Source: Steroidobacter denitrificans
Lineage (GTDB): Bacteria > Pseudomonadota > Gammaproteobacteria > Steroidobacterales > Steroidobacteraceae
Reading direction: 5' to 3'
Length of the DNA stretch: 64,000 nt
NCBI RefSeq assembly: GCF_001579945.1
Contig: NZ_CP011971.1
Coordinates: 2,382,001-2,446,000 of the forward strand
Shown: piece by piece, positions 1-64,000 of the stretch
Position numbering within the stretch: the stretch's first letter is position 1
Layout of the letters: the number at the start of each line of letters is the position of its first letter
Position numbers and translations under genes: made by a program
The notes under the pieces: model-generated
What the model saw: only the letters and a program-made list of their open reading frames with translations
The model's database searches: none
What the model was told of the DNA's origin: nothing

Positions 1-2329
1 CATCGAGATCGAGCAAGCTGCGGTACACGTAATCGTTGTGTTCGCCCATCGCAGGCGTTGGGCCACTCACCACGGGGGGAGTCCTCGTGAACAACCACGG
101 CGTCGCATAGATATCGCAAGGCTCATAGCTGCCGCCGGTATGGGCAATGACCAGATCCCGTCCGGCGAATACTTCGTGCGTACGGCACTCCTGCAGTTCC
201 AGTACCGGAGCCGCGGCCAAACCTGCCGAAGCGAGAATCTCGACCGCCTCATCACGATCCAGGGTCTCGCACCACTTGCGAATCGCCTCGCCGATTTCAT
301 CGGCACGTTGGCGGCGTATCTCCGGCTTCCGCAATCGCTCGTCCGCCGACCAGTCGGCGCGACCCAGCACCGTGCACAGGGCGATCCAATCCCCTTCGTC
401 GCGCACCACCAATGCCAGCCACCTGCCGCCCCCACGCGTCGCATAGATACCATGCGGGAAATAGCATGGGTGACCATCCCCCCGGATACCCGGCTCCCGA
501 CCGTCGAACTGATAGCCGATGAAAGGCTCACCCATCGAAGCACACATCGATGCCGTCTGGCCAAGATCGACGAACTGACCCTGACCGGTACGATTGCGAT
601 GCGCTAGAGCAGCGAGCGCTCCGATGACGCCCTGGATTGCCTGCGTAGTGTCTCCAAGTCCGAAAGCCATGAACCCCGTGGCATCCTCGGTGTCCGGATA
701 GCCGACCAGTTTGTCCAGTCCGGAATAACCAGAGGCGATCGCAGCAAACCCGCGCATGTCACGTTTGGGTCCCTGCTGTCCTGCCATGCTCATCGAAACG
801 ACGATGATCTTGGGATTCTCCGCGGCGAGATCGGCATAACCAAGCCCGTTCTTGGCCATCACTCCAGCCGCGAAATTATCCATCACGATGTCGCATCGGG
901 TCGCCAGCTTGCGCACCAGAGCTGAGCCGCGCGGATCGGCGATGTTGAACGTAGCCGATTTCTTGGAACGGTTGTTGTGGCAGAAGAAATACGCATTATG
1001 CGGATACAGACGCATATTGTCCGGACGCAAGGTCGTCTCGACCCGGATCACCTCGGCACCCATGTCGGCAAGCAGCTGTCCCGCCATCGGCCCGGCCCAG
1101 TTCCAGCCGAAGTCGAGCACGCGCACGCCGCTGAGCGCGGTTCCCGAAGCACCCGCTTTTTCCTGTAACAGGCGCGGAGTATGTTTCCTTGCACGCAGCC
1201 GGGCGCCGTCGCCGTCGAGCGCCGGTCCCGATGACCTGATCGCCGTCGGAGTCCGCTCCAACAGATATCCTGGTTTGGGAATGCGAACATCGACATCTCC
1301 GACCTCTACATGGCCCCACTGGTTGCGGAACGCCAGCTGATCGCTCTCCAGCACTTCCGCAATGTCGTTGACGGAGCCGATGATCACTCCGTTGTCCTTC
1401 GCGAGGGCCTGCAACTGGGCACGGGTATGGCGCTTGAGCCAACCACGGAAGGCAAGATCGACCTCTCCACCCTCATCCAAGGTACCGAGATGAAGCGAAT
1501 CGCGATTCTTCTCGTCCTGCGCCCAAGCGGGATCGCCCATCAGCTTGATATAACCGAGCCATTGCCTACCGTGGATCGTGGCGATGCACACGTAACCGTC
1601 CGCGGCTTCGAAAAAGCCGGTCGGGTAAAGTGCTCCTTTGATGATCCGGCCGGCACGCTTCCATTCGATACGACGTTTCGCGGTCGCCAACGACATACCG
1701 CCGACCTGATAGGCAAGTACGTGAGCCGACGAAATATCGATGCCCTGGCCCAAGCCGGAGCGATCGCGTTCATGGAGCGCGCATAGTGCGGCTGCCAAAC
1801 CGTGAAAGCCTGTCTGGTAGTCGGCCTGATCAAAAGGTAGCGGCAGAGGCGCACGATCGGGCCGTCCGATTGCTACCGGCAACGCGCTCAGGGCCTGGAC
1901 CGTCAGATCGGCCCCGGCGCGGTGCGCCCATTTTCCGGTACGTCCATACGGTGAGATCGAAACCGCGATCAAATGAGGATGGCGTGCCCGGATGGCTTCG
2001 AAATCAAGACTCCACCGCTGCCGTTCCTCCATGGTGAGACTTTCGACCAGGACATCGGCCGCGCTCAACATCGAATGGAAGAATTCCAGATCGCCCGGCG
2101 TGTCTAGATCCGCCACGACACTGCGCTTACCTGCGTTCAGCAAATGGAAAAAACCACCGTCGTGATTCGACGTACCGTCCGCGAACGGACCGCGTCGGCG
2201 CGAGGTATCGCCTCCGGGCGGCTCGATCTTGATCACCTCGGCGCCAAGATCCGCAAAAAGACGAGCGCAGAACGGCGCAGCCACGCCGGCGCCATACTCG
2301 ATGACGCGCAGATGTGCGAGCGCACTCAT
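1..2329 (-). CDS. Tandem-domain CaiB/BaiF family (class III) CoA-transferase, 3' end cut by window edge
   Basis: One uninterrupted minus-strand frame starts with ATG at 2329 and is still open at base 1, giving about 776 visible residues. It holds two consecutive CaiB/BaiF modules. The first opens with LRVIEYGAGVAAPFCARLFADLG; the second, from about residue 405, opens with GVRVLDFGWNWAGPMAGQLLADMG. Each is followed by the family's GAEVI(K/R)(I/V)E segment. Class III transferases move CoA between acids and acyl-CoAs. Single-domain enzymes are about 400 residues, so this is a fused double copy of roughly 800 and only a short tail should be missing. The start overlaps the stop of the upstream dehydratase by four bases (ATGA), so the two are probably translationally coupled. 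The substrate cannot be read from sequence. Confidence 0.88.
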   Translation of the reverse strand, partial: MSALAHLRVIEYGAGVAAPFCARLFADLGAEVIKIEPPGGDTSRRRGPFADGTSNHDGGFFHLLNAGKRSVVADLDTPGDLEFFHSMLSAADVLVESLTMEERQRWSLDFEAIRARHPHLIAVSISPYGRTGKWAHRAGADLTVQALSALPVAIGRPDRAPLPLPFDQADYQTGFHGLAAALCALHERDRSGLGQGIDISSAHVLAYQVGGMSLATAKRRIEWKRAGRIIKGALYPTGFFEAADGYVCIATIHGRQWLGYIKLMGDPAWAQDEKNRDSLHLGTLDEGGEVDLAFRGWLKRHTRAQLQALAKDNGVIIGSVNDIAEVLESDQLAFRNQWGHVEVGDVDVRIPKPGYLLERTPTAIRSSGPALDGDGARLRARKHTPRLLQEKAGASGTALSGVRVLDFGWNWAGPMAGQLLADMGAEVIRVETTLRPDNMRLYPHNAYFFCHNNRSKKSATFNIADPRGSALVRKLATRCDIVMDNFAAGVMAKNGLGYADLAAENPKIIVVSMSMAGQQGPKRDMRGFAAIASGYSGLDKLVGYPDTEDATGFMAFGLGDTTQAIQGVIGALAALAHRNRTGQGQFVDLGQTASMCASMGEPFIGYQFDGREPGIRGDGHPCYFPHGIYATRGGGRWLALVVRDEGDWIALCTVLGRADWSADERLRKPEIRRQRADEIGEAIRKWCETLDRDEAVEILASAGLAAAPVLELQECRTHEVFAGRDLVIAHTGGSYEPCDIYATPWLFTRTPPVVSGPTPAMGEHNDYVYRSLLDLD

Positions 2330-3537
2330 GATGGCATCTCCGGTCTGCTCGGTAGCTGGACCGTGGCGCTGCCCACCGAGGTCTGCTCCCCGCGCGGATG
2401 ACTGACGGTCGATACCTCGAGGTCGACCAGGCGCTCATTGCCGACTACACGTTTTTCTTTGACCTTGGCGTATAGGCGGATCGCGTCACCCTGCCAATGG
2501 AAGGCGAGAAACCTCACCTGCAGTCTGCGCATGCAACCGTGATCACCCGCCCACGAAGTCAGCAACTGGCTGTACCACGCCAGCCGTTCGAAACCGGCTT
2601 CGTACGCAGCCGGCATGCCGAGATACCTCCGGCAGCGCTCGTTCGTCCAATGAATCGCGACCGGCGGCTCCGGTACATTCTCCTCGTTGCGGATCGCCAA
2701 CGCCGGATAGCGATCGAACAGCGCGAGCGCCATTTCATGGCCGACGAACCACCCCCCGGCGCCGCGCACGAATTCGAAGGCAAGCTTGCTCGTGAGCGTC
2801 ACCGGACCCTTGATCAAGTAAGGAACCTCGCTGCCGATCTCCACATCCTCGAAATACAGTGGTTCGGCCCCGCGACGATTGGTATTGTTCTGCTGACGAT
2901 ACTCGTTCCAGACGCCCTCCAGTGCCTCGTCGGTCCATTGGATCGGTTCGATCTTCCCGTATTTCGATGACCCCGAGGCCTTCTTTCGTGAAAACCGGTG
3001 CCATGAGGTGCGGTAGAACGCCACCTGCTCTCCGCCCAGAGTATCGATCGTGGTTTCGTAATCCTGCACCCCCGCCCGGCCGCCGGCGAAGTTGCTATCG
3101 ACGATACGCGCTCCGGTCAGCCGGGTCGCAACTTTCATCGGATCTTCGGCGAATAGCGGACGCGTCCATTCGAACTCGCATTCGCGCCATATCGCATGGC
3201 AGCCCGGGAACCCGTCGGTAGCACCGTTCATGGCCTCGGTATAGGCGAGCAGGGTCGGCGGCGCCAGCATTCTCCTCCAAGGAGATCGCTCGGCGTAGGC
3301 AAGATCGACGTAAAGCGGATTTTCGTCGGCAAACCCCCTGGCGAATCGACCGGCAGTTTCGCGACTGATGAAGAAATTGGATTGCCCATAGCCAGGATCC
3401 CATTGATTGGGCATCAGGAATCCGCGCATCAACGAACCACGTTCGGTCCGTTCCAGCCCTTTTCTCTTGAGCAGGTTATCGAGGTGAGCCTCCGTCACCT
3501 CCCCATAGCCTTCCTTCGACTTCTTTGATGCCGTCAT
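2326..3537 (-). CDS. FAS1-like / MaoC-type acyl-CoA dehydratase (double hotdog)
   Basis: This 403-residue protein resembles the FAS1-like dehydratase/MaoC family, soluble enoyl-CoA hydratases with two hotdog folds. The N-terminal half (about residues 40-180) contains the FADENPLYVD stretch typical of the FAS1-like domain. The C-terminal half (about 220-390) begins YFEDVEIGSEVP, the usual opening of a MaoC-like domain. It is followed by the CoA-transferase with an ATGA overlap, so the pair probably activates and hydrates one acyl-CoA intermediate, for example in steroid side-chain, dicarboxylate or methyl-branched acid breakdown. The pathway is inferred; the family assignment is fairly firm. 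No clear Shine-Dalgarno precedes the ATG at 3537. Confidence 0.8.
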   Translation of the reverse strand: MTASKKSKEGYGEVTEAHLDNLLKRKGLERTERGSLMRGFLMPNQWDPGYGQSNFFISRETAGRFARGFADENPLYVDLAYAERSPWRRMLAPPTLLAYTEAMNGATDGFPGCHAIWRECEFEWTRPLFAEDPMKVATRLTGARIVDSNFAGGRAGVQDYETTIDTLGGEQVAFYRTSWHRFSRKKASGSSKYGKIEPIQWTDEALEGVWNEYRQQNNTNRRGAEPLYFEDVEIGSEVPYLIKGPVTLTSKLAFEFVRGAGGWFVGHEMALALFDRYPALAIRNEENVPEPPVAIHWTNERCRRYLGMPAAYEAGFERLAWYSQLLTSWAGDHGCMRRLQVRFLAFHWQGDAIRLYAKVKEKRVVGNERLVDLEVSTVSHPRGEQTSVGSATVQLPSRPEMPS

Positions 3538-3540
3538 ACG

Positions 3541-4277
3541 TTACTCGACGAAATGATCATGATGATATTGCCGCGGTAGCCGCCGGAGGATTTCATCAAG
3601 CACCGGCTGTCATCGTCGATCTTCGGATACGACGTGTGCTGCGCAGTTAATCGATCCAACGATATCTTTGTCCGTGCCTAAGGCAATAAACCGTGACTGA
3701 AGGAAATCCCCGAGGGACAACCGAACAAGTGGAGCGCCCCGAGATCGATGACACCACCGGTCGAAAGACCGGATCAATCGAAAATCTTCGCTAGATGAGT
3801 GTCAAGATTCGGACCGTGAAAGACTAATGAGCGTAAGGATCTCCTGTGATACCGCACATCGATCTTCTGGACCGCAATAGCCAAACGTTCCTCAAAAGTA
3901 CAAACAGCCCGTCCGGTTTTGTTTTAGCATCATAACAAACGATGACAGGAAGTAAACCGGAACCGTGGTCAGATGCAGATTGCCGACGTTCACCGCATCC
4001 GCGCCGGTAATTGGCAACGGCCGGACACGCACCTGCAACATGCCGGTAGTTATCGAGAACTCGCTTTGCAGGACGCCGAGCTGGTAACCAGTCCGAGCGG
4101 TTCCTTGCCGATATCGGCGACTACGACCGCAGGCGCGGGCAGAGCCCAGACAGCAGATGCCGTGTCGCGCAGTAGATCCGGCCTTGCGATGCAGAGTGCC
4201 TCGCCAGGCAACCGATACTGCCTCGCCAATCGGTCTTGCCGGCTCAAATGCCGGCAGCCGTGATGCTCACGTCTACG
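3541..4277. other. Unassigned 737-bp gap with an inverted repeat
   Basis: No gene recognised. A plus-strand frame of 96 codons (3973-4263) and a minus-strand frame of 65 codons (4050-4247) exist, but neither looks like a known protein and their composition is that of random GC-rich frames. At about 3918-3962 there is an interrupted inverted repeat with arms TCCGGTTT and AAACCGGA, enclosing an inner TTTGTT/AACAAA pair. The right half may be decayed coding sequence. The left half should hold the promoter for the dehydratase operon. Confidence 0.4.
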
Positions 4278-5771
4278 TTAGTTATCCCGATTTCCCGGCC
4301 CGGCGCCTGTAATGCGGCGCCTGTAATGTGCGCCGCAGCTGGTGGTGCGGCGGGTGGCGGCGAGCAGCATGTGCTCGGCCAGAAGCAATCGTGCCTGGTC
4401 CAGGAGCGCGGCGGCCGGCACCGTCTTGCGCAATCGTGCCACGATCTCGAGCCCTTCGGCGAGACCCGCGGTGCTGCGCACCACGCCCATGCAACGCCAC
4501 ATCACCTCGCGCAATGTTCGGCCCGGCTCCTCCTGTGGCAGTATCGTTTGTTCGATGTGCGCCACACGCCCCGGTGCAGCGGCGCCAAGTCGTTCGCGGC
4601 TCAGCACCTGTCCCAACCGCCGGCCGAACACCACAGCCTCGAGCAATGAATTGCTCGCCAGCCGGTTTGCGCCATGCATGCCGGTGCACGCCGCTTCGCC
4701 GACCGCCCACAGTCCCGGCAGGCTGGTCCGCCCTTCCAGGTCCACCGCAACCCCCCCCATGTGATAATGCACGGCAGGCGTCACTGGAATGGGTTCCCGG
4801 TGCGGATCGATACCATGGATGCGGCATATCCTGTAGGCCGAGGGAAACGCCTGTTCGACATCGCAGCCGTCCAGACGAGTCGCATCGAGCCTCACGCGCC
4901 GGCCGGCGCTCTGAGCCGCATAGACCGCACGCGACACCACATCACGCGGTGCCAGCTCGGCGAGTGGATGTATCCCTGCCATGATGCCGACACCGTCCTG
5001 ATCGACCAGTTTTGCACCCGCCCCCCGCAGCGCCTCCGTCAGCAAGGGCAGCGGACGCGCCTCGACATCGAGTGCCGTCGGATGGAACTGTACGAACTCG
5101 AGGGCCTCGCTGCGCGCACCCGCCGCCAGCGCCATCGCGACACCGTCGCCGCATGCGCCGACGGGATTGGTCGATCGCGCGAACAGTCCGCCGATACCAC
5201 CGGTCGCAATGACCACCGCCCGAGCTCTGATCGCGGTGGCTCTGCCTTCTTCATCCACGACCACCACGCCGTTCACGCCGTCGTCGTTCATCAATAAACG
5301 GGCGGCGCGCATGCGGCGCAATGTTTCGACGTGGGAAGCGGCTGCGGCTGCCTGCCGCAGCGAATGCATGATTGCGGCACCGGTCGCATCGCCGTCCACA
5401 TGCAAGACACGCGCCCGGCTATGCGCCGCTTCCATATGGGGCGCCCAGCCCTGATCGTCACGCGCGAAGCGTACCCCCAGGGATTCCAGATACGTGGCGG
5501 CGGCGGCGGCTTCGTCACAGACCAGGCGCGCAGCGGCGACATCCACACCCTCGCCGCCGGCGCGCAGCGTATCCTGCAGATGCAACTGCGGGGAATCGGT
5601 CGGACCGACGGCGGCGGCCATTCCACCCTGTGCAAGATCGCTTGCGGCCGATGAGCCGTCGCCGCGATCCGGTGTGACGACCATGACCTGCCGCGCCCTC
5701 GCATTCAGCGCGGTGACCAGTCCGGCTGCGCCGGCGCCCAGGATCAGGACGTCGGCCTCGGCCGAGGTCAT
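4278..5771 (-). CDS. nadB: L-aspartate oxidase
   Basis: NadB oxidises L-aspartate to iminoaspartate with FAD, the first step of de novo NAD synthesis. It can use fumarate as well as oxygen as electron acceptor, so it works anaerobically. The 497-residue protein starts with the FAD dinucleotide fold VLILGAGAAGLVTALNA. It contains the SAASDLAQGGMA segment and the succinate-dehydrogenase-like active-site region HYHMGGVAVDLEGRTSLPGLWAVGEAACTG split over residues 335-365, then HGANRLASNSLLE. The C-terminus (SCGAHYR) corresponds to the family's SRGAHYR end. The start overlaps the nadA stop by ATGA, indicating a nadA-nadB operon read leftwards. Confidence 0.96.
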   Translation of the reverse strand: MTSAEADVLILGAGAAGLVTALNARARQVMVVTPDRGDGSSAASDLAQGGMAAAVGPTDSPQLHLQDTLRAGGEGVDVAAARLVCDEAAAAATYLESLGVRFARDDQGWAPHMEAAHSRARVLHVDGDATGAAIMHSLRQAAAAASHVETLRRMRAARLLMNDDGVNGVVVVDEEGRATAIRARAVVIATGGIGGLFARSTNPVGACGDGVAMALAAGARSEALEFVQFHPTALDVEARPLPLLTEALRGAGAKLVDQDGVGIMAGIHPLAELAPRDVVSRAVYAAQSAGRRVRLDATRLDGCDVEQAFPSAYRICRIHGIDPHREPIPVTPAVHYHMGGVAVDLEGRTSLPGLWAVGEAACTGMHGANRLASNSLLEAVVFGRRLGQVLSRERLGAAAPGRVAHIEQTILPQEEPGRTLREVMWRCMGVVRSTAGLAEGLEIVARLRKTVPAAALLDQARLLLAEHMLLAATRRTTSCGAHYRRRITGAGPGNRDN

Positions 5772-6775
5772 GAGCGTCGTTGTCCGCCCAAGTCAAGCAT
5801 GCGTTGAACCGAGCGGCGTGCCGCGGCGGCGACATCGTCGGCAATCTCGATCTGCGGGCTCATGCGCATCAAGCTGTCGTGAATCTTCGGAAGCGTGATG
5901 CGCTGCATGTGCGGGCAGAGATTGCAGGGTCTGGTGAATTCGGTATCCGGAAAGGCTCCGGACACATTGTCGGCCATGGAGCATTCAGTGATCAGCATTG
6001 CTCGTTCCGGCCTGTGCCGTTCCAGCGCGGCAATCATCCCGGAGGTCGAGCCGACGAAATCGGCGGCACGCTGCACGTCGGGCGGGCATTCCGGATGTGC
6101 CAGCACGAAAACATCGGCCGCACTGCGATACTCCTTGATCTCGGCGCCGGTGAACCGTTCGTGCACCTCGCAACGACCGCGCCACGGAATGATACGTACG
6201 CTCGTATTCGCAGCGACATGTGAAGCCAGGAATTCGTCGGGTACGAAGATCACTTCCGGCGCACCAAGATTTTCGATGATCTCGATGGCATTCGCCGAGG
6301 TGCAGCAGGAATCGCACTCGGCCTTCACCGCCGCGCTGGTATTCACATAGCACACCACCGGTGCCCCCGGATGCGCCGCGCGCAAGGCCCGAACATCCGC
6401 AGCCGTGATCGATTCGGCAAGCGAACAGCCGGCATCCGGAGCGGGCAGCAGCACGGTTTTGTCCGGTGCCAGCAACTTCGCCGTCTCGGCCATGAAGTGC
6501 ACGCCGCACATCACGATGACATCGGCATCCGATTCGGCTGCTGCGCGTGCCAGGGCCAGCGAGTCGCCCTGGATATCGGCGACGCCATGAAAGATTTCCG
6601 GCCGCTGATAATTGTGCGCCAGTATGAGTGCGTTGCGCTGGCGCTTGAGCTCTTCGATACCCTTGACGAGGTCGAAATGCGCACCCCATTCGACATCGGG
6701 CATCAACCGGGATACGCGCGCATAACGCCGCGCATGCTCCGCCATATCGTAGGCAGTTGGGTCAGGGGAAATCAT
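5768..6775 (-). CDS. nadA: Quinolinate synthase, [4Fe-4S] enzyme
   Basis: NadA condenses iminoaspartate with dihydroxyacetone phosphate to quinolinate, using an oxygen-sensitive [4Fe-4S] cluster. The roughly 335-residue protein shows ALILAHNYQRPEI near the N-terminus, the cluster cysteine in VIVMCGVHFMAETAK, the CDSCCTSANA segment and the C-terminal CNLCPHMQ. I chose the ATG at 6775 over the in-frame TTG nine bases upstream; neither has a clear ribosome site. It is the first gene of nadAB and diverges from an FNR-family regulator. An FNR-like box lies in the shared upstream region. The minus-strand hexamer TAATAT at 6812-6807 sits at the right spacing for a promoter driven from that box. Confidence 0.95.
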   Translation of the reverse strand: MISPDPTAYDMAEHARRYARVSRLMPDVEWGAHFDLVKGIEELKRQRNALILAHNYQRPEIFHGVADIQGDSLALARAAAESDADVIVMCGVHFMAETAKLLAPDKTVLLPAPDAGCSLAESITAADVRALRAAHPGAPVVCYVNTSAAVKAECDSCCTSANAIEIIENLGAPEVIFVPDEFLASHVAANTSVRIIPWRGRCEVHERFTGAEIKEYRSAADVFVLAHPECPPDVQRAADFVGSTSGMIAALERHRPERAMLITECSMADNVSGAFPDTEFTRPCNLCPHMQRITLPKIHDSLMRMSPQIEIADDVAAAARRSVQRMLDLGGQRRS

Positions 6776-6806
6776 GCTGGCCAAACAAAAAAGAATATCG
6801 AAGCCA

Positions 6807-6812
6807 ATATTA
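6807..6812 (-). promoter_or_regulatory. Predicted -10 element of the nadAB promoter
   Basis: On the minus strand this reads TAATAT. It is placed so that a transcript would begin near 6800, about 41.5 bp from the centre of the FNR-like box at 6835-6848, which is class II FNR geometry. Prediction from spacing only. Confidence 0.5.
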
Positions 6813-6834
6813 TCGATATCATACCTTGTAGAAC

Positions 6835-6848
6835 TTGATCCAGGTCAA
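6835..6848. promoter_or_regulatory. FNR/DNR-type box shared by nadA and the fnr-like gene
   Basis: The sequence TTGATCCAGGTCAA matches the FNR/ANR/DNR consensus TTGAT-N4-ATCAA with one change (GTCAA, common in DNR sites). It lies between divergent nadA and the regulator gene. Counting 41.5 bp from its centre in each direction gives start sites near 6800 (minus) and 6883 (plus), each with a good -10 hexamer: TAATAT on the minus strand and TATAAA at 6871-6876 on the plus strand. Confidence 0.72.
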
Positions 6849-6870
6849 TTTCACCATCTGCCCTGCTCTG

Positions 6871-6876
6871 TATAAA
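6871..6876 (+). promoter_or_regulatory. Predicted -10 element of the fnr-like gene promoter
   Basis: TATAAA lies about 30 bp right of the centre of the FNR-like box, giving a start near 6883 and a leader of about 60 bases before the ATG at 6946. The geometry suits a class II FNR-activated promoter and implies autoregulation or cross-regulation by the second FNR homologue. Confidence 0.55.
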
Positions 6877-6945
6877 GGCGTTTTCGCAAACTGACTTTTC
6901 GCAAATCGCCGGCTTGACAGCTTGGTTCGGCCAGGGGGGAGCTCC

Positions 6946-7704
6946 ATGAATAACGGCAGAAGCACTGCTGGGCGGACCCGCACCCCGCCGGTCGCCTGCC
7001 GGGCATGCGATCTGAACGAGATCTGCCGCCTGACCGGCCTGATCGCCTTCGAGGGCGGTCGCAGCCGTCAGTCCACCGGCGCCCTGCGAACCGTCCGCTC
7101 AGGTGCCACGCTGTTTCGCGCAGGCGCGCCGGCACACGCCTTGTACGCCGTACGCCAGGGCATGATCAAGACCACACGCATGACGACCGACGGGGACGAA
7201 CGCGTCATTGCATTCCACGCTCCAGGGGAGGTTCTTGGACTGGAAGCATTCAGCATGGGCACCTACGCCTGCGATGCATCCGCGCTGGAGCCATCGATCT
7301 GCTGTGAAGTGCCGCTGCCGCTGCTGGGTGAAGCGAACTCTCATGTCCGGGAACTGTCGATGGCCGTCGTACGCCTGCTCAGCCAGGCCGCCGCGCCCAA
7401 GCATGATCTTGCGCGCGGTTCCGCCCGTCAGCGCGTCACGAACTTCCTGGTCGATCTCGCCGGGCGCCTGAGCAAACGAGGCCTTGATGCGAAACAGCTC
7501 ATACTGAGCATGAGCCGGCAGGAGATTGCCAGTCTGCTCGACACACGCATCGAAACCGTAAGCAGAACGCTGCAGCAGTTGAACCGCGAAAAGGTGATCC
7601 ACGTACGCGGCACCCGAGTAAAACTGCTCGATCTCGGGAAGGCTACGGACGAGACGGCGACGCCTCTCGAACACCCGGGCATGGGACAAGAAAGCGCGGG
7701 ATGA
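6946..7704 (+). CDS. FNR/ANR-type CRP-family oxygen-sensing regulator
   Basis: This 252-residue CRP/FNR protein carries an N-terminal cysteine cluster C-x2-C-x5-C at residues 18, 21 and 27, close to E. coli FNR positions 20, 23 and 29. A further cysteine in the beta-barrel (SICCEVP) is a candidate fourth [4Fe-4S] ligand. The cyclic-nucleotide-like barrel spans about residues 50-150. The C-terminal helix-turn-helix includes IETVSRTL, whose E-x2-SR recognition residues are those that read TTGAT half-sites. The ATG at 6946 follows a strong purine-rich ribosome site (AGGGGGGA), so the frame upstream is not used. It diverges from nadAB across an FNR-like box and is probably the master anaerobic regulator or one of two paralogues; the other is at 60363. 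Confidence 0.93.
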   Translation: MNNGRSTAGRTRTPPVACRACDLNEICRLTGLIAFEGGRSRQSTGALRTVRSGATLFRAGAPAHALYAVRQGMIKTTRMTTDGDERVIAFHAPGEVLGLEAFSMGTYACDASALEPSICCEVPLPLLGEANSHVRELSMAVVRLLSQAAAPKHDLARGSARQRVTNFLVDLAGRLSKRGLDAKQLILSMSRQEIASLLDTRIETVSRTLQQLNREKVIHVRGTRVKLLDLGKATDETATPLEHPGMGQESAG

Positions 7705-7734
7705 TCGCCGCCCGGGATCAAGCGGCGCGGCGTT

Positions 7735-8325
7735 TCATGTGGCCTTGGCCGCCTTGGTCCCCGCGGATCCGGGCTGCAGCATGTTCGCGCCATCGAACAC
7801 GCCTACACGCAGGCCCCGCGCAGTGTAGATCGTCTCGCCATCGACGGCGAGCGAACCGTCTCCGCTCACCATGACGAGCTTGCGGGCAATGACACGCTTG
7901 ATGTCGATCTGGTAGGTGACCCGGGTCGCCTGCGGCAGTACCTGACCAAAAAAACGCACATCTTCGACGCCCAGCGCCCGCCCCATGCCGCGATGGCCGC
8001 TCCACGCCAGGAAGAAGCCGATAAGCTGCCACATGGCATCCAGGCCCAGGCAGCCCGGCATGACCGGATCGCCGCGAAAGTGACAAGCGAAGAACCATAG
8101 CGAAGGATCGATATCGAGTTCCGCGCGCATTTCCCCGCGACCATGCGCACCGCCGCTGGCCGAAATCCAGGTAATGCGATCGATCATCTGCATGGGGCCG
8201 ATCGGCAGCCGCGGCGTATCCGGACCGAACAATCTGCCTTCGCCGCAGGCGATCAGTTCCTCCCGTGTGAAGGAAGACTGCCGATCTCCGGCAGGCACGC
8301 TCAAAGCTGCATGGGTATCGCTCAT
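7735..8325 (-). CDS. fabA: 3-hydroxydecanoyl-ACP dehydratase/isomerase
   Basis: FabA dehydrates 3-hydroxydecanoyl-ACP and isomerises trans-2- to cis-3-decenoyl-ACP, the branch point of oxygen-independent unsaturated fatty-acid synthesis. The 196-residue protein shows the catalytic histidine in [14 protein letters not shown] and the acidic partner in LGLDAMWQL. The family is usually about 170 residues, so there are short extra tails here. The partner fabB lies 4.3 kb away rather than adjacent. No ribosome site precedes the ATG at 8325. The minus-strand hexamer TGTAAT at 8338-8333 would start a transcript at about 8326, one base before the start codon, suggesting a leaderless message. An FNR-like box is centred 42 bp upstream. 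Confidence 0.95.
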
Positions 8326-8360
8326 GGACGGAATTACATTCCCTGCTCGGACAAGCTGTT

Positions 8361-8374
8361 TTGGTGCGGGTCAA
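8361..8374. promoter_or_regulatory. Weak FNR-like box between fabA and ubiU
   Basis: TTGGTGCGGGTCAA differs from TTGAT-N4-(A/G)TCAA by one base in the left half and uses the DNR-like GTCAA right half. Its centre is 42 bp upstream of the predicted fabA start and about 107 bp upstream of the ubiU ATG. Two more GTCAAG/TTGATTCA half-sites follow at about 8384-8440. Tentative. Confidence 0.35.
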
Positions 8375-8474
8375 GCGAATGTGGGTCAAGCACGACTTTT
8401 GAGAGGCCCGCTTGATTCAAGACCACGGTTTGATTCATCGCAATGTGGCCTGGCGACACGCGGGCATACTATAC

Positions 8475-9506
8475 ATGATGTCGACGACGATTCACAAACA
8501 CGCCCCCCGTGTGGAGCTCATCTGTCCCGCCGGCACCCTGACCGCGCTGCGTGCCGCCGTCGATCATGGCGCCGATGCCGTGTACATCGGCTTTCGCGGC
8601 GAAACGAACGCTCGAAACTTTCCCGGCTTGAACTTCAATGCCACCGAAGCGCGGACCGGCCTGGACTACGCGCACGCACGCGGCGCACGCGTGTTCGTGG
8701 CGCTGAACATCTACCCATCGCCGCAGTCCTGGCCCCTGGCCACCGAAACGATCGATCTTGCCGCCCGCCTCGGTGCCGACGCTCTGATTCTTGCCGACCC
8801 AGGCCTCATGGCCTATGCGGCGAAGCATTATCCCGATCTACGGCTACACCTGAGCGTACAGGGCTCGGCCACCAATTGGGGCGCAATCGAGTTCTATCGC
8901 CGCGAATTCAACATTCAACGCGCCGTCCTGCCGCGAGTCCTATCCTGCGCGCAGGTCGCGCGGCTCATTCAACGCACTCCGGTGGAAATTGAAGTCTTCG
9001 GCTTCGGCAGCCTATGTGTCATGGTCGAAGGGCGCTGTGCATTGTCCTCGTATGTCACGGGGCAGTCGCCCAATACGCATGGGGTGTGCTCACCCGCACA
9101 TGCCGTTCGCTGGGAAGAGACCCCCGAGGGACGGCAATCACGGCTCAACGGCGTGCTCATCGATCGCTACGCGCCCGGTGAACCTGCCGGATACCCGACG
9201 CTGTGCAAGGGACGCTTTCGCGTCGAGGACGATGTATTCCACGCGCTGGAAGAACCCACCAGCCTCAATGCGCTGGACGTCCTGCCGGAACTGATCGCCA
9301 GCGGCGTCAAGGCGATCAAGGTCGAAGGCCGGCAGCGCTCGCCGGCCTATGTGGCGCAAGTCACGAAGCTCCTGCGCCGTGCGCTGGATGACTGTATGAA
9401 CTCCAGCGGGAACTGGACGCCGCCGGACAACGTGACCGCCGGGCTCGACGCTCTCGCGGAAGGACGTACCCATACGTTGGGCGCCTATCATCGCCCCTGG
9501 CAATGA
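8475..9506 (+). CDS. ubiU: UbiU, oxygen-independent ubiquinone hydroxylation subunit (U32 family)
   Basis: UbiU and UbiV form a [4Fe-4S] heterodimer that, with UbiT, carries out the ring hydroxylations of ubiquinone synthesis without oxygen, using prephenate as oxygen source. The conserved opening VELICPAGTLTALRAAVDHG and the phrase TNARNFPGLNF identify the U32 subfamily. The four cluster cysteines are visible in SLCVMVEGRC, HGVCSPAH and TLCKGRF. I take the ATG at 8475 (another ATG follows at once); homology begins only at VELICPAG, so a GTG at about 8512 is possible. ubiV follows 36 bases downstream on the same strand. Confidence 0.92.
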   Translation: MMSTTIHKHAPRVELICPAGTLTALRAAVDHGADAVYIGFRGETNARNFPGLNFNATEARTGLDYAHARGARVFVALNIYPSPQSWPLATETIDLAARLGADALILADPGLMAYAAKHYPDLRLHLSVQGSATNWGAIEFYRREFNIQRAVLPRVLSCAQVARLIQRTPVEIEVFGFGSLCVMVEGRCALSSYVTGQSPNTHGVCSPAHAVRWEETPEGRQSRLNGVLIDRYAPGEPAGYPTLCKGRFRVEDDVFHALEEPTSLNALDVLPELIASGVKAIKVEGRQRSPAYVAQVTKLLRRALDDCMNSSGNWTPPDNVTAGLDALAEGRTHTLGAYHRPWQ

Positions 9507-9542
9507 CAGCCGACGCCAGCCACCCCCTGCGCCTGACGATTC

Positions 9543-10433
9543 ATGAAAATTTCAGTCGGACCTTTGCTCTATCTATGGGAACGCGACGCAGCACTGCAAT
9601 TCTATGCGGAGTTGTGCGACGCCCCCGTCGATATCGTCTATCTCGGCGAGGTCGTCTGCAGCAAACGTCGGCTCATTCGGCGTGAAGATTGGTTGGAAAT
9701 CGCACAAGCGCTGACCGCCGCCGGCAAGGAAGTCGTCGTTTCCACATTAGCCCTGATCGAGGCGGAATCGGAGCTGTCGTCACTGTCGCGCCTCGTCGGC
9801 GACACGACCGGACTGGTGGAAGCGAACGACTATGCGGCCGTAAATGCGCTGGCAGGACGCGACTTCGTCGCCGGACCGCATCTCAACGTCTACAATGAGG
9901 CGACGCTGGCGCTGCTGGCGGGGCTTGGCGCGCGCCGCTGGGTTGCGCCGGTCGAGCTTGCGCTCGCCACGATCGCCGCATTGAGTGAAAATCGGCCCGC
10001 CGGCATGCAATTCGAATTATTCGCCTACGGCCGACTGCCGCTGGCCTTCTCCGCACGCTGCTTCACCGCGCGTAAATATCGACGCGCCAAGGACGAATGC
10101 GAATTCATCTGCCGGCAGCATCCCGATGGTCTCACGCTGTATTCGCGCGAAGACCAGCCGTTCCTTACGCTCAACGGCATTCAGACACAGTCGGCTGCGG
10201 TACAGAACCTGCATCCGCAGCTCAATGCAATCCGCCTGGCCGGTGTGGACATCGTGCGGCTGTCGCCGCAATCAAGCGATTTTCCAGCGGTCGTGCAGGC
10301 GTTCAGAGATACGATCGACGGGACACCGAAGCCGGCGGCGTTTCCTGAAAGCCGCCTTCCCGGCGGGTATTGTGACGGCTACTCGTCAGGCGCAGCCGGA
10401 TTAGTTCATGAAACGCCTGAACCCCGCTTTTGA
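9543..10433 (+). CDS. ubiV: UbiV, oxygen-independent ubiquinone hydroxylation subunit (U32 family)
   Basis: This is the partner of UbiU in the anaerobic hydroxylase. The 296-residue protein starts MKISVGPLLYLW and includes DIVYLGEVVCSKRR with the first cluster cysteine. The remaining three cysteines lie in SARCFTARKYRRAKDECEFICRQ split over residues 179-201. The C-terminal YCDGYSSGAAGL is the family's conserved end, which shows that the reading frame is used to its stop. It overlaps the 3' end of ubiT on the opposite strand by 131 bp. Confidence 0.92.
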   Translation: MKISVGPLLYLWERDAALQFYAELCDAPVDIVYLGEVVCSKRRLIRREDWLEIAQALTAAGKEVVVSTLALIEAESELSSLSRLVGDTTGLVEANDYAAVNALAGRDFVAGPHLNVYNEATLALLAGLGARRWVAPVELALATIAALSENRPAGMQFELFAYGRLPLAFSARCFTARKYRRAKDECEFICRQHPDGLTLYSREDQPFLTLNGIQTQSAAVQNLHPQLNAIRLAGVDIVRLSPQSSDFPAVVQAFRDTIDGTPKPAAFPESRLPGGYCDGYSSGAAGLVHETPEPRF

Positions 10434-10875
10434 CTGCAAGTGCCGCACCCGCCAACGGTGCCGGCAACACATCCCGCACGTGCGACGGCACGTCGTATTC
10501 CCACGAATCGAGCAAATTTTTCAAGTGCAACCCGGTTTCCGTCTCTCCCTCTACGGCCAGCCGTCGCTGGAAAAACAGCGTATCCGGATCCTCGCTGCGC
10601 GTGGCAAGCGCGATGAAATCCGCCAATGCTCCGCGCAGCGTGACGTCCGGCGCACATGCCGAGCGCACCAGGGCGCGGCCGCTGATCTCGAAAGTCAGCG
10701 CGATCGGCACATCCTCCACGCGCAACTGGAACCGCTTGCCGTCGAGTTCCTCGAGCCGCTCCGCGAATGCCTGGCCACGCAGCAATTGATTCACCGTCAA
10801 CACCAGCAGGCGTTCGTGCAGCGGTGTGGGCGCGGCTCGCAGCCAGAAGGCGAATGCGGCGGCAGGGTTGAGCAT
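10303..10875 (-). CDS. ubiT: UbiT, SCP2-domain accessory factor for anaerobic ubiquinone synthesis
   Basis: This 190-residue protein has a sterol-carrier-protein-2-like lipid-binding domain (about residues 30-130, with LEELDGKRFQLRVEDVP and ISGRALVRSA). That is the hallmark of UbiT, which binds the isoprenoid tail of ubiquinone precursors. The ATG at 10875 has GGAG ten bases upstream. It converges on ubiV; the last 43 codons and stop lie antisense to ubiV, and the tail after ELIRLRL is low in recognisable motifs. An FNR-like box at 10933-10946 is 58-71 bp upstream of the start, well placed to activate it. Confidence 0.88.
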   Translation of the reverse strand: MLNPAAAFAFWLRAAPTPLHERLLVLTVNQLLRGQAFAERLEELDGKRFQLRVEDVPIALTFEISGRALVRSACAPDVTLRGALADFIALATRSEDPDTLFFQRRLAVEGETETGLHLKNLLDSWEYDVPSHVRDVLPAPLAGAALAVKSGVQAFHELIRLRLTSSRHNTRREGGFQETPPASVSRRSYL

Positions 10876-10932
10876 GAGGATCTCCGGATCGAAACAAGCC
10901 GCTATTCATGCCACGCGCAGCGGCAAACCGGT

Positions 10933-10946
10933 TTGATCCAGCTCAA
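10933..10946. promoter_or_regulatory. FNR-like box upstream of ubiT
   Basis: TTGATCCAGCTCAA matches TTGAT-N4-ATCAA with one mismatch and has the same CCAG spacer as the nadA/fnr box. Its centre (10939.5) minus 41.5 predicts a ubiT transcript start near 10898, with a weak -10 (TGAATA) on the minus strand. It is only 13 bp from the ubiD start, so at ubiD it would be expected to do nothing or repress. Confidence 0.55.
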
Positions 10947-10958
10947 TCGGGGCATATC

Positions 10959-12464
10959 ATGAGCTACGCCAGCCTGCGGGAGTTTATTCAGGACCTGGAG
11001 CGCCGCGGCGAATTAAAACGCGTGCCTTTCCCGGTCGATCCGCGACTGGAAATGACGGAGTTGTGCCGGCAAAGCCTGCTCAACGGTGGACCTGCCCTGC
11101 TCTTCGAACAGCCCAGCGGCTATGACATGCCCGTGCTCGGCAACCTTTTCGGTACCACCCAGCGGGTCGCCGCAGCGCTCGGCTATGACAGTGTTGCGCG
11201 TTTGCGCGAGGTAGGCTCGGTACTTGCGTTCCTGAAGGAACCGCAGTGGCCGGATCGGCTGAGCGCCGTATTCGAACATCTGCCGGCATTCGCGCCGCTC
11301 TTGAAAGCTACCCCGCGCGTGATCGCCGCACCGCCCTGCCGTGAAATCGTGCAAACCGGCACCGACATCGACGTGACCCGCCTGCCGGTGTGGACCTGTT
11401 GGCCCAAGGATGCCGGTCCGCTGATCACCTGGGGTCTCGTCATCACCCGCGGCGTGCATCATTCACGTCAGAACGTTGCGGTCTATCGCCAGCAGGTGCT
11501 GGGTCCGAATCGCGTGATCATGCGCTGGCTGCCGCATCGCGGCGGCGCGCTCGATTATCGGGACTGGCGCCGGCAGCACCCCGACAAGCCGTTTCCGGTG
11601 GTCGTCGCGATCGGCGCCGACCCTGCTCTGCTGATCGCGGCGGCAGCACCGATTCCGGACAGTGTTTCGGAATTCCAGTTCGCCGGAATGCTGCGGCGCC
11701 GGCGTAGCGAAATCTGGCAGACTGCCTCGGGGCTGAGCGCGCCGGCCAGCGCCGAGATCGTGTTCGAAGGCCATATCATGCCGGGCGACGAAGCCCTCGA
11801 GGGACCCTTCGGCGACCATACCGGCTACTACAACTCCCAGGCGAAATTCCCCGTACTCACGATCGATCGCCTCTGTATGCGGCGCAATGCGATCTATCAC
11901 GGCGGCTACATGGGCCGCTCTCCGGAAGACGAGCCGTCCGTGATCGCGATGGCGCTCAACGAAATGTTCGTGCCGATGCTGCAGCGAACATTCCCTGAAA
12001 TCGTCGATTTCTGGCTGCCGCCCGAGGCCTGTTCGTACCGTGTCGCCGTCGTCAGCATCCGCAAGGCCTATCCCGGCCACGCGCAGCGTGTGATGCAGGC
12101 GGTATGGTCCTATCTGCGCCAGTTCACTTATACGAAATTCGTGATCGTGACGGACGACGACATCGACGTGCGCAACTGGAAGGAAGTGATCTGGGCGATC
12201 TCGACCCGGGTCGATCCTGCCCGTGACACGATGCTCGTACGGCGCACACCGATCGATTACCTGGATTTCGCCAGTCCGGTGGCGGGTCTGGGCTCCAAAC
12301 TCGGCATCGACGCCACCAACAAATGGCCGGCGGAGACCCGCCGCGTCTGGGGAACCCCGATCGAAATGACCGATCAGGTCGTCCAGCGCTGCCGGACGCT
12401 ATGGCAGGCACTCCAGACGCCGCAGTCCGCGCCACTTGATCCAGATCGGCACCCGCGGCCTTAA
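10959..12464 (+). CDS. ubiD: 4-hydroxy-3-polyprenylbenzoate decarboxylase (prenylated-FMN enzyme)
   Basis: UbiD decarboxylates 3-polyprenyl-4-hydroxybenzoate in ubiquinone synthesis using prenylated FMN made by UbiX, which is not in this window. The 501-residue protein matches the family throughout: [19 protein letters not shown] at the start, [20 protein letters not shown], the catalytic-region [22 protein letters not shown], and the C-terminal metal/flavin region ending MTDQVVQRC. The ATG at 10959 matches the family N-terminus; the frame continues upstream but without homology. Its position beside ubiTUV groups the oxygen-independent quinone steps in one locus. Confidence 0.95.
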
Positions 12465-12530
12465 TCCAGCGCCGCGATCCATGCTGCATCGCCGGGCCGC
12501 CGCGACGATGCTTCTCGTGACGCCTCGACA

Positions 12531-12580
12531 TGTCACGACACCCTGTTATTGTGTCACGATAAGCCTTTTATATGTCACGA
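12531..12580 (+). repeat. Three TGTCACGA direct repeats spaced exactly 21 bp, upstream of fabB
   Basis: TGTCACGA occurs at 12531, 12552 and 12573, each followed by (C/T)A. The 21-bp period is two helical turns, so all copies face the same side of the DNA. An inverted partial copy (TCGTGAC) sits at 12515-12521. The array ends 61 bp before the fabB ATG and nothing similar is seen at fabA. This looks like a cooperative transcription-factor site array in the fabB promoter. Confidence 0.6.
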
Positions 12581-12641
12581 TATCCCCCATGATATCCCTC
12601 ATGCGCCACCAATCCATCCCACATCCGAAGGACCTGTCCTG

Positions 12642-13850
12642 ATGCGCCGCGTCGTCGTCACCGGCATGGGTATCGTTTCCTGTCTGGGCAATGACCTGGA
12701 TGATGTCTCGGTGGCCCTCGCCGAAGGGCGTTCCGGCATCCGCGTCGCGCCCGGATATGCCGAGCTTGGACTGCGCAGCCAGATCGCCGGTATCCCGCAG
12801 ATCGATCTGGATAAGCAACTCGATCGCCGCGATCTGCGCTTCATGGGCGATGCGGCCGCCTACGCTGCGGTATCGATGAAACAGGCGATTGCGGACAGCG
12901 GTCTCACCGCGGCCCAAATCAGCAATCCCCGTACGGGTCTGATTGCCGGCAGCGGCGGCGCCTCCTCCGCGAACATCGTCGAGGCGGCCGACACGCTGCG
13001 CAGCCGCGGCATCCGCAAAGTCGGGGCGACGCGTGTTCCGCGCACCATGGGCAGCACGGTCGCGGCCTGCCTGGCAACCTCGTACCACATCAAAGGCGTC
13101 AGCTACGCGATTACATCCGCCTGTGCAACCAGCGCGCATTGTATCGGTGCCGGTGCCGAACAGATCCAATTCGGCAAGCAGGATGTGATGTTCTGCGGCG
13201 GCGGTGAAGAAGAACACTGGTCGCTCACGGCGCTGTTCGATGCCATGGGCGCTCTGTCGAGCGGACGCAACGATCACCCGGAAAAGGCGTCGCGTGCATA
13301 CGATGCGAACCGCGACGGATTCGTCATCGCCGGCGGCGGCGGCATGCTGGTGCTCGAATCCCTCGAACATGCCCAGGCGCGCGGGGCGCGCATCTATGCC
13401 GAACTGGTCGGTTACGGCGTGACCGCCGACGGCGCCGATATGGTACAGCCCTCGGGCGAAGGCGCGGTGCGCTGCATGCGCCAGGCACTCATCGGCCTCG
13501 AACACCCCATCGACTATCTCAATACGCATGGCACTTCGACTCCGCTCGGCGACGTCATCGAACTCAAGGCCGTGCGTGAAGTGTTCGGCGCGAACATTCC
13601 GCCCATCTCCTCCACGAAATCCCTCACCGGTCATTCGCTCGGTGCGGCGGGTGTGCAGGAGGCGATCTACTGTCTGCTCATGATGCGCGACGGCTTTCTT
13701 ACCGCTTCGGCGAACATCGAAGAACTCGATCCGGCCTGCGCCGATTTTCCTATCCTGCGAGAAGCACGAAAACAACACGTGGATACCGCGATGTCGAACA
13801 GCTTCGGCTTCGGCGGAACGAATGCCACGCTGGTATTCAGGAAATTCTGA
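12642..13850 (+). CDS. fabB: Beta-ketoacyl-ACP synthase I
   Basis: FabB elongates the cis-3-decenoyl-ACP made by FabA and so commits carbon to unsaturated fatty acids. The roughly 402-residue protein begins [16 protein letters not shown]. It has the catalytic cysteine in [11 protein letters not shown], and the two histidines in [11 protein letters not shown] and [12 protein letters not shown]. It ends with [14 protein letters not shown]. The ATG at 12642 follows GAAGGACC; the longer upstream frame crosses the promoter repeats and is not coding. It is a single-gene unit with its own repeat-rich promoter. Confidence 0.95.
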
Positions 13851-13994
13851 ACCGGCACGACGGCGCGAAACGGCCTCGTTCATTCTGCGATTTCGCTTCA
13901 TACGGCAAATCAAAACGGGCAAGAGTATCGCGAGCATCGGCACCGCCGGCTCCTGCGGGGAACTCCCTAGCGCGTCATTCGGCTCTCGAAACGC

Positions 13995-14008
13995 TTGATA
14001 TAGAGCAA
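13995..14008. promoter_or_regulatory. FNR box upstream of narK1K2
   Basis: TTGATATAGAGCAA differs from the FNR consensus by one base. Its centre plus 41.5 gives a start near 14043, and TACGAT at 14032-14037 fits as the -10. This gives a 40-base leader before narK at 14084 and is textbook class II spacing. Confidence 0.7.
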
Positions 14009-14083
14009 AAAATCGCCCCCCTCGAGGCTTGTACGATCGTGCCGTAAGTCGGCAAGACGCGAACGCAGCCACGAGGAACGCAC

Positions 14084-16816
14084 GTGAGACAACTTGATTC
14101 CGCCACCGCAGATTCCTCCCGCGCATTGTGGCTATCGACCCTCGCCTTCACCGTTTGTTTCGCCGTCTGGACCCTGTTTTCGATCATCGGCATACAGGTC
14201 AAGAGCGATCTAGACCTGACGGAAACGCAGTTCGGCCTGCTGGTGGGCACACCGATTCTCACCGGCAGCCTCATCCGCCTCATTCTCGGTGTCTGGGCGG
14301 ATCAGTTCGGCGGCCGCCGCGTCTATATCGGCGTCATGGTGAGCGCCGCCATCGCGACCTGGCTGCTGACTTACGCCCATGACTACCCGACCTTCCTGAT
14401 CGCGGCCCTCGGAGTCGGCATCGCCGGCGGCTCCTTCTCGGTCGGCATCGCCTACGTCTCTCGCTGGTATCCCCCTAGCCGGCAGGGGACGGCGCTCGGC
14501 ATCTTCGGCGCCGGCAATGTCGGCGCCGCCGTGACCAAGTTCGCGGCGCCGATGGTGATGGTCGCCTTCGGCTGGCAGATGGTGGCGAAGGCCTGGGCCG
14601 TCGGCTTGCTGCTGATCGCGGCCATCTTCTGGCTGGGCACCAAGGAAGATCCGGAACTGGAAAGACGCCGCAAGGCAGGCGTGAAAGGCGACTCGCTGAC
14701 GGCCATGCTCGAGCCGCTCAAGAATGTGCAGGTATGGCGCTTTTCGCTGTACTACTTCTTTGTCTTCGGCGCCTTCGTCGCCCTCGCATTGTGGCTGCCG
14801 CGCTACTTGATGGGCGTCTACGATCTCGATATCCGCGCTGCCGGCATGCTCGCCGCATTTTATTCCGTGCCGGCAAGCCTGTTTCGCATCTACGGCGGCG
14901 TTCTTGCCGACAAATATGGTGCGCGGCGCGTCATGTACTGGACCTTCTCCGTCTCGGTGGTGTGCTGCTTCCTGCTCGCCTACCCGCCGACCGACTACAT
15001 CGTGTACGGCATCCAGGGTCCGATGGCATTTCGTCTGGAAACCGGTCTCATCGGCTTCGTCGTCCTGGCATTCACGCTCGGCTTTTTCATGAGCCTCGGC
15101 AAGGCGGCCGTCTACAAGCATATCCCGGTGTATTACCCCGGACACGTGGGCGCCGTGGGCGGCGTCGTCGGCCTGGTCGGTGGCCTGGGCGGTTTCGTAC
15201 TGCCGATCGCCTTCGGTGTCATGAACGATCTGACCGGCATCTGGCAAAGCTGCTTCATGCTGCTGTTCCTGATCGTCGCCGTATCGCTGCTGTGGATGCA
15301 TGTTTCGATCCGCTCGATGGAACGCGAAGCGGCCGGCGCCGTGCTGCGCAAGCTGCCCGAATTGCCCGAAATGCAGGAGATCCACAAGCCGCAGCACGAG
15401 GGTGTTCTCGGCAGCCACCTGATCGAGGACTGGCGCCCCGAGGATCGCGCCTTCTGGGAAGGCAGCGGCCGCAGGATTGCTAACCGCAATCTTTGGCTGT
15501 CGATTCCATCGCTGCTGCTGTCCTTCGCGGTGTGGATGGTCTGGTCAGTGGTCGTGGCCAAGCTGCCGGCCATCGGGTTCGAGTACACCACGGATCAGTT
15601 GTTCTGGCTCGCGGCCCTGCCCGGCCTGTCAGGCGCCACCCTGCGGATCATCTACTCCTTCGTCGTACCGATCTTCGGCGGTCGGCTCTGGACGACACTC
15701 GCGACCTGGTCGCTGCTGATTCCGGCGCTGGGCATCGGCTTCGCGGTGCAGAATCCGCAGACGCCCTACTGGATCCTGCTGTTGCTGGCCTTGTTATGCG
15801 GCTTCGGCGGCGGCAATTTCGCCTCCTCGATGTCGAACATCTCGTTCTTTTTCCCCAAGGCGGAAAAAGGCCATGCGCTGGCGCTGAATGCCGGTCTCGG
15901 CAACCTTGGCGTCAGCGCGGTGCAATTCGTCGTGCCGCTGGTGATTACGGTGGGTGTATTCGGCTGGCTGGGCGGCGATCCGATCGTTTCCCGGGATCTC
16001 GTCGGCGAGCGGCAGCTGTGGCTGCAGAACGCCGGCTTCATCTGGGTGCCGTTCATCGTAGTTTCGGCGTTTGCCGCATGGTTCGGCATGAACGATCTGG
16101 CCAGCGCCAAGGCCTCGTTCGCGGAACAGGCGATCATCTTCCGGCGCTCGCAGAATTGGATCATGTGCTGGCTGTACACCGGCACGTTCGGTTCGTTCAT
16201 CGGCTACTCGGCGGGTTTTCCGCTGTTGGCCAAAACGCAGTTCCCGGAAGTGGAGGTGCTGAAGTTCGCATTTCTGGGACCGCTCGTCGGCGCTTTGAGC
16301 CGCTCGCTGACAGGCTGGATCTCGGACCGCTGGGGTGGAGCGCGCGTGACATTCTGGGTGTTCGTCGGCATGGCGCTCGGCGTGTGCGGCGTACTGTATT
16401 TCCTCGGGACGCACAACTTTCCGGGATTCCTGGCGATGTTCATATTCCTGTTTTTCGTCAGCGGCGTGGGCAATGCCTCCACGTTCCAGATGATTCCGGC
16501 GATCATGCGCAAGGAAATGAATCGGCTCATGCCGCAAGCCAATGATATGGAGCGCACGCGGCAGGCGGAGAAGGAGAGTGCGGCGATCATCGGTTTCAGT
16601 TCCGCCATCGCCGCCTATGGCGCCTTCTTCATCCCTAAAAGCTATGGCACCTCGATCGCGCTGACCGGCGGGCCGCAGACCGCACTGTGGGCATTCCTTG
16701 GCTTCTACGCCAGTTGCATTCTGCTCACCTGGATAGTGTATACACGGCCCGGCGGACTGCTATACGACCTCGAGCGTCGGCGCATCGACACTGTCCCCGC
16801 GATGGCCGTCGACTGA
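14084..16816 (+). CDS. narK: Fused NarK1-NarK2 nitrate/nitrite transporter
   Basis: This 910-residue inner-membrane protein is two major-facilitator transporters joined head to tail. The N-terminal half (about 1-430) resembles NarK1 (FGLLVGTPILTGSLIRLILG and the GNVGAAVTKF nitrate-signature region). A hydrophilic linker follows (about 430-465). The C-terminal half resembles NarK2 (LAALPGLSGATLRIIYSFVVP and NLGVSAVQFVVPLV). About 24 membrane segments are expected. Such fusions occur in denitrifiers such as Paracoccus, where one half is a proton-nitrate symporter and the other a nitrate/nitrite antiporter. An FNR box with a matching -10 precedes it. It is 12 kb from narGHJI, whereas these genes are often adjacent. 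Confidence 0.93.
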   Translation: MRQLDSATADSSRALWLSTLAFTVCFAVWTLFSIIGIQVKSDLDLTETQFGLLVGTPILTGSLIRLILGVWADQFGGRRVYIGVMVSAAIATWLLTYAHDYPTFLIAALGVGIAGGSFSVGIAYVSRWYPPSRQGTALGIFGAGNVGAAVTKFAAPMVMVAFGWQMVAKAWAVGLLLIAAIFWLGTKEDPELERRRKAGVKGDSLTAMLEPLKNVQVWRFSLYYFFVFGAFVALALWLPRYLMGVYDLDIRAAGMLAAFYSVPASLFRIYGGVLADKYGARRVMYWTFSVSVVCCFLLAYPPTDYIVYGIQGPMAFRLETGLIGFVVLAFTLGFFMSLGKAAVYKHIPVYYPGHVGAVGGVVGLVGGLGGFVLPIAFGVMNDLTGIWQSCFMLLFLIVAVSLLWMHVSIRSMEREAAGAVLRKLPELPEMQEIHKPQHEGVLGSHLIEDWRPEDRAFWEGSGRRIANRNLWLSIPSLLLSFAVWMVWSVVVAKLPAIGFEYTTDQLFWLAALPGLSGATLRIIYSFVVPIFGGRLWTTLATWSLLIPALGIGFAVQNPQTPYWILLLLALLCGFGGGNFASSMSNISFFFPKAEKGHALALNAGLGNLGVSAVQFVVPLVITVGVFGWLGGDPIVSRDLVGERQLWLQNAGFIWVPFIVVSAFAAWFGMNDLASAKASFAEQAIIFRRSQNWIMCWLYTGTFGSFIGYSAGFPLLAKTQFPEVEVLKFAFLGPLVGALSRSLTGWISDRWGGARVTFWVFVGMALGVCGVLYFLGTHNFPGFLAMFIFLFFVSGVGNASTFQMIPAIMRKEMNRLMPQANDMERTRQAEKESAAIIGFSSAIAAYGAFFIPKSYGTSIALTGGPQTALWAFLGFYASCILLTWIVYTRPGGLLYDLERRRIDTVPAMAVD

Positions 16817-16916
16817 CGACCATGCGCCCGGTCGCCGATTCGCTCATACCTGTCTCGGGGGCGCCCGGTCCGGCTGATGAAGACGGACTGTCACGTCACC
16901 GCCTGACGGGTCAGAC

Positions 16917-17732
16917 TCAGTCCGGCTGTTTGTCCCAGGAGATGAAAGCCCACTGCATCGGCGCCCGGACCGGGTTGGCGCCGGTACGTTCGCTCCAGCG
17001 GCGCAGGCGAGCCGTTTCATTCTCGTTCAGCCTGCCCAGCGACCAGCTGACGCGCTTGAGGAGATCGTCGAAATCGCCCGCATCCAGGTTGGCGTCATTG
17101 CGGATATAATCGACGCGCGGGTGGATGCCCATGGCATGCAGGATATTCACCACGTAGATGTAATCAGGCGCCGCAATGCGCTTGCGGCCGATGACCTCGA
17201 GAATCTCCTGGCTGACGAATTTTCCGCCCACCGTATGCGTTAGATATACCCTCTTGTTTGCCTTGTCGTTGAGCTTCTCGAGTGCAGCAGCCATGTCCTG
17301 GACGCTGGTGGAACGTGAAGCGACCACGATGTCGCAGGAAGGGATATCCGACCAATCATCCTCCCAGGCGCGCAGTATCGGTTGTACATTGTCCACGCCC
17401 AGCAGATCCGCGTTCGCAATCAAGGCGTCGAGCATTCCCTGGCTGTAGTCCAGGCCGTAGATCGTGCCGAGACGGGCGGCGAGCGGCAGGCTGATCGTGC
17501 CCGGGCCGCAACCCACGTCCAGCAAGGTGCTGCAGCCGGACAGATCCATCCGGCCGATGAATTCCTGCGCATAGCGGCTTTGCATGGATCTGCGGCTGAT
17601 GCCATCGGCGCGCGCATCCCAGGCACTGGCCGGCTTGGGCAAGCGGGATGCGGCGGCCAAGTGTTCGCGATAAAGATGGGCGAAGTCGATGCCATGGATG
17701 CCCGTGGCGCTGCGAGGATCTGTCGTGGTCAT
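16917..17732 (-). CDS. SAM-dependent class I methyltransferase in the ModE-linked operon
   Basis: This 271-residue protein has a Rossmann methyltransferase core: motif I LLDVGCGPGTISLPLA at about residues 80-95, then YGLDYSQGMLDAL and an acidic motif around CDIVVASRS. The ATG at 17732 overlaps the DUF2478 stop by ATGA; a longer start at 17765 would run 37 bp into that gene, so I reject it. The substrate is unknown. Co-transcription with DUF364 and DUF2478 genes and divergence from modE suggest a role linked to molybdenum. The YVVNILHAMGIHPRVDYI region is not something I can assign. Confidence 0.8.
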   Translation of the reverse strand: MTTTDPRSATGIHGIDFAHLYREHLAAASRLPKPASAWDARADGISRRSMQSRYAQEFIGRMDLSGCSTLLDVGCGPGTISLPLAARLGTIYGLDYSQGMLDALIANADLLGVDNVQPILRAWEDDWSDIPSCDIVVASRSTSVQDMAAALEKLNDKANKRVYLTHTVGGKFVSQEILEVIGRKRIAAPDYIYVVNILHAMGIHPRVDYIRNDANLDAGDFDDLLKRVSWSLGRLNENETARLRRWSERTGANPVRAPMQWAFISWDKQPD

Positions 17733-18322
17733 ATCGCTGTAATGAATCCTTCCGGCGTACCGCAAAGCGTGCCTTCCGCGAACGGCATGAAGCCGCTGCC
17801 AGTCGGCCTCGAACAGCGTAACAACCAGGCTTCCAGCACCTCGATCCGCGGCGGCAGCTCGACGCCCTCCCCTCCGGTAAAGTCACGCCAGGCCTCCAGG
17901 TAGCGCTCCGCGACGACGAGCAGCAGAGGCGTACGCTCGCTCATCAAAGAGAGCAATTCGTCGCTCAAACCTCCCCCCGTTGCTTCCAGGACACCAAAAC
18001 GGTTGGCGATGACCAGGTCGGCTTTCTGCCTCAGGGCGTTGCGCAACACGATGCTAGCCGCGGCAATACCGGCCGGATCGAGGCGGCACGCCGATGAACC
18101 GGTGCCCAGATCCTGGGAAATCGGGAAACGGCTGGTAGGATCGTTCAGATCCACCAGCATCATCTGCTTGTACTTGCCGCCGCTCCTGCGGGTATGCTGC
18201 ACCAGCCCGCGCACGCGCCAACCCTGTCGGCCCAGGCGCATGGCGAACTCGGCCAACAGTGCATCGGCGGCCTCCGGCTCGGAAGATACGATGGCGGCGA
18301 TCGGCAATGGTGCTGAGGTCAT
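17729..18322 (-). CDS. DUF2478 family protein (putative NTPase-like, molybdenum-linked)
   Basis: This 197-residue protein looks like DUF2478, whose members resemble P-loop NTPases of the THEP1 type and often sit near molybdenum genes. Visible family features are VRGLVQHTRR, ISQDLGTGSSACRLDP, the paired DLVIANRFGVLEATGGGL, and a C-terminal WRDFTGGEGVELPP. The glycine-rich phosphate loop is degenerate (SSEPEAADALLAEF), so hydrolysis is doubtful. It sits between the DUF364 gene (41 bp gap) and the methyltransferase (ATGA overlap), probably as one operon. Confidence 0.72.
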   Translation of the reverse strand: MTSAPLPIAAIVSSEPEAADALLAEFAMRLGRQGWRVRGLVQHTRRSGGKYKQMMLVDLNDPTSRFPISQDLGTGSSACRLDPAGIAAASIVLRNALRQKADLVIANRFGVLEATGGGLSDELLSLMSERTPLLLVVAERYLEAWRDFTGGEGVELPPRIEVLEAWLLRCSRPTGSGFMPFAEGTLCGTPEGFITAI

Positions 18323-18363
18323 GGCTGTAGCGACGAGGACAGCGAAATGGAAGTATCAGAGCA

Positions 18364-19233
18364 TCAGGATGCCGGCGGCATATGCAGCGTCACCCGCTGT
18401 ACGGTCTTGCCGAAGAAATGGTAACCGGATCCGCCTTCGGCGAGCAGTTCCAGCAATTCGTCACCGGCCAGCACGCGCGTGCCCCCGATCACGGTGACGC
18501 CGCGTCCGGCATAGGGTCGGACCAGCAACGGCGTCGTCGGACCGATCACCGCCGCCTGCGCCCCCGGGCGCAGCAGCCGCAGAAGACCGTCCAAGCTGCC
18601 ATTGAGCAGCGTGGTGCCGGTGGTGATCAGCAGATCCGCTTGAGGAATCACCTGAGGCGCGCGCTCGGCCGGCTCATAATAGGGCAACTCGTCCGGCTTG
18701 AGCGTGCTCGGATCGAGTTCGAGCACGTTGAACGGCTGGCCGCGCTTGCGCAGGGCGCGCATATAGGGTGGAAACGCGCCGACCAATGCGACCCGGTCCT
18801 GAGGGCCCATCGTCAATGCATCGAAGGCATCGCCCGTGCTGACTTGCGCATCGGCCGGCGGTCCATCGCGCAACCACAGCAATTCCACCAGGGCATTGAG
18901 CGTGGCGATGGCCACGGCGCGACGCAGATCCTGAGGCCGATACAGATCATCGAGCAATTCCACTGCCTTGCGGCCGCGAATTCTGCCCGGCACCGGCATC
19001 GCCTTGGCCGAGCTTGGGCAACAGACGGCTTCGGGCACACTCTTGACCGGCGTTGCGCACAAACCGGCGGGACCGCCGGAAAGTTTGACTCCAGTGAAAA
19101 ATATGCCGAGTACCGCCCGCTCCAGTTCCAATGAACCTGCCTCCGCACCCAGGCGTTGCAGTGTTTCGGCATGCAACTCCTGAAGCAAGGTCGAAGCAGG
19201 TAAGGACCGGGTGGTGGTGGCTGGAGAATTCAT
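18364..19233 (-). CDS. DUF364 / DUF4213 family protein (putative metal-chelating)
   Basis: This 289-residue protein resembles proteins with an N-terminal DUF4213 part and a C-terminal DUF364 Rossmann-like domain, suggested by structural work on the family to bind heavy metals or their chelates. Features seen are a Cys-Cys pair in EAVCCPSSAK, RVALVGAFPPYM at the start of the C-terminal domain, LITTGTTLLNGSLDGLL, and AAVIGPTTPLLVRPYAGRG. It is the first gene of the leftward operon and its start is 301 bp from the divergent modE start. It may handle molybdate, tungstate or a molybdenum cofactor derivative; this is inference. Confidence 0.7.
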   Translation of the reverse strand: MNSPATTTRSLPASTLLQELHAETLQRLGAEAGSLELERAVLGIFFTGVKLSGGPAGLCATPVKSVPEAVCCPSSAKAMPVPGRIRGRKAVELLDDLYRPQDLRRAVAIATLNALVELLWLRDGPPADAQVSTGDAFDALTMGPQDRVALVGAFPPYMRALRKRGQPFNVLELDPSTLKPDELPYYEPAERAPQVIPQADLLITTGTTLLNGSLDGLLRLLRPGAQAAVIGPTTPLLVRPYAGRGVTVIGGTRVLAGDELLELLAEGGSGYHFFGKTVQRVTLHMPPAS

Positions 19234-19497
19234 CGATACGAGTCCTGTCGGCAGTCTGCGCCCTGAGCAGCGGCAGGCTAGCTTTCACGACTCCTGTGAG
19301 CAGGTCAAGCGACACCTCCGACATCAGGTGATGGATGGGCAGTATGCGCCGGTATCGTCCGGCTCGCCATCGCCGCCGATCATCCGTCGCCAGGCGGCAT
19401 GCTGAACGATATGCCAGGCGCTACACTGATCCGGCGCCGAGATCCGCCTGCAGGATCACCCCGCGCGACTGCCGGACTTGCGCCCCAAGAGCCGGCA

Positions 19498-19515
19498 ATG
19501 GAAACATGTTTTCAT
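19498..19515. promoter_or_regulatory. Near-perfect palindrome just upstream of modE
   Basis: ATGGAAACATGTTTTCAT is palindromic in 16 of 18 positions and ends 20 bp before the modE ATG. It does not resemble the E. coli ModE box (TATATA-type arms), so it may be an autoregulatory site of a divergent ModE or belong to another factor. The remaining intergenic DNA (19234-19497) shows no other clear signal. Confidence 0.45.
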
Positions 19516-19534
19516 CTCGGGAAAGGTTGCCGTC

Positions 19535-20347
19535 ATGAGTAGCAAAAAGAGCCGTATCGAACTGCGCGGCGCGCTGTGGATGGCGGTAGGCGACAAGAAT
19601 CTAGGCGGACCGGGTCGTATCGCGCTGCTGGCCAGAATCGCCGAATGCGGTTCGATCACCCAGGCCGCGAAAAAAATAAAAATGAGCTACAAGGCGGCCT
19701 GGGATGCGATTGATACCATGAACACGCTGGCCGGCGAGCCGCTGGTGGAACGGGCGGCAGGCGGCAAAGGCGGCGGCGGCACTCGCTTGACGCAGCGTGG
19801 CGAACAATTGGTGAACAACTTCAGGCTCATCGAGCGCGAACATCGCCGTTTCGTCGATGAGTTGAGCCTTCAATCTGCGCAGATCGCCGATGACCTGCTG
19901 TTGATAAAGAGGATGAGCATGAGAACCAGCGCACGCAACCAGTTCTACGGCAAGGTGGCGGACATCGCATCCGGGACGGTCAACGACGAGATACAACTGG
20001 AAATGCCGGGCGGATACAGGATCGTCGCCATCATCACTCGAGATAGTACCGCCAAGCTCGGACTTCAGATCGGCATGGAGGCCTTCGCCCTGATCAAGGC
20101 ATCGTCGATCATCGTCGCCACCCGCGACGAGGCGGCGCGCTACTCGGCCCGCAATCGCCTGGTCGGTACCGTTTCGCGGCTGACGACTGGCGCGATCAAC
20201 GACGAGGTGGCCATAGAACTACAGGGGGGGGGGACGATCGTTGCCATCGTTACGCGTGAAAGCAGCGCCTTGTTGCAGCTTTCCGTGGGTGCGCCCGCGG
20301 CGGCCCTGTTCAAGGCCTCCAGCGTGATCCTGGGGATTCCGGCATAG
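19535..20347 (+). CDS. modE: ModE-type molybdate-responsive transcriptional regulator
   Basis: This 270-residue protein has a LysR-like winged helix (about residues 15-110, with GRIALLARIAECGSITQAAKKI and SYKAAWDAI). Two molybdate-binding TOBE/Mop domains follow, each with the ARNxxxGxV opening: ARNQFYGKVADIASGTVNDE and ARNRLVGTVSRLTTGAINDE, each closed by ALIKASSII or ALFKASSVI. Full-length ModE with both Mop domains binds DNA when molybdate is present. The ATG at 19535 follows GGGAAAGG. It diverges from the DUF364 operon and lies between narK and narGHJI, whose product needs molybdopterin. Confidence 0.95.
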   Translation: MSSKKSRIELRGALWMAVGDKNLGGPGRIALLARIAECGSITQAAKKIKMSYKAAWDAIDTMNTLAGEPLVERAAGGKGGGGTRLTQRGEQLVNNFRLIEREHRRFVDELSLQSAQIADDLLLIKRMSMRTSARNQFYGKVADIASGTVNDEIQLEMPGGYRIVAIITRDSTAKLGLQIGMEAFALIKASSIIVATRDEAARYSARNRLVGTVSRLTTGAINDEVAIELQGGGTIVAIVTRESSALLQLSVGAPAAALFKASSVILGIPA

Positions 20348-20403
20348 CGCTGTCGATCCCGGCTCGCACGCATCCTGCCCAATGAACGTTACCGATGCAG
20401 CGT

Positions 20404-21936
20404 TCAATCCGGATCGCGCGGCATCGGGCTGTCCGCCTTCGGTAGCCAGAACTCCACGCTTGCGCCCACGCCTATCTCTCCAGTGATCGTTACGTCGCCC
20501 TCGTGCCGGTGAACGATACGCTGCACGATGCATAAGCCGATGCCGCTGCCTTCGTATTCGGACTGCGGGTGCAGACGTTCGAATGCCTTGAACAACTTGC
20601 CGGTATATGCCGAATCGAAGCCGGCGCCGTTATCCTGAATACAATAACTCACCATATTCGCATCCTCGCTGCCCGAAACATGTACCTCGGGTGAGGCGCT
20701 GCGACGCGAAAACTTCACTGCATTCGAAAGCACATTGATCCACACCTGTCGCAGCAGCCCCTCATCGGCGTACACATCCGGCAGTTTCGCCAAGAACAGT
20801 GCCGGCGGCTGCGCCACGCCGGCAGTCACTGTCGACCACGCGGCTTTCACGAGTTGCGTCATATCGACACGCTGACGGACGAGACCGACATGACTCAGGC
20901 CGGACAGGCGCAGATAATCATCGATCATGGTCGCCATCTGGCAGGCCCGATCCGTCACGACGCTGAGCAGCCGCTGACCTTCCGACGGTAATGCAGCGCC
21001 ATGCTCATCGACGAGGCGTGTCGTGAACTGGTTGATTGCCCGTAACGGCGCCTTCAGATCATGAGCGATGCTGTGTGCGAACGACGAAAGATTCTGGTTG
21101 GCTGCTTCCAGCTGCGCGATTCGCCGCTGAATCTTGTCTTCCAGCTTGTAATGCTGCTCACGCTGCTGTTGTTCCTGATGCTTGCGCATGCTGGCGTCCC
21201 GGAATACGACGACCAACCCGGCCATGCGGCCGCCTTCGTCGCGTATCGGCGCAACCGAGTCATCGATCGGCAGCACGCTGCCGTCGCGCCTCGTCAATGT
21301 CGCTTCATCCAGATTCACCACGACGCCCTCGTGCATGGCCTGTTCGATCACATTCGCAAATGTATCGCCCGACGGCGTCCTGATACGAAATACTTCGACC
21401 ACCGGACGCCCGGTGGCTTCTTCCTGCGTCCAACCGCTCAGCTGCTCGGCAACCGGATTGACATAACTCACGCGCAACTCGCCGTCGATCGTGATCACCG
21501 CATCGCCGATGCTGTTCATCGTCGTCGCCAACCAGCGTTCCATCTTCACGAGTTTCTGCTCGGCGCGGCGCCGGCGCATTGCCGTCTCCAGCGTCGCCGC
21601 CAACGAACGCTTGTCGAAAGGCTTCACGATATATCCGAACGGTTCGGTCGTCGTCGCCTCCTTCAAGGTCGAGGCGTCGGCATGTGCGGTCAAAAATACG
21701 ACCGGCACGTCGAACTCTTCGCGAAATCGGCGAGCCACGTCGATACCCGTCAGCGAACCTTTGATATTGATATCGACGAGTGCCAGATCGGGGCGAACCA
21801 CGCTGACGTATGAGAACGCATCGGCGGCGTTATCGACCACACCGCCGACCTCATAGCCGAGTTGCTCTAGCCGCATCGAAAGATCCTCGGCAACCAGGCT
21901 CTCATCTTCGATGACCAGAATGCTCAACGGCCTCAT
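20404..21936 (-). CDS. Response regulator-PAS-histidine kinase hybrid
   Basis: Domain order in this 510-residue cytoplasmic protein is as follows. A CheY-like receiver (about 1-125) has ILVIEDES, phospho-Asp in LALVDINIK and the KPFDK lysine. A PAS domain (about 130-255) begins ATTMNSIGDAVITIDGE. A coiled linker follows, then a HisKA dimerisation helix with SFAHSIAHDLKAPLRAI, and a HATPase (N box NVLSNAVKFS, G boxes DNGAGFD and GSGIGLCIV). It directly follows a membrane kinase gene with an ATGA overlap, so the receiver is likely a phosphorylation target of that kinase. The input signal is unknown. Confidence 0.9.
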   Translation of the reverse strand: MRPLSILVIEDESLVAEDLSMRLEQLGYEVGGVVDNAADAFSYVSVVRPDLALVDINIKGSLTGIDVARRFREEFDVPVVFLTAHADASTLKEATTTEPFGYIVKPFDKRSLAATLETAMRRRRAEQKLVKMERWLATTMNSIGDAVITIDGELRVSYVNPVAEQLSGWTQEEATGRPVVEVFRIRTPSGDTFANVIEQAMHEGVVVNLDEATLTRRDGSVLPIDDSVAPIRDEGGRMAGLVVVFRDASMRKHQEQQQREQHYKLEDKIQRRIAQLEAANQNLSSFAHSIAHDLKAPLRAINQFTTRLVDEHGAALPSEGQRLLSVVTDRACQMATMIDDYLRLSGLSHVGLVRQRVDMTQLVKAAWSTVTAGVAQPPALFLAKLPDVYADEGLLRQVWINVLSNAVKFSRRSASPEVHVSGSEDANMVSYCIQDNGAGFDSAYTGKLFKAFERLHPQSEYEGSGIGLCIVQRIVHRHEGDVTITGEIGVGASVEFWLPKADSPMPRDPD

Positions 21937-23864
21937 TTACTCTTCATCCCCGCGATCGGAAAGCTGATGGCGACGACGGTGCCGGGCCCCGCTCCGACCG
22001 ACAGTTTGGCATCGAGCTGCCGAATGAGATTGCGTACGATCGTCATGCCCAGCGTTCTGGCGTTAAGGAAACTGTCCGTATGCACGCCACCAACACCGTC
22101 ATCCGCGACCTCGATGCATGCTCGTCCCTGTTCGCAATGACGCACGCTAACGCGTAAAAGTCCTTGCGAACGACCTTTGAAGGCATGTTTCAATGCATTC
22201 GATATCAATTCGTTCATGATCAGACTCGCAGGCACCGCACGCTCGATGTCGATGACGATCGGCTCGACAGCGAATTTCGTGGTAATTCGCGGCCCGATGC
22301 CTTCACTGATCAATAGCGTAGTAATCTCTCGAGCCAGTTCGCTCAAATCGATACGGCGCAGATCGGTAGCGCCATACAGCTTCTCGTGCACCAAAGCCAT
22401 GCTCATGACGCGCTGACGGCAATCCTCGAGCGGCTCCTGCACCGCCGGTTCGTCGGTCTTTGCCGCCTGTAGCGCCAGCATGCTCGCCACCACCTGAAGA
22501 TTGTTTTTCACCCGATGGTGGATCTCCTTGAGCAGCAACTCCTTCTCCTCCAGAGACTCGCGCAGACGCTGCTCCGTCTGCCGGCGCAGCGTAATATCGC
22601 GAACGGCGGCAACCACGAGATTCCGCTCGGGCAGCATCACCGGACTGAAGGCGATTTCCACATCGAATCGCGAACCGTCACGCCGCCATGCCTGCAATTC
22701 ACGTCCCTGCCGCGTGATTGCCTCGCCGTGTCCGGCCGCGAACGTTTCGCTGTACCCGGCGTGACGGTGCGGCGATTCCTCCGGTATCAGCCGCTCTATA
22801 TTGCAGCCGATCAATTCGGTACGGCTATAACCGAACTGTCGTTCGGCCATGTCGTTGGCCAGTACGATGCATCCCGCGGCATCGACGATCAGCATCGCAT
22901 CCGGCGCGGCTTCCAGAATGCTGCGCATAAGTATTTCCGAACTCGTACTGTGCTCGAGCGCGCCAGCCAGCGCGCGCCGCGAATGCAACGCCGCCGCCAT
23001 CAGGACGGACATGGTGGCGCCAATCGCAATAGTCAACTCGGGTACGCGCGAGGTCGGTACGTCGGAGAACTCGTGGAACAGGACCGCGCCAAGCGACGCC
23101 GTGCAGGCCAACCCGGAAATGAGCGCCGCCCAGGGCAGCCAGCGCGGAAAAAATTTTTCCTCGTTCCGGATCGACAAGGCGCCGAGCGCCACCGCGGCGA
23201 CGACGAATCCGCCGGCGGCGTGCACGGCGATACCCGCTGACGCGCCCCAACCGTAGGCAATCGGCGTTTTTGTCGCGTAGCCGATGAGCGAGGTGGCCGA
23301 CAGGCCGGCGATGATGGAAGCAAGCAGGCCGACGAAGGTCGAACTCGATCCAGATGGTCGAATGCCGAGCGTGACAAAACCGATACCGGACAGGGTACAG
23401 AGTACCGCAGTGATCGGCGCCATGCGTCCCGGCGTCGCACCGGGTTCGATCAGGAAGGCGTTCACGAACAACTGATCGATACCTAAATCGATCTGTATTA
23501 GATCCTGCGCCAGCGTCAAGGCGCCGACGGCAGTGGCGAACAGTGCACACACGAGTGCGGCACAGCGCTTGTTCTTGAGCAGCAGTGCGGCACTGAGTCC
23601 TAGAGCAATGAAGCCGAGCGCTGCATTGAACTTCATCGGTGCGCCGTCGGCTCGCAGTTTGACCAGCGCCGTATCACCAACCAGCCAAGCCAGGCAGACG
23701 CCGCCGCCGCCGGCGATCAGCATGAACGCAGTTGCGCCCGCCAGCAGTTCTCTACGCCAGTCGCTCCCGCCGGATTTCGAGCCGATATTCAATACTATTC
23801 TCGACTGACCACACTTCATGTGGCGTCGGATTCCATCATCGAGCCACGCCTTTTTATCCGACAT
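21933..23864 (-). CDS. Membrane-anchored PAS histidine kinase of the HisKA_2 family
   Basis: This 643-residue protein has an N-terminal integral-membrane sensor of about eight hydrophobic segments (roughly residues 35-300), rich in glycine and alanine and not matched to a named domain by me. A PAS domain follows (about 315-435, LEAAPDAMLIVDAAGCIV). Then comes a HisKA_2 kinase core with the histidine in LLKEIHHRVKNNLQVVASML and an ATPase with NELISNALKHAF. HisKA_2 kinases commonly signal to unusual receivers. Here the next gene, overlapping by ATGA, begins with a receiver, which suggests a two-step relay. No DNA-binding output is encoded beside them. Confidence 0.88.
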   Translation of the reverse strand: MSDKKAWLDDGIRRHMKCGQSRIVLNIGSKSGGSDWRRELLAGATAFMLIAGGGGVCLAWLVGDTALVKLRADGAPMKFNAALGFIALGLSAALLLKNKRCAALVCALFATAVGALTLAQDLIQIDLGIDQLFVNAFLIEPGATPGRMAPITAVLCTLSGIGFVTLGIRPSGSSSTFVGLLASIIAGLSATSLIGYATKTPIAYGWGASAGIAVHAAGGFVVAAVALGALSIRNEEKFFPRWLPWAALISGLACTASLGAVLFHEFSDVPTSRVPELTIAIGATMSVLMAAALHSRRALAGALEHSTSSEILMRSILEAAPDAMLIVDAAGCIVLANDMAERQFGYSRTELIGCNIERLIPEESPHRHAGYSETFAAGHGEAITRQGRELQAWRRDGSRFDVEIAFSPVMLPERNLVVAAVRDITLRRQTEQRLRESLEEKELLLKEIHHRVKNNLQVVASMLALQAAKTDEPAVQEPLEDCRQRVMSMALVHEKLYGATDLRRIDLSELAREITTLLISEGIGPRITTKFAVEPIVIDIERAVPASLIMNELISNALKHAFKGRSQGLLRVSVRHCEQGRACIEVADDGVGGVHTDSFLNARTLGMTIVRNLIRQLDAKLSVGAGPGTVVAISFPIAGMKSK

Positions 23865-24490
23865 GCGATGCCGCCGGAATCAGCGCGGAGTTTACGAGAA
23901 CCTCATTAATTCCCGCGTAAGGTTTTTCCTACATTATTGATCGGGCTTCTCTATGCAAAATAACAAGGGAATCCCGGGGCTTGACGATACATGCCAGTTG
24001 CCGCGGACGGCCCGGAAACGTCCTGTGCCGATCACTTCGCAGCGGCTCAAGCGCATCACCACAGCCTGCCGGCCGGTCTGTTCCATAACGGCCGCAGCCT
24101 GATCGGTCTGCTCGATACCGAGCTTACCGCCCCGGTTCGATGACATAATCTTCCCTACGATATCGGCGGCATGCCTTATGAAAAGGTCGTTTTATTGATG
24201 GCCGCCCCGCTACCGCCGCCAGACGTGTGCCGCTTGTCACGCACACCGGTAATACATTGCTCTGTTCCCTGATTTTTCCAGCGGAATTTGCGCCTTGCAA
24301 CGCTAGGGGAGAGTCTCCTGCGGCCCATTGGCAAGGCCTCCGCCATGATCTGCGGCATGCGGCGCCCAGCGCCGTTCAGGGCGAGCCGATGGCCGACGAT
24401 GCAATGGAGTCGATGAATCCGAGGATGCCGGCGACCTCGGTATGATGACCGACGGACGACCGCCAGGTGCAAAGACGGCAGTGCGGCGTT
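23865..24490. other. 626-bp region without a recognised gene
   Basis: It lies between the nar/ppiC 3' end and the start of the membrane kinase. Short frames such as 23934-24146 (minus, 70 codons) and 24176-24472 (minus, 98 codons) look like nothing I recognise. A GTGTGC/GCACAC hairpin at about 24226-24250 lacks a T-tract, so it is not a clear terminator. The kinase promoter should be near 23870-23950, an AT-richer stretch. Confidence 0.35.
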
Positions 24491-25333
24491 CTACGAATCG
24501 GCCAGGCCACGCACCCCGTAGCGCTCCTGCAGCTGCGCCAGGTACCGATGCAGCGCATGCTGACGAGCCTGGACCGACAGATAGGCCGCGATACGCGCCC
24601 GGCTTCTCTCGAAACCCAACGGCGCACCATGGTGGATTTCATCGATCCATACCACATGATGGCCGTAGCGCGACTCGACGGTAAGCCCGGCGAGCCCTTC
24701 CCGCAGCATGAAGATCTGTCGATCGAATTCCGGCGTGGTCTGGCCGCGTTCGAGCCAGCCGAGCGCGCCGCCCTGAGTGCGCGATGGGCAGGCGGACCAG
24801 CGCAGCGCGCTGGGCGCAAATCCTTGTGGATACTCCGTCAGCTCGGCGATCAGCGTCTCGCCGCGACACCTGGCCTCGAGGCGCGCAGAGACGTCATCGG
24901 GTGCCGCCGCCAGCAGAATGTGGCGTACTCGGATGCGATCGGGCTCGCGAAGACGTTGACGATTGTTTTCGTAGTAGCGCCGGCAGTCGTCCTCACCGGG
25001 CTCCGGAATCTCCAGCTCCCGTTCCAGCAACACGCGAATAGCCGCCTCCTCACCGGTTTCCTGACCGATCGGCTGCGCGCTCTGCGCAATATGCAACCGC
25101 TCGATCTCGCGCCTCAGCAACTCGCGCACCACCAGCGCCCGCGCGGCTTCGCGGCGCGCCCGGGACGGATCGCGGGCAGGATGATGCTGCATTTCACGGG
25201 CGATTTCCGCCTCGCTAATCGCGGTATCGGCAACGACAAGCGCCTCGAGCGCCGGCATCGGTCCCTCCCCTGCGCCCGGCGCAGCAGGCCGGCCGGCCTG
25301 CCGAATGCCGCTTGTAATCGAAGCATCCATCAT
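24491..25333 (-). CDS. PpiC/NifM-type peptidyl-prolyl cis-trans isomerase of the nar operon
   Basis: This roughly 280-residue protein ends in a parvulin rotamase domain (about residues 130-245, RIRVRHILLAA, TQGGALGWLERGQTTPEFD and ESRYGHHVVWIDE). The N-terminal helical segment (PARDPSRARREAARALVVRELL) is SurA/NifM-like. No signal peptide is seen, so it should act in the cytoplasm, probably helping fold or mature the nitrate reductase. It starts at ATGATG overlapping the narI stop; the longer in-frame extension to 25738 is an antisense-type shadow of narI and is not used. Denitrifiers often carry such a gene at the end of nar operons. Confidence 0.88.
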   Translation of the reverse strand: MMDASITSGIRQAGRPAAPGAGEGPMPALEALVVADTAISEAEIAREMQHHPARDPSRARREAARALVVRELLRREIERLHIAQSAQPIGQETGEEAAIRVLLERELEIPEPGEDDCRRYYENNRQRLREPDRIRVRHILLAAAPDDVSARLEARCRGETLIAELTEYPQGFAPSALRWSACPSRTQGGALGWLERGQTTPEFDRQIFMLREGLAGLTVESRYGHHVVWIDEIHHGAPLGFERSRARIAAYLSVQARQHALHRYLAQLQERYGVRGLADS

Positions 25334-26037
25334 CCGGGGCCCGGCCCATAGCGCAGCGACGCCTGCCGCCGGCGCACCACCTGATAGGGGCGTTTCAGAT
25401 AGCCCACCGGAATACTCCACACATGCACCAGGCGCGTGAAGGGCGCCACCAGCAGCAGCGTCAGCCCCAGGAACACATGCGCCTTGTAGACCCAGTGCGC
25501 ATCGGCGATATATTCCGCAGCGCCCCAACGAAATGTCACGATGTGTTGCGCCCACTCGGCCAGCTTGACCATTTGCGCGCCGTCCAGATGCCCGGCGGAC
25601 ACGACGATACTGATCATGCCCAGCACCAACTGCGCCCACAGCAGCCACAGAACGACGATATCGCGTGCGGCGCCGGTGACGCGAATACGCGGATTGGCCA
25701 TGCGTCTGACGATCAAGATCGTCAGACCGATAAAGCACAGCACGCCGAAAACACCTCCCACGAGCATCGCCAGCAGCTGCTTGGCGCCTGCGCTCATGAA
25801 AGGTTCATAAAGGGCATGCGGCGTCAGCAAACCGACGAAATGGCCGGCCAGGATCGCCAGCACGCCGACATGAAACAGATTGCTGCCTGCCCGCATGCCG
25901 CGATTGGACAGCAGCTGACTCGAACCGGAACGCCAGGTATACGCATCCTTGTCGAAACGAGCCCAACTACCGATCAGAAGCAGGGTGACCGCAATATAGG
26001 GATAGACTTGAAAACAGAATTCGTTGAGATACTTCAT
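25330..26037 (-). CDS. narI: Respiratory nitrate reductase gamma subunit (cytochrome b)
   Basis: NarI is the membrane dihaem cytochrome b that takes electrons from quinol and anchors NarGH. The 235-residue protein has five hydrophobic segments. Histidine haem-ligand candidates lie in NLFHVGVLAILAGHFVGLLTP and near the C-terminus in WVYKAHVFLGL and TRLVHVWSIPVGYLKRPYQ, each in the family's position. It overlaps narJ by ATGA upstream and ppiC downstream. Confidence 0.95.
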   Translation of the reverse strand: MKYLNEFCFQVYPYIAVTLLLIGSWARFDKDAYTWRSGSSQLLSNRGMRAGSNLFHVGVLAILAGHFVGLLTPHALYEPFMSAGAKQLLAMLVGGVFGVLCFIGLTILIVRRMANPRIRVTGAARDIVVLWLLWAQLVLGMISIVVSAGHLDGAQMVKLAEWAQHIVTFRWGAAEYIADAHWVYKAHVFLGLTLLLVAPFTRLVHVWSIPVGYLKRPYQVVRRRQASLRYGPGPG

Positions 26038-26723
26038 GCTCTGCTCTCTTTATGCGCCACCCGCTCGACACCGGCGGGCAGCCGGTCCGGTGGCGCGCAA
26101 TCCACATCGGGCGCCCGTGCGCCGAAGCGCACCGTCTCCTCCTCCCACACGCGATCCAGCGCCTGCGGCGTATCGTCACGGGCTTCACCGGCCACGCTGC
26201 GCCGAATCGTCTGCAGATTGGACCGTTCTCCGGAGAATTCGGCCAGCAATTCGAACAGCAGCGCATAGGCGCTTTCGCGCTCCGCCGCACGCGCTGCCAG
26301 CAGTTCGATGATATGACGCGTATGGCCCAACCAGTCGCGCGCCTCATCGAGCGGGCGCAGCGACAAATACTCGAGTACCAGCGGCAGATAATCGGGCAGT
26401 TCGCGTACGGCCAGCACGAAGCCATTGTCCTGGTAGGCCTGCATCAGGTCGGCCATGGCCTGGCCGCGATCGCGGGATTCCCCATGGATATGCTCGAACA
26501 GCAGCAGGCTCATGGCGCGACCGCGGTCGAACAATGATACCCAGCGCTCCTGCATGGTGATGGGATCGGCGTCCATCAGTGCGGTGACGAATCCGGTCAG
26601 CTGCGCAGTGCGCTGCGGCGACAAGCAGGGATCCGCGGCGGCGGCGATCAATTCTTCACGATGCAGCCATAGCTCGTCATCGGGATAGTCGAGCAGCACG
26701 CCGATCAGCTTGAGCAGTTTCAT
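26034..26723 (-). CDS. narJ: Nitrate reductase molybdenum-cofactor assembly chaperone
   Basis: NarJ is a cytoplasmic TorD-like chaperone that holds NarGH while the molybdenum cofactor and a Fe-S cluster are inserted; it is not part of the final enzyme. The 229-residue protein is all-helical in character, starting MKLLKLIGVLLDYPDDELW and including LFEHIHGESRDRGQAMADL and the DYLPLVLEYLSL segment conserved in the family. It sits between narH and narI with four-base overlaps on both sides. Confidence 0.95.
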   Translation of the reverse strand: MKLLKLIGVLLDYPDDELWLHREELIAAAADPCLSPQRTAQLTGFVTALMDADPITMQERWVSLFDRGRAMSLLLFEHIHGESRDRGQAMADLMQAYQDNGFVLAVRELPDYLPLVLEYLSLRPLDEARDWLGHTRHIIELLAARAAERESAYALLFELLAEFSGERSNLQTIRRSVAGEARDDTPQALDRVWEEETVRFGARAPDVDCAPPDRLPAGVERVAHKESRA

Positions 26724-28264
26724 ACCGGCTCCGAATCCTTTTCCTGCCGTGCCGGCGGAACCTGGTAAACCGTCTGCTTGCGCCCGCCGAACAGCACCTC
26801 ACCGCTCGAACCGCTGCAGCCGTTGCCGAAGGTGAAGCCGCAGCCGCCGCGCTCGCCGAAGGCGTCATTCGCATATTCCCGATGCGCGCTCGGAACGACA
26901 AAGCGATCCTCGTAATTGGCGATAGCGAGATAGCGATACATCTCCTCTGCCTGCGCGCGACTTAGACCTGCCTGCTGCAGTACATCGGCATCTTCGACGC
27001 CGTCCACGTTCATGGCGCGGCGCCAGGCACGCATCGCCAGCATCCGCTCCAGCGCCCTGATCACGGGCGCCTCATCCCCGGCGGTCAGCAGATTCGCCAG
27101 ATAACGCACCGGGATACGCAGCGAGCGCACGTCGGGAAGCTCGCCGTTCATGCCGATCCTTCCGCCATCGGCCGCGGACTGGATCGGCGATAAGGGCGGT
27201 ACATACCAGACCATCGGCAAGGTGCGGTATTCGGGATGCAGCGGCAGCGCCAGCTTCCAATCGATGGCCAGTTTGTACACCGGCGAGGCTTTTGCAGCCG
27301 CCAGCCAGCTCTCCGGTATGCCTTCGCGGCGGGCGGCAGCGAGTACCTCGGGATCGTGCGGGTCGAGAAAAATATCGAGATGCGCCTGGTATAGATCCTT
27401 TTCCGCCGGTGTCGCCGCCGCCGCTTCGATGCGGTCGGCGTCATACAGCATGACGCCGAGATAGCGGATTCGCCCGACGCAGGTTTCGCTGCATACGGTC
27501 GGTTCACCGGCCTCGATGCGGGGATAGCAGAAAATGCATTTCTCGCTCTTGCCGCTCTTCCAATTGTAGTAGATCTTCTTGTAAGGACAGGCGGATACGC
27601 ACATGCGCCAGCCGCGGCACTTGTCCTGATCGATCAGGACGATGCCGTCTTCCTCGCGCTTGTAGATGGCGCCGGACGGGCAAGCAGCGACACATGCAGG
27701 ATTGAGGCAGTGTTCGCACAGGCGCGGCAGATACATCATGAACGTGCGCTCGAACGCGCCGTAGATGTCTTTTTGCACGGCATCGAAATTCTTGTCCTGC
27801 GAACGCTTCGAGAATTCGGTGCCCAGGATTTCTTCCCAATTCGGCCCCCAATGGATTTTTTGCATGCGCTCGCCCGTGATCAGCGAGCGGGGCCGCGCCG
27901 TGGGCTGATGCTCGCCCTGCGGCGCCTCATGAAGATGCTGATAGTCGAAATCGAACGGTTCATAGTAATCATCGATCTGCGGCAGATCTGGATTGGCAAA
28001 GATTTTCGAGAGTATCCGCCAGCGTCCACCGGACTTGAGTGTGAGCTTGCCGTCGCTGGTACGGATCCAGCCGCCGTTCCACTTGTCCTGATTCTCCCAC
28101 TCCTTTGGATAGCCGATTCCCGGCTTGGTCTCGACGTTGTTGAACCAGGCGTACTCGACGCCTTCACGCGACGTCCAGACATTCTTGCAGGTGATCGAAC
28201 AGGTATGACAGCCGATGCATTTGTCCAGATTGAGCACCATGGCGATCTGTGCACGGACTTTCAT
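26720..28264 (-). CDS. narH: Respiratory nitrate reductase beta (iron-sulfur) subunit
   Basis: NarH carries one [3Fe-4S] and three [4Fe-4S] clusters that pass electrons from NarI to NarG. In the 514-residue protein the cysteine groups are CIGCHTCSITC at the N-terminus, CEHCLNPACVAACP in the middle, then CRGWRMCVSACP, where tryptophan replaces one cysteine and marks the [3Fe-4S] site, and CIFCYPRIEAGEPTVCSETC. Length and order match the family. It overlaps narG and narJ by four bases each. Confidence 0.97.
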   Translation of the reverse strand: MKVRAQIAMVLNLDKCIGCHTCSITCKNVWTSREGVEYAWFNNVETKPGIGYPKEWENQDKWNGGWIRTSDGKLTLKSGGRWRILSKIFANPDLPQIDDYYEPFDFDYQHLHEAPQGEHQPTARPRSLITGERMQKIHWGPNWEEILGTEFSKRSQDKNFDAVQKDIYGAFERTFMMYLPRLCEHCLNPACVAACPSGAIYKREEDGIVLIDQDKCRGWRMCVSACPYKKIYYNWKSGKSEKCIFCYPRIEAGEPTVCSETCVGRIRYLGVMLYDADRIEAAAATPAEKDLYQAHLDIFLDPHDPEVLAAARREGIPESWLAAAKASPVYKLAIDWKLALPLHPEYRTLPMVWYVPPLSPIQSAADGGRIGMNGELPDVRSLRIPVRYLANLLTAGDEAPVIRALERMLAMRAWRRAMNVDGVEDADVLQQAGLSRAQAEEMYRYLAIANYEDRFVVPSAHREYANDAFGERGGCGFTFGNGCSGSSGEVLFGGRKQTVYQVPPARQEKDSEPV

Positions 28265-31200
28265 GGCGCCACCTCCTGTGCGGTCGCCGCAACGGGTTCG
28301 CCGTCCAGCCAGTCGACCTTGCTCATTTTTCGCACCACCACGAACTCGTCACGATTCGTGCCGGTCGTTCCGTAGTAATTGAAACCATAGGACAATTGCG
28401 CATAGCCGCCGATCATATGGGTAGGTTTCACCACCGTGCGGGTTACCGAGTTATGAATGCCGCCGCGCGTACCGGTAATCTGCGCCCCAGGCATGTTCAG
28501 GATGCGCTCCTGGGCGTGATACATCATCGCCATCCCGGGCATCACCCGCTGGCTGACCACGGCCCGCGCCACGATAGCCCCATTGACGTTGAACAGCTCT
28601 ATCCAATCGTTATCGACGATCCCGGCGTTACGGGCATCGTCCTCGCTGATCCACACGATCGGACCGCCGCGCGACAGGGTTTGCATGATGAGATTGTCGG
28701 AGTAGGTGCTATGGATGCCCCATTTCTGATGCGGAGTGATCCAGTTGAGCACAATCTCCTTGTTGCCGTTCGGCTTGGCGCCGAGAATCGGCCGAATCGT
28801 CCGCGTGTCGACCGGCGGACGATAGCCCATGAAACCTTCGCCGAAAGCACGCATCCACTCATGATCGAGATAGAACTGCTGCCGCCCGCTGAGCGTGCGC
28901 CAGGGAATCAGCTCATGGACATTGGTGTAACAAGCGTTGTAGCTGACATGCTCGTCCTCGAGCCCCGACCACACCGGACTCGAAATGATCTTGCGCGGCT
29001 GCGCCTGGATATCGCGAAAACGGATCGCCTCATGCGCCTTGCCGACGGCAAGATGGGTATGCTCACGGCCCGTGAATTTTTCGAGTGCCGCCCACGCCTT
29101 GACCGCAACATGACCATTGGTCTCGGGCGCCAGTGACAGGATGACCTCGCACGCATCGATGGCGGACTCGATGCGAGGCCGGCCCTGGCTGACCCCCGCC
29201 TCCGTCACTCGATGATTGAGGTCTGCGACCATGTCGATCTCGTCCTGGGTGTCCCAGGCAAGACCCTTGCCCGCATTGCCCTGCCGATCCAACAAGGGTC
29301 CCAGTGATGTGAATTTTTTATATAAATTGGGGTAGTCCCGTTCGACGACCACCATCGACGGCATGGTTTTTCCCGGCACCGGCTCGCAGTCGCCCCTCTT
29401 CCAATCGGTCACCCCGAAGGGCATGGCCAGTTCGCCCGGCGTGTCGTGCAGCGTCGGCACCAGCACCAGATCCTGCTCGACATCCAGCACGCCCGGTGCC
29501 AGGGCGCTCAGGGTGCGAGCGATTCCCTTGAAGATCTCCCAGTCGCTGCGCGATTCCCAGGCAGGATCGACCGCCTTGGAGAGCGGATGAATGAACGGAT
29601 GCATGTCGGAGGTGTTGAGATCGTCCTTCTCGTACCAGGTCGCGGTCGGCAGCACGATGTCGGAATACAGCGCCGTCGTGCACATGCGAAAGTCGAGCGT
29701 GACCAGCAGATCGAGCTTGCCCTCGGGCGGCTCCTCGCGCCAGCGGACCTCCTCGGGCCGGCTGGCGCCCTGCTCGCCCAGATCCTTGCCCTGCACGCCG
29801 TGGCGGGTCCCGAGCAGATGCCTGAGCATGTACTCATGACCCTTGCCCGATGAACCCAACAGGTTGGAGCGCCAGATAAACAGGTTGCGGGGAAAATTCC
29901 GGGGCGCATCCGGATCGGCATAGGCAAAATCCAATGCGCCGCTCTTGAACCCTTGGACCGCGTGGGTCACCGGATCCAGGCCGTTGGCGGCCGCCTCGCG
30001 TGTAACCTCGAAGGGGTTGCGGTCGAGTTGCGGCGCCGAGGGCAGCCAGCCCATGCGTACGGCGCGCAGGTTGAAATCGATCATGCTGCCGGTGTATTTG
30101 GCCGGATCCGCCAGCGGCGAAAGGATGTCGCGGATTTCCAGTTTCTCGTAGCGCCACTGGTCGGAATTGAAATAGAAGAACGACGTCCCGTTCATCTGCC
30201 GCGGCGGACGGCTCCAGTCCAGCCCGAAAGCCAGCGGTGTCCAGCCCGATTGGGGTCGCAGTTTCTCCTGCCCGACGTAATGCGCCCAGCCGCCGCCCGA
30301 CTGTCCTACGCAGCCGCACATGACCAGCATATTGATCAAGCCGCGATAGTTCATATCGTTGTGGTACCAGTGATTCATCGCCGCACCCACGATGATCATC
30401 GATCGGCCACGAGTCTTGTCGGCGGTACGGGCGAATTCCCGGGCAATCTCGATCACCTGCGCACGCGGTACGCCGGTGATCTTTTCCTGCCACGCCGGTG
30501 TGCCCGGCACATCCTCGTCATAGCTGCTCGCGACATGGCTGCCGCCGAAGCCCCGATCCAGTCCATACTGCGCCAACAGCAGATCATAGACCGTGGCAAC
30601 CAGGCACTCGCGCCCATCCGCCAGCGTCAGCCGCCGCACGGGTACGTTCTTGCCGAGAATGTCTTGGTGCTTGCTTGCAACCCACTGCTCATGCGCCACA
30701 CCGCCGAAATACGGAAAACTTACCGTGACGATGCCGTCGTGGACGCCGGCAAGGCTCAAGCGCAGACGGGTTTCGCGTCCCCTGCTGTCGCGTTCCTCGA
30801 CATTCCATTTACCTTGTTCGCCCCAGCGAAAACCGACAGAACCGTTCGGCACGACCATCTCGGCGTTGTTATCGTCGTAGGCGAGCGTTTTCCACTCGGG
30901 GTTGTTGCTTTCACCGAGAGCGCCGTCGAGATCGCTGGCGCGCAGATAGCGGCCCGCTTCATGGCTGCCGTCCGTACGACGGTCTATCTGCACCAGCAAC
31001 GGCATATCGGAATACTGTCGGCAATAATCCAAGAAATATGCTGAAGGCTGGTCGAGGTGAAATTCACGCAGAATCACATGGCCGAAGGCAAAAGCAAGCG
31101 CGGCATCCGTACCCTGCTTCGGGTGCAGCCATACGTCGGTGAGCTTGGCGACTTCCGAGTAGTCCGGCGTAATGGCGACGGTCTTGGTGCCGTTGTAGCG

Positions 31201-32010
31201 CGCCTCGGTAAAGAAATGGGCATCGGGCGTGCGAGTCTGCGGCACATTCGAGCCCCAGGCAATGATGTACCTGGAGTTGTACCAATCGGCGGATTCCGGG
31301 ACATCCGTCTGTTCGCCCCAGACCTGCGGCGAGGATGGCGGCAGATCGCAGTACCAATCATAGAAGCTGAGACAAGCGCCGCCCAGCAGGGACAGGTAGC
31401 GCGCACCCGCAGCGTACGACACCATCGACATCGCCGGGATCGGCGAAAAGCCCAGTACACGGTCCGGACCGTATTTCCTGCAGGTGTACAAGTTGGCCGC
31501 GGCGATGATCTCGTTGGCCTCGTCCCAGGTTACGCGCACGAAACCGCCCATGCCGCGAGCGGTTTTATAGCGCTGGGCACAGGCCGGGTCTTCCACGATG
31601 CTGGCCCAGGCATCCACGGGCGCCAGCGTGGCGCGCGCGGCGCGCCATAATTTCAGCAGGGCGCCGCGCATCAACGGATGCTTGACGCGATTGGCGCTGT
31701 ACAAGTACCAGGAATAACTGGCACCGCGCGGACAGCCCCGTGGTTCATGATTGGGCAGGTCGGCGCGAGTACGTGGATAGTCGGTCTGCTGCGTCTCCCA
31801 GGTGACGAGGCCGTTTTTGACATAGATCTTCCAGCTGCATGAGCCGGTGCAGTTCACGCCGTGGGTGGAACGCACGATCTTGTCGAATTGCCAGCGGGCG
31901 CGGTAACCGTTTTCCCAGCGTCGATCTTCACTGCGCGTCACGCCATGGCCGTTGGAGAAGGGCTCATGCTTGCGCTTGAAGAATGTCAGACGGTCGAGGA
32001 AGTAACTCAT
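28261..32010 (-). CDS. narG: Respiratory nitrate reductase alpha (molybdenum) subunit
   Basis: NarG holds the bis-molybdopterin guanine dinucleotide site that reduces nitrate to nitrite on the cytoplasmic side. The 1249-residue protein has the N-terminal FS0 cluster ligands His and Cys in HGVNCTGSCSW with the last Cys in EPRGCPRGAS. The molybdenum-coordinating Asp lies in TDVPESADWYN. No twin-arginine signal is present, as expected for cytoplasm-facing NarG. It is the first gene of narGHJI-ppiC, all joined by four-base overlaps. An FNR-like box lies 222 bp upstream. Confidence 0.97.
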   Translation of the reverse strand: MSYFLDRLTFFKRKHEPFSNGHGVTRSEDRRWENGYRARWQFDKIVRSTHGVNCTGSCSWKIYVKNGLVTWETQQTDYPRTRADLPNHEPRGCPRGASYSWYLYSANRVKHPLMRGALLKLWRAARATLAPVDAWASIVEDPACAQRYKTARGMGGFVRVTWDEANEIIAAANLYTCRKYGPDRVLGFSPIPAMSMVSYAAGARYLSLLGGACLSFYDWYCDLPPSSPQVWGEQTDVPESADWYNSRYIIAWGSNVPQTRTPDAHFFTEARYNGTKTVAITPDYSEVAKLTDVWLHPKQGTDAALAFAFGHVILREFHLDQPSAYFLDYCRQYSDMPLLVQIDRRTDGSHEAGRYLRASDLDGALGESNNPEWKTLAYDDNNAEMVVPNGSVGFRWGEQGKWNVEERDSRGRETRLRLSLAGVHDGIVTVSFPYFGGVAHEQWVASKHQDILGKNVPVRRLTLADGRECLVATVYDLLLAQYGLDRGFGGSHVASSYDEDVPGTPAWQEKITGVPRAQVIEIAREFARTADKTRGRSMIIVGAAMNHWYHNDMNYRGLINMLVMCGCVGQSGGGWAHYVGQEKLRPQSGWTPLAFGLDWSRPPRQMNGTSFFYFNSDQWRYEKLEIRDILSPLADPAKYTGSMIDFNLRAVRMGWLPSAPQLDRNPFEVTREAAANGLDPVTHAVQGFKSGALDFAYADPDAPRNFPRNLFIWRSNLLGSSGKGHEYMLRHLLGTRHGVQGKDLGEQGASRPEEVRWREEPPEGKLDLLVTLDFRMCTTALYSDIVLPTATWYEKDDLNTSDMHPFIHPLSKAVDPAWESRSDWEIFKGIARTLSALAPGVLDVEQDLVLVPTLHDTPGELAMPFGVTDWKRGDCEPVPGKTMPSMVVVERDYPNLYKKFTSLGPLLDRQGNAGKGLAWDTQDEIDMVADLNHRVTEAGVSQGRPRIESAIDACEVILSLAPETNGHVAVKAWAALEKFTGREHTHLAVGKAHEAIRFRDIQAQPRKIISSPVWSGLEDEHVSYNACYTNVHELIPWRTLSGRQQFYLDHEWMRAFGEGFMGYRPPVDTRTIRPILGAKPNGNKEIVLNWITPHQKWGIHSTYSDNLIMQTLSRGGPIVWISEDDARNAGIVDNDWIELFNVNGAIVARAVVSQRVMPGMAMMYHAQERILNMPGAQITGTRGGIHNSVTRTVVKPTHMIGGYAQLSYGFNYYGTTGTNRDEFVVVRKMSKVDWLDGEPVAATAQEVAP

Positions 32011-32231
32011 GAGTGCACCACTGCCAGGCGGCGAGTCTCGTACTCTCGGGCGGATGGGCAGGCGTGGCGGATTCTTGACTCAGAGCGTGCGGAATCCATG
32101 TTGGAACGACTGCCAGGCATGCTTCACCTCCGATGATTGAGTCGACAGAGAAGTCGACGGATTACGAAGGCGTGATCGACGGTCGACTTTCTGCGAGGCG
32201 CGCAGTGTTCCCGACACGCTCTGCCGGTTTT

Positions 32232-32245
32232 TTGATACTCGTCAA
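32232..32245. promoter_or_regulatory. FNR/DNR-type box upstream of narGHJI
   Basis: TTGATACTCGTCAA matches TTGAT-N4-(A/G)TCAA fully for a DNR-type site. On the minus strand a start near 32197 is predicted, with a poor -10 (AACACT). That leaves a leader of about 190 bases before narG, long enough for NarL-type sites, although I could not pick clear ones. Confidence 0.62.
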
Positions 32246-32565
32246 TTGACGCGTCTCCGGACGCGCAACAGGTGACAATCATTATCCGGCCAGTGGAATT
32301 TATGCCTGTAAATTCAGTGATTAAATGCGAATCCTACGGTCCGAATCATGGGCCTGCGACAATTACGGTGACGACTAGGTGGCGCCACGTGCATGTCTCG
32401 CCATCGCTGCCGGACCCCACCCGGCAATAGCCCATGCGTCGCACGCGCCCGGTGCCGCGCACCCGATTGACTAGCCTCAAAGCAAATCATCGTCCAAACC
32501 GGTATGTTGCAACGCATCCAGGATGCCGAGGTGCCGCCAAGCCGTGTGGCGTACTTGCATCACAC

Positions 32566-32628
32566 GCGATGCCGCAGCATCCATCACCTGCGATGCCGCA
32601 GCATCCATCACCTGCGATGCCGCAGCAT
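32566..32628 (+). repeat. 24-bp tandem repeat, 2.6 copies
   Basis: Units start at 32566, 32590 and 32614 (last one 15 bases). Each has an internal inverted pair GATGC-CGCA-GCATC, so each unit could form a small hairpin. It lies about 235 bp upstream of the bepA start. No function can be assigned. Confidence 0.75.
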
Positions 32629-32862
32629 CGACGCTATGCCGACACACGCTCCCGACGTCTGTCGCAACCGAATTGCGGTCTGTGGTCCGGGTTGGGACGC
32701 CCCCCCTTTATGTCCCTTCCGAGACCACGGACCGCAATACCCGCACCCGGCGGATAATCAAATCCCGCGCCGATATCCGCTTTTTATCGAACCGACCGCA
32801 CGGCCGCCGGTCCAAGCTTCCATGCCTTTACTCATTTCCTCTCCGGCACCACACTGGCGATC

Positions 32863-34308
32863 GTGAAATCTGTCGCCATATTGCTTTTGAGCGCCTTGCT
32901 GTCTTTCGGCGCGGCCGCCCAGTCCGACCCGAACGATCTGCCCGACATCGGCAGTCCGGCACAGGCCACCCTGACCCTGCAGGACGAATATCAGATCGGG
33001 CGTATGATCGTGCGCGGACTGCGTGATCAGGACCAGATCCTGGAAGATCCGGAAGTCACCGAGTACATCCGCTCGCTGGGTTACCGCTTGTCCAGCCAGG
33101 CGCACGACGGCACGCAGCGCTTCAACTTCTTCATGGTGCGCGACAACAGCATCAATGCCTTTGCCCTGCCCGGCGGCTTCATCGGCGTGAACGCCGGCCT
33201 GGTGTTGGCAACCAGGAACGAAAGCGAGTTGGCCGGCGTGCTCGCGCACGAAATAGCCCACGTCACTCAGCGTCATATCGCCCGCAGCATCGCTGCTCAA
33301 AGCCGCTCGAGCCTGGTGTCCACCGCGGCGATGCTGGCGGCGATCCTGGTCGGCGCCGCCGCCGGTGGCGGTGACGCCGCGGTGGCGGGCATGGCCGCAG
33401 CCCAATCACTGGCGATTCAGCAGCAGATCAGTTTCACGCGATCGAACGAAACCGAAGCGGATCGGATCGGGCTGGGCATCCTCGCCCGCGCCGGCCTGGA
33501 TCCTCAGGGCATGCCCTCCTTTTTCGAAACCATGAGCCGCCGCGCCGGCAGCAGCGAAATGAACATTCCGGAAATGCTGCGCACCCACCCGGTGACCGCC
33601 AACCGTATCGCCGAAACCCGGGAACGCGCCGCCCAACTAAACGTGACGCCGACACCCGACAGCCCGAGCTATACGCTCACCCGGGAACGGCTGCGGGTAT
33701 TGTCTACGCCCCCCGGTCAGGATGCGCGCGCCTATTATGCCGCTACCATCAAGAACGAACCGGATGCGACCACCGGTCAGCGCTACGGGCAGGCGCTCGC
33801 CATGATGCTGGCCGGCCAGCCGGCCAAGGCCGCGCCCATCTTCCAGAGGCTGCGCGATGCCGATCCCACCCTGCTGCAATATCACACGGCGCTCGGCCAG
33901 GCGCAGTTGCTCGCCGGACAAGGCGACGCCTCATTGGCGACGCTGAAACATGCGAGCGAACTGTTTCCGCGCAATATCGCGGTAACCATTCGCTACGCCG
34001 AATCCCTGATGCAGTTGGGCGACCCCAAGCGTGCCCACGAAATCCTGCTGGATCTGTTCAATGTGGTTCCGCCGACTCCCGAACAGGCTCGCCTGACGGC
34101 TCTAGCGGCGAATGCCGCGGGTGATGTAGCCGATTCCTACTATTACATGTCGGAATATCACCTGCTCAGCGGCGATCTGCCATTGGCCGTCAACCAGTTG
34201 CAGCTGGCTCTGGCCGTCCCGCGGCTGACGACGGTGCAGCGAGCCCGCTTCCAGGCCCGCCTCGATGAAGTCCAGGCGGCCCTGCCCAAACGCAGTCGAT
34301 CCAGATGA
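32863..34308 (+). CDS. bepA: BepA-like periplasmic M48 metalloprotease with TPR domain
   Basis: BepA is a periplasmic zinc protease and chaperone that checks assembly of outer-membrane proteins such as LptD. The 481-residue protein has a signal peptide (KSVAILLLSALLSFGAAAQ), the zinc motif in VLAHEIAHVTQRH with the downstream ligand in SNETEADRIGLGIL, and a C-terminal TPR region (about 300-470). It starts with GTG at 32863; no better ATG exists near the signal peptide. mlaA follows 125 bp downstream on the same strand, giving an outer-membrane maintenance pair. Confidence 0.92.
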   Translation: MKSVAILLLSALLSFGAAAQSDPNDLPDIGSPAQATLTLQDEYQIGRMIVRGLRDQDQILEDPEVTEYIRSLGYRLSSQAHDGTQRFNFFMVRDNSINAFALPGGFIGVNAGLVLATRNESELAGVLAHEIAHVTQRHIARSIAAQSRSSLVSTAAMLAAILVGAAAGGGDAAVAGMAAAQSLAIQQQISFTRSNETEADRIGLGILARAGLDPQGMPSFFETMSRRAGSSEMNIPEMLRTHPVTANRIAETRERAAQLNVTPTPDSPSYTLTRERLRVLSTPPGQDARAYYAATIKNEPDATTGQRYGQALAMMLAGQPAKAAPIFQRLRDADPTLLQYHTALGQAQLLAGQGDASLATLKHASELFPRNIAVTIRYAESLMQLGDPKRAHEILLDLFNVVPPTPEQARLTALAANAAGDVADSYYYMSEYHLLSGDLPLAVNQLQLALAVPRLTTVQRARFQARLDEVQAALPKRSRSR

Positions 34309-34433
34309 TTCACCGGCAGGGAGGGCTCACAAGAGCAGCCTGGCGCCATCCCAGAAGCTGAATGCTCCGAATACAATTACAATAGGCGACCCGGCGCGAT
34401 TCGACACGCGCCATCCACTAGGACCTGGAACGC

Positions 34434-35192
34434 ATGTCAAGCAAGATACGCGCTGTTGCCGCGGCGCTCGTGATCGCCGCATTGGTCTCGGGCTGCGCGG
34501 CGACACCCGGTAAGACCACCCAGGAGGATCGCTGGGAAGGATTGAATCGCGGCGTCTACAAATTCAACGACGCGCTCGACCGGGCAGCTCTGAAACCGGC
34601 AGCCAAAGGCTACAAAAAAATCACTCCCGGCTGGATGCGTACCGGTGTCGGTAACTTCTTCAGCAATCTTGGCTACCCGTCGACCTTCATCAACCAGTTT
34701 CTGCAAGGCAAGGCGGTGCTCGGCTTGCGCGATACGGCTCGCTTCCTGGTCAACTCCACGATCGGACTGGCCGGCTTCCTGGATGTCGCCACGTCCATGG
34801 GACTGGAAAAGCACGACGAGGACTTCGGCCAGACGCTGGCCGTCTGGGGTGTGGGCTCAGGCCCTTATTTGACCCTGCCGCTGTTCGGTCCCTCGACGAT
34901 GCGCGATGCGCCTTCCCGCGTGGTCGAATTTTTTCTGGATCCCCTGGATCTGGCGGACATTCCCTGGGAAGCCGACTGGGGCAAGAAAGCCCTGCATGCC
35001 GTGCATGCCCGCACGGATCTGCTCCCGCTCGATGCCACCCTGCAGCGTGCCTTCGATCCCTATGCATTCGTCCGCGACGCCTGGCTGCAACGGCGTGAAT
35101 ACGTCATTTACGACGGCAACCCGCCGCCGGAAGATTTCGACGAAGCGTTTTACGAAGACTTCGACGAGGAGGATCTGGACACGACGCCCTGA
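34434..35192 (+). CDS. mlaA: MlaA (VacJ) outer-membrane lipoprotein
   Basis: MlaA removes mislocalised phospholipids from the outer leaflet of the outer membrane and hands them to MlaC. The 252-residue precursor has a lipoprotein signal with lipobox VSGC at about residues 18-21. It also has EGLNRGVYKFNDALDRA and the family region GPYLTLPLFGPSTMRDA. The tail is very acidic (PPPEDFDEAFYEDFDEEDL). It converges on the mlaFEDCB operon, so all six Mla components are within 5 kb. Confidence 0.95.
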   Translation: MSSKIRAVAAALVIAALVSGCAATPGKTTQEDRWEGLNRGVYKFNDALDRAALKPAAKGYKKITPGWMRTGVGNFFSNLGYPSTFINQFLQGKAVLGLRDTARFLVNSTIGLAGFLDVATSMGLEKHDEDFGQTLAVWGVGSGPYLTLPLFGPSTMRDAPSRVVEFFLDPLDLADIPWEADWGKKALHAVHARTDLLPLDATLQRAFDPYAFVRDAWLQRREYVIYDGNPPPEDFDEAFYEDFDEEDLDTTP

Positions 35193-35279
35193 TCGATCAG
35201 GAAACAGCCCCGGCAGGAAACAGCCTGGAAAGCCGCGCCCGAAGAAGCGGCCGCCGGCGGGCGGATTACCCCGGGCGGT

Positions 35280-35669
35280 CTACGCACTCAACAGCGATTC
35301 CACTTCACTGATGCGTGCCAGGGCCTGCAACTGCTCCGGCAACTGTCCGAAGCGCATGACCTGTCCACGCTCGCGCGCGCCACGCAGCCATTCGATCAAC
35401 AGCGCCAGCCCCGCACTGTCCGTGGCGGTCACACCGGAAAGATCGATTTGTGCATCGGGCAGCCTGGCGAACTGCTCGTTACCCTGATCCAGGAGCCGCA
35501 CGACGGTGGTTGCATCCAGGACACCCTCCAGCCGAAAGCGTCCCTCGCCGAGGGATTCGAGGCGGGCCTGACGTACTCCGCCTTGACGAATACCAGCTCG
35601 GTGGCCGACCGGCTGGGTTCCTTCCAGGTCCGCTGATGCCGGCGACGCCGAGCCCATGGACGCTTTCAC
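35280..35669 (-). CDS. mlaB: MlaB-like STAS-domain protein
   Basis: MlaB is the small cytoplasmic STAS subunit that stabilises the MlaFE transporter. The STAS core covers about residues 35-125, with LDATTVVRLLDQG, AQIDLSGVTATDSAGLALLIEWL and GQVMRFGQLPEQLQAL; the DSAG segment corresponds to the STAS anti-sigma-antagonist loop. The ATG at 35669 overlaps the mlaC stop by ATGA, but the first 35 residues lack homology, so a later start is possible. It is the last gene of the leftward operon. Confidence 0.85.
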   Translation of the reverse strand: MKASMGSASPASADLEGTQPVGHRAGIRQGGVRQARLESLGEGRFRLEGVLDATTVVRLLDQGNEQFARLPDAQIDLSGVTATDSAGLALLIEWLRGARERGQVMRFGQLPEQLQALARISEVESLLSA

Positions 35670-36541
35670 GATCGGGGTGCCGGTGGGGCTGACGCGGCGG
35701 ATTTTTCCTTTTCCGCACCGCTCGAGACTTGCGATTCCAGCCGCTCGATGACTGCCTCGAGGCCCTTTTGCTCGATCTCTGCACCGAAATCCGTGCGCAG
35801 CGATTTAACGTAGGAGACACCTTCGATCTGCACGTCAAAGGCCTTCCAGCCCTGCGCCGTCTTGCGCAACGAATAATTCACCGGTACCCGCGAACCGTCG
35901 TCACGCCGCACTTCACTGCGCACAGTGGTGACGCGATCGTCCGGCTTGCCCTGGTGAGACAGAATTCTCAGCCGGTCCGGCGTGAACTCCAGCAATGCCT
36001 CGCCATAGCTCTGCAGCATCGACTGATAGAATGCCTCGATGAAACGTTCGCGCTGCGCGGGTGTCGCACTGCGCCAGTGCTTGGCCAGCACCAGCTGCGC
36101 GGCATATTGGGTATCGAAATGCGGCAGCATGATCCGGTCGACCAGTTCGCGCAGCCGCCTGGGATCCTGGCGGTATTCGGCACGATGCCGATCCAGTTCC
36201 TCGAGCGTCTCCTGTGCCACCTGGGTGACGACCTCCTGGGGACTGGCCTGCGCGGCCTGCTCCGCCGCCCGGGCAACGCCCGACGCGACTCCGGGCAATA
36301 CCGAGGACAGCCCGAGGCACATCAAGGGAGAGGCCATGAGCGTCATCGCGCACAGCAGCGCCCCGCGTCTCGGCCCGCGCCCCCCGGTGGCTGCCGGCAT
36401 GGCGGCGTGCGCGCCGGCTTTGGGTCGCACGCCCGTTCCGGCCGTACGCCCGGCCCGCCGCCGCTGCCCCTCGCGGTCCGCTCCGGTATTTACACGATCG
36501 ACACGATCACACAGGTTCGCCGCTTGCATGGATTCATTCAT
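35666..36541 (-). CDS. mlaC: MlaC periplasmic phospholipid carrier
   Basis: MlaC shuttles phospholipids between MlaA and the inner-membrane MlaFEDB complex. The mature part (from about residue 92) shows the family pattern: LRELVDRIMLPHFDTQYAAQLVLAKHWRSATPAQRERF split over residues 125-165, then VPVNYSLRKTAQGWKAFDVQIEGVSYV. The frame opens with an ATGA overlap at the mlaD stop and would give 291 residues. The first 60 or so are arginine- and glycine-rich and not family-like, so translation may begin nearer the signal peptide (around 36350-36400). The C-terminus is a short basic/alanine tail. Confidence 0.9.
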   Translation of the reverse strand: MNESMQAANLCDRVDRVNTGADREGQRRRAGRTAGTGVRPKAGAHAAMPAATGGRGPRRGALLCAMTLMASPLMCLGLSSVLPGVASGVARAAEQAAQASPQEVVTQVAQETLEELDRHRAEYRQDPRRLRELVDRIMLPHFDTQYAAQLVLAKHWRSATPAQRERFIEAFYQSMLQSYGEALLEFTPDRLRILSHQGKPDDRVTTVRSEVRRDDGSRVPVNYSLRKTAQGWKAFDVQIEGVSYVKSLRTDFGAEIEQKGLEAVIERLESQVSSGAEKEKSAASAPPAPRS

Positions 36542-37035
36542 CGGTTCGTCTCCTGCGCGCCCTGGCCGGCGTCGTCGCGGCGGCCGAAAGAAGCCACCAG
36601 CTGATTGATGAGGTTTTCCAGCACCAGGGCGTCCTGCACGAAATCGATACGATCCCCCTGGGTCAGGAACTCCTCATCCCCGCCTGCGGTAAGACCGACG
36701 TACTGCCCTCCCAGCAGACCCGAGGTCATGATGCTCGCATCACTATCTTTCGGAATCCTGTTGTAGGCCGAGGCGATGCGCATGCGCACGACTGCCTTGT
36801 AGACGTCCTGATCGAAGGCGATCGAGTCGACGCGCCCGATGGTCACGCCCGCCATCGATACGGCTGCGCCGGGTTTCAGGCTGCCGATATTTTCGAACAA
36901 GGCCGTCACCTCGTAACTCCTGCCGTCGATCGAAAGTTCTCGGTTGGTGATCTGGGTCACCAGGAAGAACAGCGCGGCAAAGCCGAGCAGCACGAACAGC
37001 CCGGTCGATATTTCCACAGTGCGCGTCGCACGCAT
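36538..37035 (-). CDS. mlaD: MlaD MCE-domain substrate-binding subunit
   Basis: MlaD is a single-pass inner-membrane protein whose hexameric MCE ring channels phospholipids. The roughly 165-residue protein has one N-terminal membrane helix (ISTGLFVLLGFAALFFLV) and an MCE domain with YEVTALFENIGSLKPGAAVSMAGVTIGRV and MTSGLLGGQYVGL. The ATG at 37035 fits E. coli MlaD; a GTG two codons upstream is less likely. It overlaps mlaC by four bases and follows mlaE by 20 bases. Confidence 0.94.
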   Translation of the reverse strand: MRATRTVEISTGLFVLLGFAALFFLVTQITNRELSIDGRSYEVTALFENIGSLKPGAAVSMAGVTIGRVDSIAFDQDVYKAVVRMRIASAYNRIPKDSDASIMTSGLLGGQYVGLTAGGDEEFLTQGDRIDFVQDALVLENLINQLVASFGRRDDAGQGAQETNR

Positions 37036-37055
37036 AACCACCCCGATGTTTCAAG

Positions 37056-37823
37056 TCACAGCAGCACGGCTGTGAGCATATAATCCAAAATCAATGTCAA
37101 TACGGCAGAGGAAACGACTGTACGGGTGGTCGCCTGCCCCACCCCTTCCGCGGTAGGCTTCGCCGTATAACCCTCGTACACCGCGATCAGGCTGCAGGCA
37201 ACGCCGAATACGCAGCCCTTGATGATGCCTTCCATCACATCATCGGTGGTGACGCTGGAGCGCATCTGCGACCAGAACGACGCGGAATCCACCCCGAACA
37301 ATTGCACGCCCACCACTTGCACGCCGAAGATGCCGATGCCGATGAATATGATGGTGAGCAGCGGCATCGCCAGCATCCCGCCCAGGAAGCGAGGCGCCAC
37401 GACGCGGCGCATCGGGTCCACGGCCATCATTTCCATCGCCGTGAGCTGGTCGGTGGCGCGCATCAAGCCGATTTCGGAAGCCAGCGCTGTGCCCGCCCGC
37501 CCGGCGAACAGCAATGCAGTGACCACCGGACCGAGCTCCTTGATCAAGGCCAGAGCCGCCGCCGTGCCCAGTGCATCCTCCGATCCGAACCGCAGCAACA
37601 GATCGTAGCCCTGCAGTCCGAGCACCGCGCCGACGAACAGGCCGCAGGTCATGATGATGACCAGCGACAACGCTCCCGTATTATGGATCTGTTCGATGAT
37701 CAGCCTCGGGCGCAGCAAGGCGCGCGGCACCTGCGCCAGCAGGCGGCCGAAGAACAGCGCCGTTGCGCCGATCGACGCTAGAAATCTCAGCAAGCCCTGA
37801 ATCAGTTCGCGCAACAGATTCAT
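37056..37823 (-). CDS. mlaE: MlaE permease of the Mla ABC transporter
   Basis: MlaE is the inner-membrane permease of the MlaFEDB phospholipid transporter. The 255-residue protein has five to six hydrophobic helices. Conserved family segments are GALSLVIIMTCGLFVGAVLGLQGY, the loop ELGPVVTALLFAGRAGTALASEIG split over residues 92-116, TDQLTAMEMMAVDP and KGCVFGVACSLIAVYEGY. The start overlaps the mlaF stop by ATGA. Confidence 0.95.
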   Translation of the reverse strand: MNLLRELIQGLLRFLASIGATALFFGRLLAQVPRALLRPRLIIEQIHNTGALSLVIIMTCGLFVGAVLGLQGYDLLLRFGSEDALGTAAALALIKELGPVVTALLFAGRAGTALASEIGLMRATDQLTAMEMMAVDPMRRVVAPRFLGGMLAMPLLTIIFIGIGIFGVQVVGVQLFGVDSASFWSQMRSSVTTDDVMEGIIKGCVFGVACSLIAVYEGYTAKPTAEGVGQATTRTVVSSAVLTLILDYMLTAVLL

Positions 37824-38686
37824 CTGGAACCTGCCAGCAATTGTTCATGATAATCGGGCGCCGGATAATGGAAGGTCACCGGCCCGTCCGGCAAACCGTT
37901 CATGAACTGATGCACGATTTGTGCATCATGTCCATGAAGATCCGCAAACGTACCGGCGGCGGCCACCTTGCCGCCGGACAGAATGTAGCTGATGTCCGCC
38001 AGCGCCTTGAGTTCCTCCACATCGTGCGATACCACGATGCTGGTGATGCCCAGCGCGCTGTTCATCTGTCGTACCAGCCGTACGATCATACCCATCGAGA
38101 TCGGATCCAGCCCGGTGAAAGGCTCATCGTAGATCAATAATTCCGGGTCGGTCGCCATGGCGCGCGCCAGCGCCACGCGGCGAGCCATACCCCCGGAAAG
38201 CTCCGTGGGCAGCAGCGAGGCGGCGCCGCGCAAGCCCACGGCCTGCAGCTTGGTCAGCACGATATTGCGGATAAGAGATTCCGGCAGATTCGTATGCTCC
38301 CGCAGCGGAAAAGCCACATTCTCGAAGACGTCGATGTCGGTCAGCAGGGCGCCGTTCTGGAACAGCATGCCCATGCGCAGACGCATTTCATACAATTGCC
38401 GGCGCGACAGACTCGCGACATCCATACCGTCGAACAGGATCTGGCCGCGGTCCGCGCGTATCTGGCCGGTGATCAGGCGTAGCAAGGTGGTCTTGCCCGT
38501 GCCGCTGGGCCCCATGATGGCGGTGATCTTGCCGCGCGGGATGGACATGTCGAGACCCGCAAAGATCGAGCGACGTCCTATCGAGTAGTAGACATCGCGT
38601 ATCTCCACCAGGATGTCCGGGGCGGACGCCTGAGCTGCAGACGGCGATACAGCCTGCATGGGTGAAGCGTTCGACTGCATTTTCAT
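37820..38686 (-). CDS. mlaF: MlaF ATP-binding subunit of the Mla ABC transporter
   Basis: This 288-residue ABC ATPase powers MlaE. It has Walker A GPSGTGKTT, the Q loop MGMLFQNGAL, signature ELSGGMARRVALARA, Walker B LLIYDEPFTGLD and the switch histidine in IVVSHDVEE. The ATG at 38686 follows GGAGG; the open frame upstream to 39373 lies antisense-like under the aldolase gene and is rejected. It is the first gene of mlaFEDCB, 71 bp downstream of the aldolase stop on the same strand. Confidence 0.95.
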   Translation of the reverse strand: MKMQSNASPMQAVSPSAAQASAPDILVEIRDVYYSIGRRSIFAGLDMSIPRGKITAIMGPSGTGKTTLLRLITGQIRADRGQILFDGMDVASLSRRQLYEMRLRMGMLFQNGALLTDIDVFENVAFPLREHTNLPESLIRNIVLTKLQAVGLRGAASLLPTELSGGMARRVALARAMATDPELLIYDEPFTGLDPISMGMIVRLVRQMNSALGITSIVVSHDVEELKALADISYILSGGKVAAAGTFADLHGHDAQIVHQFMNGLPDGPVTFHYPAPDYHEQLLAGSR

Positions 38687-38757
38687 GGCCTCCGATGGCT
38701 TGAATGCGCTCCGCGCGATCCTGGACCGCGCGAAGCGCAGCGGGCGCGGCGGTGCGG

Positions 38758-39780
38758 CTAGGCCGCGGCCTGCTCCTGCTTGGCATCGTACGCGCCCGAT
38801 CGCGCCAGACCGTTGAATTTCGCACGGCGCAGGAACGCCTTCTGCCCGGCCTCGACGTTCTCCGGCTTGCCGCCCCAGGCCTGCAAGGCTTCCTCCTGAA
38901 GCGCGCGGCCGTAGGAGAAGGTCAGCTCCCAGGGATGCGGACCCAATACGTTCATGCGATTCAAATGCTCGGTGGCCTCCGGCGAGCTTTGTCCGCCCGA
39001 CAGGAAGGCGATGCCCGGTACCGCACTCGGCACGTGGCGGCGCAGGCAGCGAATCGTTGCCTCGGCGACCTGCTGGGCTGCGGCGCGCATAGGACATTTT
39101 TTGCCTGAAATCACCATGTTGGGCTTCAGGATCGTACCTTCGAGATGAATGCGGTGTGAATGCAACTGGGCAAACACCGCCGCCAGCACTTGATTCGTGA
39201 CCTCCTCGCAGCGCTCCAGCGTATGTCCGCCATCCATCAGCACTTCGGGCTCGACGATCGGCACGATGCCCGCTTCCTGACACAGCGCCGCATAGCGCGC
39301 CAGCGCATGGGCATTCGCCTCGATGGCGAATGCCGTCGGAATATCCTCGGCGATATCGATCACCGCGCGCCATTTGGCAAAGCGCGCACCCAGCCCGTGA
39401 TACTCCGCCAGACGTTCACGCAGGCCATCCAGACCTTCGGTAATAGTCTCCTTCGGAAAGCCCGCGAGAGCCTTGGCACCCATGTCGACCTTGATGCCCG
39501 GCAGAATACCCAGCCCCTGCAGGTACTGCGGGAAGGGCGTGCCATCCTTGGTTTTCTGGCGAATCGTCTCGTCGTACAAGATCACGCCGCTGATATAGTC
39601 GGCCGCTGCCGGCGCGGTGAACAGCAGTTCCCGGTATGAGCGGCGGGTCTCTTGCGTGGACTCCACCTTGATGTTGTCGAAGCGCTTCTTGATCGTACCG
39701 CTGGATTCATCGGCTGCCAGGATGCCCTTGCCTTTCGCAACCATCGCCCGGGCGATGGTCTCAAGTTCACTGCGATTCAT
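38758..39780 (-). CDS. Class I fructose-bisphosphate aldolase (eukaryote-type)
   Basis: This enzyme cleaves fructose 1,6-bisphosphate to triose phosphates through a lysine Schiff base and needs no metal. The 340-residue protein matches the classical class I fold: KGILAADESSGTIKKRF near the N-terminus, the Schiff-base lysine in EGTILKPNMV, VPGIAFLSGGQSSPEATEHL, and LTFSYGRALQEEAL. The C-terminal tail is AKQEQAAA. It lies upstream of mlaFEDCB in the same direction. Metal independence may suit a low-oxygen lifestyle, but the link to Mla is probably only positional. Confidence 0.94.
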   Translation of the reverse strand: MNRSELETIARAMVAKGKGILAADESSGTIKKRFDNIKVESTQETRRSYRELLFTAPAAADYISGVILYDETIRQKTKDGTPFPQYLQGLGILPGIKVDMGAKALAGFPKETITEGLDGLRERLAEYHGLGARFAKWRAVIDIAEDIPTAFAIEANAHALARYAALCQEAGIVPIVEPEVLMDGGHTLERCEEVTNQVLAAVFAQLHSHRIHLEGTILKPNMVISGKKCPMRAAAQQVAEATIRCLRRHVPSAVPGIAFLSGGQSSPEATEHLNRMNVLGPHPWELTFSYGRALQEEALQAWGGKPENVEAGQKAFLRRAKFNGLARSGAYDAKQEQAAA

Positions 39781-40131
39781 ACGTCCTCCGCTTGCATTTC
39801 AACGTCTTCGTCCCGAGCCGCTGGAATATCCGCTTTCCACGCCTTCGCCCCTGAAGACGGCTTTTCCCGCAGACGACCCAAAGACGGCCCATCATTAATA
39901 TGAGCTATGGCCCGTTCGATGACGGTGCCTGATAAAAAGATCGCTAGGATAGCAAATTGCATGCGGACTCATTGCGATCCAAGGCCCGATCCTGGCGCTC
40001 CGCGGTGCGGCCGGCACCCCGGCCCCGGTCACACATGCCCGCGCCGACCCTGCCCCTATGACGTACCGATGCGGCATGCCGGCGAAATATTTTCACCTTT
40101 GACCTGTTCACGAGTGGCCGCGAGCTTGCAT
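39781..40131. other. Intergenic region between the aldolase and the suf regulator
   Basis: No gene seen. It should carry the divergent promoters of the aldolase (minus) and the suf cluster (plus). The stretch at 39890-39960 is relatively AT-rich. The only defined motif found is the inverted repeat that begins at 40132. Confidence 0.5.
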
Positions 40132-40150
40132 TGGGACTAGAATGGTCCCA
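40132..40150. promoter_or_regulatory. Inverted repeat over the suf -10 element, candidate Rrf2 operator
   Basis: TGGGAC and GTCCCA arms flank TAGAATG. The TAGAAT (40138-40143) makes a plausible -10 with no good -35. A repressor binding here would block the promoter, and the first downstream gene encodes an Fe-S cysteine-containing Rrf2 regulator, so this is a natural autoregulation site. Confidence 0.5.
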
Positions 40151-40255
40151 TATCTATCCACGGACGCGTCCGCACGCCCGGACGCGCCGTTGAGATCTCC
40201 GGAGAGGCCCCCGGGTTCTCGAGGTTCCGGGTTCGCCCCGTTTGAAGGAGTCATG

Positions 40256-40714
40256 ATGCTGCGAATCAGTAAACTGACCGACTACGGCACGGTGATCCTC
40301 GCCTGCCTGGCGGCACAGCGGGAACAACGGTTGTGGACGGCCGCAGAAGTTTCCGAACGCACCCAGCTGGGGCAGGCCACCGTGAGCAAGCTGCTGAAAA
40401 AGATGCAGCGCGGCGGTCTGGTGGTATCGACCCGCGGCAGCCGCGGCGGCTATCGCCTCGCCCTGCCGGCCACCGAGATCACCGCTGCGCACATCGTGGA
40501 TGCGCTGGAAGGGCCCTTTGCAATCACCGAATGCAGCAGCGAACACAGCTCTTGCAGCATCGAAGCCAACTGCCGGGTCGGCAAGGCATGGCAGCGCGTC
40601 AACGTAGCGATCCATCACGCGCTGAGCGAAATTTCCCTGGCGCAGCTGGCCGGAGTGGAACGCGGCCCGGCCGTAACGGCGCCCGTGCCGCTCGCACGCG
40701 TGACCAACGAGTAG
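40256..40714 (+). CDS. Rrf2-family suf operon regulator with Fe-S cysteines
   Basis: This 152-residue IscR-like regulator has an N-terminal winged helix ([18 protein letters not shown], then [20 protein letters not shown]) and a glycine-rich wing [14 protein letters not shown]. Three cysteines spaced C-x6-C-x5-C ([15 protein letters not shown]) are the usual Fe-S ligands. The family is described as the SUF system assembly regulator. I prefer the second ATG (40256), which is five bases from the GAAGGAG ribosome site, over the ATG at 40253. It heads sufBCDSU-sufT. Confidence 0.92.
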
Positions 40715-40763
40715 ATACCCCGAAGCATCGGCCCCAATACCGCAACCCCCGCACCGACACAAC

Positions 40764-42221
40764 ATGTCCAGCAATCCGCAACACGATCCCGCCCTCGAAA
40801 GCCTGGTCGGCCAGAAGTACCGGCATGGCTTCGTCACGGACATTGAAGCCGATACCGTGCCCCCCGGCCTGGATGAAGATGTCATCCGCCTGATTTCACG
40901 TAAAAAAAAGGAGCCGCAGTTCATGCTGGACTGGCGGCTGAAATCCTACCGGCACTGGCTGACCATGCATGAGCCGGATTGGCCGCATCTGCGCATCGCG
41001 CCGATGGACTACCAGTCGATTTCCTATTACTCCGCGCCGAAGGCCCGGACCGATGCGCCCAAGAGCCTCGATGAAGTCGATCCGAAGCTGCTCGAAACCT
41101 ATGACAAGCTCGGTATCCCGCTGCATGAGCGCGCCCGCCTGGCGGGCGTAGCCGTCGATGCCGTATTCGACAGCGTATCGGTCGCCACGACGTTCAAGGA
41201 GCGCCTTGCCAAGGCGGGAGTCATTTTTTGTGCATTCTCTGAAGCTGTACTGAAGCATCCCGAACTGGTGGAGCGATATCTCGGCACCGTCGTGCCCTAT
41301 ACGGACAATTTTTTCGCAACCTTGAATTCGGCGGTGTTCTCCGACGGCTCGTTCGTATTCGTCCCCAAGGGGGTGCGCTGCCCCATGGAGCTGTCCACTT
41401 ATTTCCGTATCAATGCCGCTAACACCGGCCAGTTCGAACGCACACTGATCATCGCCGAGGAAGGCTCCCACGTCAGCTACCTGGAAGGCTGCACCGCCCC
41501 CATGCGCGACGAGAACCAGCTGCATGCCGCGGTCGTGGAACTGGTGGCTCTGGAGGGAGCGCAGATCAAATACTCGACCGTGCAGAACTGGTACCCGGGC
41601 GACGAAAACGGCCTTGGCGGCATTTATAATTTCGTCACCAAGCGCGGCGAATGCCGCGGCGCCAACTCCCGCATCAGCTGGACCCAGGTGGAAACCGGCT
41701 CGGCGATCACCTGGAAATATCCCAGCGTCGTGCTCACCGGCGCGAACTCCGTAGGCGAGTTCTATTCGGTCGCCGTCGCCAATAATTATCAGCAGGCCGA
41801 TACCGGCACCAAGATGATCCACATCGGGCCGAACACCAGCAGCACGATCGTATCCAAGGGAATCTCGGCGGGCTATGGCCAAAACAGCTACCGCGGCCTG
41901 GTCAAAATCCTGCCCGGCGCGGCCAATGCGCGTAACTTTACGCAATGCGATTCGTTGCTGATGGGCGATCGCTGCGGCGCACATACCTTCCCCTATATGG
42001 AAGTACGTGCACCCAGCGCCAGCGTAGAGCACGAAGCAACGACCTCCAAGATCGGCGACGACCAGCTGTTCTACTGTCTCAGCCGCGGCATTTCCTCCGA
42101 GGATGCCGTCAACATGATCGTCAACGGATTCTGCAAAGCGGTTTTCAAGGAACTGCCGATGGAATTCGCGGTCGAGGCTCAGAATCTGCTCGCCGTCAGC
42201 CTCGAAGGCTCGGTGGGTTGA
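40764..42221 (+). CDS. sufB: SufB Fe-S cluster scaffold subunit
   Basis: SufB is the core scaffold of the SufBCD complex that assembles Fe-S clusters. The 485-residue protein includes YYSAPKA, FVYVPKG-like [21 protein letters not shown], the EGCTAPMRD segment, [22 protein letters not shown], and the C-terminal [23 protein letters not shown] split over residues 414-436. It follows the regulator by 49 bp and sufC follows 15 bp after its stop. Confidence 0.97.
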
Positions 42222-42236
42222 AAGCGATCAATCACA

Positions 42237-43004
42237 ATGGAATCCCAGACCGTGTTGAAAATCAGTGATCTACATGTAAGCGCCGGCGGCCGGCAGATTC
42301 TCGATGGCTTGTCGCTCGAGGTTGCCGCTGGAGAGGTGCACGCCATCATGGGCCCGAACGGCTCGGGCAAAAGCACGCTCGCCCAGGTACTTGCCGGACG
42401 CGAAGGCTACGAAGTCACCTCGGGCAGCGTCATCTACCGGGATCGGGATCTGCTGGCGCTGCCACCGGAAGAACGCGCCCGCGAAGGCGTCTTCCTGGCA
42501 TTCCAATATCCGGTCGAGATTCCCGGCGTCAACAACGTGTACTTGCTCAAAGCGGCGTTGAATGCGATCCGCAAGCATCGCGGCGAGGCGGAAGCCGATG
42601 CTTTCGAATTCCTGGCACTGGTACGGGAAAAAATGAAGCTCATGCAGATGGACGAGAGCTTCCTCAACCGCGGCGTCAACGAAGGATTTTCCGGCGGCGA
42701 AAAGAAGCGCAACGAAATCCTGCAAATGGCGGTGCTCGAACCGGCACTGGCGCTGCTGGACGAGACCGATTCAGGCCTGGACATCGACGCGCTGCGCATC
42801 GTCGCCAACGGTGTCAACAGCCTGCGCCGTGCGGACCGCTCCATCGTCATGGTCACGCATTATCAGCGACTGCTGGATTACATCGAACCCGACTATGTTC
42901 ATGTACTGTCGGACGGCCGCATCATCAAGTCCGGCGACAAGTCACTGGCACTCGAGTTGGAAAAGCGCGGCTATGACTGGGTGAAGCAAGAGGCCGCTGC
43001 ATGA
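42237..43004 (+). CDS. sufC: SufC ATPase of the Fe-S assembly complex
   Basis: SufC is a soluble ABC-type ATPase that drives conformational change in SufBCD. The 255-residue protein has Walker A GPNGSGKSTL, the SufC-type Q-loop region VFLAFQYPVEIPGV, the signature FSGGEKKRNEILQM, Walker B LALLDETDSGLDIDALRIV and the histidine in VMVTHYQRLLDYI. Its stop overlaps the sufD start (ATGA). Confidence 0.97.
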   Translation: MESQTVLKISDLHVSAGGRQILDGLSLEVAAGEVHAIMGPNGSGKSTLAQVLAGREGYEVTSGSVIYRDRDLLALPPEERAREGVFLAFQYPVEIPGVNNVYLLKAALNAIRKHRGEAEADAFEFLALVREKMKLMQMDESFLNRGVNEGFSGGEKKRNEILQMAVLEPALALLDETDSGLDIDALRIVANGVNSLRRADRSIVMVTHYQRLLDYIEPDYVHVLSDGRIIKSGDKSLALELEKRGYDWVKQEAAA

Positions 43005-44545
43005 GTACGCTGGCCGCCCGGAAAACCGCCACACCGCTTCAACACTGGCGCGCCCTGTTCGATACGCGCTGGAACTCCACGGATGCGCTGACGGCGCTGC
43101 GCCGCGAAGCGCTCGAGGAGTTCCTGTCCGCGGGCTTTCCGACGATCCGACAGGAAGACTGGAAGTACACCAATCTGCGCCGCCTGGATGCACGCGAATT
43201 TACCTTTGCCGATGCCGATGCATCCGAATTCGACACGCAGGGAGCTTCGGCAACGCCCGGCGAGATCACGAAGATCGAGGACGCCGCAGCACTGCAGGCA
43301 CAATGGATCGCGAATCCCGGTGTGCGCATCGTGCTCGTGAACGGCCGCTGGACGCCCAAGCCAGGCTCGACCGGCGCTCATCCTCCGGGGCTCACGCTGC
43401 TGAGCCTGGGTCAGTGGGGTTCGCAAGACGCCGACGCGGCCGCAAAATTCCTGTCCGAAGCGCGTATTCCCCGCTCCGGCGAAGGTTCGGTATCGAGACG
43501 CGCCCCCGAGGTCGTACCCTTCAATTCACGCCAGGGAATCCGGCCGCCGGTGCGCCGCACCCCCCTCGAGCAGCTCAATCTGGCATTCAGCGAGGACGGC
43601 ATCATCATCGAACTCGCCGACGGCATGGACATCGAGCCGGTGTATATCGTCCATCAGATGACCGCGCCGGAGAATACGAATCCGGAGAATGACCAGGAGA
43701 ATATGCAGAGCGCCGCGCCGGCGGCCATGCGCATGGTGCATCCGCGCATCATCGTGCGCACCGGGCGCAACAGCCGCTGCACGCTCATCGAACATTTCCT
43801 CGGACCGGCCGATACCGAGTACTTCACCAACGCGGTCACTCACATCGAGGTCGGCCAAGGCGCCACGATGACCCATTATCGCCTGCAGACGGAATCTCCT
43901 CGCAGCTTCCACATCGCGCACATCGATGCACACGTGCAGGCGGCTGGCCGCTATGCCTGTTACGACATTGCTCTCGGCGCGAATCTGGCGCGCGTAGGTC
44001 TCAGCACCGCACTGGACGGACCCGGAGCCCATGCGGCCTTGTACGGCCTGTTCGTACCGCTGGGTACCCAGCACCTGGACGCCCACACGCGGATCGACCA
44101 TCTGGCTGCGCATACCACCAGCGAGGAGGACTATCGTGGCGTCGCCGGCGGACGCGGGCGCGGCGTCTTCAACGGCAAGGTGATCGTGCATCCCGGGGCA
44201 CAAAAGATCGATGCGCGCCAGTCCAGTCGTAATCTGCTGCTCTCCTCCGGTGCGCAGATCGATACCAAGCCGGAACTGGAGATTTATGCCGACGACGTGA
44301 AATGTGCCCACGGCGCCACCACCGGTCAGCTCGACACCACGGCCCTGTTCTACCTGCGCTCGCGCGGTCTGTCCGAGGACGATGCGCGCGCCCTGCTGAT
44401 TCGCGCCTTCGCCGAGTCGATCCTCACCCGGATCGAACCTGTCGCGCTGCGTGAGCAACTCGAACATCACCTCGATGAGCGATTTGCGACCGCCCAGGAC
44501 AGTCGCGAGGCGCCTCGACAGGGTGCCAATGGAACTCAGCCATGA
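43001..44545 (+). CDS. sufD: SufD subunit of the Fe-S assembly complex
   Basis: SufD pairs with SufB and SufC and is needed for iron acquisition. The 514-residue protein is longer than the typical 420-450. The extra length lies in a central insert (about residues 145-190, with GEGSVSRRAPEVVPFNSR) and a second one near ENTNPENDQENMQSAAP. The conserved C-terminal core is clear: RGVFNGKVIVHPGAQKIDARQSSRNLLLS split over 386-414, then DDVKCAHGATTGQLDTTALFYLRSRG. It overlaps sufC and sufS by four bases. Confidence 0.94.
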   Translation: MSTLAARKTATPLQHWRALFDTRWNSTDALTALRREALEEFLSAGFPTIRQEDWKYTNLRRLDAREFTFADADASEFDTQGASATPGEITKIEDAAALQAQWIANPGVRIVLVNGRWTPKPGSTGAHPPGLTLLSLGQWGSQDADAAAKFLSEARIPRSGEGSVSRRAPEVVPFNSRQGIRPPVRRTPLEQLNLAFSEDGIIIELADGMDIEPVYIVHQMTAPENTNPENDQENMQSAAPAAMRMVHPRIIVRTGRNSRCTLIEHFLGPADTEYFTNAVTHIEVGQGATMTHYRLQTESPRSFHIAHIDAHVQAAGRYACYDIALGANLARVGLSTALDGPGAHAALYGLFVPLGTQHLDAHTRIDHLAAHTTSEEDYRGVAGGRGRGVFNGKVIVHPGAQKIDARQSSRNLLLSSGAQIDTKPELEIYADDVKCAHGATTGQLDTTALFYLRSRGLSEDDARALLIRAFAESILTRIEPVALREQLEHHLDERFATAQDSREAPRQGANGTQP

Positions 44546-45813
44546 GCGCCGTTCCGCCGTTCTCCTCGCAGTTCGCCGATCGGAGCGCAACGCCCGCCTT
44601 CGACGTGGCGGCTTTGCGCCGGGACTTTCCGATTCTGGATCAGAATATCGGTGGCAAACCGCTGGTGTACCTGGACAACGCGGCCTCCAGCCAGCGCCCA
44701 CGCGCAGTCATCAAGGCCATCAGCGACTACTACGAGCACGATCACGCCAATGTGCACCGCGGCGTGCACGCCCTGAGCCAGCGCGCCACGGACGCCTACG
44801 AGGGTGCTCGCGACACGGTACGCCGCTTCATCAATGCCCGGGACGTGAAGGAAATCATTTTCGTGCGCGGCACGACCGAGGCCATCAACCTGGTGGCCCA
44901 GAGCTATGCGCGTCCCGCACTGAAGCCCGGTGATGAAATTCTCATCTCGGCGCTCGAGCATCACGCCAACATCGTGCCCTGGCAATTCGCGTGCGAGCAA
45001 ACCGGCGCGAACCTGAAAGTCATTCCGATCGATCCAAGCGGCGAAGTCGACTTCGCGGCATTCGAAAAACTCATCGGTCCGCGGACCCGACTGCTGGCGC
45101 TCGCGCATGTTTCCAACGCACTGGGTACCGCCGTGCCGGTCGAGCAATTCATTGCCGTCGCGAAGCGCCACGGCGTACCGGTGCTGCTCGATGGCGCACA
45201 GGCGATCGCCCATGCACCGGTGGACGTACAGGCGCTGGACTGCGACTTCTACTGCTTCTCCGCTCACAAGATGCTGGGGCCTACCGGTGTCGGCGTACTC
45301 TATGGCCGGCAGCAGCTGCTGGATGCCATGCCGCCCTGGCAGGGCGGCGGCGACATGATCCTGACCGTGTCTTTCGAAAAGGCCACCTTCAACCAGTTGC
45401 CCTGGAAATTCGAGGCCGGCACGCCGAACATCTCCGGAGTGATCGGTCTGGGTGCCGCAATCGACTATCTGCAGGGTATCGGCATGCAGGCCATCGCGGC
45501 GTATGAGCAGCAACTTCTGGAATACGCCAGCACCCAGCTGCAGACCCTGCCCGGCCTGCGCATCATCGGTACCGCCGCACACAAGGCCGCCGTCGTATCC
45601 TTCGAGCTCGATGGCATCCATCCACACGATATCGGCACGATCCTCGATACCGAAGGCGTCGCGATCCGCACCGGTCATCATTGCGCCATGCCCGTCATGG
45701 ACTTTTTCAAGGTTCCGGCAACCGCGCGCGCCTCGATGGCGTTCTACAACACATTCGAGGAAATCGACCGGCTGGTCGCGGCCCTCAAACATGCACGCAC
45801 ACTGCTGGGCTGA
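44542..45813 (+). CDS. sufS: SufS cysteine desulfurase
   Basis: SufS is a PLP enzyme that takes sulfur from cysteine for cluster assembly. The 423-residue protein shows YLDNAASSQRP, the PLP-site HANVHRGVH, the Schiff-base lysine in CFSAHKMLGPTGVGVLYG and the persulfide cysteine in IRTGHHCAMP, which is the group II (SufS) arrangement. It overlaps sufD and is followed after nine bases by the SufU-like gene. Confidence 0.96.
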   Translation: MSAVPPFSSQFADRSATPAFDVAALRRDFPILDQNIGGKPLVYLDNAASSQRPRAVIKAISDYYEHDHANVHRGVHALSQRATDAYEGARDTVRRFINARDVKEIIFVRGTTEAINLVAQSYARPALKPGDEILISALEHHANIVPWQFACEQTGANLKVIPIDPSGEVDFAAFEKLIGPRTRLLALAHVSNALGTAVPVEQFIAVAKRHGVPVLLDGAQAIAHAPVDVQALDCDFYCFSAHKMLGPTGVGVLYGRQQLLDAMPPWQGGGDMILTVSFEKATFNQLPWKFEAGTPNISGVIGLGAAIDYLQGIGMQAIAAYEQQLLEYASTQLQTLPGLRIIGTAAHKAAVVSFELDGIHPHDIGTILDTEGVAIRTGHHCAMPVMDFFKVPATARASMAFYNTFEEIDRLVAALKHARTLLG

Positions 45814-45822
45814 AACTTTCCC

Positions 45823-46269
45823 ATGGACCTCAAAGATCTCTACCGTGATGTGATCGTCGATCACAACCGTCATCCACGTAATTTCGGCCCGCTGATTCCT
45901 GCGGATACCCAGGCCGAGGGCCACAATCCCCTATGCGGGGATCGCCTCACGGTGTATGTCAATCTCGATGACGATCGCATCCGCGAAGCCAGATTCGAAG
46001 GCAGCGGCTGTGCCATCTCGATCGCGTCCGCGTCGCTGCTGACGGAGGCCGTCAAAAACAAATCCCGCGCCGAAGTACAGGCTCTGTTCGATGACATACA
46101 CCGACTGTTGACCCAGCACGATGCCGATGTCGACCTCGCCAGCCTCGGCAAGCTCGCCGCACTCTCGGGCGTACGCGAATTTCCGGCACGCGTGAAGTGC
46201 GCCAGCCTGTGCTGGCATACCCTCAACGCCGCACTGGAACGCGCCGCCAAGCCGGTGACAACCGAATGA
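45823..46269 (+). CDS. sufU: SufU/NifU-like sulfur-transfer or scaffold protein
   Basis: This 148-residue protein has the three conserved cysteines of the NifU/SufU family in NPLCGDRL, GSGCAISIA and VKCASLCWHTL, with LYRDVIVDHNRHPRNFG at the start. In SUF systems of this kind it accepts sulfur from SufS or serves as scaffold. SufE is absent from this cluster, so SufU probably fills that role here. Confidence 0.93.
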   Translation: MDLKDLYRDVIVDHNRHPRNFGPLIPADTQAEGHNPLCGDRLTVYVNLDDDRIREARFEGSGCAISIASASLLTEAVKNKSRAEVQALFDDIHRLLTQHDADVDLASLGKLAALSGVREFPARVKCASLCWHTLNAALERAAKPVTTE

Positions 46270-46347
46270 CGTACCCCTGACACGCAGACTGCCGGATATC
46301 CTGGCGAACAGCTTCACCGACAACCCGAGACCTACCTGAGTATCAAC

Positions 46348-46896
46348 GTGCGCCACGATTCCGAACCGATCGTTCTACAACGCGATGTCGAAGCCATCAT
46401 GGTGCCGGCGGGCATTCCCGTCACCCTGCGCACCGGCAAGACGGGATTCATCACCCAGGCGCTGGGCGGCAGCTTCACGGTGTATGTGGAAGGCAATTTA
46501 TTTCGTATCGCCGGCAAGGACGCCGATGCCATCGGTCAGGAGGTTCTCGACAGCCCCGAACTGCCGCCCGATGCGACGGACGACGATGTGAAGGAACTGG
46601 TCTGGAATCAGATGCGCGGTTGCTATGACCCGGAAATCCCGATCAATATCGTCGATTTAGGCCTGGTATATGCCTGCGAGATCATTCACGAGTCCGGCGG
46701 CGAGCGGATTGCGCGGATCCAGATGACCCTGACTGCGGCCGGCTGTGGCATGGGCGAGGTGCTGGTACAGGACGTCAAGGACAAGGTCGAGCAGGTGCCG
46801 ACGATCAAGTACGCAGATGTGGAACTGGTCTTCGATCCTCCCTGGAACCAGAGCATGATGTCGGATGCCGCCCGCCTGGCGACGGGCATGTTTTGA
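46348..46896 (+). CDS. sufT: SufT-like DUF59 (MIP18-family) Fe-S assembly factor
   Basis: This 182-residue protein has an N-terminal extension (about 1-75) typical of the SufT subgroup. A DUF59 domain follows, with YDPEIPINIVDLGLVYACEI and the reactive cysteine in TAAGCGMGEVL. The domain helps deliver Fe-S clusters to certain targets. It starts with GTG at 46348 in front of RHDSEPIVLQRD; the ribosome site is weak. It closes the suf operon, 78 bp after sufU, and is followed by the repeat block. Confidence 0.93.
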   Translation: MRHDSEPIVLQRDVEAIMVPAGIPVTLRTGKTGFITQALGGSFTVYVEGNLFRIAGKDADAIGQEVLDSPELPPDATDDDVKELVWNQMRGCYDPEIPINIVDLGLVYACEIIHESGGERIARIQMTLTAAGCGMGEVLVQDVKDKVEQVPTIKYADVELVFDPPWNQSMMSDAARLATGMF

Positions 46897-46964
46897 ACGC
46901 TGCAGTGAACCCTGGACATGAACGCTGCTGAATGTCTTCGACTCGATATTTTTTATAGAGGGGG

Positions 46965-47034
46965 CCATCCCGCTCATGATCCTCGTCCGCCATGAATCCG
47001 AAGGCATGGCGGACGAGGATCATGAGCGGGATGG
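46965..47034. repeat. Perfect 30-bp inverted repeat (long hairpin)
   Basis: The left arm (46965-46994) and right arm (47005-47034) are exact reverse complements around a 10-base loop. The plus-strand T-rich stretch ATTTTTTAT lies before the hairpin, not after it, so it is not a standard terminator. The right arm shares its CATGGCGGACGAGGA core with the 80-bp repeat unit that follows. Confidence 0.9.
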
Positions 47035-47041
47035 CATCGCT

Positions 47042-47201
47042 GAATGATTGCTCAATATCCAGAGTAGATCCGATGTTTAGATTCATGGCCAATGGAAACC
47101 ATGAGCGAGACTGTACTCGCCGAGCGATTGCTCAACATCTAGAGCAAATCTGATGTTTAGAGGCATGGCGGACGAGGACCATGAGCGGCACTGTACTGCG
47201 G
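47042..47201 (+). repeat. Two tandem 80-bp imperfect repeats before the Rieske gene
   Basis: Units begin at 47042 and 47122. Both contain GATTGCTCAA, GATGTTTAGA, CATGGC, CCATGAGCG and CTGTACT at matching places. A partial third copy makes up the hairpin just upstream. On the minus strand both units read ATG-(AA/CC)TCTAAACATC and give similar short peptides ending before the repeat boundary. The second unit ends 10 bp before the Rieske ATG. Confidence 0.85.
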
Positions 47202-47211
47202 AGGTGAAACG

Positions 47212-47523
47212 ATGACCTGGATGAAAGTGGCGCCGGCGGACTCGATTCCCCCTGGCGACTACGCGCAGATCGAGATCGACACCGGACTGGTCGCCGTGTT
47301 CAATATCGACGGGCAATTCTATGCCGTGGATGACACCTGTACCCATGACGGCGGTGAACTGGCCGGCGGGGCTGTCGACGGCGATGTCGTCGTCTGTCCC
47401 CGGCATGGCGCCCGCTTCTCCCTGCGCACCGGCGAGGCGCTCACGCCCCCCGCCTACGAGGCCGTGCGCAGCTATCCCACCCGCATCGTCGACGGCATGG
47501 TGGAGGTCCAATGTGAATCATGA
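47212..47523 (+). CDS. Rieske-type [2Fe-2S] ferredoxin
   Basis: This 103-residue protein has the Rieske cluster motif with ligands in DTCTHDGGEL (Cys, His) and VVCPRHGARFSL (Cys, His). It has no membrane helix or signal, so it resembles the small ferredoxins of dioxygenase systems or the NirD-like single-domain proteins. The ATG at 47212 follows GGAGG. It directly follows the suf operon and the repeat block, and its last codons overlap the next gene. It might act as a general electron carrier or as an Fe-S target of Suf. Confidence 0.9.
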   Translation: MTWMKVAPADSIPPGDYAQIEIDTGLVAVFNIDGQFYAVDDTCTHDGGELAGGAVDGDVVVCPRHGARFSLRTGEALTPPAYEAVRSYPTRIVDGMVEVQCES

Positions 47524-48052
47524 GGTCCGAGATCCGCCTGACCGGGAACCGATGACGGTTCCCGCGCTATGGCGTCTGAGCCTGGTGCGCCATGCGCAGG
47601 CGGAAATCGCACGGGCCGAACAAAGCGACTGGGACCGGGAACTGGAGCCTCGAGGCCGACGAGACGCGATGGAAATGGGCCGACGCCTCGCGCGGCAAGG
47701 TGCTCCGCCACAACGCATTCTGGCCAGTCCGGCAGCGCGCACGCTACAAACCGCGCGAATTCTGGCCGGCGAACTCGGTCTGGAGGACGGCTTGATCCAG
47801 CCGCACGAGGGGCTGTATCTCGCCTCCGCGCCGCGAATGCTGGATATCGCACGAGCGCTCGGCGGCGAAGCCCGGCATCTCATGATCGTCGGGCACAATC
47901 CCGGGATCAGCGAATTCGCCGACCAACTATCCGGCGAGCATGACATCGACGATCTGCCGCCTTGCGCCATATGCATACTGCACTTCGAACTGCGCCGCTG
48001 GAGTGAGCTCGAATGGGCCAACGGCGTCCAGGTCCAACGCGATCATCCCTGA
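47513..48052 (+). CDS. SixA-like phosphohistidine phosphatase
   Basis: This roughly 179-residue histidine-phosphatase-superfamily protein has the phospho-accepting RHG-type motif LSLVRHAQAE, ASPAARTLQTARIL and the second catalytic histidine in IVGHNPGISEF. SixA removes phosphate from histidine phosphotransfer or PTS proteins. I chose the GTG at 47513, which has GGAGG six bases upstream inside the Rieske gene; an ATG at 47552 would also keep the domain. It precedes a convergent hybrid kinase, which could be a relay it dampens. Confidence 0.85.
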   Translation: MNHEVRDPPDREPMTVPALWRLSLVRHAQAEIARAEQSDWDRELEPRGRRDAMEMGRRLARQGAPPQRILASPAARTLQTARILAGELGLEDGLIQPHEGLYLASAPRMLDIARALGGEARHLMIVGHNPGISEFADQLSGEHDIDDLPPCAICILHFELRRWSELEWANGVQVQRDHP

Positions 48053-48167
48053 CTCGATCACCCCTTGGAATTTATCTGTAAAAGCGCTCCTTTTCATAAA
48101 TCCGCCAATCCACCGATCTGAATCGGAATCCCTTGGAATGGAATTCGCTGTTGGATTGCCTGCGTCT

Positions 48168-49703
48168 TCAGGCGTTCTGCAGCCTGATATCGCTCAATTC
48201 ACAGATGGCTTTCAGCAGGGCGGTCGTATCGACCGGCTTGCTCAGAAAGCGGCAATTCGCCGGCTGGGGATCGACGCGGCGCAATACCGATTGCAGATCT
48301 CCGCTGAGGATGATGCCGGGCACATTGCGCCCGGACTGCTCGCGCAGTGCAAACAGCACATCCAGCCCCGTATGCCGGTCTTCCAGATGATAATCCACGA
48401 TCACCACGTCATCGGAACGCAGCGGGGAGAACAGCATCTGCGCCTCCGCCGCCGAGCTAGTGCTCAGCACCTCGTAGCCTTCGAGCTTGAGAAACAGCTC
48501 CGTTGCGACGCGTACCCCCTCATTATCTTCCACCAGCAGGAGCCGCTCCCGGCGATGGGCGTCGGGATCGCCGGCGGCCAGCGCAGCGGCCTGCGCGGCG
48601 GTGGAACGGACCACGATCTGGCGGCTCGGAATCCTGATGCGCGCCTGGGTGCCCTCCCCCAGCTGGGAAGTGATGCGTACCGAGAAACCCAGCAGGCGTG
48701 CCACTTCCTTGACGATCGCCAGGCCCAGGCCCACACCCATGCGCTTCATGCCATGAGTATCCACTTGATAATACTCGTCGAAGATCCGCTCCAGCTTGTC
48801 CTTGGGAATACCCACGCCGGAATCCTCGACACTGATGGTGAGCGCATCCGCAGTCGATGAACAGGCCACGCTCACAGTGCCTTCGTCGGTATACTTCAGG
48901 GCATTGCCGAGCAGATTCTGCAGCAACTGATAGAACAGGATCCGATCGGTGGAAACGACCAGATCGGTAGCCTGGAAATGTAGATCGATACGGCGTGTTC
49001 TGGCGATCGAAGCAAACTCCGTGCGCAGCTCCTCGAACACCTTTGCCAGCGGAACATCCGCAATATTCGGCCGGATCGCGCCCGACTCCAGGCGGCTGAT
49101 ATCCAGCAGGGCGTTCAACAGACGCACCATGTTCTCGATGGCCTGCCCTTGCTGCTGCAGCAGCTCGCGCACGTCCGGCTGTGGGACCATCTTCTGCATC
49201 GCCATGTTGAGCAGGCGTATCGTCTGCATGGGCTGGCGCAAATCATGGCTGGCAGTTGCCAGGAAGCGGCTTTTGGCTCGATTGGCCCGATCGGCCTCCT
49301 CGCGCGCCGCGACCAGCGCCTCGTTGAATTCCCGGCGTTCCGTAACGTCGCGGATCGCGGCAGCGACGAACGACCGATCCTTGACACGAATGGGTGCAAG
49401 CCGAATGGCCACCGCGAATTCGCTGCCGTCCGCTCGGCGCGCAAACTGGTCGCCGACCTGCGCGCCCATATCCCGGCTTTCCGGTTCGCGCACATAGCGG
49501 TCGACATGCGAAATATGGCGTTCTCGCAGGCGCTCCGGAATCAGCAAACTCAAGGATCTACCGATCAGCTCACTGGGCCGATAACCCAGCAGGCTGGTGA
49601 CCGTCTCATTCGCAAAACGAATCAAACCGCCATCGTCCACGACGATCAAGGCGTCTGGTGAAAAGCGCAACAAATGCTCGTTGATGGCGTCGAGATATTC
49701 CAT
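48168..49703 (-). CDS. PAS-histidine kinase-receiver hybrid
   Basis: The 511-residue cytoplasmic protein has a PAS domain (about 5-130, FSPDALIVVDDGGLIRFAN), a HisKA helix with the histidine in FLATASHDLRQPMQTIRLL and a HATPase (NLLGNALKY, DSGVGIP, GVGLGLAIVKE). A C-terminal receiver follows (about 385-505, LLLVEDNEG, Asp in VVIVDYHLE, Lys in FLSKPVD). The S-H-D-L-R-Q-P histidine box is the subclass seen in hybrids that sense through PAS and signal to LuxR-type regulators. It diverges from the FixL/FixJ-like pair, so cross-talk is likely. Confidence 0.9.
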   Translation of the reverse strand: MEYLDAINEHLLRFSPDALIVVDDGGLIRFANETVTSLLGYRPSELIGRSLSLLIPERLRERHISHVDRYVREPESRDMGAQVGDQFARRADGSEFAVAIRLAPIRVKDRSFVAAAIRDVTERREFNEALVAAREEADRANRAKSRFLATASHDLRQPMQTIRLLNMAMQKMVPQPDVRELLQQQGQAIENMVRLLNALLDISRLESGAIRPNIADVPLAKVFEELRTEFASIARTRRIDLHFQATDLVVSTDRILFYQLLQNLLGNALKYTDEGTVSVACSSTADALTISVEDSGVGIPKDKLERIFDEYYQVDTHGMKRMGVGLGLAIVKEVARLLGFSVRITSQLGEGTQARIRIPSRQIVVRSTAAQAAALAAGDPDAHRRERLLLVEDNEGVRVATELFLKLEGYEVLSTSSAAEAQMLFSPLRSDDVVIVDYHLEDRHTGLDVLFALREQSGRNVPGIILSGDLQSVLRRVDPQPANCRFLSKPVDTTALLKAICELSDIRLQNA

Positions 49704-49910
49704 ATCCAGTGGTCAATGCTAACGCACATCGGCACTATACGCTCTTCCAAAGTCTCCGCTACGGGACGGGCGCAACGGATTGAGTGGATTTCTCGGGTTC
49801 CCCGCCGTCTGCGCTTGATGCAGGCTACGTCGGATACCCGGCGCCGAAAACCGGGTGGATTCCGTATGGCGGCAGCCGGCGCATACCTCCGTCTCGACGA
49901 TCAAGCGTGA

Positions 49911-49927
49911 GATAATTGACTATTATC
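49911..49927. promoter_or_regulatory. Perfect inverted repeat before the FixL/FixJ-like operon
   Basis: GATAATTGACTATTATC is a perfect palindrome with six-base arms and a five-base centre, 14 bp upstream of the kinase GTG start. The rest of the 237-bp divergent region shows no other clear element. Its position would let a bound protein block translation initiation or a promoter. Confidence 0.5.
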
Positions 49928-49940
49928 GCTCGGAAAGGCA

Positions 49941-50732
49941 GTGACGATACACGATTCCATAATCGACGAACGGACCGACAGGCAGACTGCGCGAATGCTC
50001 GAGCAGCTCATGCAGATTGCCAAGATGTCTGCGCTGGAAGAAATGGCCAGCGGGATTGCTCACGAGCTGAACCAGCCCATCGGTGCCATTGCCACGTTCG
50101 CCCAGGCCGCCGAACGCATGCTGTCCAAGCCGCAGGCCGATCCGGAGCCCATACTGGACGTCCTGCGTCATATCAGCAGCGAGGCGATGAATGCCGGCCA
50201 GGGCATCCACCGCATTCGCAAACTGTTCGACGGTTACGGCGCAGAGCGCTCGAACTGTGATATCGCGGAAATCATCGCTGAACTCGCCCCCGTCCTCCAA
50301 CTGCTGGCTCAGCGAGCCGGTGTCCAGCTGAAAATCTCCGTCGATGCCACGCTGCCGCGAATTTCCGTCGATCGCTTGCGCATTCAGCATGTGCTGTTCG
50401 CGCTGGTGCAGAACGCGCTGGAAGCCATCACATCCGATATCACCGCTCCGCAGGTATGTCTCGATATCAGCGGCGATCGCCATTACGTGACCACGGCCGT
50501 CATCGATCATGGCACTGGTGTCTCCAAGGAGGCTCGCCCTCAGCTGTTTCGCCCCTTCTTCACGACCAAGATCACCGGAACGGGGCTAGGCCTGGCCTCG
50601 GCGCGCGCGATTGTGGAAATGCATGATGGTACGATCGGCTTCGATCAGCTCGAAGATGGCGGCACGCGGTTCTGGTTTCGTCTACCCGCGGCCAATGCGA
50701 TGGACTCGGCACCAGAAGCGACACCGGCCTGA
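49941..50732 (+). CDS. FixL/TtrS-like histidine kinase core without a sensor domain
   Basis: This 263-residue protein consists of a short coiled N-terminus (about 1-25), a HisKA helix with MASGIAHELNQPIGAIATF and a HATPase (N box VQNALEAIT, DHGTGVS, TGTGLGLASARAIVE). FixL and relatives carry PAS or haem sensors in front of this core; here none is present, so the signal must come from a partner, perhaps the divergent PAS hybrid. It starts with GTG at 49941 after GGAAAGG. The FixJ-like regulator follows after 56 bp. Confidence 0.9.
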   Translation: MTIHDSIIDERTDRQTARMLEQLMQIAKMSALEEMASGIAHELNQPIGAIATFAQAAERMLSKPQADPEPILDVLRHISSEAMNAGQGIHRIRKLFDGYGAERSNCDIAEIIAELAPVLQLLAQRAGVQLKISVDATLPRISVDRLRIQHVLFALVQNALEAITSDITAPQVCLDISGDRHYVTTAVIDHGTGVSKEARPQLFRPFFTTKITGTGLGLASARAIVEMHDGTIGFDQLEDGGTRFWFRLPAANAMDSAPEATPA

Positions 50733-50788
50733 TTCCGGTCGACAGCATCGATGGCACCCGGCAGGGACCTGCTCGGCAAGGAAATTCC

Positions 50789-51460
50789 ATGCAGAATGAC
50801 AAAGCAGCGAAAGGTCCAAAAGATAAAAAAGACAACGATCGGCAAGGCAAGGAAAAGAACGCCGTCATCTATGTCGTCGATGACGACGACGGCATGCGCC
50901 GTGCCCTGAGCGTACTCATGATGACCGTGGGCTACCGCTCGATAGCTTTCCCACGCCCCGAGGAATTTCTGGAAAAGTATGACCCCGGACAGCCCGGCTG
51001 CCTGGTCCTGGATGTACGGATGCCCGAAATGAGTGGACTGGAAGTCCAACAGCACCTCAATCGTATGGGCGCCATGATTCCGATCATCCTGGTGACGGGC
51101 CATGGCGACATTCCCATGGCCGTGCAGGCCATGAAAGATGGCGCTTTCGACTTCCTGCAAAAGCCGTTTCGCGATCAGGATCTGCTCGATCGCATCAATG
51201 GCGCGCTCAAGCTCGACGCCAAGAATCGCGCCAGCGTGGAAAAGCACGCCGAGCTCAAACAGCGAGCCGAATCGCTCACGCCGCGCGAACGCGAAGTCAT
51301 GAGCCGGGTGGTCGACGGGCAGGCCAATAAGGTCATCGCTATCGATCTCGGACTCAGCGAGCGCACCGTGGAAATCCACCGGGCCAATGTCATGGACAAG
51401 ATGGGGGCACGTTCTATCGCCCATCTCGTGAGAATGCATCTGACGCTCCACGGAGAATGA
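50789..51460 (+). CDS. FixJ-family response regulator
   Basis: This 223-residue protein has a lysine-rich charged N-terminal tail (about 1-24) and a receiver (VIYVVDDDDGMRRAL, phospho-Asp in CLVLDVRMPEMSGLE, ILVTGHGDIPMAVQAMKDGAFDFLQKPF split over residues 101-128). A LuxR/GerE helix-turn-helix follows (LTPREREVMSRVVDGQ, SERTVEIHRANVMDKM). FixJ-type regulators often control microaerobic genes. The 3' end overlaps the oppositely oriented AckA-PduL gene by 47 bp. Confidence 0.93.
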   Translation: MQNDKAAKGPKDKKDNDRQGKEKNAVIYVVDDDDGMRRALSVLMMTVGYRSIAFPRPEEFLEKYDPGQPGCLVLDVRMPEMSGLEVQQHLNRMGAMIPIILVTGHGDIPMAVQAMKDGAFDFLQKPFRDQDLLDRINGALKLDAKNRASVEKHAELKQRAESLTPREREVMSRVVDGQANKVIAIDLGLSERTVEIHRANVMDKMGARSIAHLVRMHLTLHGE

Positions 51461-53249
51461 GCTCCCCCTCATCGCCTTGCTTGACGCCGGCTGCGTTCGC
51501 TTCATCCGTGTCCAGATGCATCTCCAGGTTGAAATCCGGCGAGACGCGCACCATGACGTCGCCGAATATCAGATCCCGCCCGTCGGTGTCCAATTTGACC
51601 TGAACCGTATCGCAGTCCCGCACACCAAAAAGAGCGGCATCCTCAGGACTCATATGGATATGCCGGCGCGCACTGATGAGGCCGTTCGGCAAGGTGACGC
51701 GTCCTCGAGGACCTTCGAGCGTGATGCCCGGCGTATTGAGCAGGTCGCCCGAGATGCGGACCGGCGCATCGACACCCAAGGTGAATTCATCGGTTCGTGA
51801 TATCTCGATCTGGTCATGCACGCGCGGCGGACCCAGGACGCGTACACCGTCGATGCGGCCCCCAGGACCGATCAAGGCAACGGACTCCTGCGCGGCGAAC
51901 TGCCCCGGTTGCGACAGGGCCGCCCGCTGCCGCAGCACATATCCTGGACCGAACAGCCGATCGATCGTCGCCTGCGACAAATGCGCATGACGTGCCGAAA
52001 TGGCGACCGGAATACGCGCCGACGCCATGCCGGTGGCGCGATCCGCATCGCGGCGAGCCAGAAGCTCTGCCGCATCCCCGGCGATCGCCGATTCCTCATC
52101 CGCGCGCACGACCAGCAGGCGGGTTCGTGAATATTCCTCTGAAATGCACGCCACGCCAAATTCATCGAACCCGGCATCCCGGTTCGCATCCTCGTCCAGG
52201 ACAGCTCCCAGAAAATCCAGCCGCTGCATGCATCGATGACGCACCAGGGCGCTGTTTTCCCCGACCCCGCCTGTGAACGCGATGACCTCGACGCCGCCCA
52301 TTACTGCGGCGTAGGCACCGATGTACTTGCGAATGCGATGCGCATAGAGCGTGATCGCCAACCGGCAGTGCTCATCGCCGCGCGCTGCACGCCGCTCGAT
52401 TTCACGCATGTCGTTGGTGCCGGTCAGCCCGGTCAGCCCGGCGCGGGAATTCAACAGTTCATCGAGCGCGGACGCATCGAAGCCTGCCGATTGCAGCAGA
52501 TGCAACAATACGCCGGGATCGATATCGCCGCAGCGCGTCCCCATCACCAGGCCTTCCAGCGGTGTCATGCCCATGCTCGTCTCGACACTGCGGCCATATT
52601 CGATCGCCGCCACGCTGGCCCCGTTGCCCAGATGACAGGAAATGATGCGCAGTTCCTGTGGCGTCGCGTTCATATGAACGCATGCCGCCGACAATACATG
52701 CGCGTGACTGGTGCCATGGAATCCGTAACGCCGGATACCGAAGCGTTCGGTCACCTCCCGCGGCAGTGCATATTCACGTGCGCGCGGCGGCAGGGTCGCA
52801 TGAAACGCCGTATCGAAAACCGCCACATGGGGCAACTCCGGCAGCAGTTCACGGCAGATACGAATCGCCGCCGCCGCGGGCGGATTGTGCAAGGGCGCAA
52901 GTGCGGCTATCGAATCCAGCGTACTCAGCGAAGTTTCGTCGATCAGCGTCGGCCGCACCAGTTCGCCGCCCCCATGCACGACCCGGTGGGCGACCGCCTG
53001 CACCGTATCGCGTATGCGCGCGCGCCCGCCGGCCTGTTCCAGCAACTCGCTCACCGCGGCGCGCAGCGACAAACCCTCACACTCACGAATCTCGCCATCG
53101 CGGGTATGCACGCGGCACGATGCTCCGCCCATACCCTCTACGCGGGCATCGAACATCCGCCGCGCATGCGCACCGACCGACCTCGGCTCGACCTCGATCA
53201 ACGCCATTTTCACCGATGAACTGCCGCAATTCAGCGCGAGAACGAGCAT
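51414..53249 (-). CDS. Acetate kinase fused to a PduL-type phosphotransacylase
   Basis: The 611-residue protein joins two enzymes. Residues 1 to about 395 are acetate kinase: ALNCGSSSVKM, YGFHGTSHAHVL, CHLGNGASVA and GGVGENSALVR. Residues about 412-611 are a complete PduL phosphate acyltransferase with both beta-barrel halves and the zinc/CoA-site motifs VAISARHAHLS, SARRHIHMSPEDA and LEMHLDTDEANAAG. Together they would turn acetyl- or propionyl-CoA into the acid with ATP formation, or the reverse, without releasing acyl phosphate. These are normally separate genes. The ATG at 53249 has GGAG seven bases upstream. It lies 39 bp after pncB, probably in one operon. Confidence 0.93.
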   Translation of the reverse strand: MLVLALNCGSSSVKMALIEVEPRSVGAHARRMFDARVEGMGGASCRVHTRDGEIRECEGLSLRAAVSELLEQAGGRARIRDTVQAVAHRVVHGGGELVRPTLIDETSLSTLDSIAALAPLHNPPAAAAIRICRELLPELPHVAVFDTAFHATLPPRAREYALPREVTERFGIRRYGFHGTSHAHVLSAACVHMNATPQELRIISCHLGNGASVAAIEYGRSVETSMGMTPLEGLVMGTRCGDIDPGVLLHLLQSAGFDASALDELLNSRAGLTGLTGTNDMREIERRAARGDEHCRLAITLYAHRIRKYIGAYAAVMGGVEVIAFTGGVGENSALVRHRCMQRLDFLGAVLDEDANRDAGFDEFGVACISEEYSRTRLLVVRADEESAIAGDAAELLARRDADRATGMASARIPVAISARHAHLSQATIDRLFGPGYVLRQRAALSQPGQFAAQESVALIGPGGRIDGVRVLGPPRVHDQIEISRTDEFTLGVDAPVRISGDLLNTPGITLEGPRGRVTLPNGLISARRHIHMSPEDAALFGVRDCDTVQVKLDTDGRDLIFGDVMVRVSPDFNLEMHLDTDEANAAGVKQGDEGELILRGASDAFSRDGR

Positions 53250-53288
53250 AGTGTCTCCATGATGCAAACCGAAGGCCGAACCGCGTCG

Positions 53289-54668
53289 TCAGGTCGGACG
53301 TCGGTCGCACTGCACCGCCAGGTCGTGCTGCCTCGCGGACACCTTGACCGGAGAATGACAGCCTCGTTCCAGCCCCCGCAGCACCAGCGGCAGGCTTGCG
53401 AGTTCCTCGGCGCAGTGCCGCCGCACCTGCTTCAACGAGGGAGAGGGAGTGGTACGCCGACCGTTCACCATGACTTCCCGCAGCAAGGCCCTGCCTTCCA
53501 TGACTTCATCGGCGCAGGCCAGAACATCCATGCCGATACGGCCACGAGGATCGTATTGCCGATAGACCTGGCGGGGGCCCGGCCAGCTCTCCTTCCATTG
53601 AGAGCGCTTGCGGGAAGGCCGGTCTGCGTACTGTTGCAGCGTGTAGACGCAGTCAAGCGCGGGTGCGTCCATCGAGACGCTCAAGCGGGTTCCGACGTAA
53701 TAGGCATCGATCGGCGCACGGGCCGCCTGCAGTGTTTCGATGGCGTGCTCATCGAGATCACCGCTGACGAATATGCGCACATCGCTGCATTCGTTGCGAT
53801 CCAGGATCTCGCGCACCCGCCGGGTCTCCAGCGCCAGTTCGCCGCTGTCGATACGCACAGCCTCGACACGCCCTCCCGCGGCACGCAATTCGCGCGCCAA
53901 CGCCGCCGCACGCAGTGCGCCACGCGTGATGTCATAGGTATCGATGAGCACGACCAGATCCTGCGGCCGATACGCGGTAAAGTTACGGAAAGCCTGCGCT
54001 TCCAGGTCATGCGCCTGCACGAAGGAATGCGCCATGGTGCTCGAAATCGGTATGCCGAACAGTCGCGCAGCCTCGACGTTCGAGGTGGCATCGAAGCCGG
54101 CGATATAGCTGGCACGGCTCCCATGGATCGCAGCTTGCGCACCATGCGAGCGCCGCAGTCCGAAGTCGATCAGCATGCTGTGCGGTGCCGCCAGCCGGCA
54201 GCGGGCCGCTTTGGAGGCGACCAGTATCGGATGATGCATCAAATTGATGATGCGGCTTTCCACGAATTGCGCCTCAGGCAGCGGCGCCACGATCCGCAAT
54301 AACGGTTCGCTGGCGAAAAATACCGTTCCCTCCGGCATGGCGAATACATTGCCCGTGAAGCGAAAGTGCTCCAGGCGGGCCAGCAGCTCATCGCTGAAGC
54401 GTTGCGTGGAGGCCAGCCAGTCGAGTTCCTGCGGTGTGAAGCGCAACGACTCCAGATAATCGAGCGCCAGCTCCAGGCCCGCGGCAACCATGAAATTCCG
54501 GGTATCGCGCTGGCGTCTGACAAAGAACTCGAAAACGCCGATCCGCTCCATGCCCAGCCGATAATAGGCATCCAGCATGGTGAGCTGGTACAAATCGGTG
54601 AGCAATGCGCCGACCCCGGATGTCTGCGTGCGGACCGGTTCGCGTCTCGTCGCTGATCGCCGGCTCAT
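53289..54668 (-). CDS. pncB: Nicotinate phosphoribosyltransferase
   Basis: This enzyme makes nicotinate mononucleotide from nicotinate and PRPP in NAD salvage. The roughly 459-residue protein begins with LLTDLYQLTMLDAYYRLGM and has FEFFVRR, FRFTGNVFAMPEG, RRSHGAQAA, STMAHSFV, LIDTYDI and VRIDSGELALE. The ATG at 54668 gives a normal start; the open frame upstream to 54929 has no homology. The subgroup resembles mycobacterial PncB2 as much as E. coli PncB, judging only by general features. It sits between hsp20 (100 bp) and ackA-pduL (39 bp). Confidence 0.93.
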   Translation of the reverse strand: MSRRSATRREPVRTQTSGVGALLTDLYQLTMLDAYYRLGMERIGVFEFFVRRQRDTRNFMVAAGLELALDYLESLRFTPQELDWLASTQRFSDELLARLEHFRFTGNVFAMPEGTVFFASEPLLRIVAPLPEAQFVESRIINLMHHPILVASKAARCRLAAPHSMLIDFGLRRSHGAQAAIHGSRASYIAGFDATSNVEAARLFGIPISSTMAHSFVQAHDLEAQAFRNFTAYRPQDLVVLIDTYDITRGALRAAALARELRAAGGRVEAVRIDSGELALETRRVREILDRNECSDVRIFVSGDLDEHAIETLQAARAPIDAYYVGTRLSVSMDAPALDCVYTLQQYADRPSRKRSQWKESWPGPRQVYRQYDPRGRIGMDVLACADEVMEGRALLREVMVNGRRTTPSPSLKQVRRHCAEELASLPLVLRGLERGCHSPVKVSARQHDLAVQCDRRPT

Positions 54669-54768
54669 GCGCCTGACCCTCGAATTGCCATGTGTCCGAC
54701 GAGGCCGCCAGGCCGACCCGCATCGGTATCGCATCGGGCAGGTGCCGCCTGCCCGGTGCGAAGGACGC

Positions 54769-55206
54769 TCACTTGACTTCGATAGAGACCGGCTTTCGCT
54801 GGGTCGGCTCCTTTTTGGGAATGCGCACCCGCAGTACGCCGTCCTTGGATTCGGCCTGAATGCCCTCGGTATCGATATCATCCGGCAGGGCAAAGCTGCG
54901 CGAAAACTTCCCATAGGAAGTTTCGACACGAATCTCGTTCTCTTCCTTGTACTCTTTTTCGCGACGGCGCTCCCCGGTGACGGTGATCACCCCGTTATCC
55001 AGGGAAATCTTCACATCCTCCTTCTTGACCTCCGGCAGATCAGCCTTGATCACATATTCCTTGTCCGTTTCACTGATATCGGCCAGCGGCGTCCAATCCA
55101 TTCCATAGGCGCCACGGCGCAGGCCACGACCACGGCCGAAGAAGGGAGAATAGTCCCGCAGCATCTGATCGAACTCACGAAACGGTTCCCAACGCGTAAC
55201 GTTCAT
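54769..55206 (-). CDS. Hsp20 / alpha-crystallin small heat-shock protein
   Basis: This 145-residue holdase has an alpha-crystallin domain (about residues 38-135) with ADLPEVKKEDVKISLDNGVITVTGERR split around 55-82, SYGKFSRSFALPDDID and the conserved GVLRVRIPK, followed by a short polar tail. The ATG at 55206 has AGGAG eight bases upstream. It precedes pncB and ackA-pduL in the same direction. A 26-bp inverted repeat lies 28-53 bp upstream of its start. Confidence 0.95.
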   Translation of the reverse strand: MNVTRWEPFREFDQMLRDYSPFFGRGRGLRRGAYGMDWTPLADISETDKEYVIKADLPEVKKEDVKISLDNGVITVTGERRREKEYKEENEIRVETSYGKFSRSFALPDDIDTEGIQAESKDGVLRVRIPKKEPTQRKPVSIEVK

Positions 55207-55233
55207 TGCGCTCTCCTGAATCGGTTGATCGAC

Positions 55234-55259
55234 GGTGAAGTACTCCACAAGTGTTCACC
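55234..55259. promoter_or_regulatory. 26-bp inverted repeat upstream of hsp20
   Basis: GGTGAA at 55234-55239 and TTCACC at 55254-55259 flank a 14-base centre that itself contains nearly matching ACT/AGT elements. It is the only clear symmetrical site in the 179-bp gap before hsp20, so it is a candidate operator for the hsp20-pncB-ackA/pduL unit, possibly for the nearby FixJ-like regulator. Confidence 0.45.
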
Positions 55260-55385
55260 AGTTCGGCCCGGACAACCATTCGGGGAAGGCCGTAATCGAT
55301 TCCCGGCTTCACCGGATGCCCTGTCGGATGCCGGGAGCGGCGCTGTCGCGGCAACCCCGCCCCCCTTCTGCACGGCACCGTTCCT

Positions 55386-56441
55386 TCATTCCCCGCGCGA
55401 ACGTGCGCCGTTGTGCGTATGTGCCCGAAGGCCCCGGCGCGTCAATATCTCCCAGGCTTCCTCGGCGGATTCGGCGAAGTCGAACAACGCCAGATCAGCG
55501 GCTGAAACCATGCCTTCTTCGACCAGGACGTCGAAATTGACCAGACTGCGCCAATAAGCCTGGTCGACGAGCACGATGGGAACGGACGGCGCCTTGCTGG
55601 TCTGGCACAAGGTCAGGATTTCGAACAATTCATCCATGGTGCCGAAGCCGCCCGGAAAAATGGCCAGCGCATTGGCCCGCATCGCCAGGTGCATTTTGCG
55701 CATCGCGAAATAATGAAACTGGAAAGTCAATGCCGGCGTACTGTAGGCATTCGGAATCTGCTCCTGGGGCAGAGTGATATTGAAACCGATCGTGGGGGCG
55801 CCCGCCTCCCGTGCGCCGCGATTGGCTGCTTCCATGATGCCGGGGCCGCCCCCGGTGGCGATCACGTTGTCGCGCCAGCGGTGCTGAGGCGCAAGCGCGC
55901 CGCCGCGCTCGGAAGCGATCCGCCCGAACTCCCGTGCCGCCTCGTACCAACGTGCCTGGCGTTGCCAGCGGGCGGCGATTTTCCGTTCCTGTTCGTCACG
56001 GGCTGCCGCGACCGCTGCCTGCGCCTCTTGCTGGCTGCGTACGCGCGCGCTGCCGAACACGATGATGGTCGAGCGTATGCCCCAGTCTTTCAGCAGGAGA
56101 TCGGCCTTGGCGTACTCCAGCGCAAAGCGCGTCGCCCGCATTTCGTCGCGCAGCAGAAATTCGGTGTCCTGCACCGGCAGCAAGTAGCTGGGCGAGCACA
56201 GCTGCTGACGGCTATCGGGCGGCGTTCCCATCGCCAACGGCTCGGCGCAAACGCCCTGAGCGCCGGCGCCGTGATCGACGCCTGCCTTGCCGAAAAACGA
56301 CTGTCCGCCAGGCTGCTCCGGGTCAAGTAATTCCTGAGCAGGCTGCCCCTGAACGGATTGATCCTGGACAGATTGATTCCGATCAGGCGCTCGGGTATCC
56401 GGATGCTGCGGGGAAACGGGTCGAGTGGGTCTCTGGCTCAT
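55386..56441 (-). CDS. LOG family protein (TIGR00730-type, putative nucleotide phosphoribohydrolase)
   Basis: This roughly 351-residue protein has a C-terminal LOG domain (about 120-340) with VFGSARV, ATGGGPGIMEAANRGA and the signature PGGFGTMDELFEILT. Members cleave nucleoside 5'-monophosphates to base and ribose phosphate, and some make cytokinins; older annotations call them lysine decarboxylases. The first 100 residues are glutamine- and proline-rich (QSVQDQSVQGQPAQELL) and look disordered. The ATG at 56441 is chosen because homology ends well downstream. It lies 179 bp before hsp20 on the same strand and diverges from hpf. Confidence 0.85.
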   Translation of the reverse strand: MSQRPTRPVSPQHPDTRAPDRNQSVQDQSVQGQPAQELLDPEQPGGQSFFGKAGVDHGAGAQGVCAEPLAMGTPPDSRQQLCSPSYLLPVQDTEFLLRDEMRATRFALEYAKADLLLKDWGIRSTIIVFGSARVRSQQEAQAAVAAARDEQERKIAARWQRQARWYEAAREFGRIASERGGALAPQHRWRDNVIATGGGPGIMEAANRGAREAGAPTIGFNITLPQEQIPNAYSTPALTFQFHYFAMRKMHLAMRANALAIFPGGFGTMDELFEILTLCQTSKAPSVPIVLVDQAYWRSLVNFDVLVEEGMVSAADLALFDFAESAEEAWEILTRRGLRAHTHNGARSRGE

Positions 56442-56720
56442 CGTGATCCATTGAAAAACAGGCGCTCTTCGCCCGACGCAAAGTGTAAGTGCTGCGATGA
56501 CATCGCGCAGCGCTCCGCGTGTCCGCAGCGTCCGCTCGAACAGGCCGGAACCCAGACCAGGCTTCGCCCACCCCCTGGCCCCGGGCCACGCCGTGGTGCA
56601 GTTCATCGGAATACGCCTAACGGCCACGGGGTTTCTCGGATGGAGCAGGGCGGATCCGCGACTCATCCTTGGCTCAAGCTCATTTTTCCCACCCGCGTAC
56701 CTTAGGAGTCGAGCGCCCCG

Positions 56721-57044
56721 ATGCAAAGCCCTCTACGCCTTACGTTTCGTCACGTGGACCGCTCGCCGGCTCTGGAAGCCCGGGTACATGATTTGATCGG
56801 TCGCCTGGAAAAATTTCATGATCGCATCACTGCCTGTCATGTCGTCATAGAAGCGCCCAATGCGCGCCCGGGCAAGGGGCGCCCCTTCGATGTCAGCATC
56901 GAACTGGCGATTCCCGGCGGCTTCATTCACGCCCATGGCACCCACGGCAATGCGAACGAAGGCCACGCGGACGTCTATGCTGCATTGAGCGACGCTTTCG
57001 ACAGCGCCAGGCGGCAATTGCAAAACGCCGACCCGACGCACTGA
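56721..57044 (+). CDS. Short HPF/RaiA ribosome-hibernation factor
   Basis: This 107-residue protein resembles the S30EA/HPF N-terminal domain (LRLTFRHVDRSPALEARVHDLIGRLEKFH at residues 5-33, then CHVVIEAPN and FDVSIELAIPGG), which binds the small ribosomal subunit and silences it in resting cells. It lacks the dimerising C-terminal domain of long HPF. It is a single gene between the divergent LOG gene and the convergent metallo-hydrolase. A TAGGAG ribosome site lies about a dozen bases upstream of the ATG. Confidence 0.82.
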   Translation: MQSPLRLTFRHVDRSPALEARVHDLIGRLEKFHDRITACHVVIEAPNARPGKGRPFDVSIELAIPGGFIHAHGTHGNANEGHADVYAALSDAFDSARRQLQNADPTH

Positions 57045-57163
57045 CGAATCGGTCTGCGGATATGGACCTCACCTCCCAGGTTTCATGCCCGCAGTGATCA
57101 TCCTGGCGAACCGTCCTTGGATCCGCGGGCAGCCCGCTTCCCAGAGCCCCGCTCGATGGCCGG

Positions 57164-58552
57164 CTATCGGTTTGCGGGATTGCGTTCGGCCGCGGGTCCG
57201 AGCACGACCGAATCGCGATATTCCGGAACGCTGACGGACCAGCCCAACTCCCGCTTGATGCGCACCCGCAATGCCTCGCTGGCCGAAGGTTCCCCATGGG
57301 TGATGAACGTATGTTTCGGGGCCCGCGGCAGCTTGCGCATCCAGGCGATGAGTTCATCGGCGTCCGCATGCCCCGACATGGAGCTCAATTGCATGACCTG
57401 GGCGTTGATCGGCACGTCCTGGCCATGGATGCGGATCGTTTTCGCCCCGCCGATCATGGCTGCGCCGCGCGTGCCGCCCGCCTGATAGCCGGCGAACAGA
57501 ATCAGGTTGTTCGCATCCGGTGCGAACACCTTCAGATGATGGATGACCCGGCCGCCGGTCGCCATGCCGCTGCCCGCCAGGATGATCATGGGACCGCCTC
57601 GCCGATCCAGCGCCTTGGACTGCTCCACGCTGCGCACCATCCGGGTCGCCCTGAACACCTGCGCGCACTCCTCGTGGGACAATCGATGTTCGTCCGCGAA
57701 CACCCGATACAGCTGCGTCGCGTCGGTCGCCATGGGACTATCCAGGTAAATCGGCACGTCCTGAAGCGCGCCCGCCGCCTTGAGGCGGGCGATGAGCAGC
57801 ATCAACAGCTGGGCCCGCCCCACTGCAAAGGTGGGAACCACCACGACGGCGCCGCGGGCGATGGCAGTCCGTAAAATCACACCCAACTGCGCCTGTAGAT
57901 CGAGCACCTCGTGCCGGCGATCCCCGTAGGTCGATTCGATCACCAGGCAGTCCGCCGCGGGGGGAGACTGCGGCGCGTTCATGAGCGGATCGCCGCTGCG
58001 GCCCAGATCACCCGAAAAAATGATCGAATCCTGGCCGTTTTCCAGGTGTACGCTGGCTGCGCCCAGCAAGTGTCCCGCATGACAGAACCGTGCCGTCAGG
58101 CCCGCCAGCGGCTGGAACGCCTTGCCGAACCTCACGGTCTCGAATAGCTCCAGGCAGGCTTCGGCATCGGCCCGGGTATACAGCGGCAGCGCCGGCTTGT
58201 GGATCGAGTAGCCGTGACGATTAAGAAACCGCGCCTGCTCTTCCTGCAGAAAGGCACTGTCGGGCAACAGGATCCGGCACAGCTCGAAGGTCGCAGGTGT
58301 GGCAAAAATACGGCCGCGAAATCCCCGCCGCAGCAGCGCCGGAAGAAAACCGCTGTGGTCGATATGTGCATGCGTCAGCACCACAGCCTCGATGGAGGAT
58401 GCTGCGAACGGCAGTTCCGACCAGTTTTTCAGGCGTAGCTGCTTGTAGCCCTGATATAGGCCGCAATCGACCAGCATCCGCCGTTCATCGCATTCCAGCA
58501 GATAGCGCGAGCCGGTCACCGTGCCCGTAGCCCCGAAGAATCCCAGCCTCAT
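57164..58552 (-). CDS. Metallo-beta-lactamase/beta-CASP RNA metallo-hydrolase family protein
   Basis: This 462-residue protein has the zinc motif LTHAHIDHSGFLP, CHAGHLLGAASV and FSGDLGRSGDP. The beta-CASP region follows with VVVPTFAVGRAQ, IILAGSGMATGGRVIHHL and the C-terminal SGHADADELIAW and ITHGEPSAS histidines. This is the CPSF/YSH1-like group, usually called MBL-fold exo- or endo-RNase. RNA turnover would suit its survival-gene neighbours, but the substrate is unproven. The start at 58552 has GAGG eight bases upstream; a second ATG at 58567 is possible. A minus-strand terminator sits 14 bp upstream of the start. Confidence 0.9.
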   Translation of the reverse strand: MRLGFFGATGTVTGSRYLLECDERRMLVDCGLYQGYKQLRLKNWSELPFAASSIEAVVLTHAHIDHSGFLPALLRRGFRGRIFATPATFELCRILLPDSAFLQEEQARFLNRHGYSIHKPALPLYTRADAEACLELFETVRFGKAFQPLAGLTARFCHAGHLLGAASVHLENGQDSIIFSGDLGRSGDPLMNAPQSPPAADCLVIESTYGDRRHEVLDLQAQLGVILRTAIARGAVVVVPTFAVGRAQLLMLLIARLKAAGALQDVPIYLDSPMATDATQLYRVFADEHRLSHEECAQVFRATRMVRSVEQSKALDRRGGPMIILAGSGMATGGRVIHHLKVFAPDANNLILFAGYQAGGTRGAAMIGGAKTIRIHGQDVPINAQVMQLSSMSGHADADELIAWMRKLPRAPKHTFITHGEPSASEALRVRIKRELGWSVSVPEYRDSVVLGPAAERNPANR

Positions 58553-58565
58553 CGTTCGACCTCGC

Positions 58566-58601
58566 ATAAAAAAGAACCCCCCGTGCCTGGGCGCGGAGGG
58601 T
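58566..58601 (-). terminator. Intrinsic terminator on the minus strand, with no gene ending at it
   Basis: On the minus strand a GC-rich stem of 12 pairs (58601-58590 with 58587-58576, one mismatch and one G-U pair) is followed by TTCTTTTTT. It lies between hemN (plus) and the metallo-hydrolase start (58552, minus), so no annotated gene ends here. It may end a small RNA transcribed leftwards from about 58.6-58.75 kb, or act as an attenuator in the metallo-hydrolase leader. Confidence 0.75.
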
Positions 58602-58810
58602 CGATGGGGATCCATGAAGTCACGAGCGCGAATGCTCATCGGAACAAAACGGGGCGTATGGCGCCATGCGAATTGCCCGTAGCCCGACCCCGGTATTCAC
58701 CACGATCGCTATCGTACCAGGGCGTTGCCTGCGGATCCGAATATGTCTAGCATGCATGTGAAGGCCCACCGGTTGCGCCCCTTCCGCCGGCAGACACGCC
58801 GCAGCTGCTG

Positions 58811-58824
58811 CTGATCCAGATCAT
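58811..58824. promoter_or_regulatory. FNR-like box upstream of hemN
   Basis: CTGATCCAGATCAT has the full TGAT-N4-ATCA FNR core and the CCAG spacer. Its centre plus 41.5 gives a transcript start at 58859, with CATACT at 58848-58853 as the -10. The predicted start falls on the hemN ATG at 58859. Confidence 0.55.
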
Positions 58825-58858
58825 GGCGAAGGAAACGCATCGCAATGCATACTGGGTC

Positions 58859-60268
58859 ATGAGCGTCTTTCCCTCCCCTTCATTCGACTCGGAGCTGTTG
58901 CGCCGTTACGATCGACCGGGGCCGCGCTATACCTCCTATCCGGCCGCACCCCGATTTCGAACGGATTTCAGCGAAGCCGACCTGCGCGAACATGCCGGCC
59001 GCAGCAACGCCGATCCCATTCCACGCCAGCTGTCGCTGTATCTGCATATCCCCTACTGTCTCAGCCCCTGTTTCTACTGCGGCTGCAACCGCATCATCAC
59101 CCGCGATCGGACCAAGGGCAGCCGGTACGTGGAACGCCTGATCCGCGAAGTCGAAGCAATGGGCAAGCTATTCGACCGTGATCGCGACGTCATCCAGGTG
59201 CACCTGGGCGGCGGCACCCCCAATTTCCTGGGCGTGGATGAACTGCGGGAACTGCTCGAGAGCGCCGGCCGGCACTTTCATTTCAGCCTGGCGCCAAACC
59301 GGGATTTCTCCATCGAGATCGATCCGCGGTTCGTCACGCCGGAGGACATCGCCGGCTATGCGCAACTCGGCCTGAACCGCGCCAGCCTGGGCGTGCAGGA
59401 CTTCGACCCGCAGGTACAAGAAGCGGTCAATCGTATCCAGAGCGTCGAGCAGACTCTGCAGGTCATCGAGGCCTGCCGTGCGAACGGACTGCGCTCCATC
59501 AACGTGGACTTGATCTACGGGCTGCCCAAGCAGACCCTCGAAGGATTCGGCCGCACCCTGGACACCGTGATCGAAGCGCGGCCGGACCGCCTGGCCGTGT
59601 ACGGCTATGCCCATCTCCCGGAGCTGTTCAAGCCGCAGCAGCGCATCGACGCCGCCGAACTGCCGACGCCGGATACGCGCCTGCGGCTGCTGCAGCTGGC
59701 CATCGACAAGCTCTCCGCCGCCGGTTATCACTACATCGGGATGGATCATTTCGCGCTGCCCGGTGACGATCTGGCGCAGGCTCAGGAGGCCGGCACCCTG
59801 CATCGTAATTTCATGGGCTATACGACCCATGCCGACAGCGATCTGATTGCCATGGGCATGAGCGCCATCAGCCATATCGGTGACAGCTTCAGTCAGAACC
59901 CTCGCGATCTGGCCGGCTGGGAAATCGCCCTGGATCACGGACGGCTGCCCGTCTGGCGTGGTCTGCATCTGGATGCCGACGACCTGTTGCGAGCCGACAT
60001 CATCCAGCAGCTCATGTGCCAGGGCACGATCGACATCGCCGCGATCGAAAAACGTCATGGTATCGATTTCCAGGACTATTTCAGCGAATCTCTCGCACAA
60101 TTGCACGGTCCCATCGACGACGGGCTGGTCGAGATGGATCGGCAGAGGATCACCGCCACTTCGCGCGGCAGGCTGCTGTTGCGTATCATTGCCATGTGCT
60201 TCGACCGCTATCTCACCCAGACGCCCCCCCCCGACGCCGTGAAACCGCGATTCTCGCGCGTCATCTGA
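58859..60268 (+). CDS. hemN: Oxygen-independent coproporphyrinogen III oxidase (radical SAM)
   Basis: HemN decarboxylates coproporphyrinogen III without oxygen, in haem synthesis. The roughly 469-residue protein has the N-terminal YDRPGPRYTSYP, the radical-SAM cluster motif C-x3-C-x2-C in HIPYCLSPCFYCGC, then HLGGGTPNFL and the HemN-type C-terminal domain. Two ATG starts are possible: 58823, which would lie inside the FNR-like box, and 58859, which coincides with the predicted transcript start. Neither has a ribosome site directly before it. I prefer 58859. The second fnr-type gene follows 94 bp downstream. Confidence 0.95.
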   Translation: MSVFPSPSFDSELLRRYDRPGPRYTSYPAAPRFRTDFSEADLREHAGRSNADPIPRQLSLYLHIPYCLSPCFYCGCNRIITRDRTKGSRYVERLIREVEAMGKLFDRDRDVIQVHLGGGTPNFLGVDELRELLESAGRHFHFSLAPNRDFSIEIDPRFVTPEDIAGYAQLGLNRASLGVQDFDPQVQEAVNRIQSVEQTLQVIEACRANGLRSINVDLIYGLPKQTLEGFGRTLDTVIEARPDRLAVYGYAHLPELFKPQQRIDAAELPTPDTRLRLLQLAIDKLSAAGYHYIGMDHFALPGDDLAQAQEAGTLHRNFMGYTTHADSDLIAMGMSAISHIGDSFSQNPRDLAGWEIALDHGRLPVWRGLHLDADDLLRADIIQQLMCQGTIDIAAIEKRHGIDFQDYFSESLAQLHGPIDDGLVEMDRQRITATSRGRLLLRIIAMCFDRYLTQTPPPDAVKPRFSRVI

Positions 60269-60331
60269 CCGCCGCCGGGAATGCCCGGCAGCACCACACG
60301 GCGGCGCCCGGCATCCGCATGCGGCGTCATC

Positions 60332-60345
60332 TGTACCTGGATCAC
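60332..60345. promoter_or_regulatory. Weak FNR-like site before the second fnr-type gene
   Basis: Read on the minus strand it is GTGATCCAGGTACA, sharing TGATCCAGGT with the stronger boxes but with a poor right half. It lies only 18 bp from the start codon, so it would fit repression rather than activation. Tentative. Confidence 0.3.
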
Positions 60346-60362
60346 CACATAGGGAGTCTCGC

Positions 60363-61133
60363 ATGAGGGCGCTGCCCAGCCGCCTGTCGCGCATACCTGC
60401 CGTCGGGAGCGACGAGCCGATGCCTGCGGATGGAAACGAGTACAACTTTTGCGACACCTGCACCTTCTCGCGTACCTGCCTGCAAAGCGGCTACGACAAG
60501 GGCCGGCTGCGCGATCTGCATGTATTGATCGACCACGTAGGTCCTTTCCGGGAAGGCGAACACCTGTTCCGGGAAGGCGATCCTTTCACCGCCATCGCCG
60601 CCGTGCGCGCCGGTGTAGTCAAGACCTACGTCAACGATGCCGATGGGCGCGAACAGGTACAGGGATTCTTTCTGCCCGGCGAGATCGTCGGCCTGAGCGC
60701 CATCTCGCATGACCGCTATCCCTGCAATGCGGTGGCCCTGGATACCGTCCAGCTGTGCCGCTTCTCGTTTCCGGACATCGCCGCGCTGGCGACCCGCATA
60801 CCCAGCCTGCAGCAACAGCTGTTCCGGCTGCTCAGCCAGGATATCGGCAAGGCGACGCTGCTGGCCGGCAACTATTCCGCCGACGAGCGCATGGCGGCAT
60901 TCCTGGTGTCGCTCTCGCGCCGCTACGCCGCCCGCGGCGGCAACCCCGACCGCTTTCACCTGGTGATGACCCGCACCGACATCGCCAACTACCTGCGGCT
61001 TGCCTCCGAAACCGTCAGCCGCGTTTTTCGGCGCTTCCAGGACGAAGGACTCATTCAGGTCGACCGGCGCGATCTAAGATTGCTGAACCTGTCCCGGCTG
61101 GAAACCCTGGCGCGCAGCGTGCTGAGGGAATGA
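60363..61133 (+). CDS. Second FNR/ANR-type regulator
   Basis: This 256-residue CRP/FNR protein has cysteines C-x2-C-x5-C at residues 30, 33 and 39 (NFCDTCTFSRTCLQ) and a later cysteine in QLCRFSFPD as the fourth candidate cluster ligand. The barrel includes QGFFLPGEIVGLSAI and the DNA-reading helix is TRTDIANYLRLASETVSRVF with E-x2-SR. The ATG at 60363 has GGGAG seven bases upstream. It is closely related in design to the regulator at 6946; the region between barrel and helix-turn-helix differs. The gene order hemN-fnr-nnrS is common in denitrifiers. Confidence 0.93.
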   Translation: MRALPSRLSRIPAVGSDEPMPADGNEYNFCDTCTFSRTCLQSGYDKGRLRDLHVLIDHVGPFREGEHLFREGDPFTAIAAVRAGVVKTYVNDADGREQVQGFFLPGEIVGLSAISHDRYPCNAVALDTVQLCRFSFPDIAALATRIPSLQQQLFRLLSQDIGKATLLAGNYSADERMAAFLVSLSRRYAARGGNPDRFHLVMTRTDIANYLRLASETVSRVFRRFQDEGLIQVDRRDLRLLNLSRLETLARSVLRE

Positions 61134-61139
61134 TCCCCG

Positions 61140-61153
61140 CTGACCTGGATCAG
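61140..61153. promoter_or_regulatory. FNR/DNR-like box upstream of nnrS
   Basis: CTGACCTGGATCAG (reverse CTGATCCAGGTCAG) keeps the TGAT/GTCA core with the CCAG spacer. Its centre plus 41.5 predicts a start near 61188, with CAGGAT as a poor -10 at 61176-61181. nnrS starts at 61252. Confidence 0.5.
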
Positions 61154-61251
61154 GGTGGCACCGGAATACCGGTGGCAGGATCGCCGGCACCGCCTGGCGC
61201 ATGAATTCGTCCGCACGCGACGCTGACGCGCCGCCGAATCAGGAGCCCTCG

Positions 61252-62496
61252 ATGTCCGCCCCCGATGCCGCCTTGCCCGCCTTACCCGCCGGCGTCTTGC
61301 GTCAAGTGGCTGCCGCGCCGCATCGTCTGTTGTTTTTCGTGGGGGCTACGAATGTATTGCTGGCCATGTGCTGGTGGGCCGTATGGCTCGCCGGTATGCG
61401 CTGGCTGCCGGCCGGCGTAGTGCAACCACCGGTTCCTGCGGGCTGGTTGCATGCGATGTTGATGCAGTATCAGGTACTGCCGGCATTCATGTTCGGATTT
61501 CTGCTGACCGTCTTTCCCCGCTGGATGAATCAGCCGGAGCTCGGCCGCCGGCACTATATGCCGGTCGCTGTGGGCATGCTGGGAGGCCAGGTGCTGACGC
61601 TGGCGGGCCTGTTCGGCGGTATGACGCTGCTGCAACTCGGCGCCGCGTCCACGACGGCCGGCTGGGCGATCGGAACCTTCATCCTGGCACGCCTGGTATG
61701 GATCGACCAGGGCCGTACCTGGCATGCGGTGAGCTGTCTGGCCGCACTCATTTTCGGCCTGCTCGGCCTGGGGCTGTACAACACCTACCTGCTGAATCTC
61801 GATGCGCGCTCTTTGTTCACCGCCATCAAGCTCGGCAGCATGGTCGTACTGCTGCCGATCTTCCTGACCATATGCCATCGCATGATACCCTTCTTCGCCA
61901 GCATGGCGCTCCAGGGCGGCTACCGTGTCGTGCGGCCGATGTGGGTCCTGGCCGCAGCATGGGCCCTGCTGCTGACCCATACCTGGATGGAACTGCGGCA
62001 TGCCTACGCCTGGCTATGGTGGGTCGATCTGCCGTTTGCGGTGCTGAGCGGCGGACTTTTATGGGCATGGTGGCCACGCAGGCAGGCCATGCCGGCACTG
62101 TTGCGCGTGCTGTTCGTCGGCTTCACCTGGCTGCCGATCGCATTCTTGCTGTACAGCGCCCAAAGTCTATGGTTCTGGCTGAACGGCGAATTCATCCTGG
62201 GACGCGCGCCGGCACATGCCTTGTTCGTAGGCTGCTTCGGCAGCCTGCTCGTGGCGATGGTCACCCGGGTCACACAGGGTCATGCAGGCCGGCCGCTGAT
62301 CCTGGGGAATATCGCCGCGTTCACCTTCATTTTCATTCAGGCAGTGGTGCTGGTGCGCATGCTCGGCGAGATCCTGCCCGACGCAATGGCATGGCAGGCG
62401 ATGGCGGCTTGGGGCTGGGTCCTGGCGTTCTTGCCGTGGGTGCTGCGTTCAGCCTGGCTTTATCTGACCCCGCGCGCCGACGGCCGCCCCGGCTAA
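61252..62496 (+). CDS. nnrS: NnrS family haem-copper membrane protein
   Basis: NnrS is a multi-pass inner-membrane protein with haem and copper. It is induced by nitric oxide in denitrifiers and is linked to protection from nitrosative stress. The roughly 414-residue protein has about 12 hydrophobic segments and conserved histidines in AAPHRLLFFVGA, ICHRMIPFF, LTHTWMELRH, and TRVTQGHAGRPL. I chose the ATG at 61252, which has AGGAG seven bases upstream, over the ATG at 61201. The box at 61140-61153 fits control by the neighbouring FNR homologue. Confidence 0.92.
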   Translation: MSAPDAALPALPAGVLRQVAAAPHRLLFFVGATNVLLAMCWWAVWLAGMRWLPAGVVQPPVPAGWLHAMLMQYQVLPAFMFGFLLTVFPRWMNQPELGRRHYMPVAVGMLGGQVLTLAGLFGGMTLLQLGAASTTAGWAIGTFILARLVWIDQGRTWHAVSCLAALIFGLLGLGLYNTYLLNLDARSLFTAIKLGSMVVLLPIFLTICHRMIPFFASMALQGGYRVVRPMWVLAAAWALLLTHTWMELRHAYAWLWWVDLPFAVLSGGLLWAWWPRRQAMPALLRVLFVGFTWLPIAFLLYSAQSLWFWLNGEFILGRAPAHALFVGCFGSLLVAMVTRVTQGHAGRPLILGNIAAFTFIFIQAVVLVRMLGEILPDAMAWQAMAAWGWVLAFLPWVLRSAWLYLTPRADGRPG

Positions 62497-62530
62497 GAAT
62501 CTCCGGCTGAGAATCCTTTGGAGGATATGC

Positions 62531-62929
62531 ATGGCGTTGATCGAGTTCTATCCACACATCCGCAGCGTGCACATCGCCTCGATCCTGGCCAGCGGCGCAC
62601 TGTTTCTGGTGCGCGGGGCAGCACTGCAAGCCGGCGCTCGTTGGGTGATGGTCGCGCCGTTACGCTATCTCAGCTATGCGATCGACACGGTGCTGCTCGC
62701 CAGCGCCATTGTACTGTGCGTGATCCTGGGGCAATACCCGATCGCACAAGACTGGCTGACCGCCAAAGTAGTACTGATGCTGGCCTACATCGTCCTTGGC
62801 AGCTACGGGCTCAAGCGCGGCCGCACGCGCGCCACACGCATGGGATTTTGGCTGGCTGCGCTGGCCGTCTATGCCTTGATCATCAGTATCGCCCGCACCC
62901 GCAATCCCCTGGGTGTGTTCGCGATGTAA
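62531..62929 (+). CDS. SirB2-family small membrane protein
   Basis: This 132-residue protein has four hydrophobic helices and the SirB2 pattern: IEFYPHIRSVHIASILASGALFLVRG split over residues 4-29, YAIDTVLLASAIVL and LTAKVVLMLAYIVLGSYGLKR. The histidines HIRSVH in the first helix are conserved. SirB was first named as an invasion regulator, but the molecular function is unknown. It follows nnrS by 34 bp with GGAGG before the ATG, so it is probably in the same operon. Confidence 0.85.
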   Translation: MALIEFYPHIRSVHIASILASGALFLVRGAALQAGARWVMVAPLRYLSYAIDTVLLASAIVLCVILGQYPIAQDWLTAKVVLMLAYIVLGSYGLKRGRTRATRMGFWLAALAVYALIISIARTRNPLGVFAM

Positions 62930-63005
62930 CCGCCGCCTTTATGCCCTGGCCCGCACCGCAATCCTTTCCTTGGGTCGTGCCCTGCGGACGGCAGGATTTC
63001 CCAAG

Positions 63006-64000
63006 CTATGGTTTCACGGTCTTGCGGTCCGATGATGCCTCCGCCTGCAGATTCACGATCCTCGCCGCCACGCGCGCCGCGGCCCCGGGGGCACGCGTAT
63101 CGACCTCGATGACGGCCCCCCGCTCGAACTCGGCGAACGGCTCCCAGGCATGTACCTGCCGGAGCATCACCGCCTCATCGGCTTCCGAGGCATCCTTGCC
63201 CGCGCGCTGACGCGCCGATAGCCGCCGGCCGAGTTCCTCCGCCGGCGCCACGCAATGCAGCAATACCAGGGGCACATCGAGTTCGTCCGCGAGCGCGCTG
63301 AATCGGTGCCGCTCGGCCTGCTTCAAAAACGCGGCGTCGACGATGACGCTCTGGCCGGCACGCAACTGCTCGCCGGCCAGATGCAGCAGGCGTTCATAGA
63401 CACGATCATTGAACGCCGAAGTATAGATATCGATCCCCGCCTGTAGCGACGACTGGTCGGCCTGCAATCCCGCCATACGCTTTCGTTCCACGTCGGAGCG
63501 GATGCGGATCGCGCCCGCTGCGGCCATCACCCGTTCGCTCAGCCACGTTTTCCCGGAGCCCGACAGGCCGCAGGTCAACACCAGAACCGCGCGCGAGCCC
63601 TGGACCAAGATCCGTGCCGCGTCCAGGTAGCGGCGAGCTTCGCCCGGCTCGCCGCCCAATAACAGCACCTTGACCCGCACCAGCGCACGATGCACGAAAA
63701 AATAGCCCAGCAGCCCGATCGCCTCATAATCGCCGGCCCTCTCGAGCCAGCCGTTCAGGAATGCATAAGCCAGATCACGACGGCCCCGGGCGACCAGATC
63801 CATGAACAAAAAGGCGGCGTCATCCAGCACATCGATACGCCGCAGGGAAATATCGAATTCCAGGCAATCGAAGGCGGTCAGGCGTCCCTCGAAGCGCACC
63901 ACATTCCCGACATGCAGGTCACCATGACACTCACGGACACGACCCAGTGCCGCCCGCCGCTCCAGCGCGGCGGCGCAGCCCGCTGCCCAATCCCGCAGCC
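63006..64000 (-). CDS. APH-like/AAA kinase fusion, 5' end cut by window edge
   Basis: The minus-strand frame is open at base 64000 and stops at 63006, giving at least 331 residues. The visible N-terminal part has an aminoglycoside-phosphotransferase-like catalytic stretch ECHGDLHVGNV and the metal-binding AFDCLEFD. The C-terminal part is a P-loop kinase (zeta-toxin/AAA_33 type) with Walker A TCGLSGSGKTWLSE and SVIVDAAFLKQAERHRF. Fusions of this shape, about 500 residues long, include Rv2004c of the mycobacterial DosR regulon (from memory). The substrate is unknown. Confidence 0.85.
   Translation of the reverse strand, partial: LRDWAAGCAAALERRAALGRVRECHGDLHVGNVVRFEGRLTAFDCLEFDISLRRIDVLDDAAFLFMDLVARGRRDLAYAFLNGWLERAGDYEAIGLLGYFFVHRALVRVKVLLLGGEPGEARRYLDAARILVQGSRAVLVLTCGLSGSGKTWLSERVMAAAGAIRIRSDVERKRMAGLQADQSSLQAGIDIYTSAFNDRVYERLLHLAGEQLRAGQSVIVDAAFLKQAERHRFSALADELDVPLVLLHCVAPAEELGRRLSARQRAGKDASEADEAVMLRQVHAWEPFAEFERGAVIEVDTRAPGAAARVAARIVNLQAEASSDRKTVKP

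Follow-up and report, generated by a model that had tools for sequence, protein, structure and literature searches.

The window, a 64-kb stretch of Steroidobacter denitrificans DNA, raises the question of whether, as the initial annotation proposed, stress and survival genes lying beside a FixL-like/FixJ-like pair form a hypoxic dormancy programme of the mycobacterial DosR type that the FixJ-like protein runs. The genes on which that proposal was built, namely the FixL-like/FixJ-like pair and those for Hsp20, nicotinate phosphoribosyltransferase (NAPRT), hibernation-promoting factor (HPF), LOG, beta-CASP, AAA kinase, and AckA-PduL, were all confirmed with Pfam and NCBIfam, and the locus is composed as follows.

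48168..49703, minus strand: hybrid histidine kinase, PAS-HisKA-HATPase-REC (Pfam), divergent from the FixL-like gene.
49941..50732, plus strand: FixL-like kinase, PAS-less, HisKA and HATPase (Pfam); start at 49941 or 49995.
50789..51460, plus strand: FixJ-like response regulator, REC and GerE (Pfam, NCBIfam, solved relatives).
~51414..53249, minus strand: AckA-PduL fusion of acetate kinase and phosphotransacylase (Pfam).
~53289..54629, minus strand: NAPRT (NCBIfam NF006696); start approximate.
~54769..55206, minus strand: Hsp20 small heat-shock protein (Pfam, PDB); frame open to 55248, ATG at 55206 preferred.
55386..56231, minus strand: LOG-family protein, TIGR00730 (Pfam/NCBIfam); start approximate.
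56721..57044, plus strand: short HPF, S30AE (Pfam).
57164..58639, minus strand: beta-CASP protein (Pfam); closest solved relative the ribonuclease TTHA0252 (PDB).
58823..60268, plus strand: HemN-type radical SAM enzyme (Pfam).
60363..61133, plus strand: FNR-type (CRP/FNR) regulator (Pfam); cysteines from the translation.
61201..62496, plus strand: NnrS (Pfam).
62531..62929, plus strand: SirB family protein (Pfam).
63006..64000, minus strand: APH-AAA kinase, AAA_33 (Pfam); extends beyond the window, frame open to ~64824.
From ~64666, beyond the window end: ccoI-type ATPase gene, ccoS-like gene, and DsbD_2 gene (Pfam; ccoS-like by position).

The FNR-type regulator carries four cysteines, three in a C-X2-C-X5-C arrangement (C30, C33, and C39) plus C121. 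The APH half of the AAA kinase was assigned from HGDLHVGN, which we take to be an APH motif. NAPRT scored 570 bits against NF006696 (cut-off 503) and is the second genomic copy, the other lying at 3372481. AckA-PduL holds complete Acetate_kinase (8-396) and PTAC (420-596) domains in a single frame whose tail overlaps fixJ by 47 bp; the fusion is also present in G024, G131, G138, and further class members, and an AckA paralogue lies elsewhere in the S. denitrificans genome at 3034442. A fusion of PduL with acetate kinase has been described, with channelling proposed (PMC4784909); the fusion is common to both, whereas that of the window adjoins a FixJ module. Neither enzyme serves as a marker of such islands: eight further class loci of AckA-PduL (seven with both domains and one with AckA only, several on short contigs) were without Hsp20, NAPRT, and FixJ in the sequence available, and among 20 NAPRT loci chosen from 55 genomes, AckA was near two, HPF one, HemN one, and Hsp20 none.

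A dormancy regulon of the DosR type, whether by homology or by convergence and driven by the FixJ-like protein, has in its favour four families shared with the Mycobacterium tuberculosis DosR regulon: Hsp20, NAPRT, a ribosome-binding factor, and a kinase of the Rv2004c type, presumably APH-AAA. The regulator has the REC-GerE architecture of FixJ (Pfam), and its best NCBIfam relative was FixJ NF006900 at 236 bits, under the cut-off of 255. Using phmmer against the PDB, it matched 1yio (which we take to be StyR) at 8.5e-51, FixJ at 5.3e-45, and NarL at 5e-14, and no DosR chain was listed among the 42 sequences at E 1e-10. DosS and DosT are GAF-haem sensor kinases; no GAF domain was detected by Pfam in either window kinase or in the FixL-like proteins of seven relatives. 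The 20-bp DosR box, taken in its consensus form, gave no match at three or fewer mismatches in the 64 kb, and the six Usp domain matches of the genome all fall outside the window. The published DosR list includes HspX, PncB2, Rv0079, and Rv2004c (PMC11203133, PMC5309233). The window differs from DosS/DosT-DosR in regulator relatives, with its own regulator nearest the FixJ branch, in the sensor domains of its kinases, and in lacking both the DosR box and Usp genes, and its island promoters also lack a FixJ-type box, making a DosR-type regulon highly improbable. The locus resembles the tuberculosis dormancy set in theme and is a different system; of the programme first proposed, the low-oxygen and energy-stress theme was supported, and membership of a DosR-type regulon was not.

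The low-oxygen theme is carried by hemN, the four-cysteine fnr, nnrS, and the adjoining ccoI-type gene, and by the surroundings of the signalling module in the order. A search of 147 genomes of the order recovered the hybrid kinase in 42 (E 1e-80). A FixJ (E 1e-50) lay no more than 5 kb away in 24 of these genomes and no more than 13 kb away in 31. Loci were read in 18 of these 31 genomes, the window included, at one hybrid-kinase match per genome; those left out had FixJ within 5 kb (G125, G090, G078, G105, G046, G113, G006, and G021) or beyond 5 kb (G065, G133, G137, G072, and G056), and G070 (36 kb) was omitted. The module is linked with cbb3 genes in 10 of the 18 loci, nine inside a 20-kb stretch plus the window with its ccoI-type gene, and with Usp genes in 9. 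The cbb3 linkage expected of FixL-FixJ is therefore present, in the window solely via the ccoI-type gene 13 kb from FixJ, its own ccoNO being located at 588 kb.

The initial annotation expected the cluster to recur in relatives; however, the exact mixture was not repeated among the 18 loci. Hsp20 and NAPRT each occurred in the window locus only (in locus L125 of G037, Hsp20 gave a weak match of 31% at ~14 kb from FixJ), and island composition varied even inside the genus, the locus of same-genus G024 holding phosphoketolase, AckA-PduL, transaldolase, two Usp genes, beta-CASP, and ccoNO. Both observations, and the lack of a clear shared promoter motif in the dyad search and matrix scan, favour a loose neighbourhood in which house-keeping and stress genes lie by a cbb3-biogenesis/hemN/fnr block under separate controls, with no common regulator. 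However, several families recur by the module in other genera: counting the window, beta-CASP, HPF, and HemN each lie beside it in 3 of the 18 loci, and LOG, APH-AAA, and AckA-PduL each in 2. Furthermore, 13 control stretches of 20 kb at round positions, all from the S. denitrificans genome, gave no tblastn match at 1e-8 to Hsp20, HPF, LOG, AckA, beta-CASP, HemN, Usp, CcoN, or CcoI, and phosphoketolase in one; this contrast is descriptive, because the gene panel was picked after the islands were seen and the stretches were picked with the other Usp, AckA, and NAPRT positions of the genome known, all outside the stretches. A loose neighbourhood is possible, at odds clearly below even. We favour a low-oxygen/energy-stress neighbourhood around hemN-fnr-nnrS, the ccoI-type genes, and a FixJ-type module with a proposed relay, to which we assign a probability of about 0.55.

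The suggestion that the FixJ-like protein runs the island was not borne out at its promoters. In a matrix scan, the FixJ-type palindrome was missing from island promoters in both the window and G024; the top score in the window (10.8) lay outside the island and below the 99% background level of 11.7, and a refined matrix also gave no island site. Across 524 kb of S. denitrificans DNA, matches were at chance level, one intergenic match (L183:18276) scoring 16.9 where simulations attained 19.0. No clear shared motif emerged from a dyad search of intergenic DNA of S. denitrificans and G024. With the exact mixture confined to the window, and with island genes preceded by no FixJ-type box and no convincing FNR box, direct control of the cassette by the window FixJ is unproven.

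Upstream of ccoN, the FixJ-type palindrome was present in 29 of 61 held-out genomes, spanning 17 genera. The ccoN set comprised 78 genomes, with 9 used for training, 61 tested, and 8 left out (G113, at a contig end, and G129, G136, G071, G002, G090, G131, and G108). The palindrome occurred in 26/55 FixJ-positive versus 3/6 FixJ-negative genomes, two of the latter six being just 70 and 80% complete, and its putative link to FixJ is unproven. One ccoN site, that of G127, includes the published FixJ SELEX word GTAGTTTCCC (PMC4999443).

Control by the four-cysteine FNR, with the FixJ module serving other genes, would instead make the island an FNR-driven anaerobic cassette. Its gene lies inside the island, and a site with one mismatch to the FNR box was found between log and hpf (56373-56386); however, such a site is expected in about 1 of 100 random 320-bp stretches, and the other island promoters tested had best matches of 2 to 4 mismatches, which is background-like. 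FNR boxes at 10 ccoN promoters were also near background. In the whole window, two-mismatch sites numbered 71 against 51.9 +/- 6.6 expected, a count attained by 1 of 100 shuffles. A contrast of 96 versus 13 among the FNR matches listed was discarded, because the reversed pattern used as its control has TAG words. We regard an FNR-driven cassette as unlikely.

Within the favoured neighbourhood around the FixJ-type module, the signalling trio is the most unusual part and looks new. The FixL layout, with PAS and kinase in a single protein, was not found in the window: the FixL-like protein (best NCBIfam relative FixL, score below cut-off) has HisKA and HATPase only, and the PAS domain belongs to the separate, divergent hybrid kinase. 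In an alignment of the 13 loci with adjacent trio genes, the phospho-His, N box, G2 box, and REC Asp of the hybrid kinase, the phosphoacceptor His of the FixL-like protein, and the Asp of FixJ were retained in 13/13, and the FixJ recognition helix was almost identical throughout. The FixL-like PAS, present in G118, G106, and G108, is mostly lost; in G048, G037, G139, and G115, the PAS-less call was made from frame length or from the space left ahead of the hybrid-kinase gene instead of Pfam. The ATPase motifs are missing in two genomes, G077 and G099 (the latter protein outside the alignment, its residues taken from its printed frame), and the degenerate proteins share the missing region, which may reflect a single event. 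Four loci read in family f7 showed no FixL-like gene adjoining FixJ; an Hpt gene was considered there and rejected, the small neighbour in G035 and G109 being DksA-like.

Retention of the FixL His despite the loss of PAS and ATPase motifs, with an intact hybrid kinase nearby, suggests a phosphorelay in which the FixL-like protein would act as a phosphotransferase. The window FixL-like kinase may nevertheless be an independent kinase, because it retains every ATPase motif. The PAS domain of the hybrid kinase aligns with FixL and DosP structures, and the FixL PAS His column, presumably the haem-binding His, is kept in 13/13; haem-free PAS domains may share the same His.

Spo0B is a histidine-kinase-like phosphotransferase, and we know of no FixL ancestry for it or for ChpT; unlike these two, the window FixL-like protein still carries ATPase motifs. 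ChpT is likewise described as a histidine-kinase-like phosphotransferase (PMC3433190). Rhizobial FixL-FixJ(-FixK) and Burkholderia dolosa FixLJ, described with a low-oxygen role, combine a FixJ family regulator with an adjoining FixL-type kinase, as here (PMC5234846), whereas in the window PAS is absent from the FixL-like protein and sits in a distinct hybrid kinase that is linked to FixJ. In Myxococcus xanthus, NmpRSTU senses oxygen through a relay of several steps that includes a hybrid kinase, and its regulon (cbb3, HemN, and Usp) is similar to the window theme (PMC11841059), but the source describes an NtrC-like output regulator and a relay begun by the haem-dependent kinase NmpU. Similarly, hFixL-FxkR of Rhizobium etli is a low-oxygen cascade with a hybrid FixL variant (PMC4999443), but FxkR replaces FixJ and has another binding motif.

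Considering these results, we propose the following scenario. The PAS hybrid kinase would be the sensor, and phosphate would pass from its receiver to the His of the PAS-less FixL-like protein and then to FixJ. FixJ and/or FNR would then promote high-affinity respiration, and the cassette genes would serve survival once respiration fails: AckA-PduL may convert acyl-CoA to acyl phosphate and ATP, NAPRT may replenish NAD, Hsp20 may bind unfolded protein, HPF may park ribosomes, and the beta-CASP protein may trim RNA. More tentatively, FixL may have been demoted in this order from oxygen sensor to histidine phosphotransferase, the PAS hybrid kinase sensing and feeding FixJ through the FixL remnant, with the stages surviving in present-day genomes (FixL keeping its PAS, FixL lacking it, FixL stripped of its ATPase motifs, and no FixL detected next to FixJ); the rewired FixJ would control the cbb3 oxidase and Usp genes via an 18-bp palindrome similar to the FixJ site of alphaproteobacteria, with survival cassettes (AckA-PduL/NAPRT/Hsp20/HPF) gathered around.

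The low-oxygen-activated (lxa) locus of Burkholderia cenocepacia, raised at low oxygen, clusters heat-shock (alpha-crystallin) and metallo-beta-lactamase superfamily proteins (PMC6127331, PMC9104464), and the same pairing of Hsp20 with an MBL-fold protein is present in the window (Pfam). As described there, lxa has about 50 genes and six Usp proteins, and the FixLJ homologues BCAL2210/2211 sit apart from it, whereas the window has no Usp gene and its pair sits inside the island. The lxa-DosR parallel has already been published for Burkholderia (PMC6127331); the word 'acetate' does not occur in the main text of that paper, nor 'acetate kinase' in that of PMC9104464, nor 'phosphoketolase' in either main text. 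The window is like lxa and DosR in theme, and was probably assembled independently.

If the relay is true, a textbook oxygen sensor has been reduced to a phosphate carrier while its neighbour senses, with the intermediate stages preserved, and the question of how ChpT and similar phosphotransferases arose becomes open to direct test. The FixJ-type box predicted at ccoN would bring FixJ control of the cbb3 oxidase to a gammaproteobacterial order. The survival cassette is a further case of unrelated bacteria grouping genes for chaperones, ribosome parking, NAD salvage, and substrate-level ATP formation close to low-oxygen regulators.

The island, a group of stress-survival and low-oxygen genes beside a FixJ-like regulator, lies at the right end of the window, which itself spans 2382001-2446000 of a 3.467-Mb single-contig genome.

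Gene order in and around the island (window coordinates, strand, feature)
Left of the island: SUF operon, Rieske ferredoxin gene and putative SixA gene (SixA judged by eye)
48168-49703 (-): PAS hybrid kinase, first gene of the island
49941-50732 (+): FixL-like kinase
50789-51460 (+): FixJ-like regulator
(-), next after the FixJ-like gene: AckA-PduL, NAPRT, Hsp20, LOG
(+), between LOG and beta-CASP: HPF
(-), between HPF and HemN: beta-CASP
(+), after beta-CASP: HemN, FNR, NnrS, SirB
(-), last island gene of the window: APH-AAA kinase
Beyond the window end: CcoI-type ATPase, 86-residue gene taken for CcoS from its position, DsbD_2 gene

The fixJ and ackA-pduL genes are convergent (tail to tail) and overlap by 47 bp (51414-51460), and NAPRT and AckA-PduL, on the same strand with about 40 bp between them, may form an operon. 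The fusion of AckA to PduL is already mentioned in a paper on PduL (PMC4784909). The genome's ccoNO genes lie at 588 kb, away from the island, and a second NAPRT copy lies elsewhere. A second AckA occurs in a survival-type block at 3025-3035 kb (L117, genome positions 3025001-3035400), beside beta-CASP, thymidine-phosphorylase-like, PRPP-synthetase-like, XFP-like phosphoketolase and P-type ATPase genes. In genome G206 (stretch L172), an iscR-sufBDS-sufT-Rieske run resembling the window's SUF operon has a NAPRT homologue within a few kb.

Clustering was assessed by tblastn at 1e-8 on 13 stretches of 20 kb at round positions of the S. denitrificans genome, relatives' genomes being outside this control. 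Hsp20, HPF, LOG, AckA, beta-CASP, HemN, Usp, CcoN and CcoI had no match in the 13 stretches, and phosphoketolase matched in one. The control shows clustering but is no blind test, because the gene panel was drawn from the islands themselves and the stretches were picked with the genome's other Usp, AckA and NAPRT places known, all of which fall outside them.

A sample of 147 genomes from the order gave the hybrid kinase (E 1e-80) in 42, and a class-wide sample of 369 gave it in six, of which three belong to the order. FixJ (E 1e-50) lay within 5 kb of the hybrid kinase in 24 of the 42 genomes and within 13 kb in 31, and was absent from its contig in 10. We read 18 of these 31 neighbourhoods, the window included (G-numbers denote relatives' genomes; G024 shares the window's genus). 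Genes of the cbb3 type were near the hybrid kinase and FixJ in 10 loci, inside the 20-kb stretch in nine (G024, G091, G077, G115, G099, G118, G106, G035 and G109) and, in the window, through a ccoI-type gene at a distance of about 13 kb; the other eight loci (G048, G037, G131, G139, G114, G108, G129 and G117) had none near. Usp genes were near in nine loci (G024, G037, G118, G106, G108, G129, G035, G117 and G109) and were absent from the window. Among the 18 loci, window included, the cassette genes recurred singly (beta-CASP, HPF and HemN in three each; LOG, APH-AAA and AckA-PduL in two each), and neither Hsp20 nor NAPRT was seen in any locus but the window's, apart from a weak Hsp20 match in G037, about 14 kb from FixJ. 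The G024 locus carries phosphoketolase, AckA-PduL, transaldolase, SulP, two Usp, two cytochromes c, beta-CASP and ccoNO, followed by ccoI, hemN, fnr, nnrS and sirB. The expected recurrence of the cluster in relatives thus holds for its low-oxygen theme and not for its exact gene list. An AckA-PduL query (E 1e-110) matched 10 of 369 class genomes, one in the AckA part only, and in the eight of these outside the genus no FixJ lay near the match within the DNA read around it.

According to Pfam, the FixL-like proteins of the window, G024, G091, G131 and G114 have HisKA and HATPase domains and no PAS domain, those of G118, G106 and G108 keep PAS, and HisKA alone was detected in G077; those of G048, G037, G139 and G115 were judged to lack PAS from the length of the frame or the space left for it. 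The G077 protein is without the N, D and G2 boxes and keeps the H box AHQLNQP, and the G099 protein (read from the frame) contains AHELNQP and likewise lacks the three boxes. As both are alignable over their whole length and miss the same region, a single loss event is possible. These proteins, which lack ATP-binding motifs and keep the phosphoacceptor His region, are encoded beside intact hybrid kinase and FixJ genes in G077 (L110, 10747-11358, -) and between the two, both intact, in G099 (L135). Each of the 13 aligned hybrid kinases has its His, N box, G2 and REC Asp, and each of the 13 aligned FixJ proteins its Asp. In four loci of f7, a family of the same order (G035, G109, G129 and G117), the search for a FixL-like gene next to FixJ found none, and the hybrid kinase lies 1.8 to 11.8 kb from FixJ. 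A DksA-like protein adjoins FixJ in two f7 genomes (L189, 10471-10824; L191, 8957-9277). The domain and motif patterns suggest that FixJ's lasting partner is the hybrid kinase, the sensor role of FixL having become dispensable. Since a hybrid kinase with a receiver and without an Hpt domain would need a histidine carrier, the DHp of the FixL-like protein is a candidate for this role, although the window protein retains all ATPase motifs, which counts against this reading, and the f7 loci indicate that such a carrier would not always lie beside FixJ.

Structures of FixL and DosP were matched by the hybrid kinase's PAS domain, and its His aligned with the haem-ligand His of FixL, kept in 13/13 hybrid kinases, is a candidate haem ligand. 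A second FixL-FixJ pair lies at about 170 kb (L120, about 169-171.4 kb); its kinase has PAS-like sequence, with Gln seemingly at FixL's His position as judged by eye.

An EM search of the divergent kinase promoters and of DNA upstream of ccoN and usp yielded an 18-bp palindrome, ATAcGtA-n4-TaCgTAT (score 97.2 vs 40.3-40.9 in three shuffled sets), which precedes ccoN in relatives, e.g. at L189, L191 and L138. With a matrix trained without S. denitrificans sequence and a cut-off of 11.7 bits (99th percentile of random 430-bp stretches of that genome), 29 of 61 further ccoN upstream regions from held-out relatives reached the cut-off, compared with 0/460 windows inside ccoN and a mean of 1.5 and maximum of 9 of the 61 with 200 column-permuted matrices. 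The 29 genomes come from 17 genera, including 14 that had not contributed to the training set, and in 23 the site centre lies 70-180 bp before the match start. According to PMC4999443, alphaproteobacterial FixJ binds an 18-bp imperfect palindrome; the G127 site holds one FixJ SELEX word published there, GTAGTTTCCC, complete, and other ccoN sites resemble another, GTAMGTAG. The link between palindrome and FixJ is one of resemblance, as sites occur in 26/55 genomes with detected FixJ and also in 3/6 without.

The initial annotation suggested that the FixJ-like protein runs the island as a hypoxic-rest programme, convergent or shared with that of DosR. However, the best FixJ-type box in the window scored 10.8, outside the island, a refined matrix revealed no standout promoter in the island of S. 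denitrificans or G024, the former's ccoN upstream region scored 7.4, and palindrome matches in 524 kb of its DNA were at chance level. The FixJ recognition helix is nearly identical in this genome and relatives, so the missing sites cannot be attributed to a change in it, and we do not claim FixJ control of the island. The FNR-type regulator has C30-X2-C33-X5-C39 plus C121, the FNR pattern; an FNR box with one mismatch occurs at a single place, between log and hpf (56373-56386), and also in about 1% of random 320-bp stretches.

Likening a low-oxygen locus to DosR is already in print: the Burkholderia low-oxygen-activated (lxa) locus is compared with DosR and FixLJ/FixK are mentioned (PMC6127331). 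B. dolosa FixLJ is described as low-oxygen responsive (PMC5234846), and lxa, anr2 and FixLJ are discussed for anoxic survival (PMC9104464). The nearest multi-step oxygen relay found is NmpRSTU (PMC11841059). Among the titles found in literature searches on these subjects, none described FixL turned phosphotransferase, or FixLJ with hybrid kinases in gammaproteobacteria, titles alone being no proof of absence. The stretch is not a DosR regulon; it is a real and sensible low-oxygen neighbourhood, and its apparently rewired FixL/FixJ module is the part deserving specialist attention.
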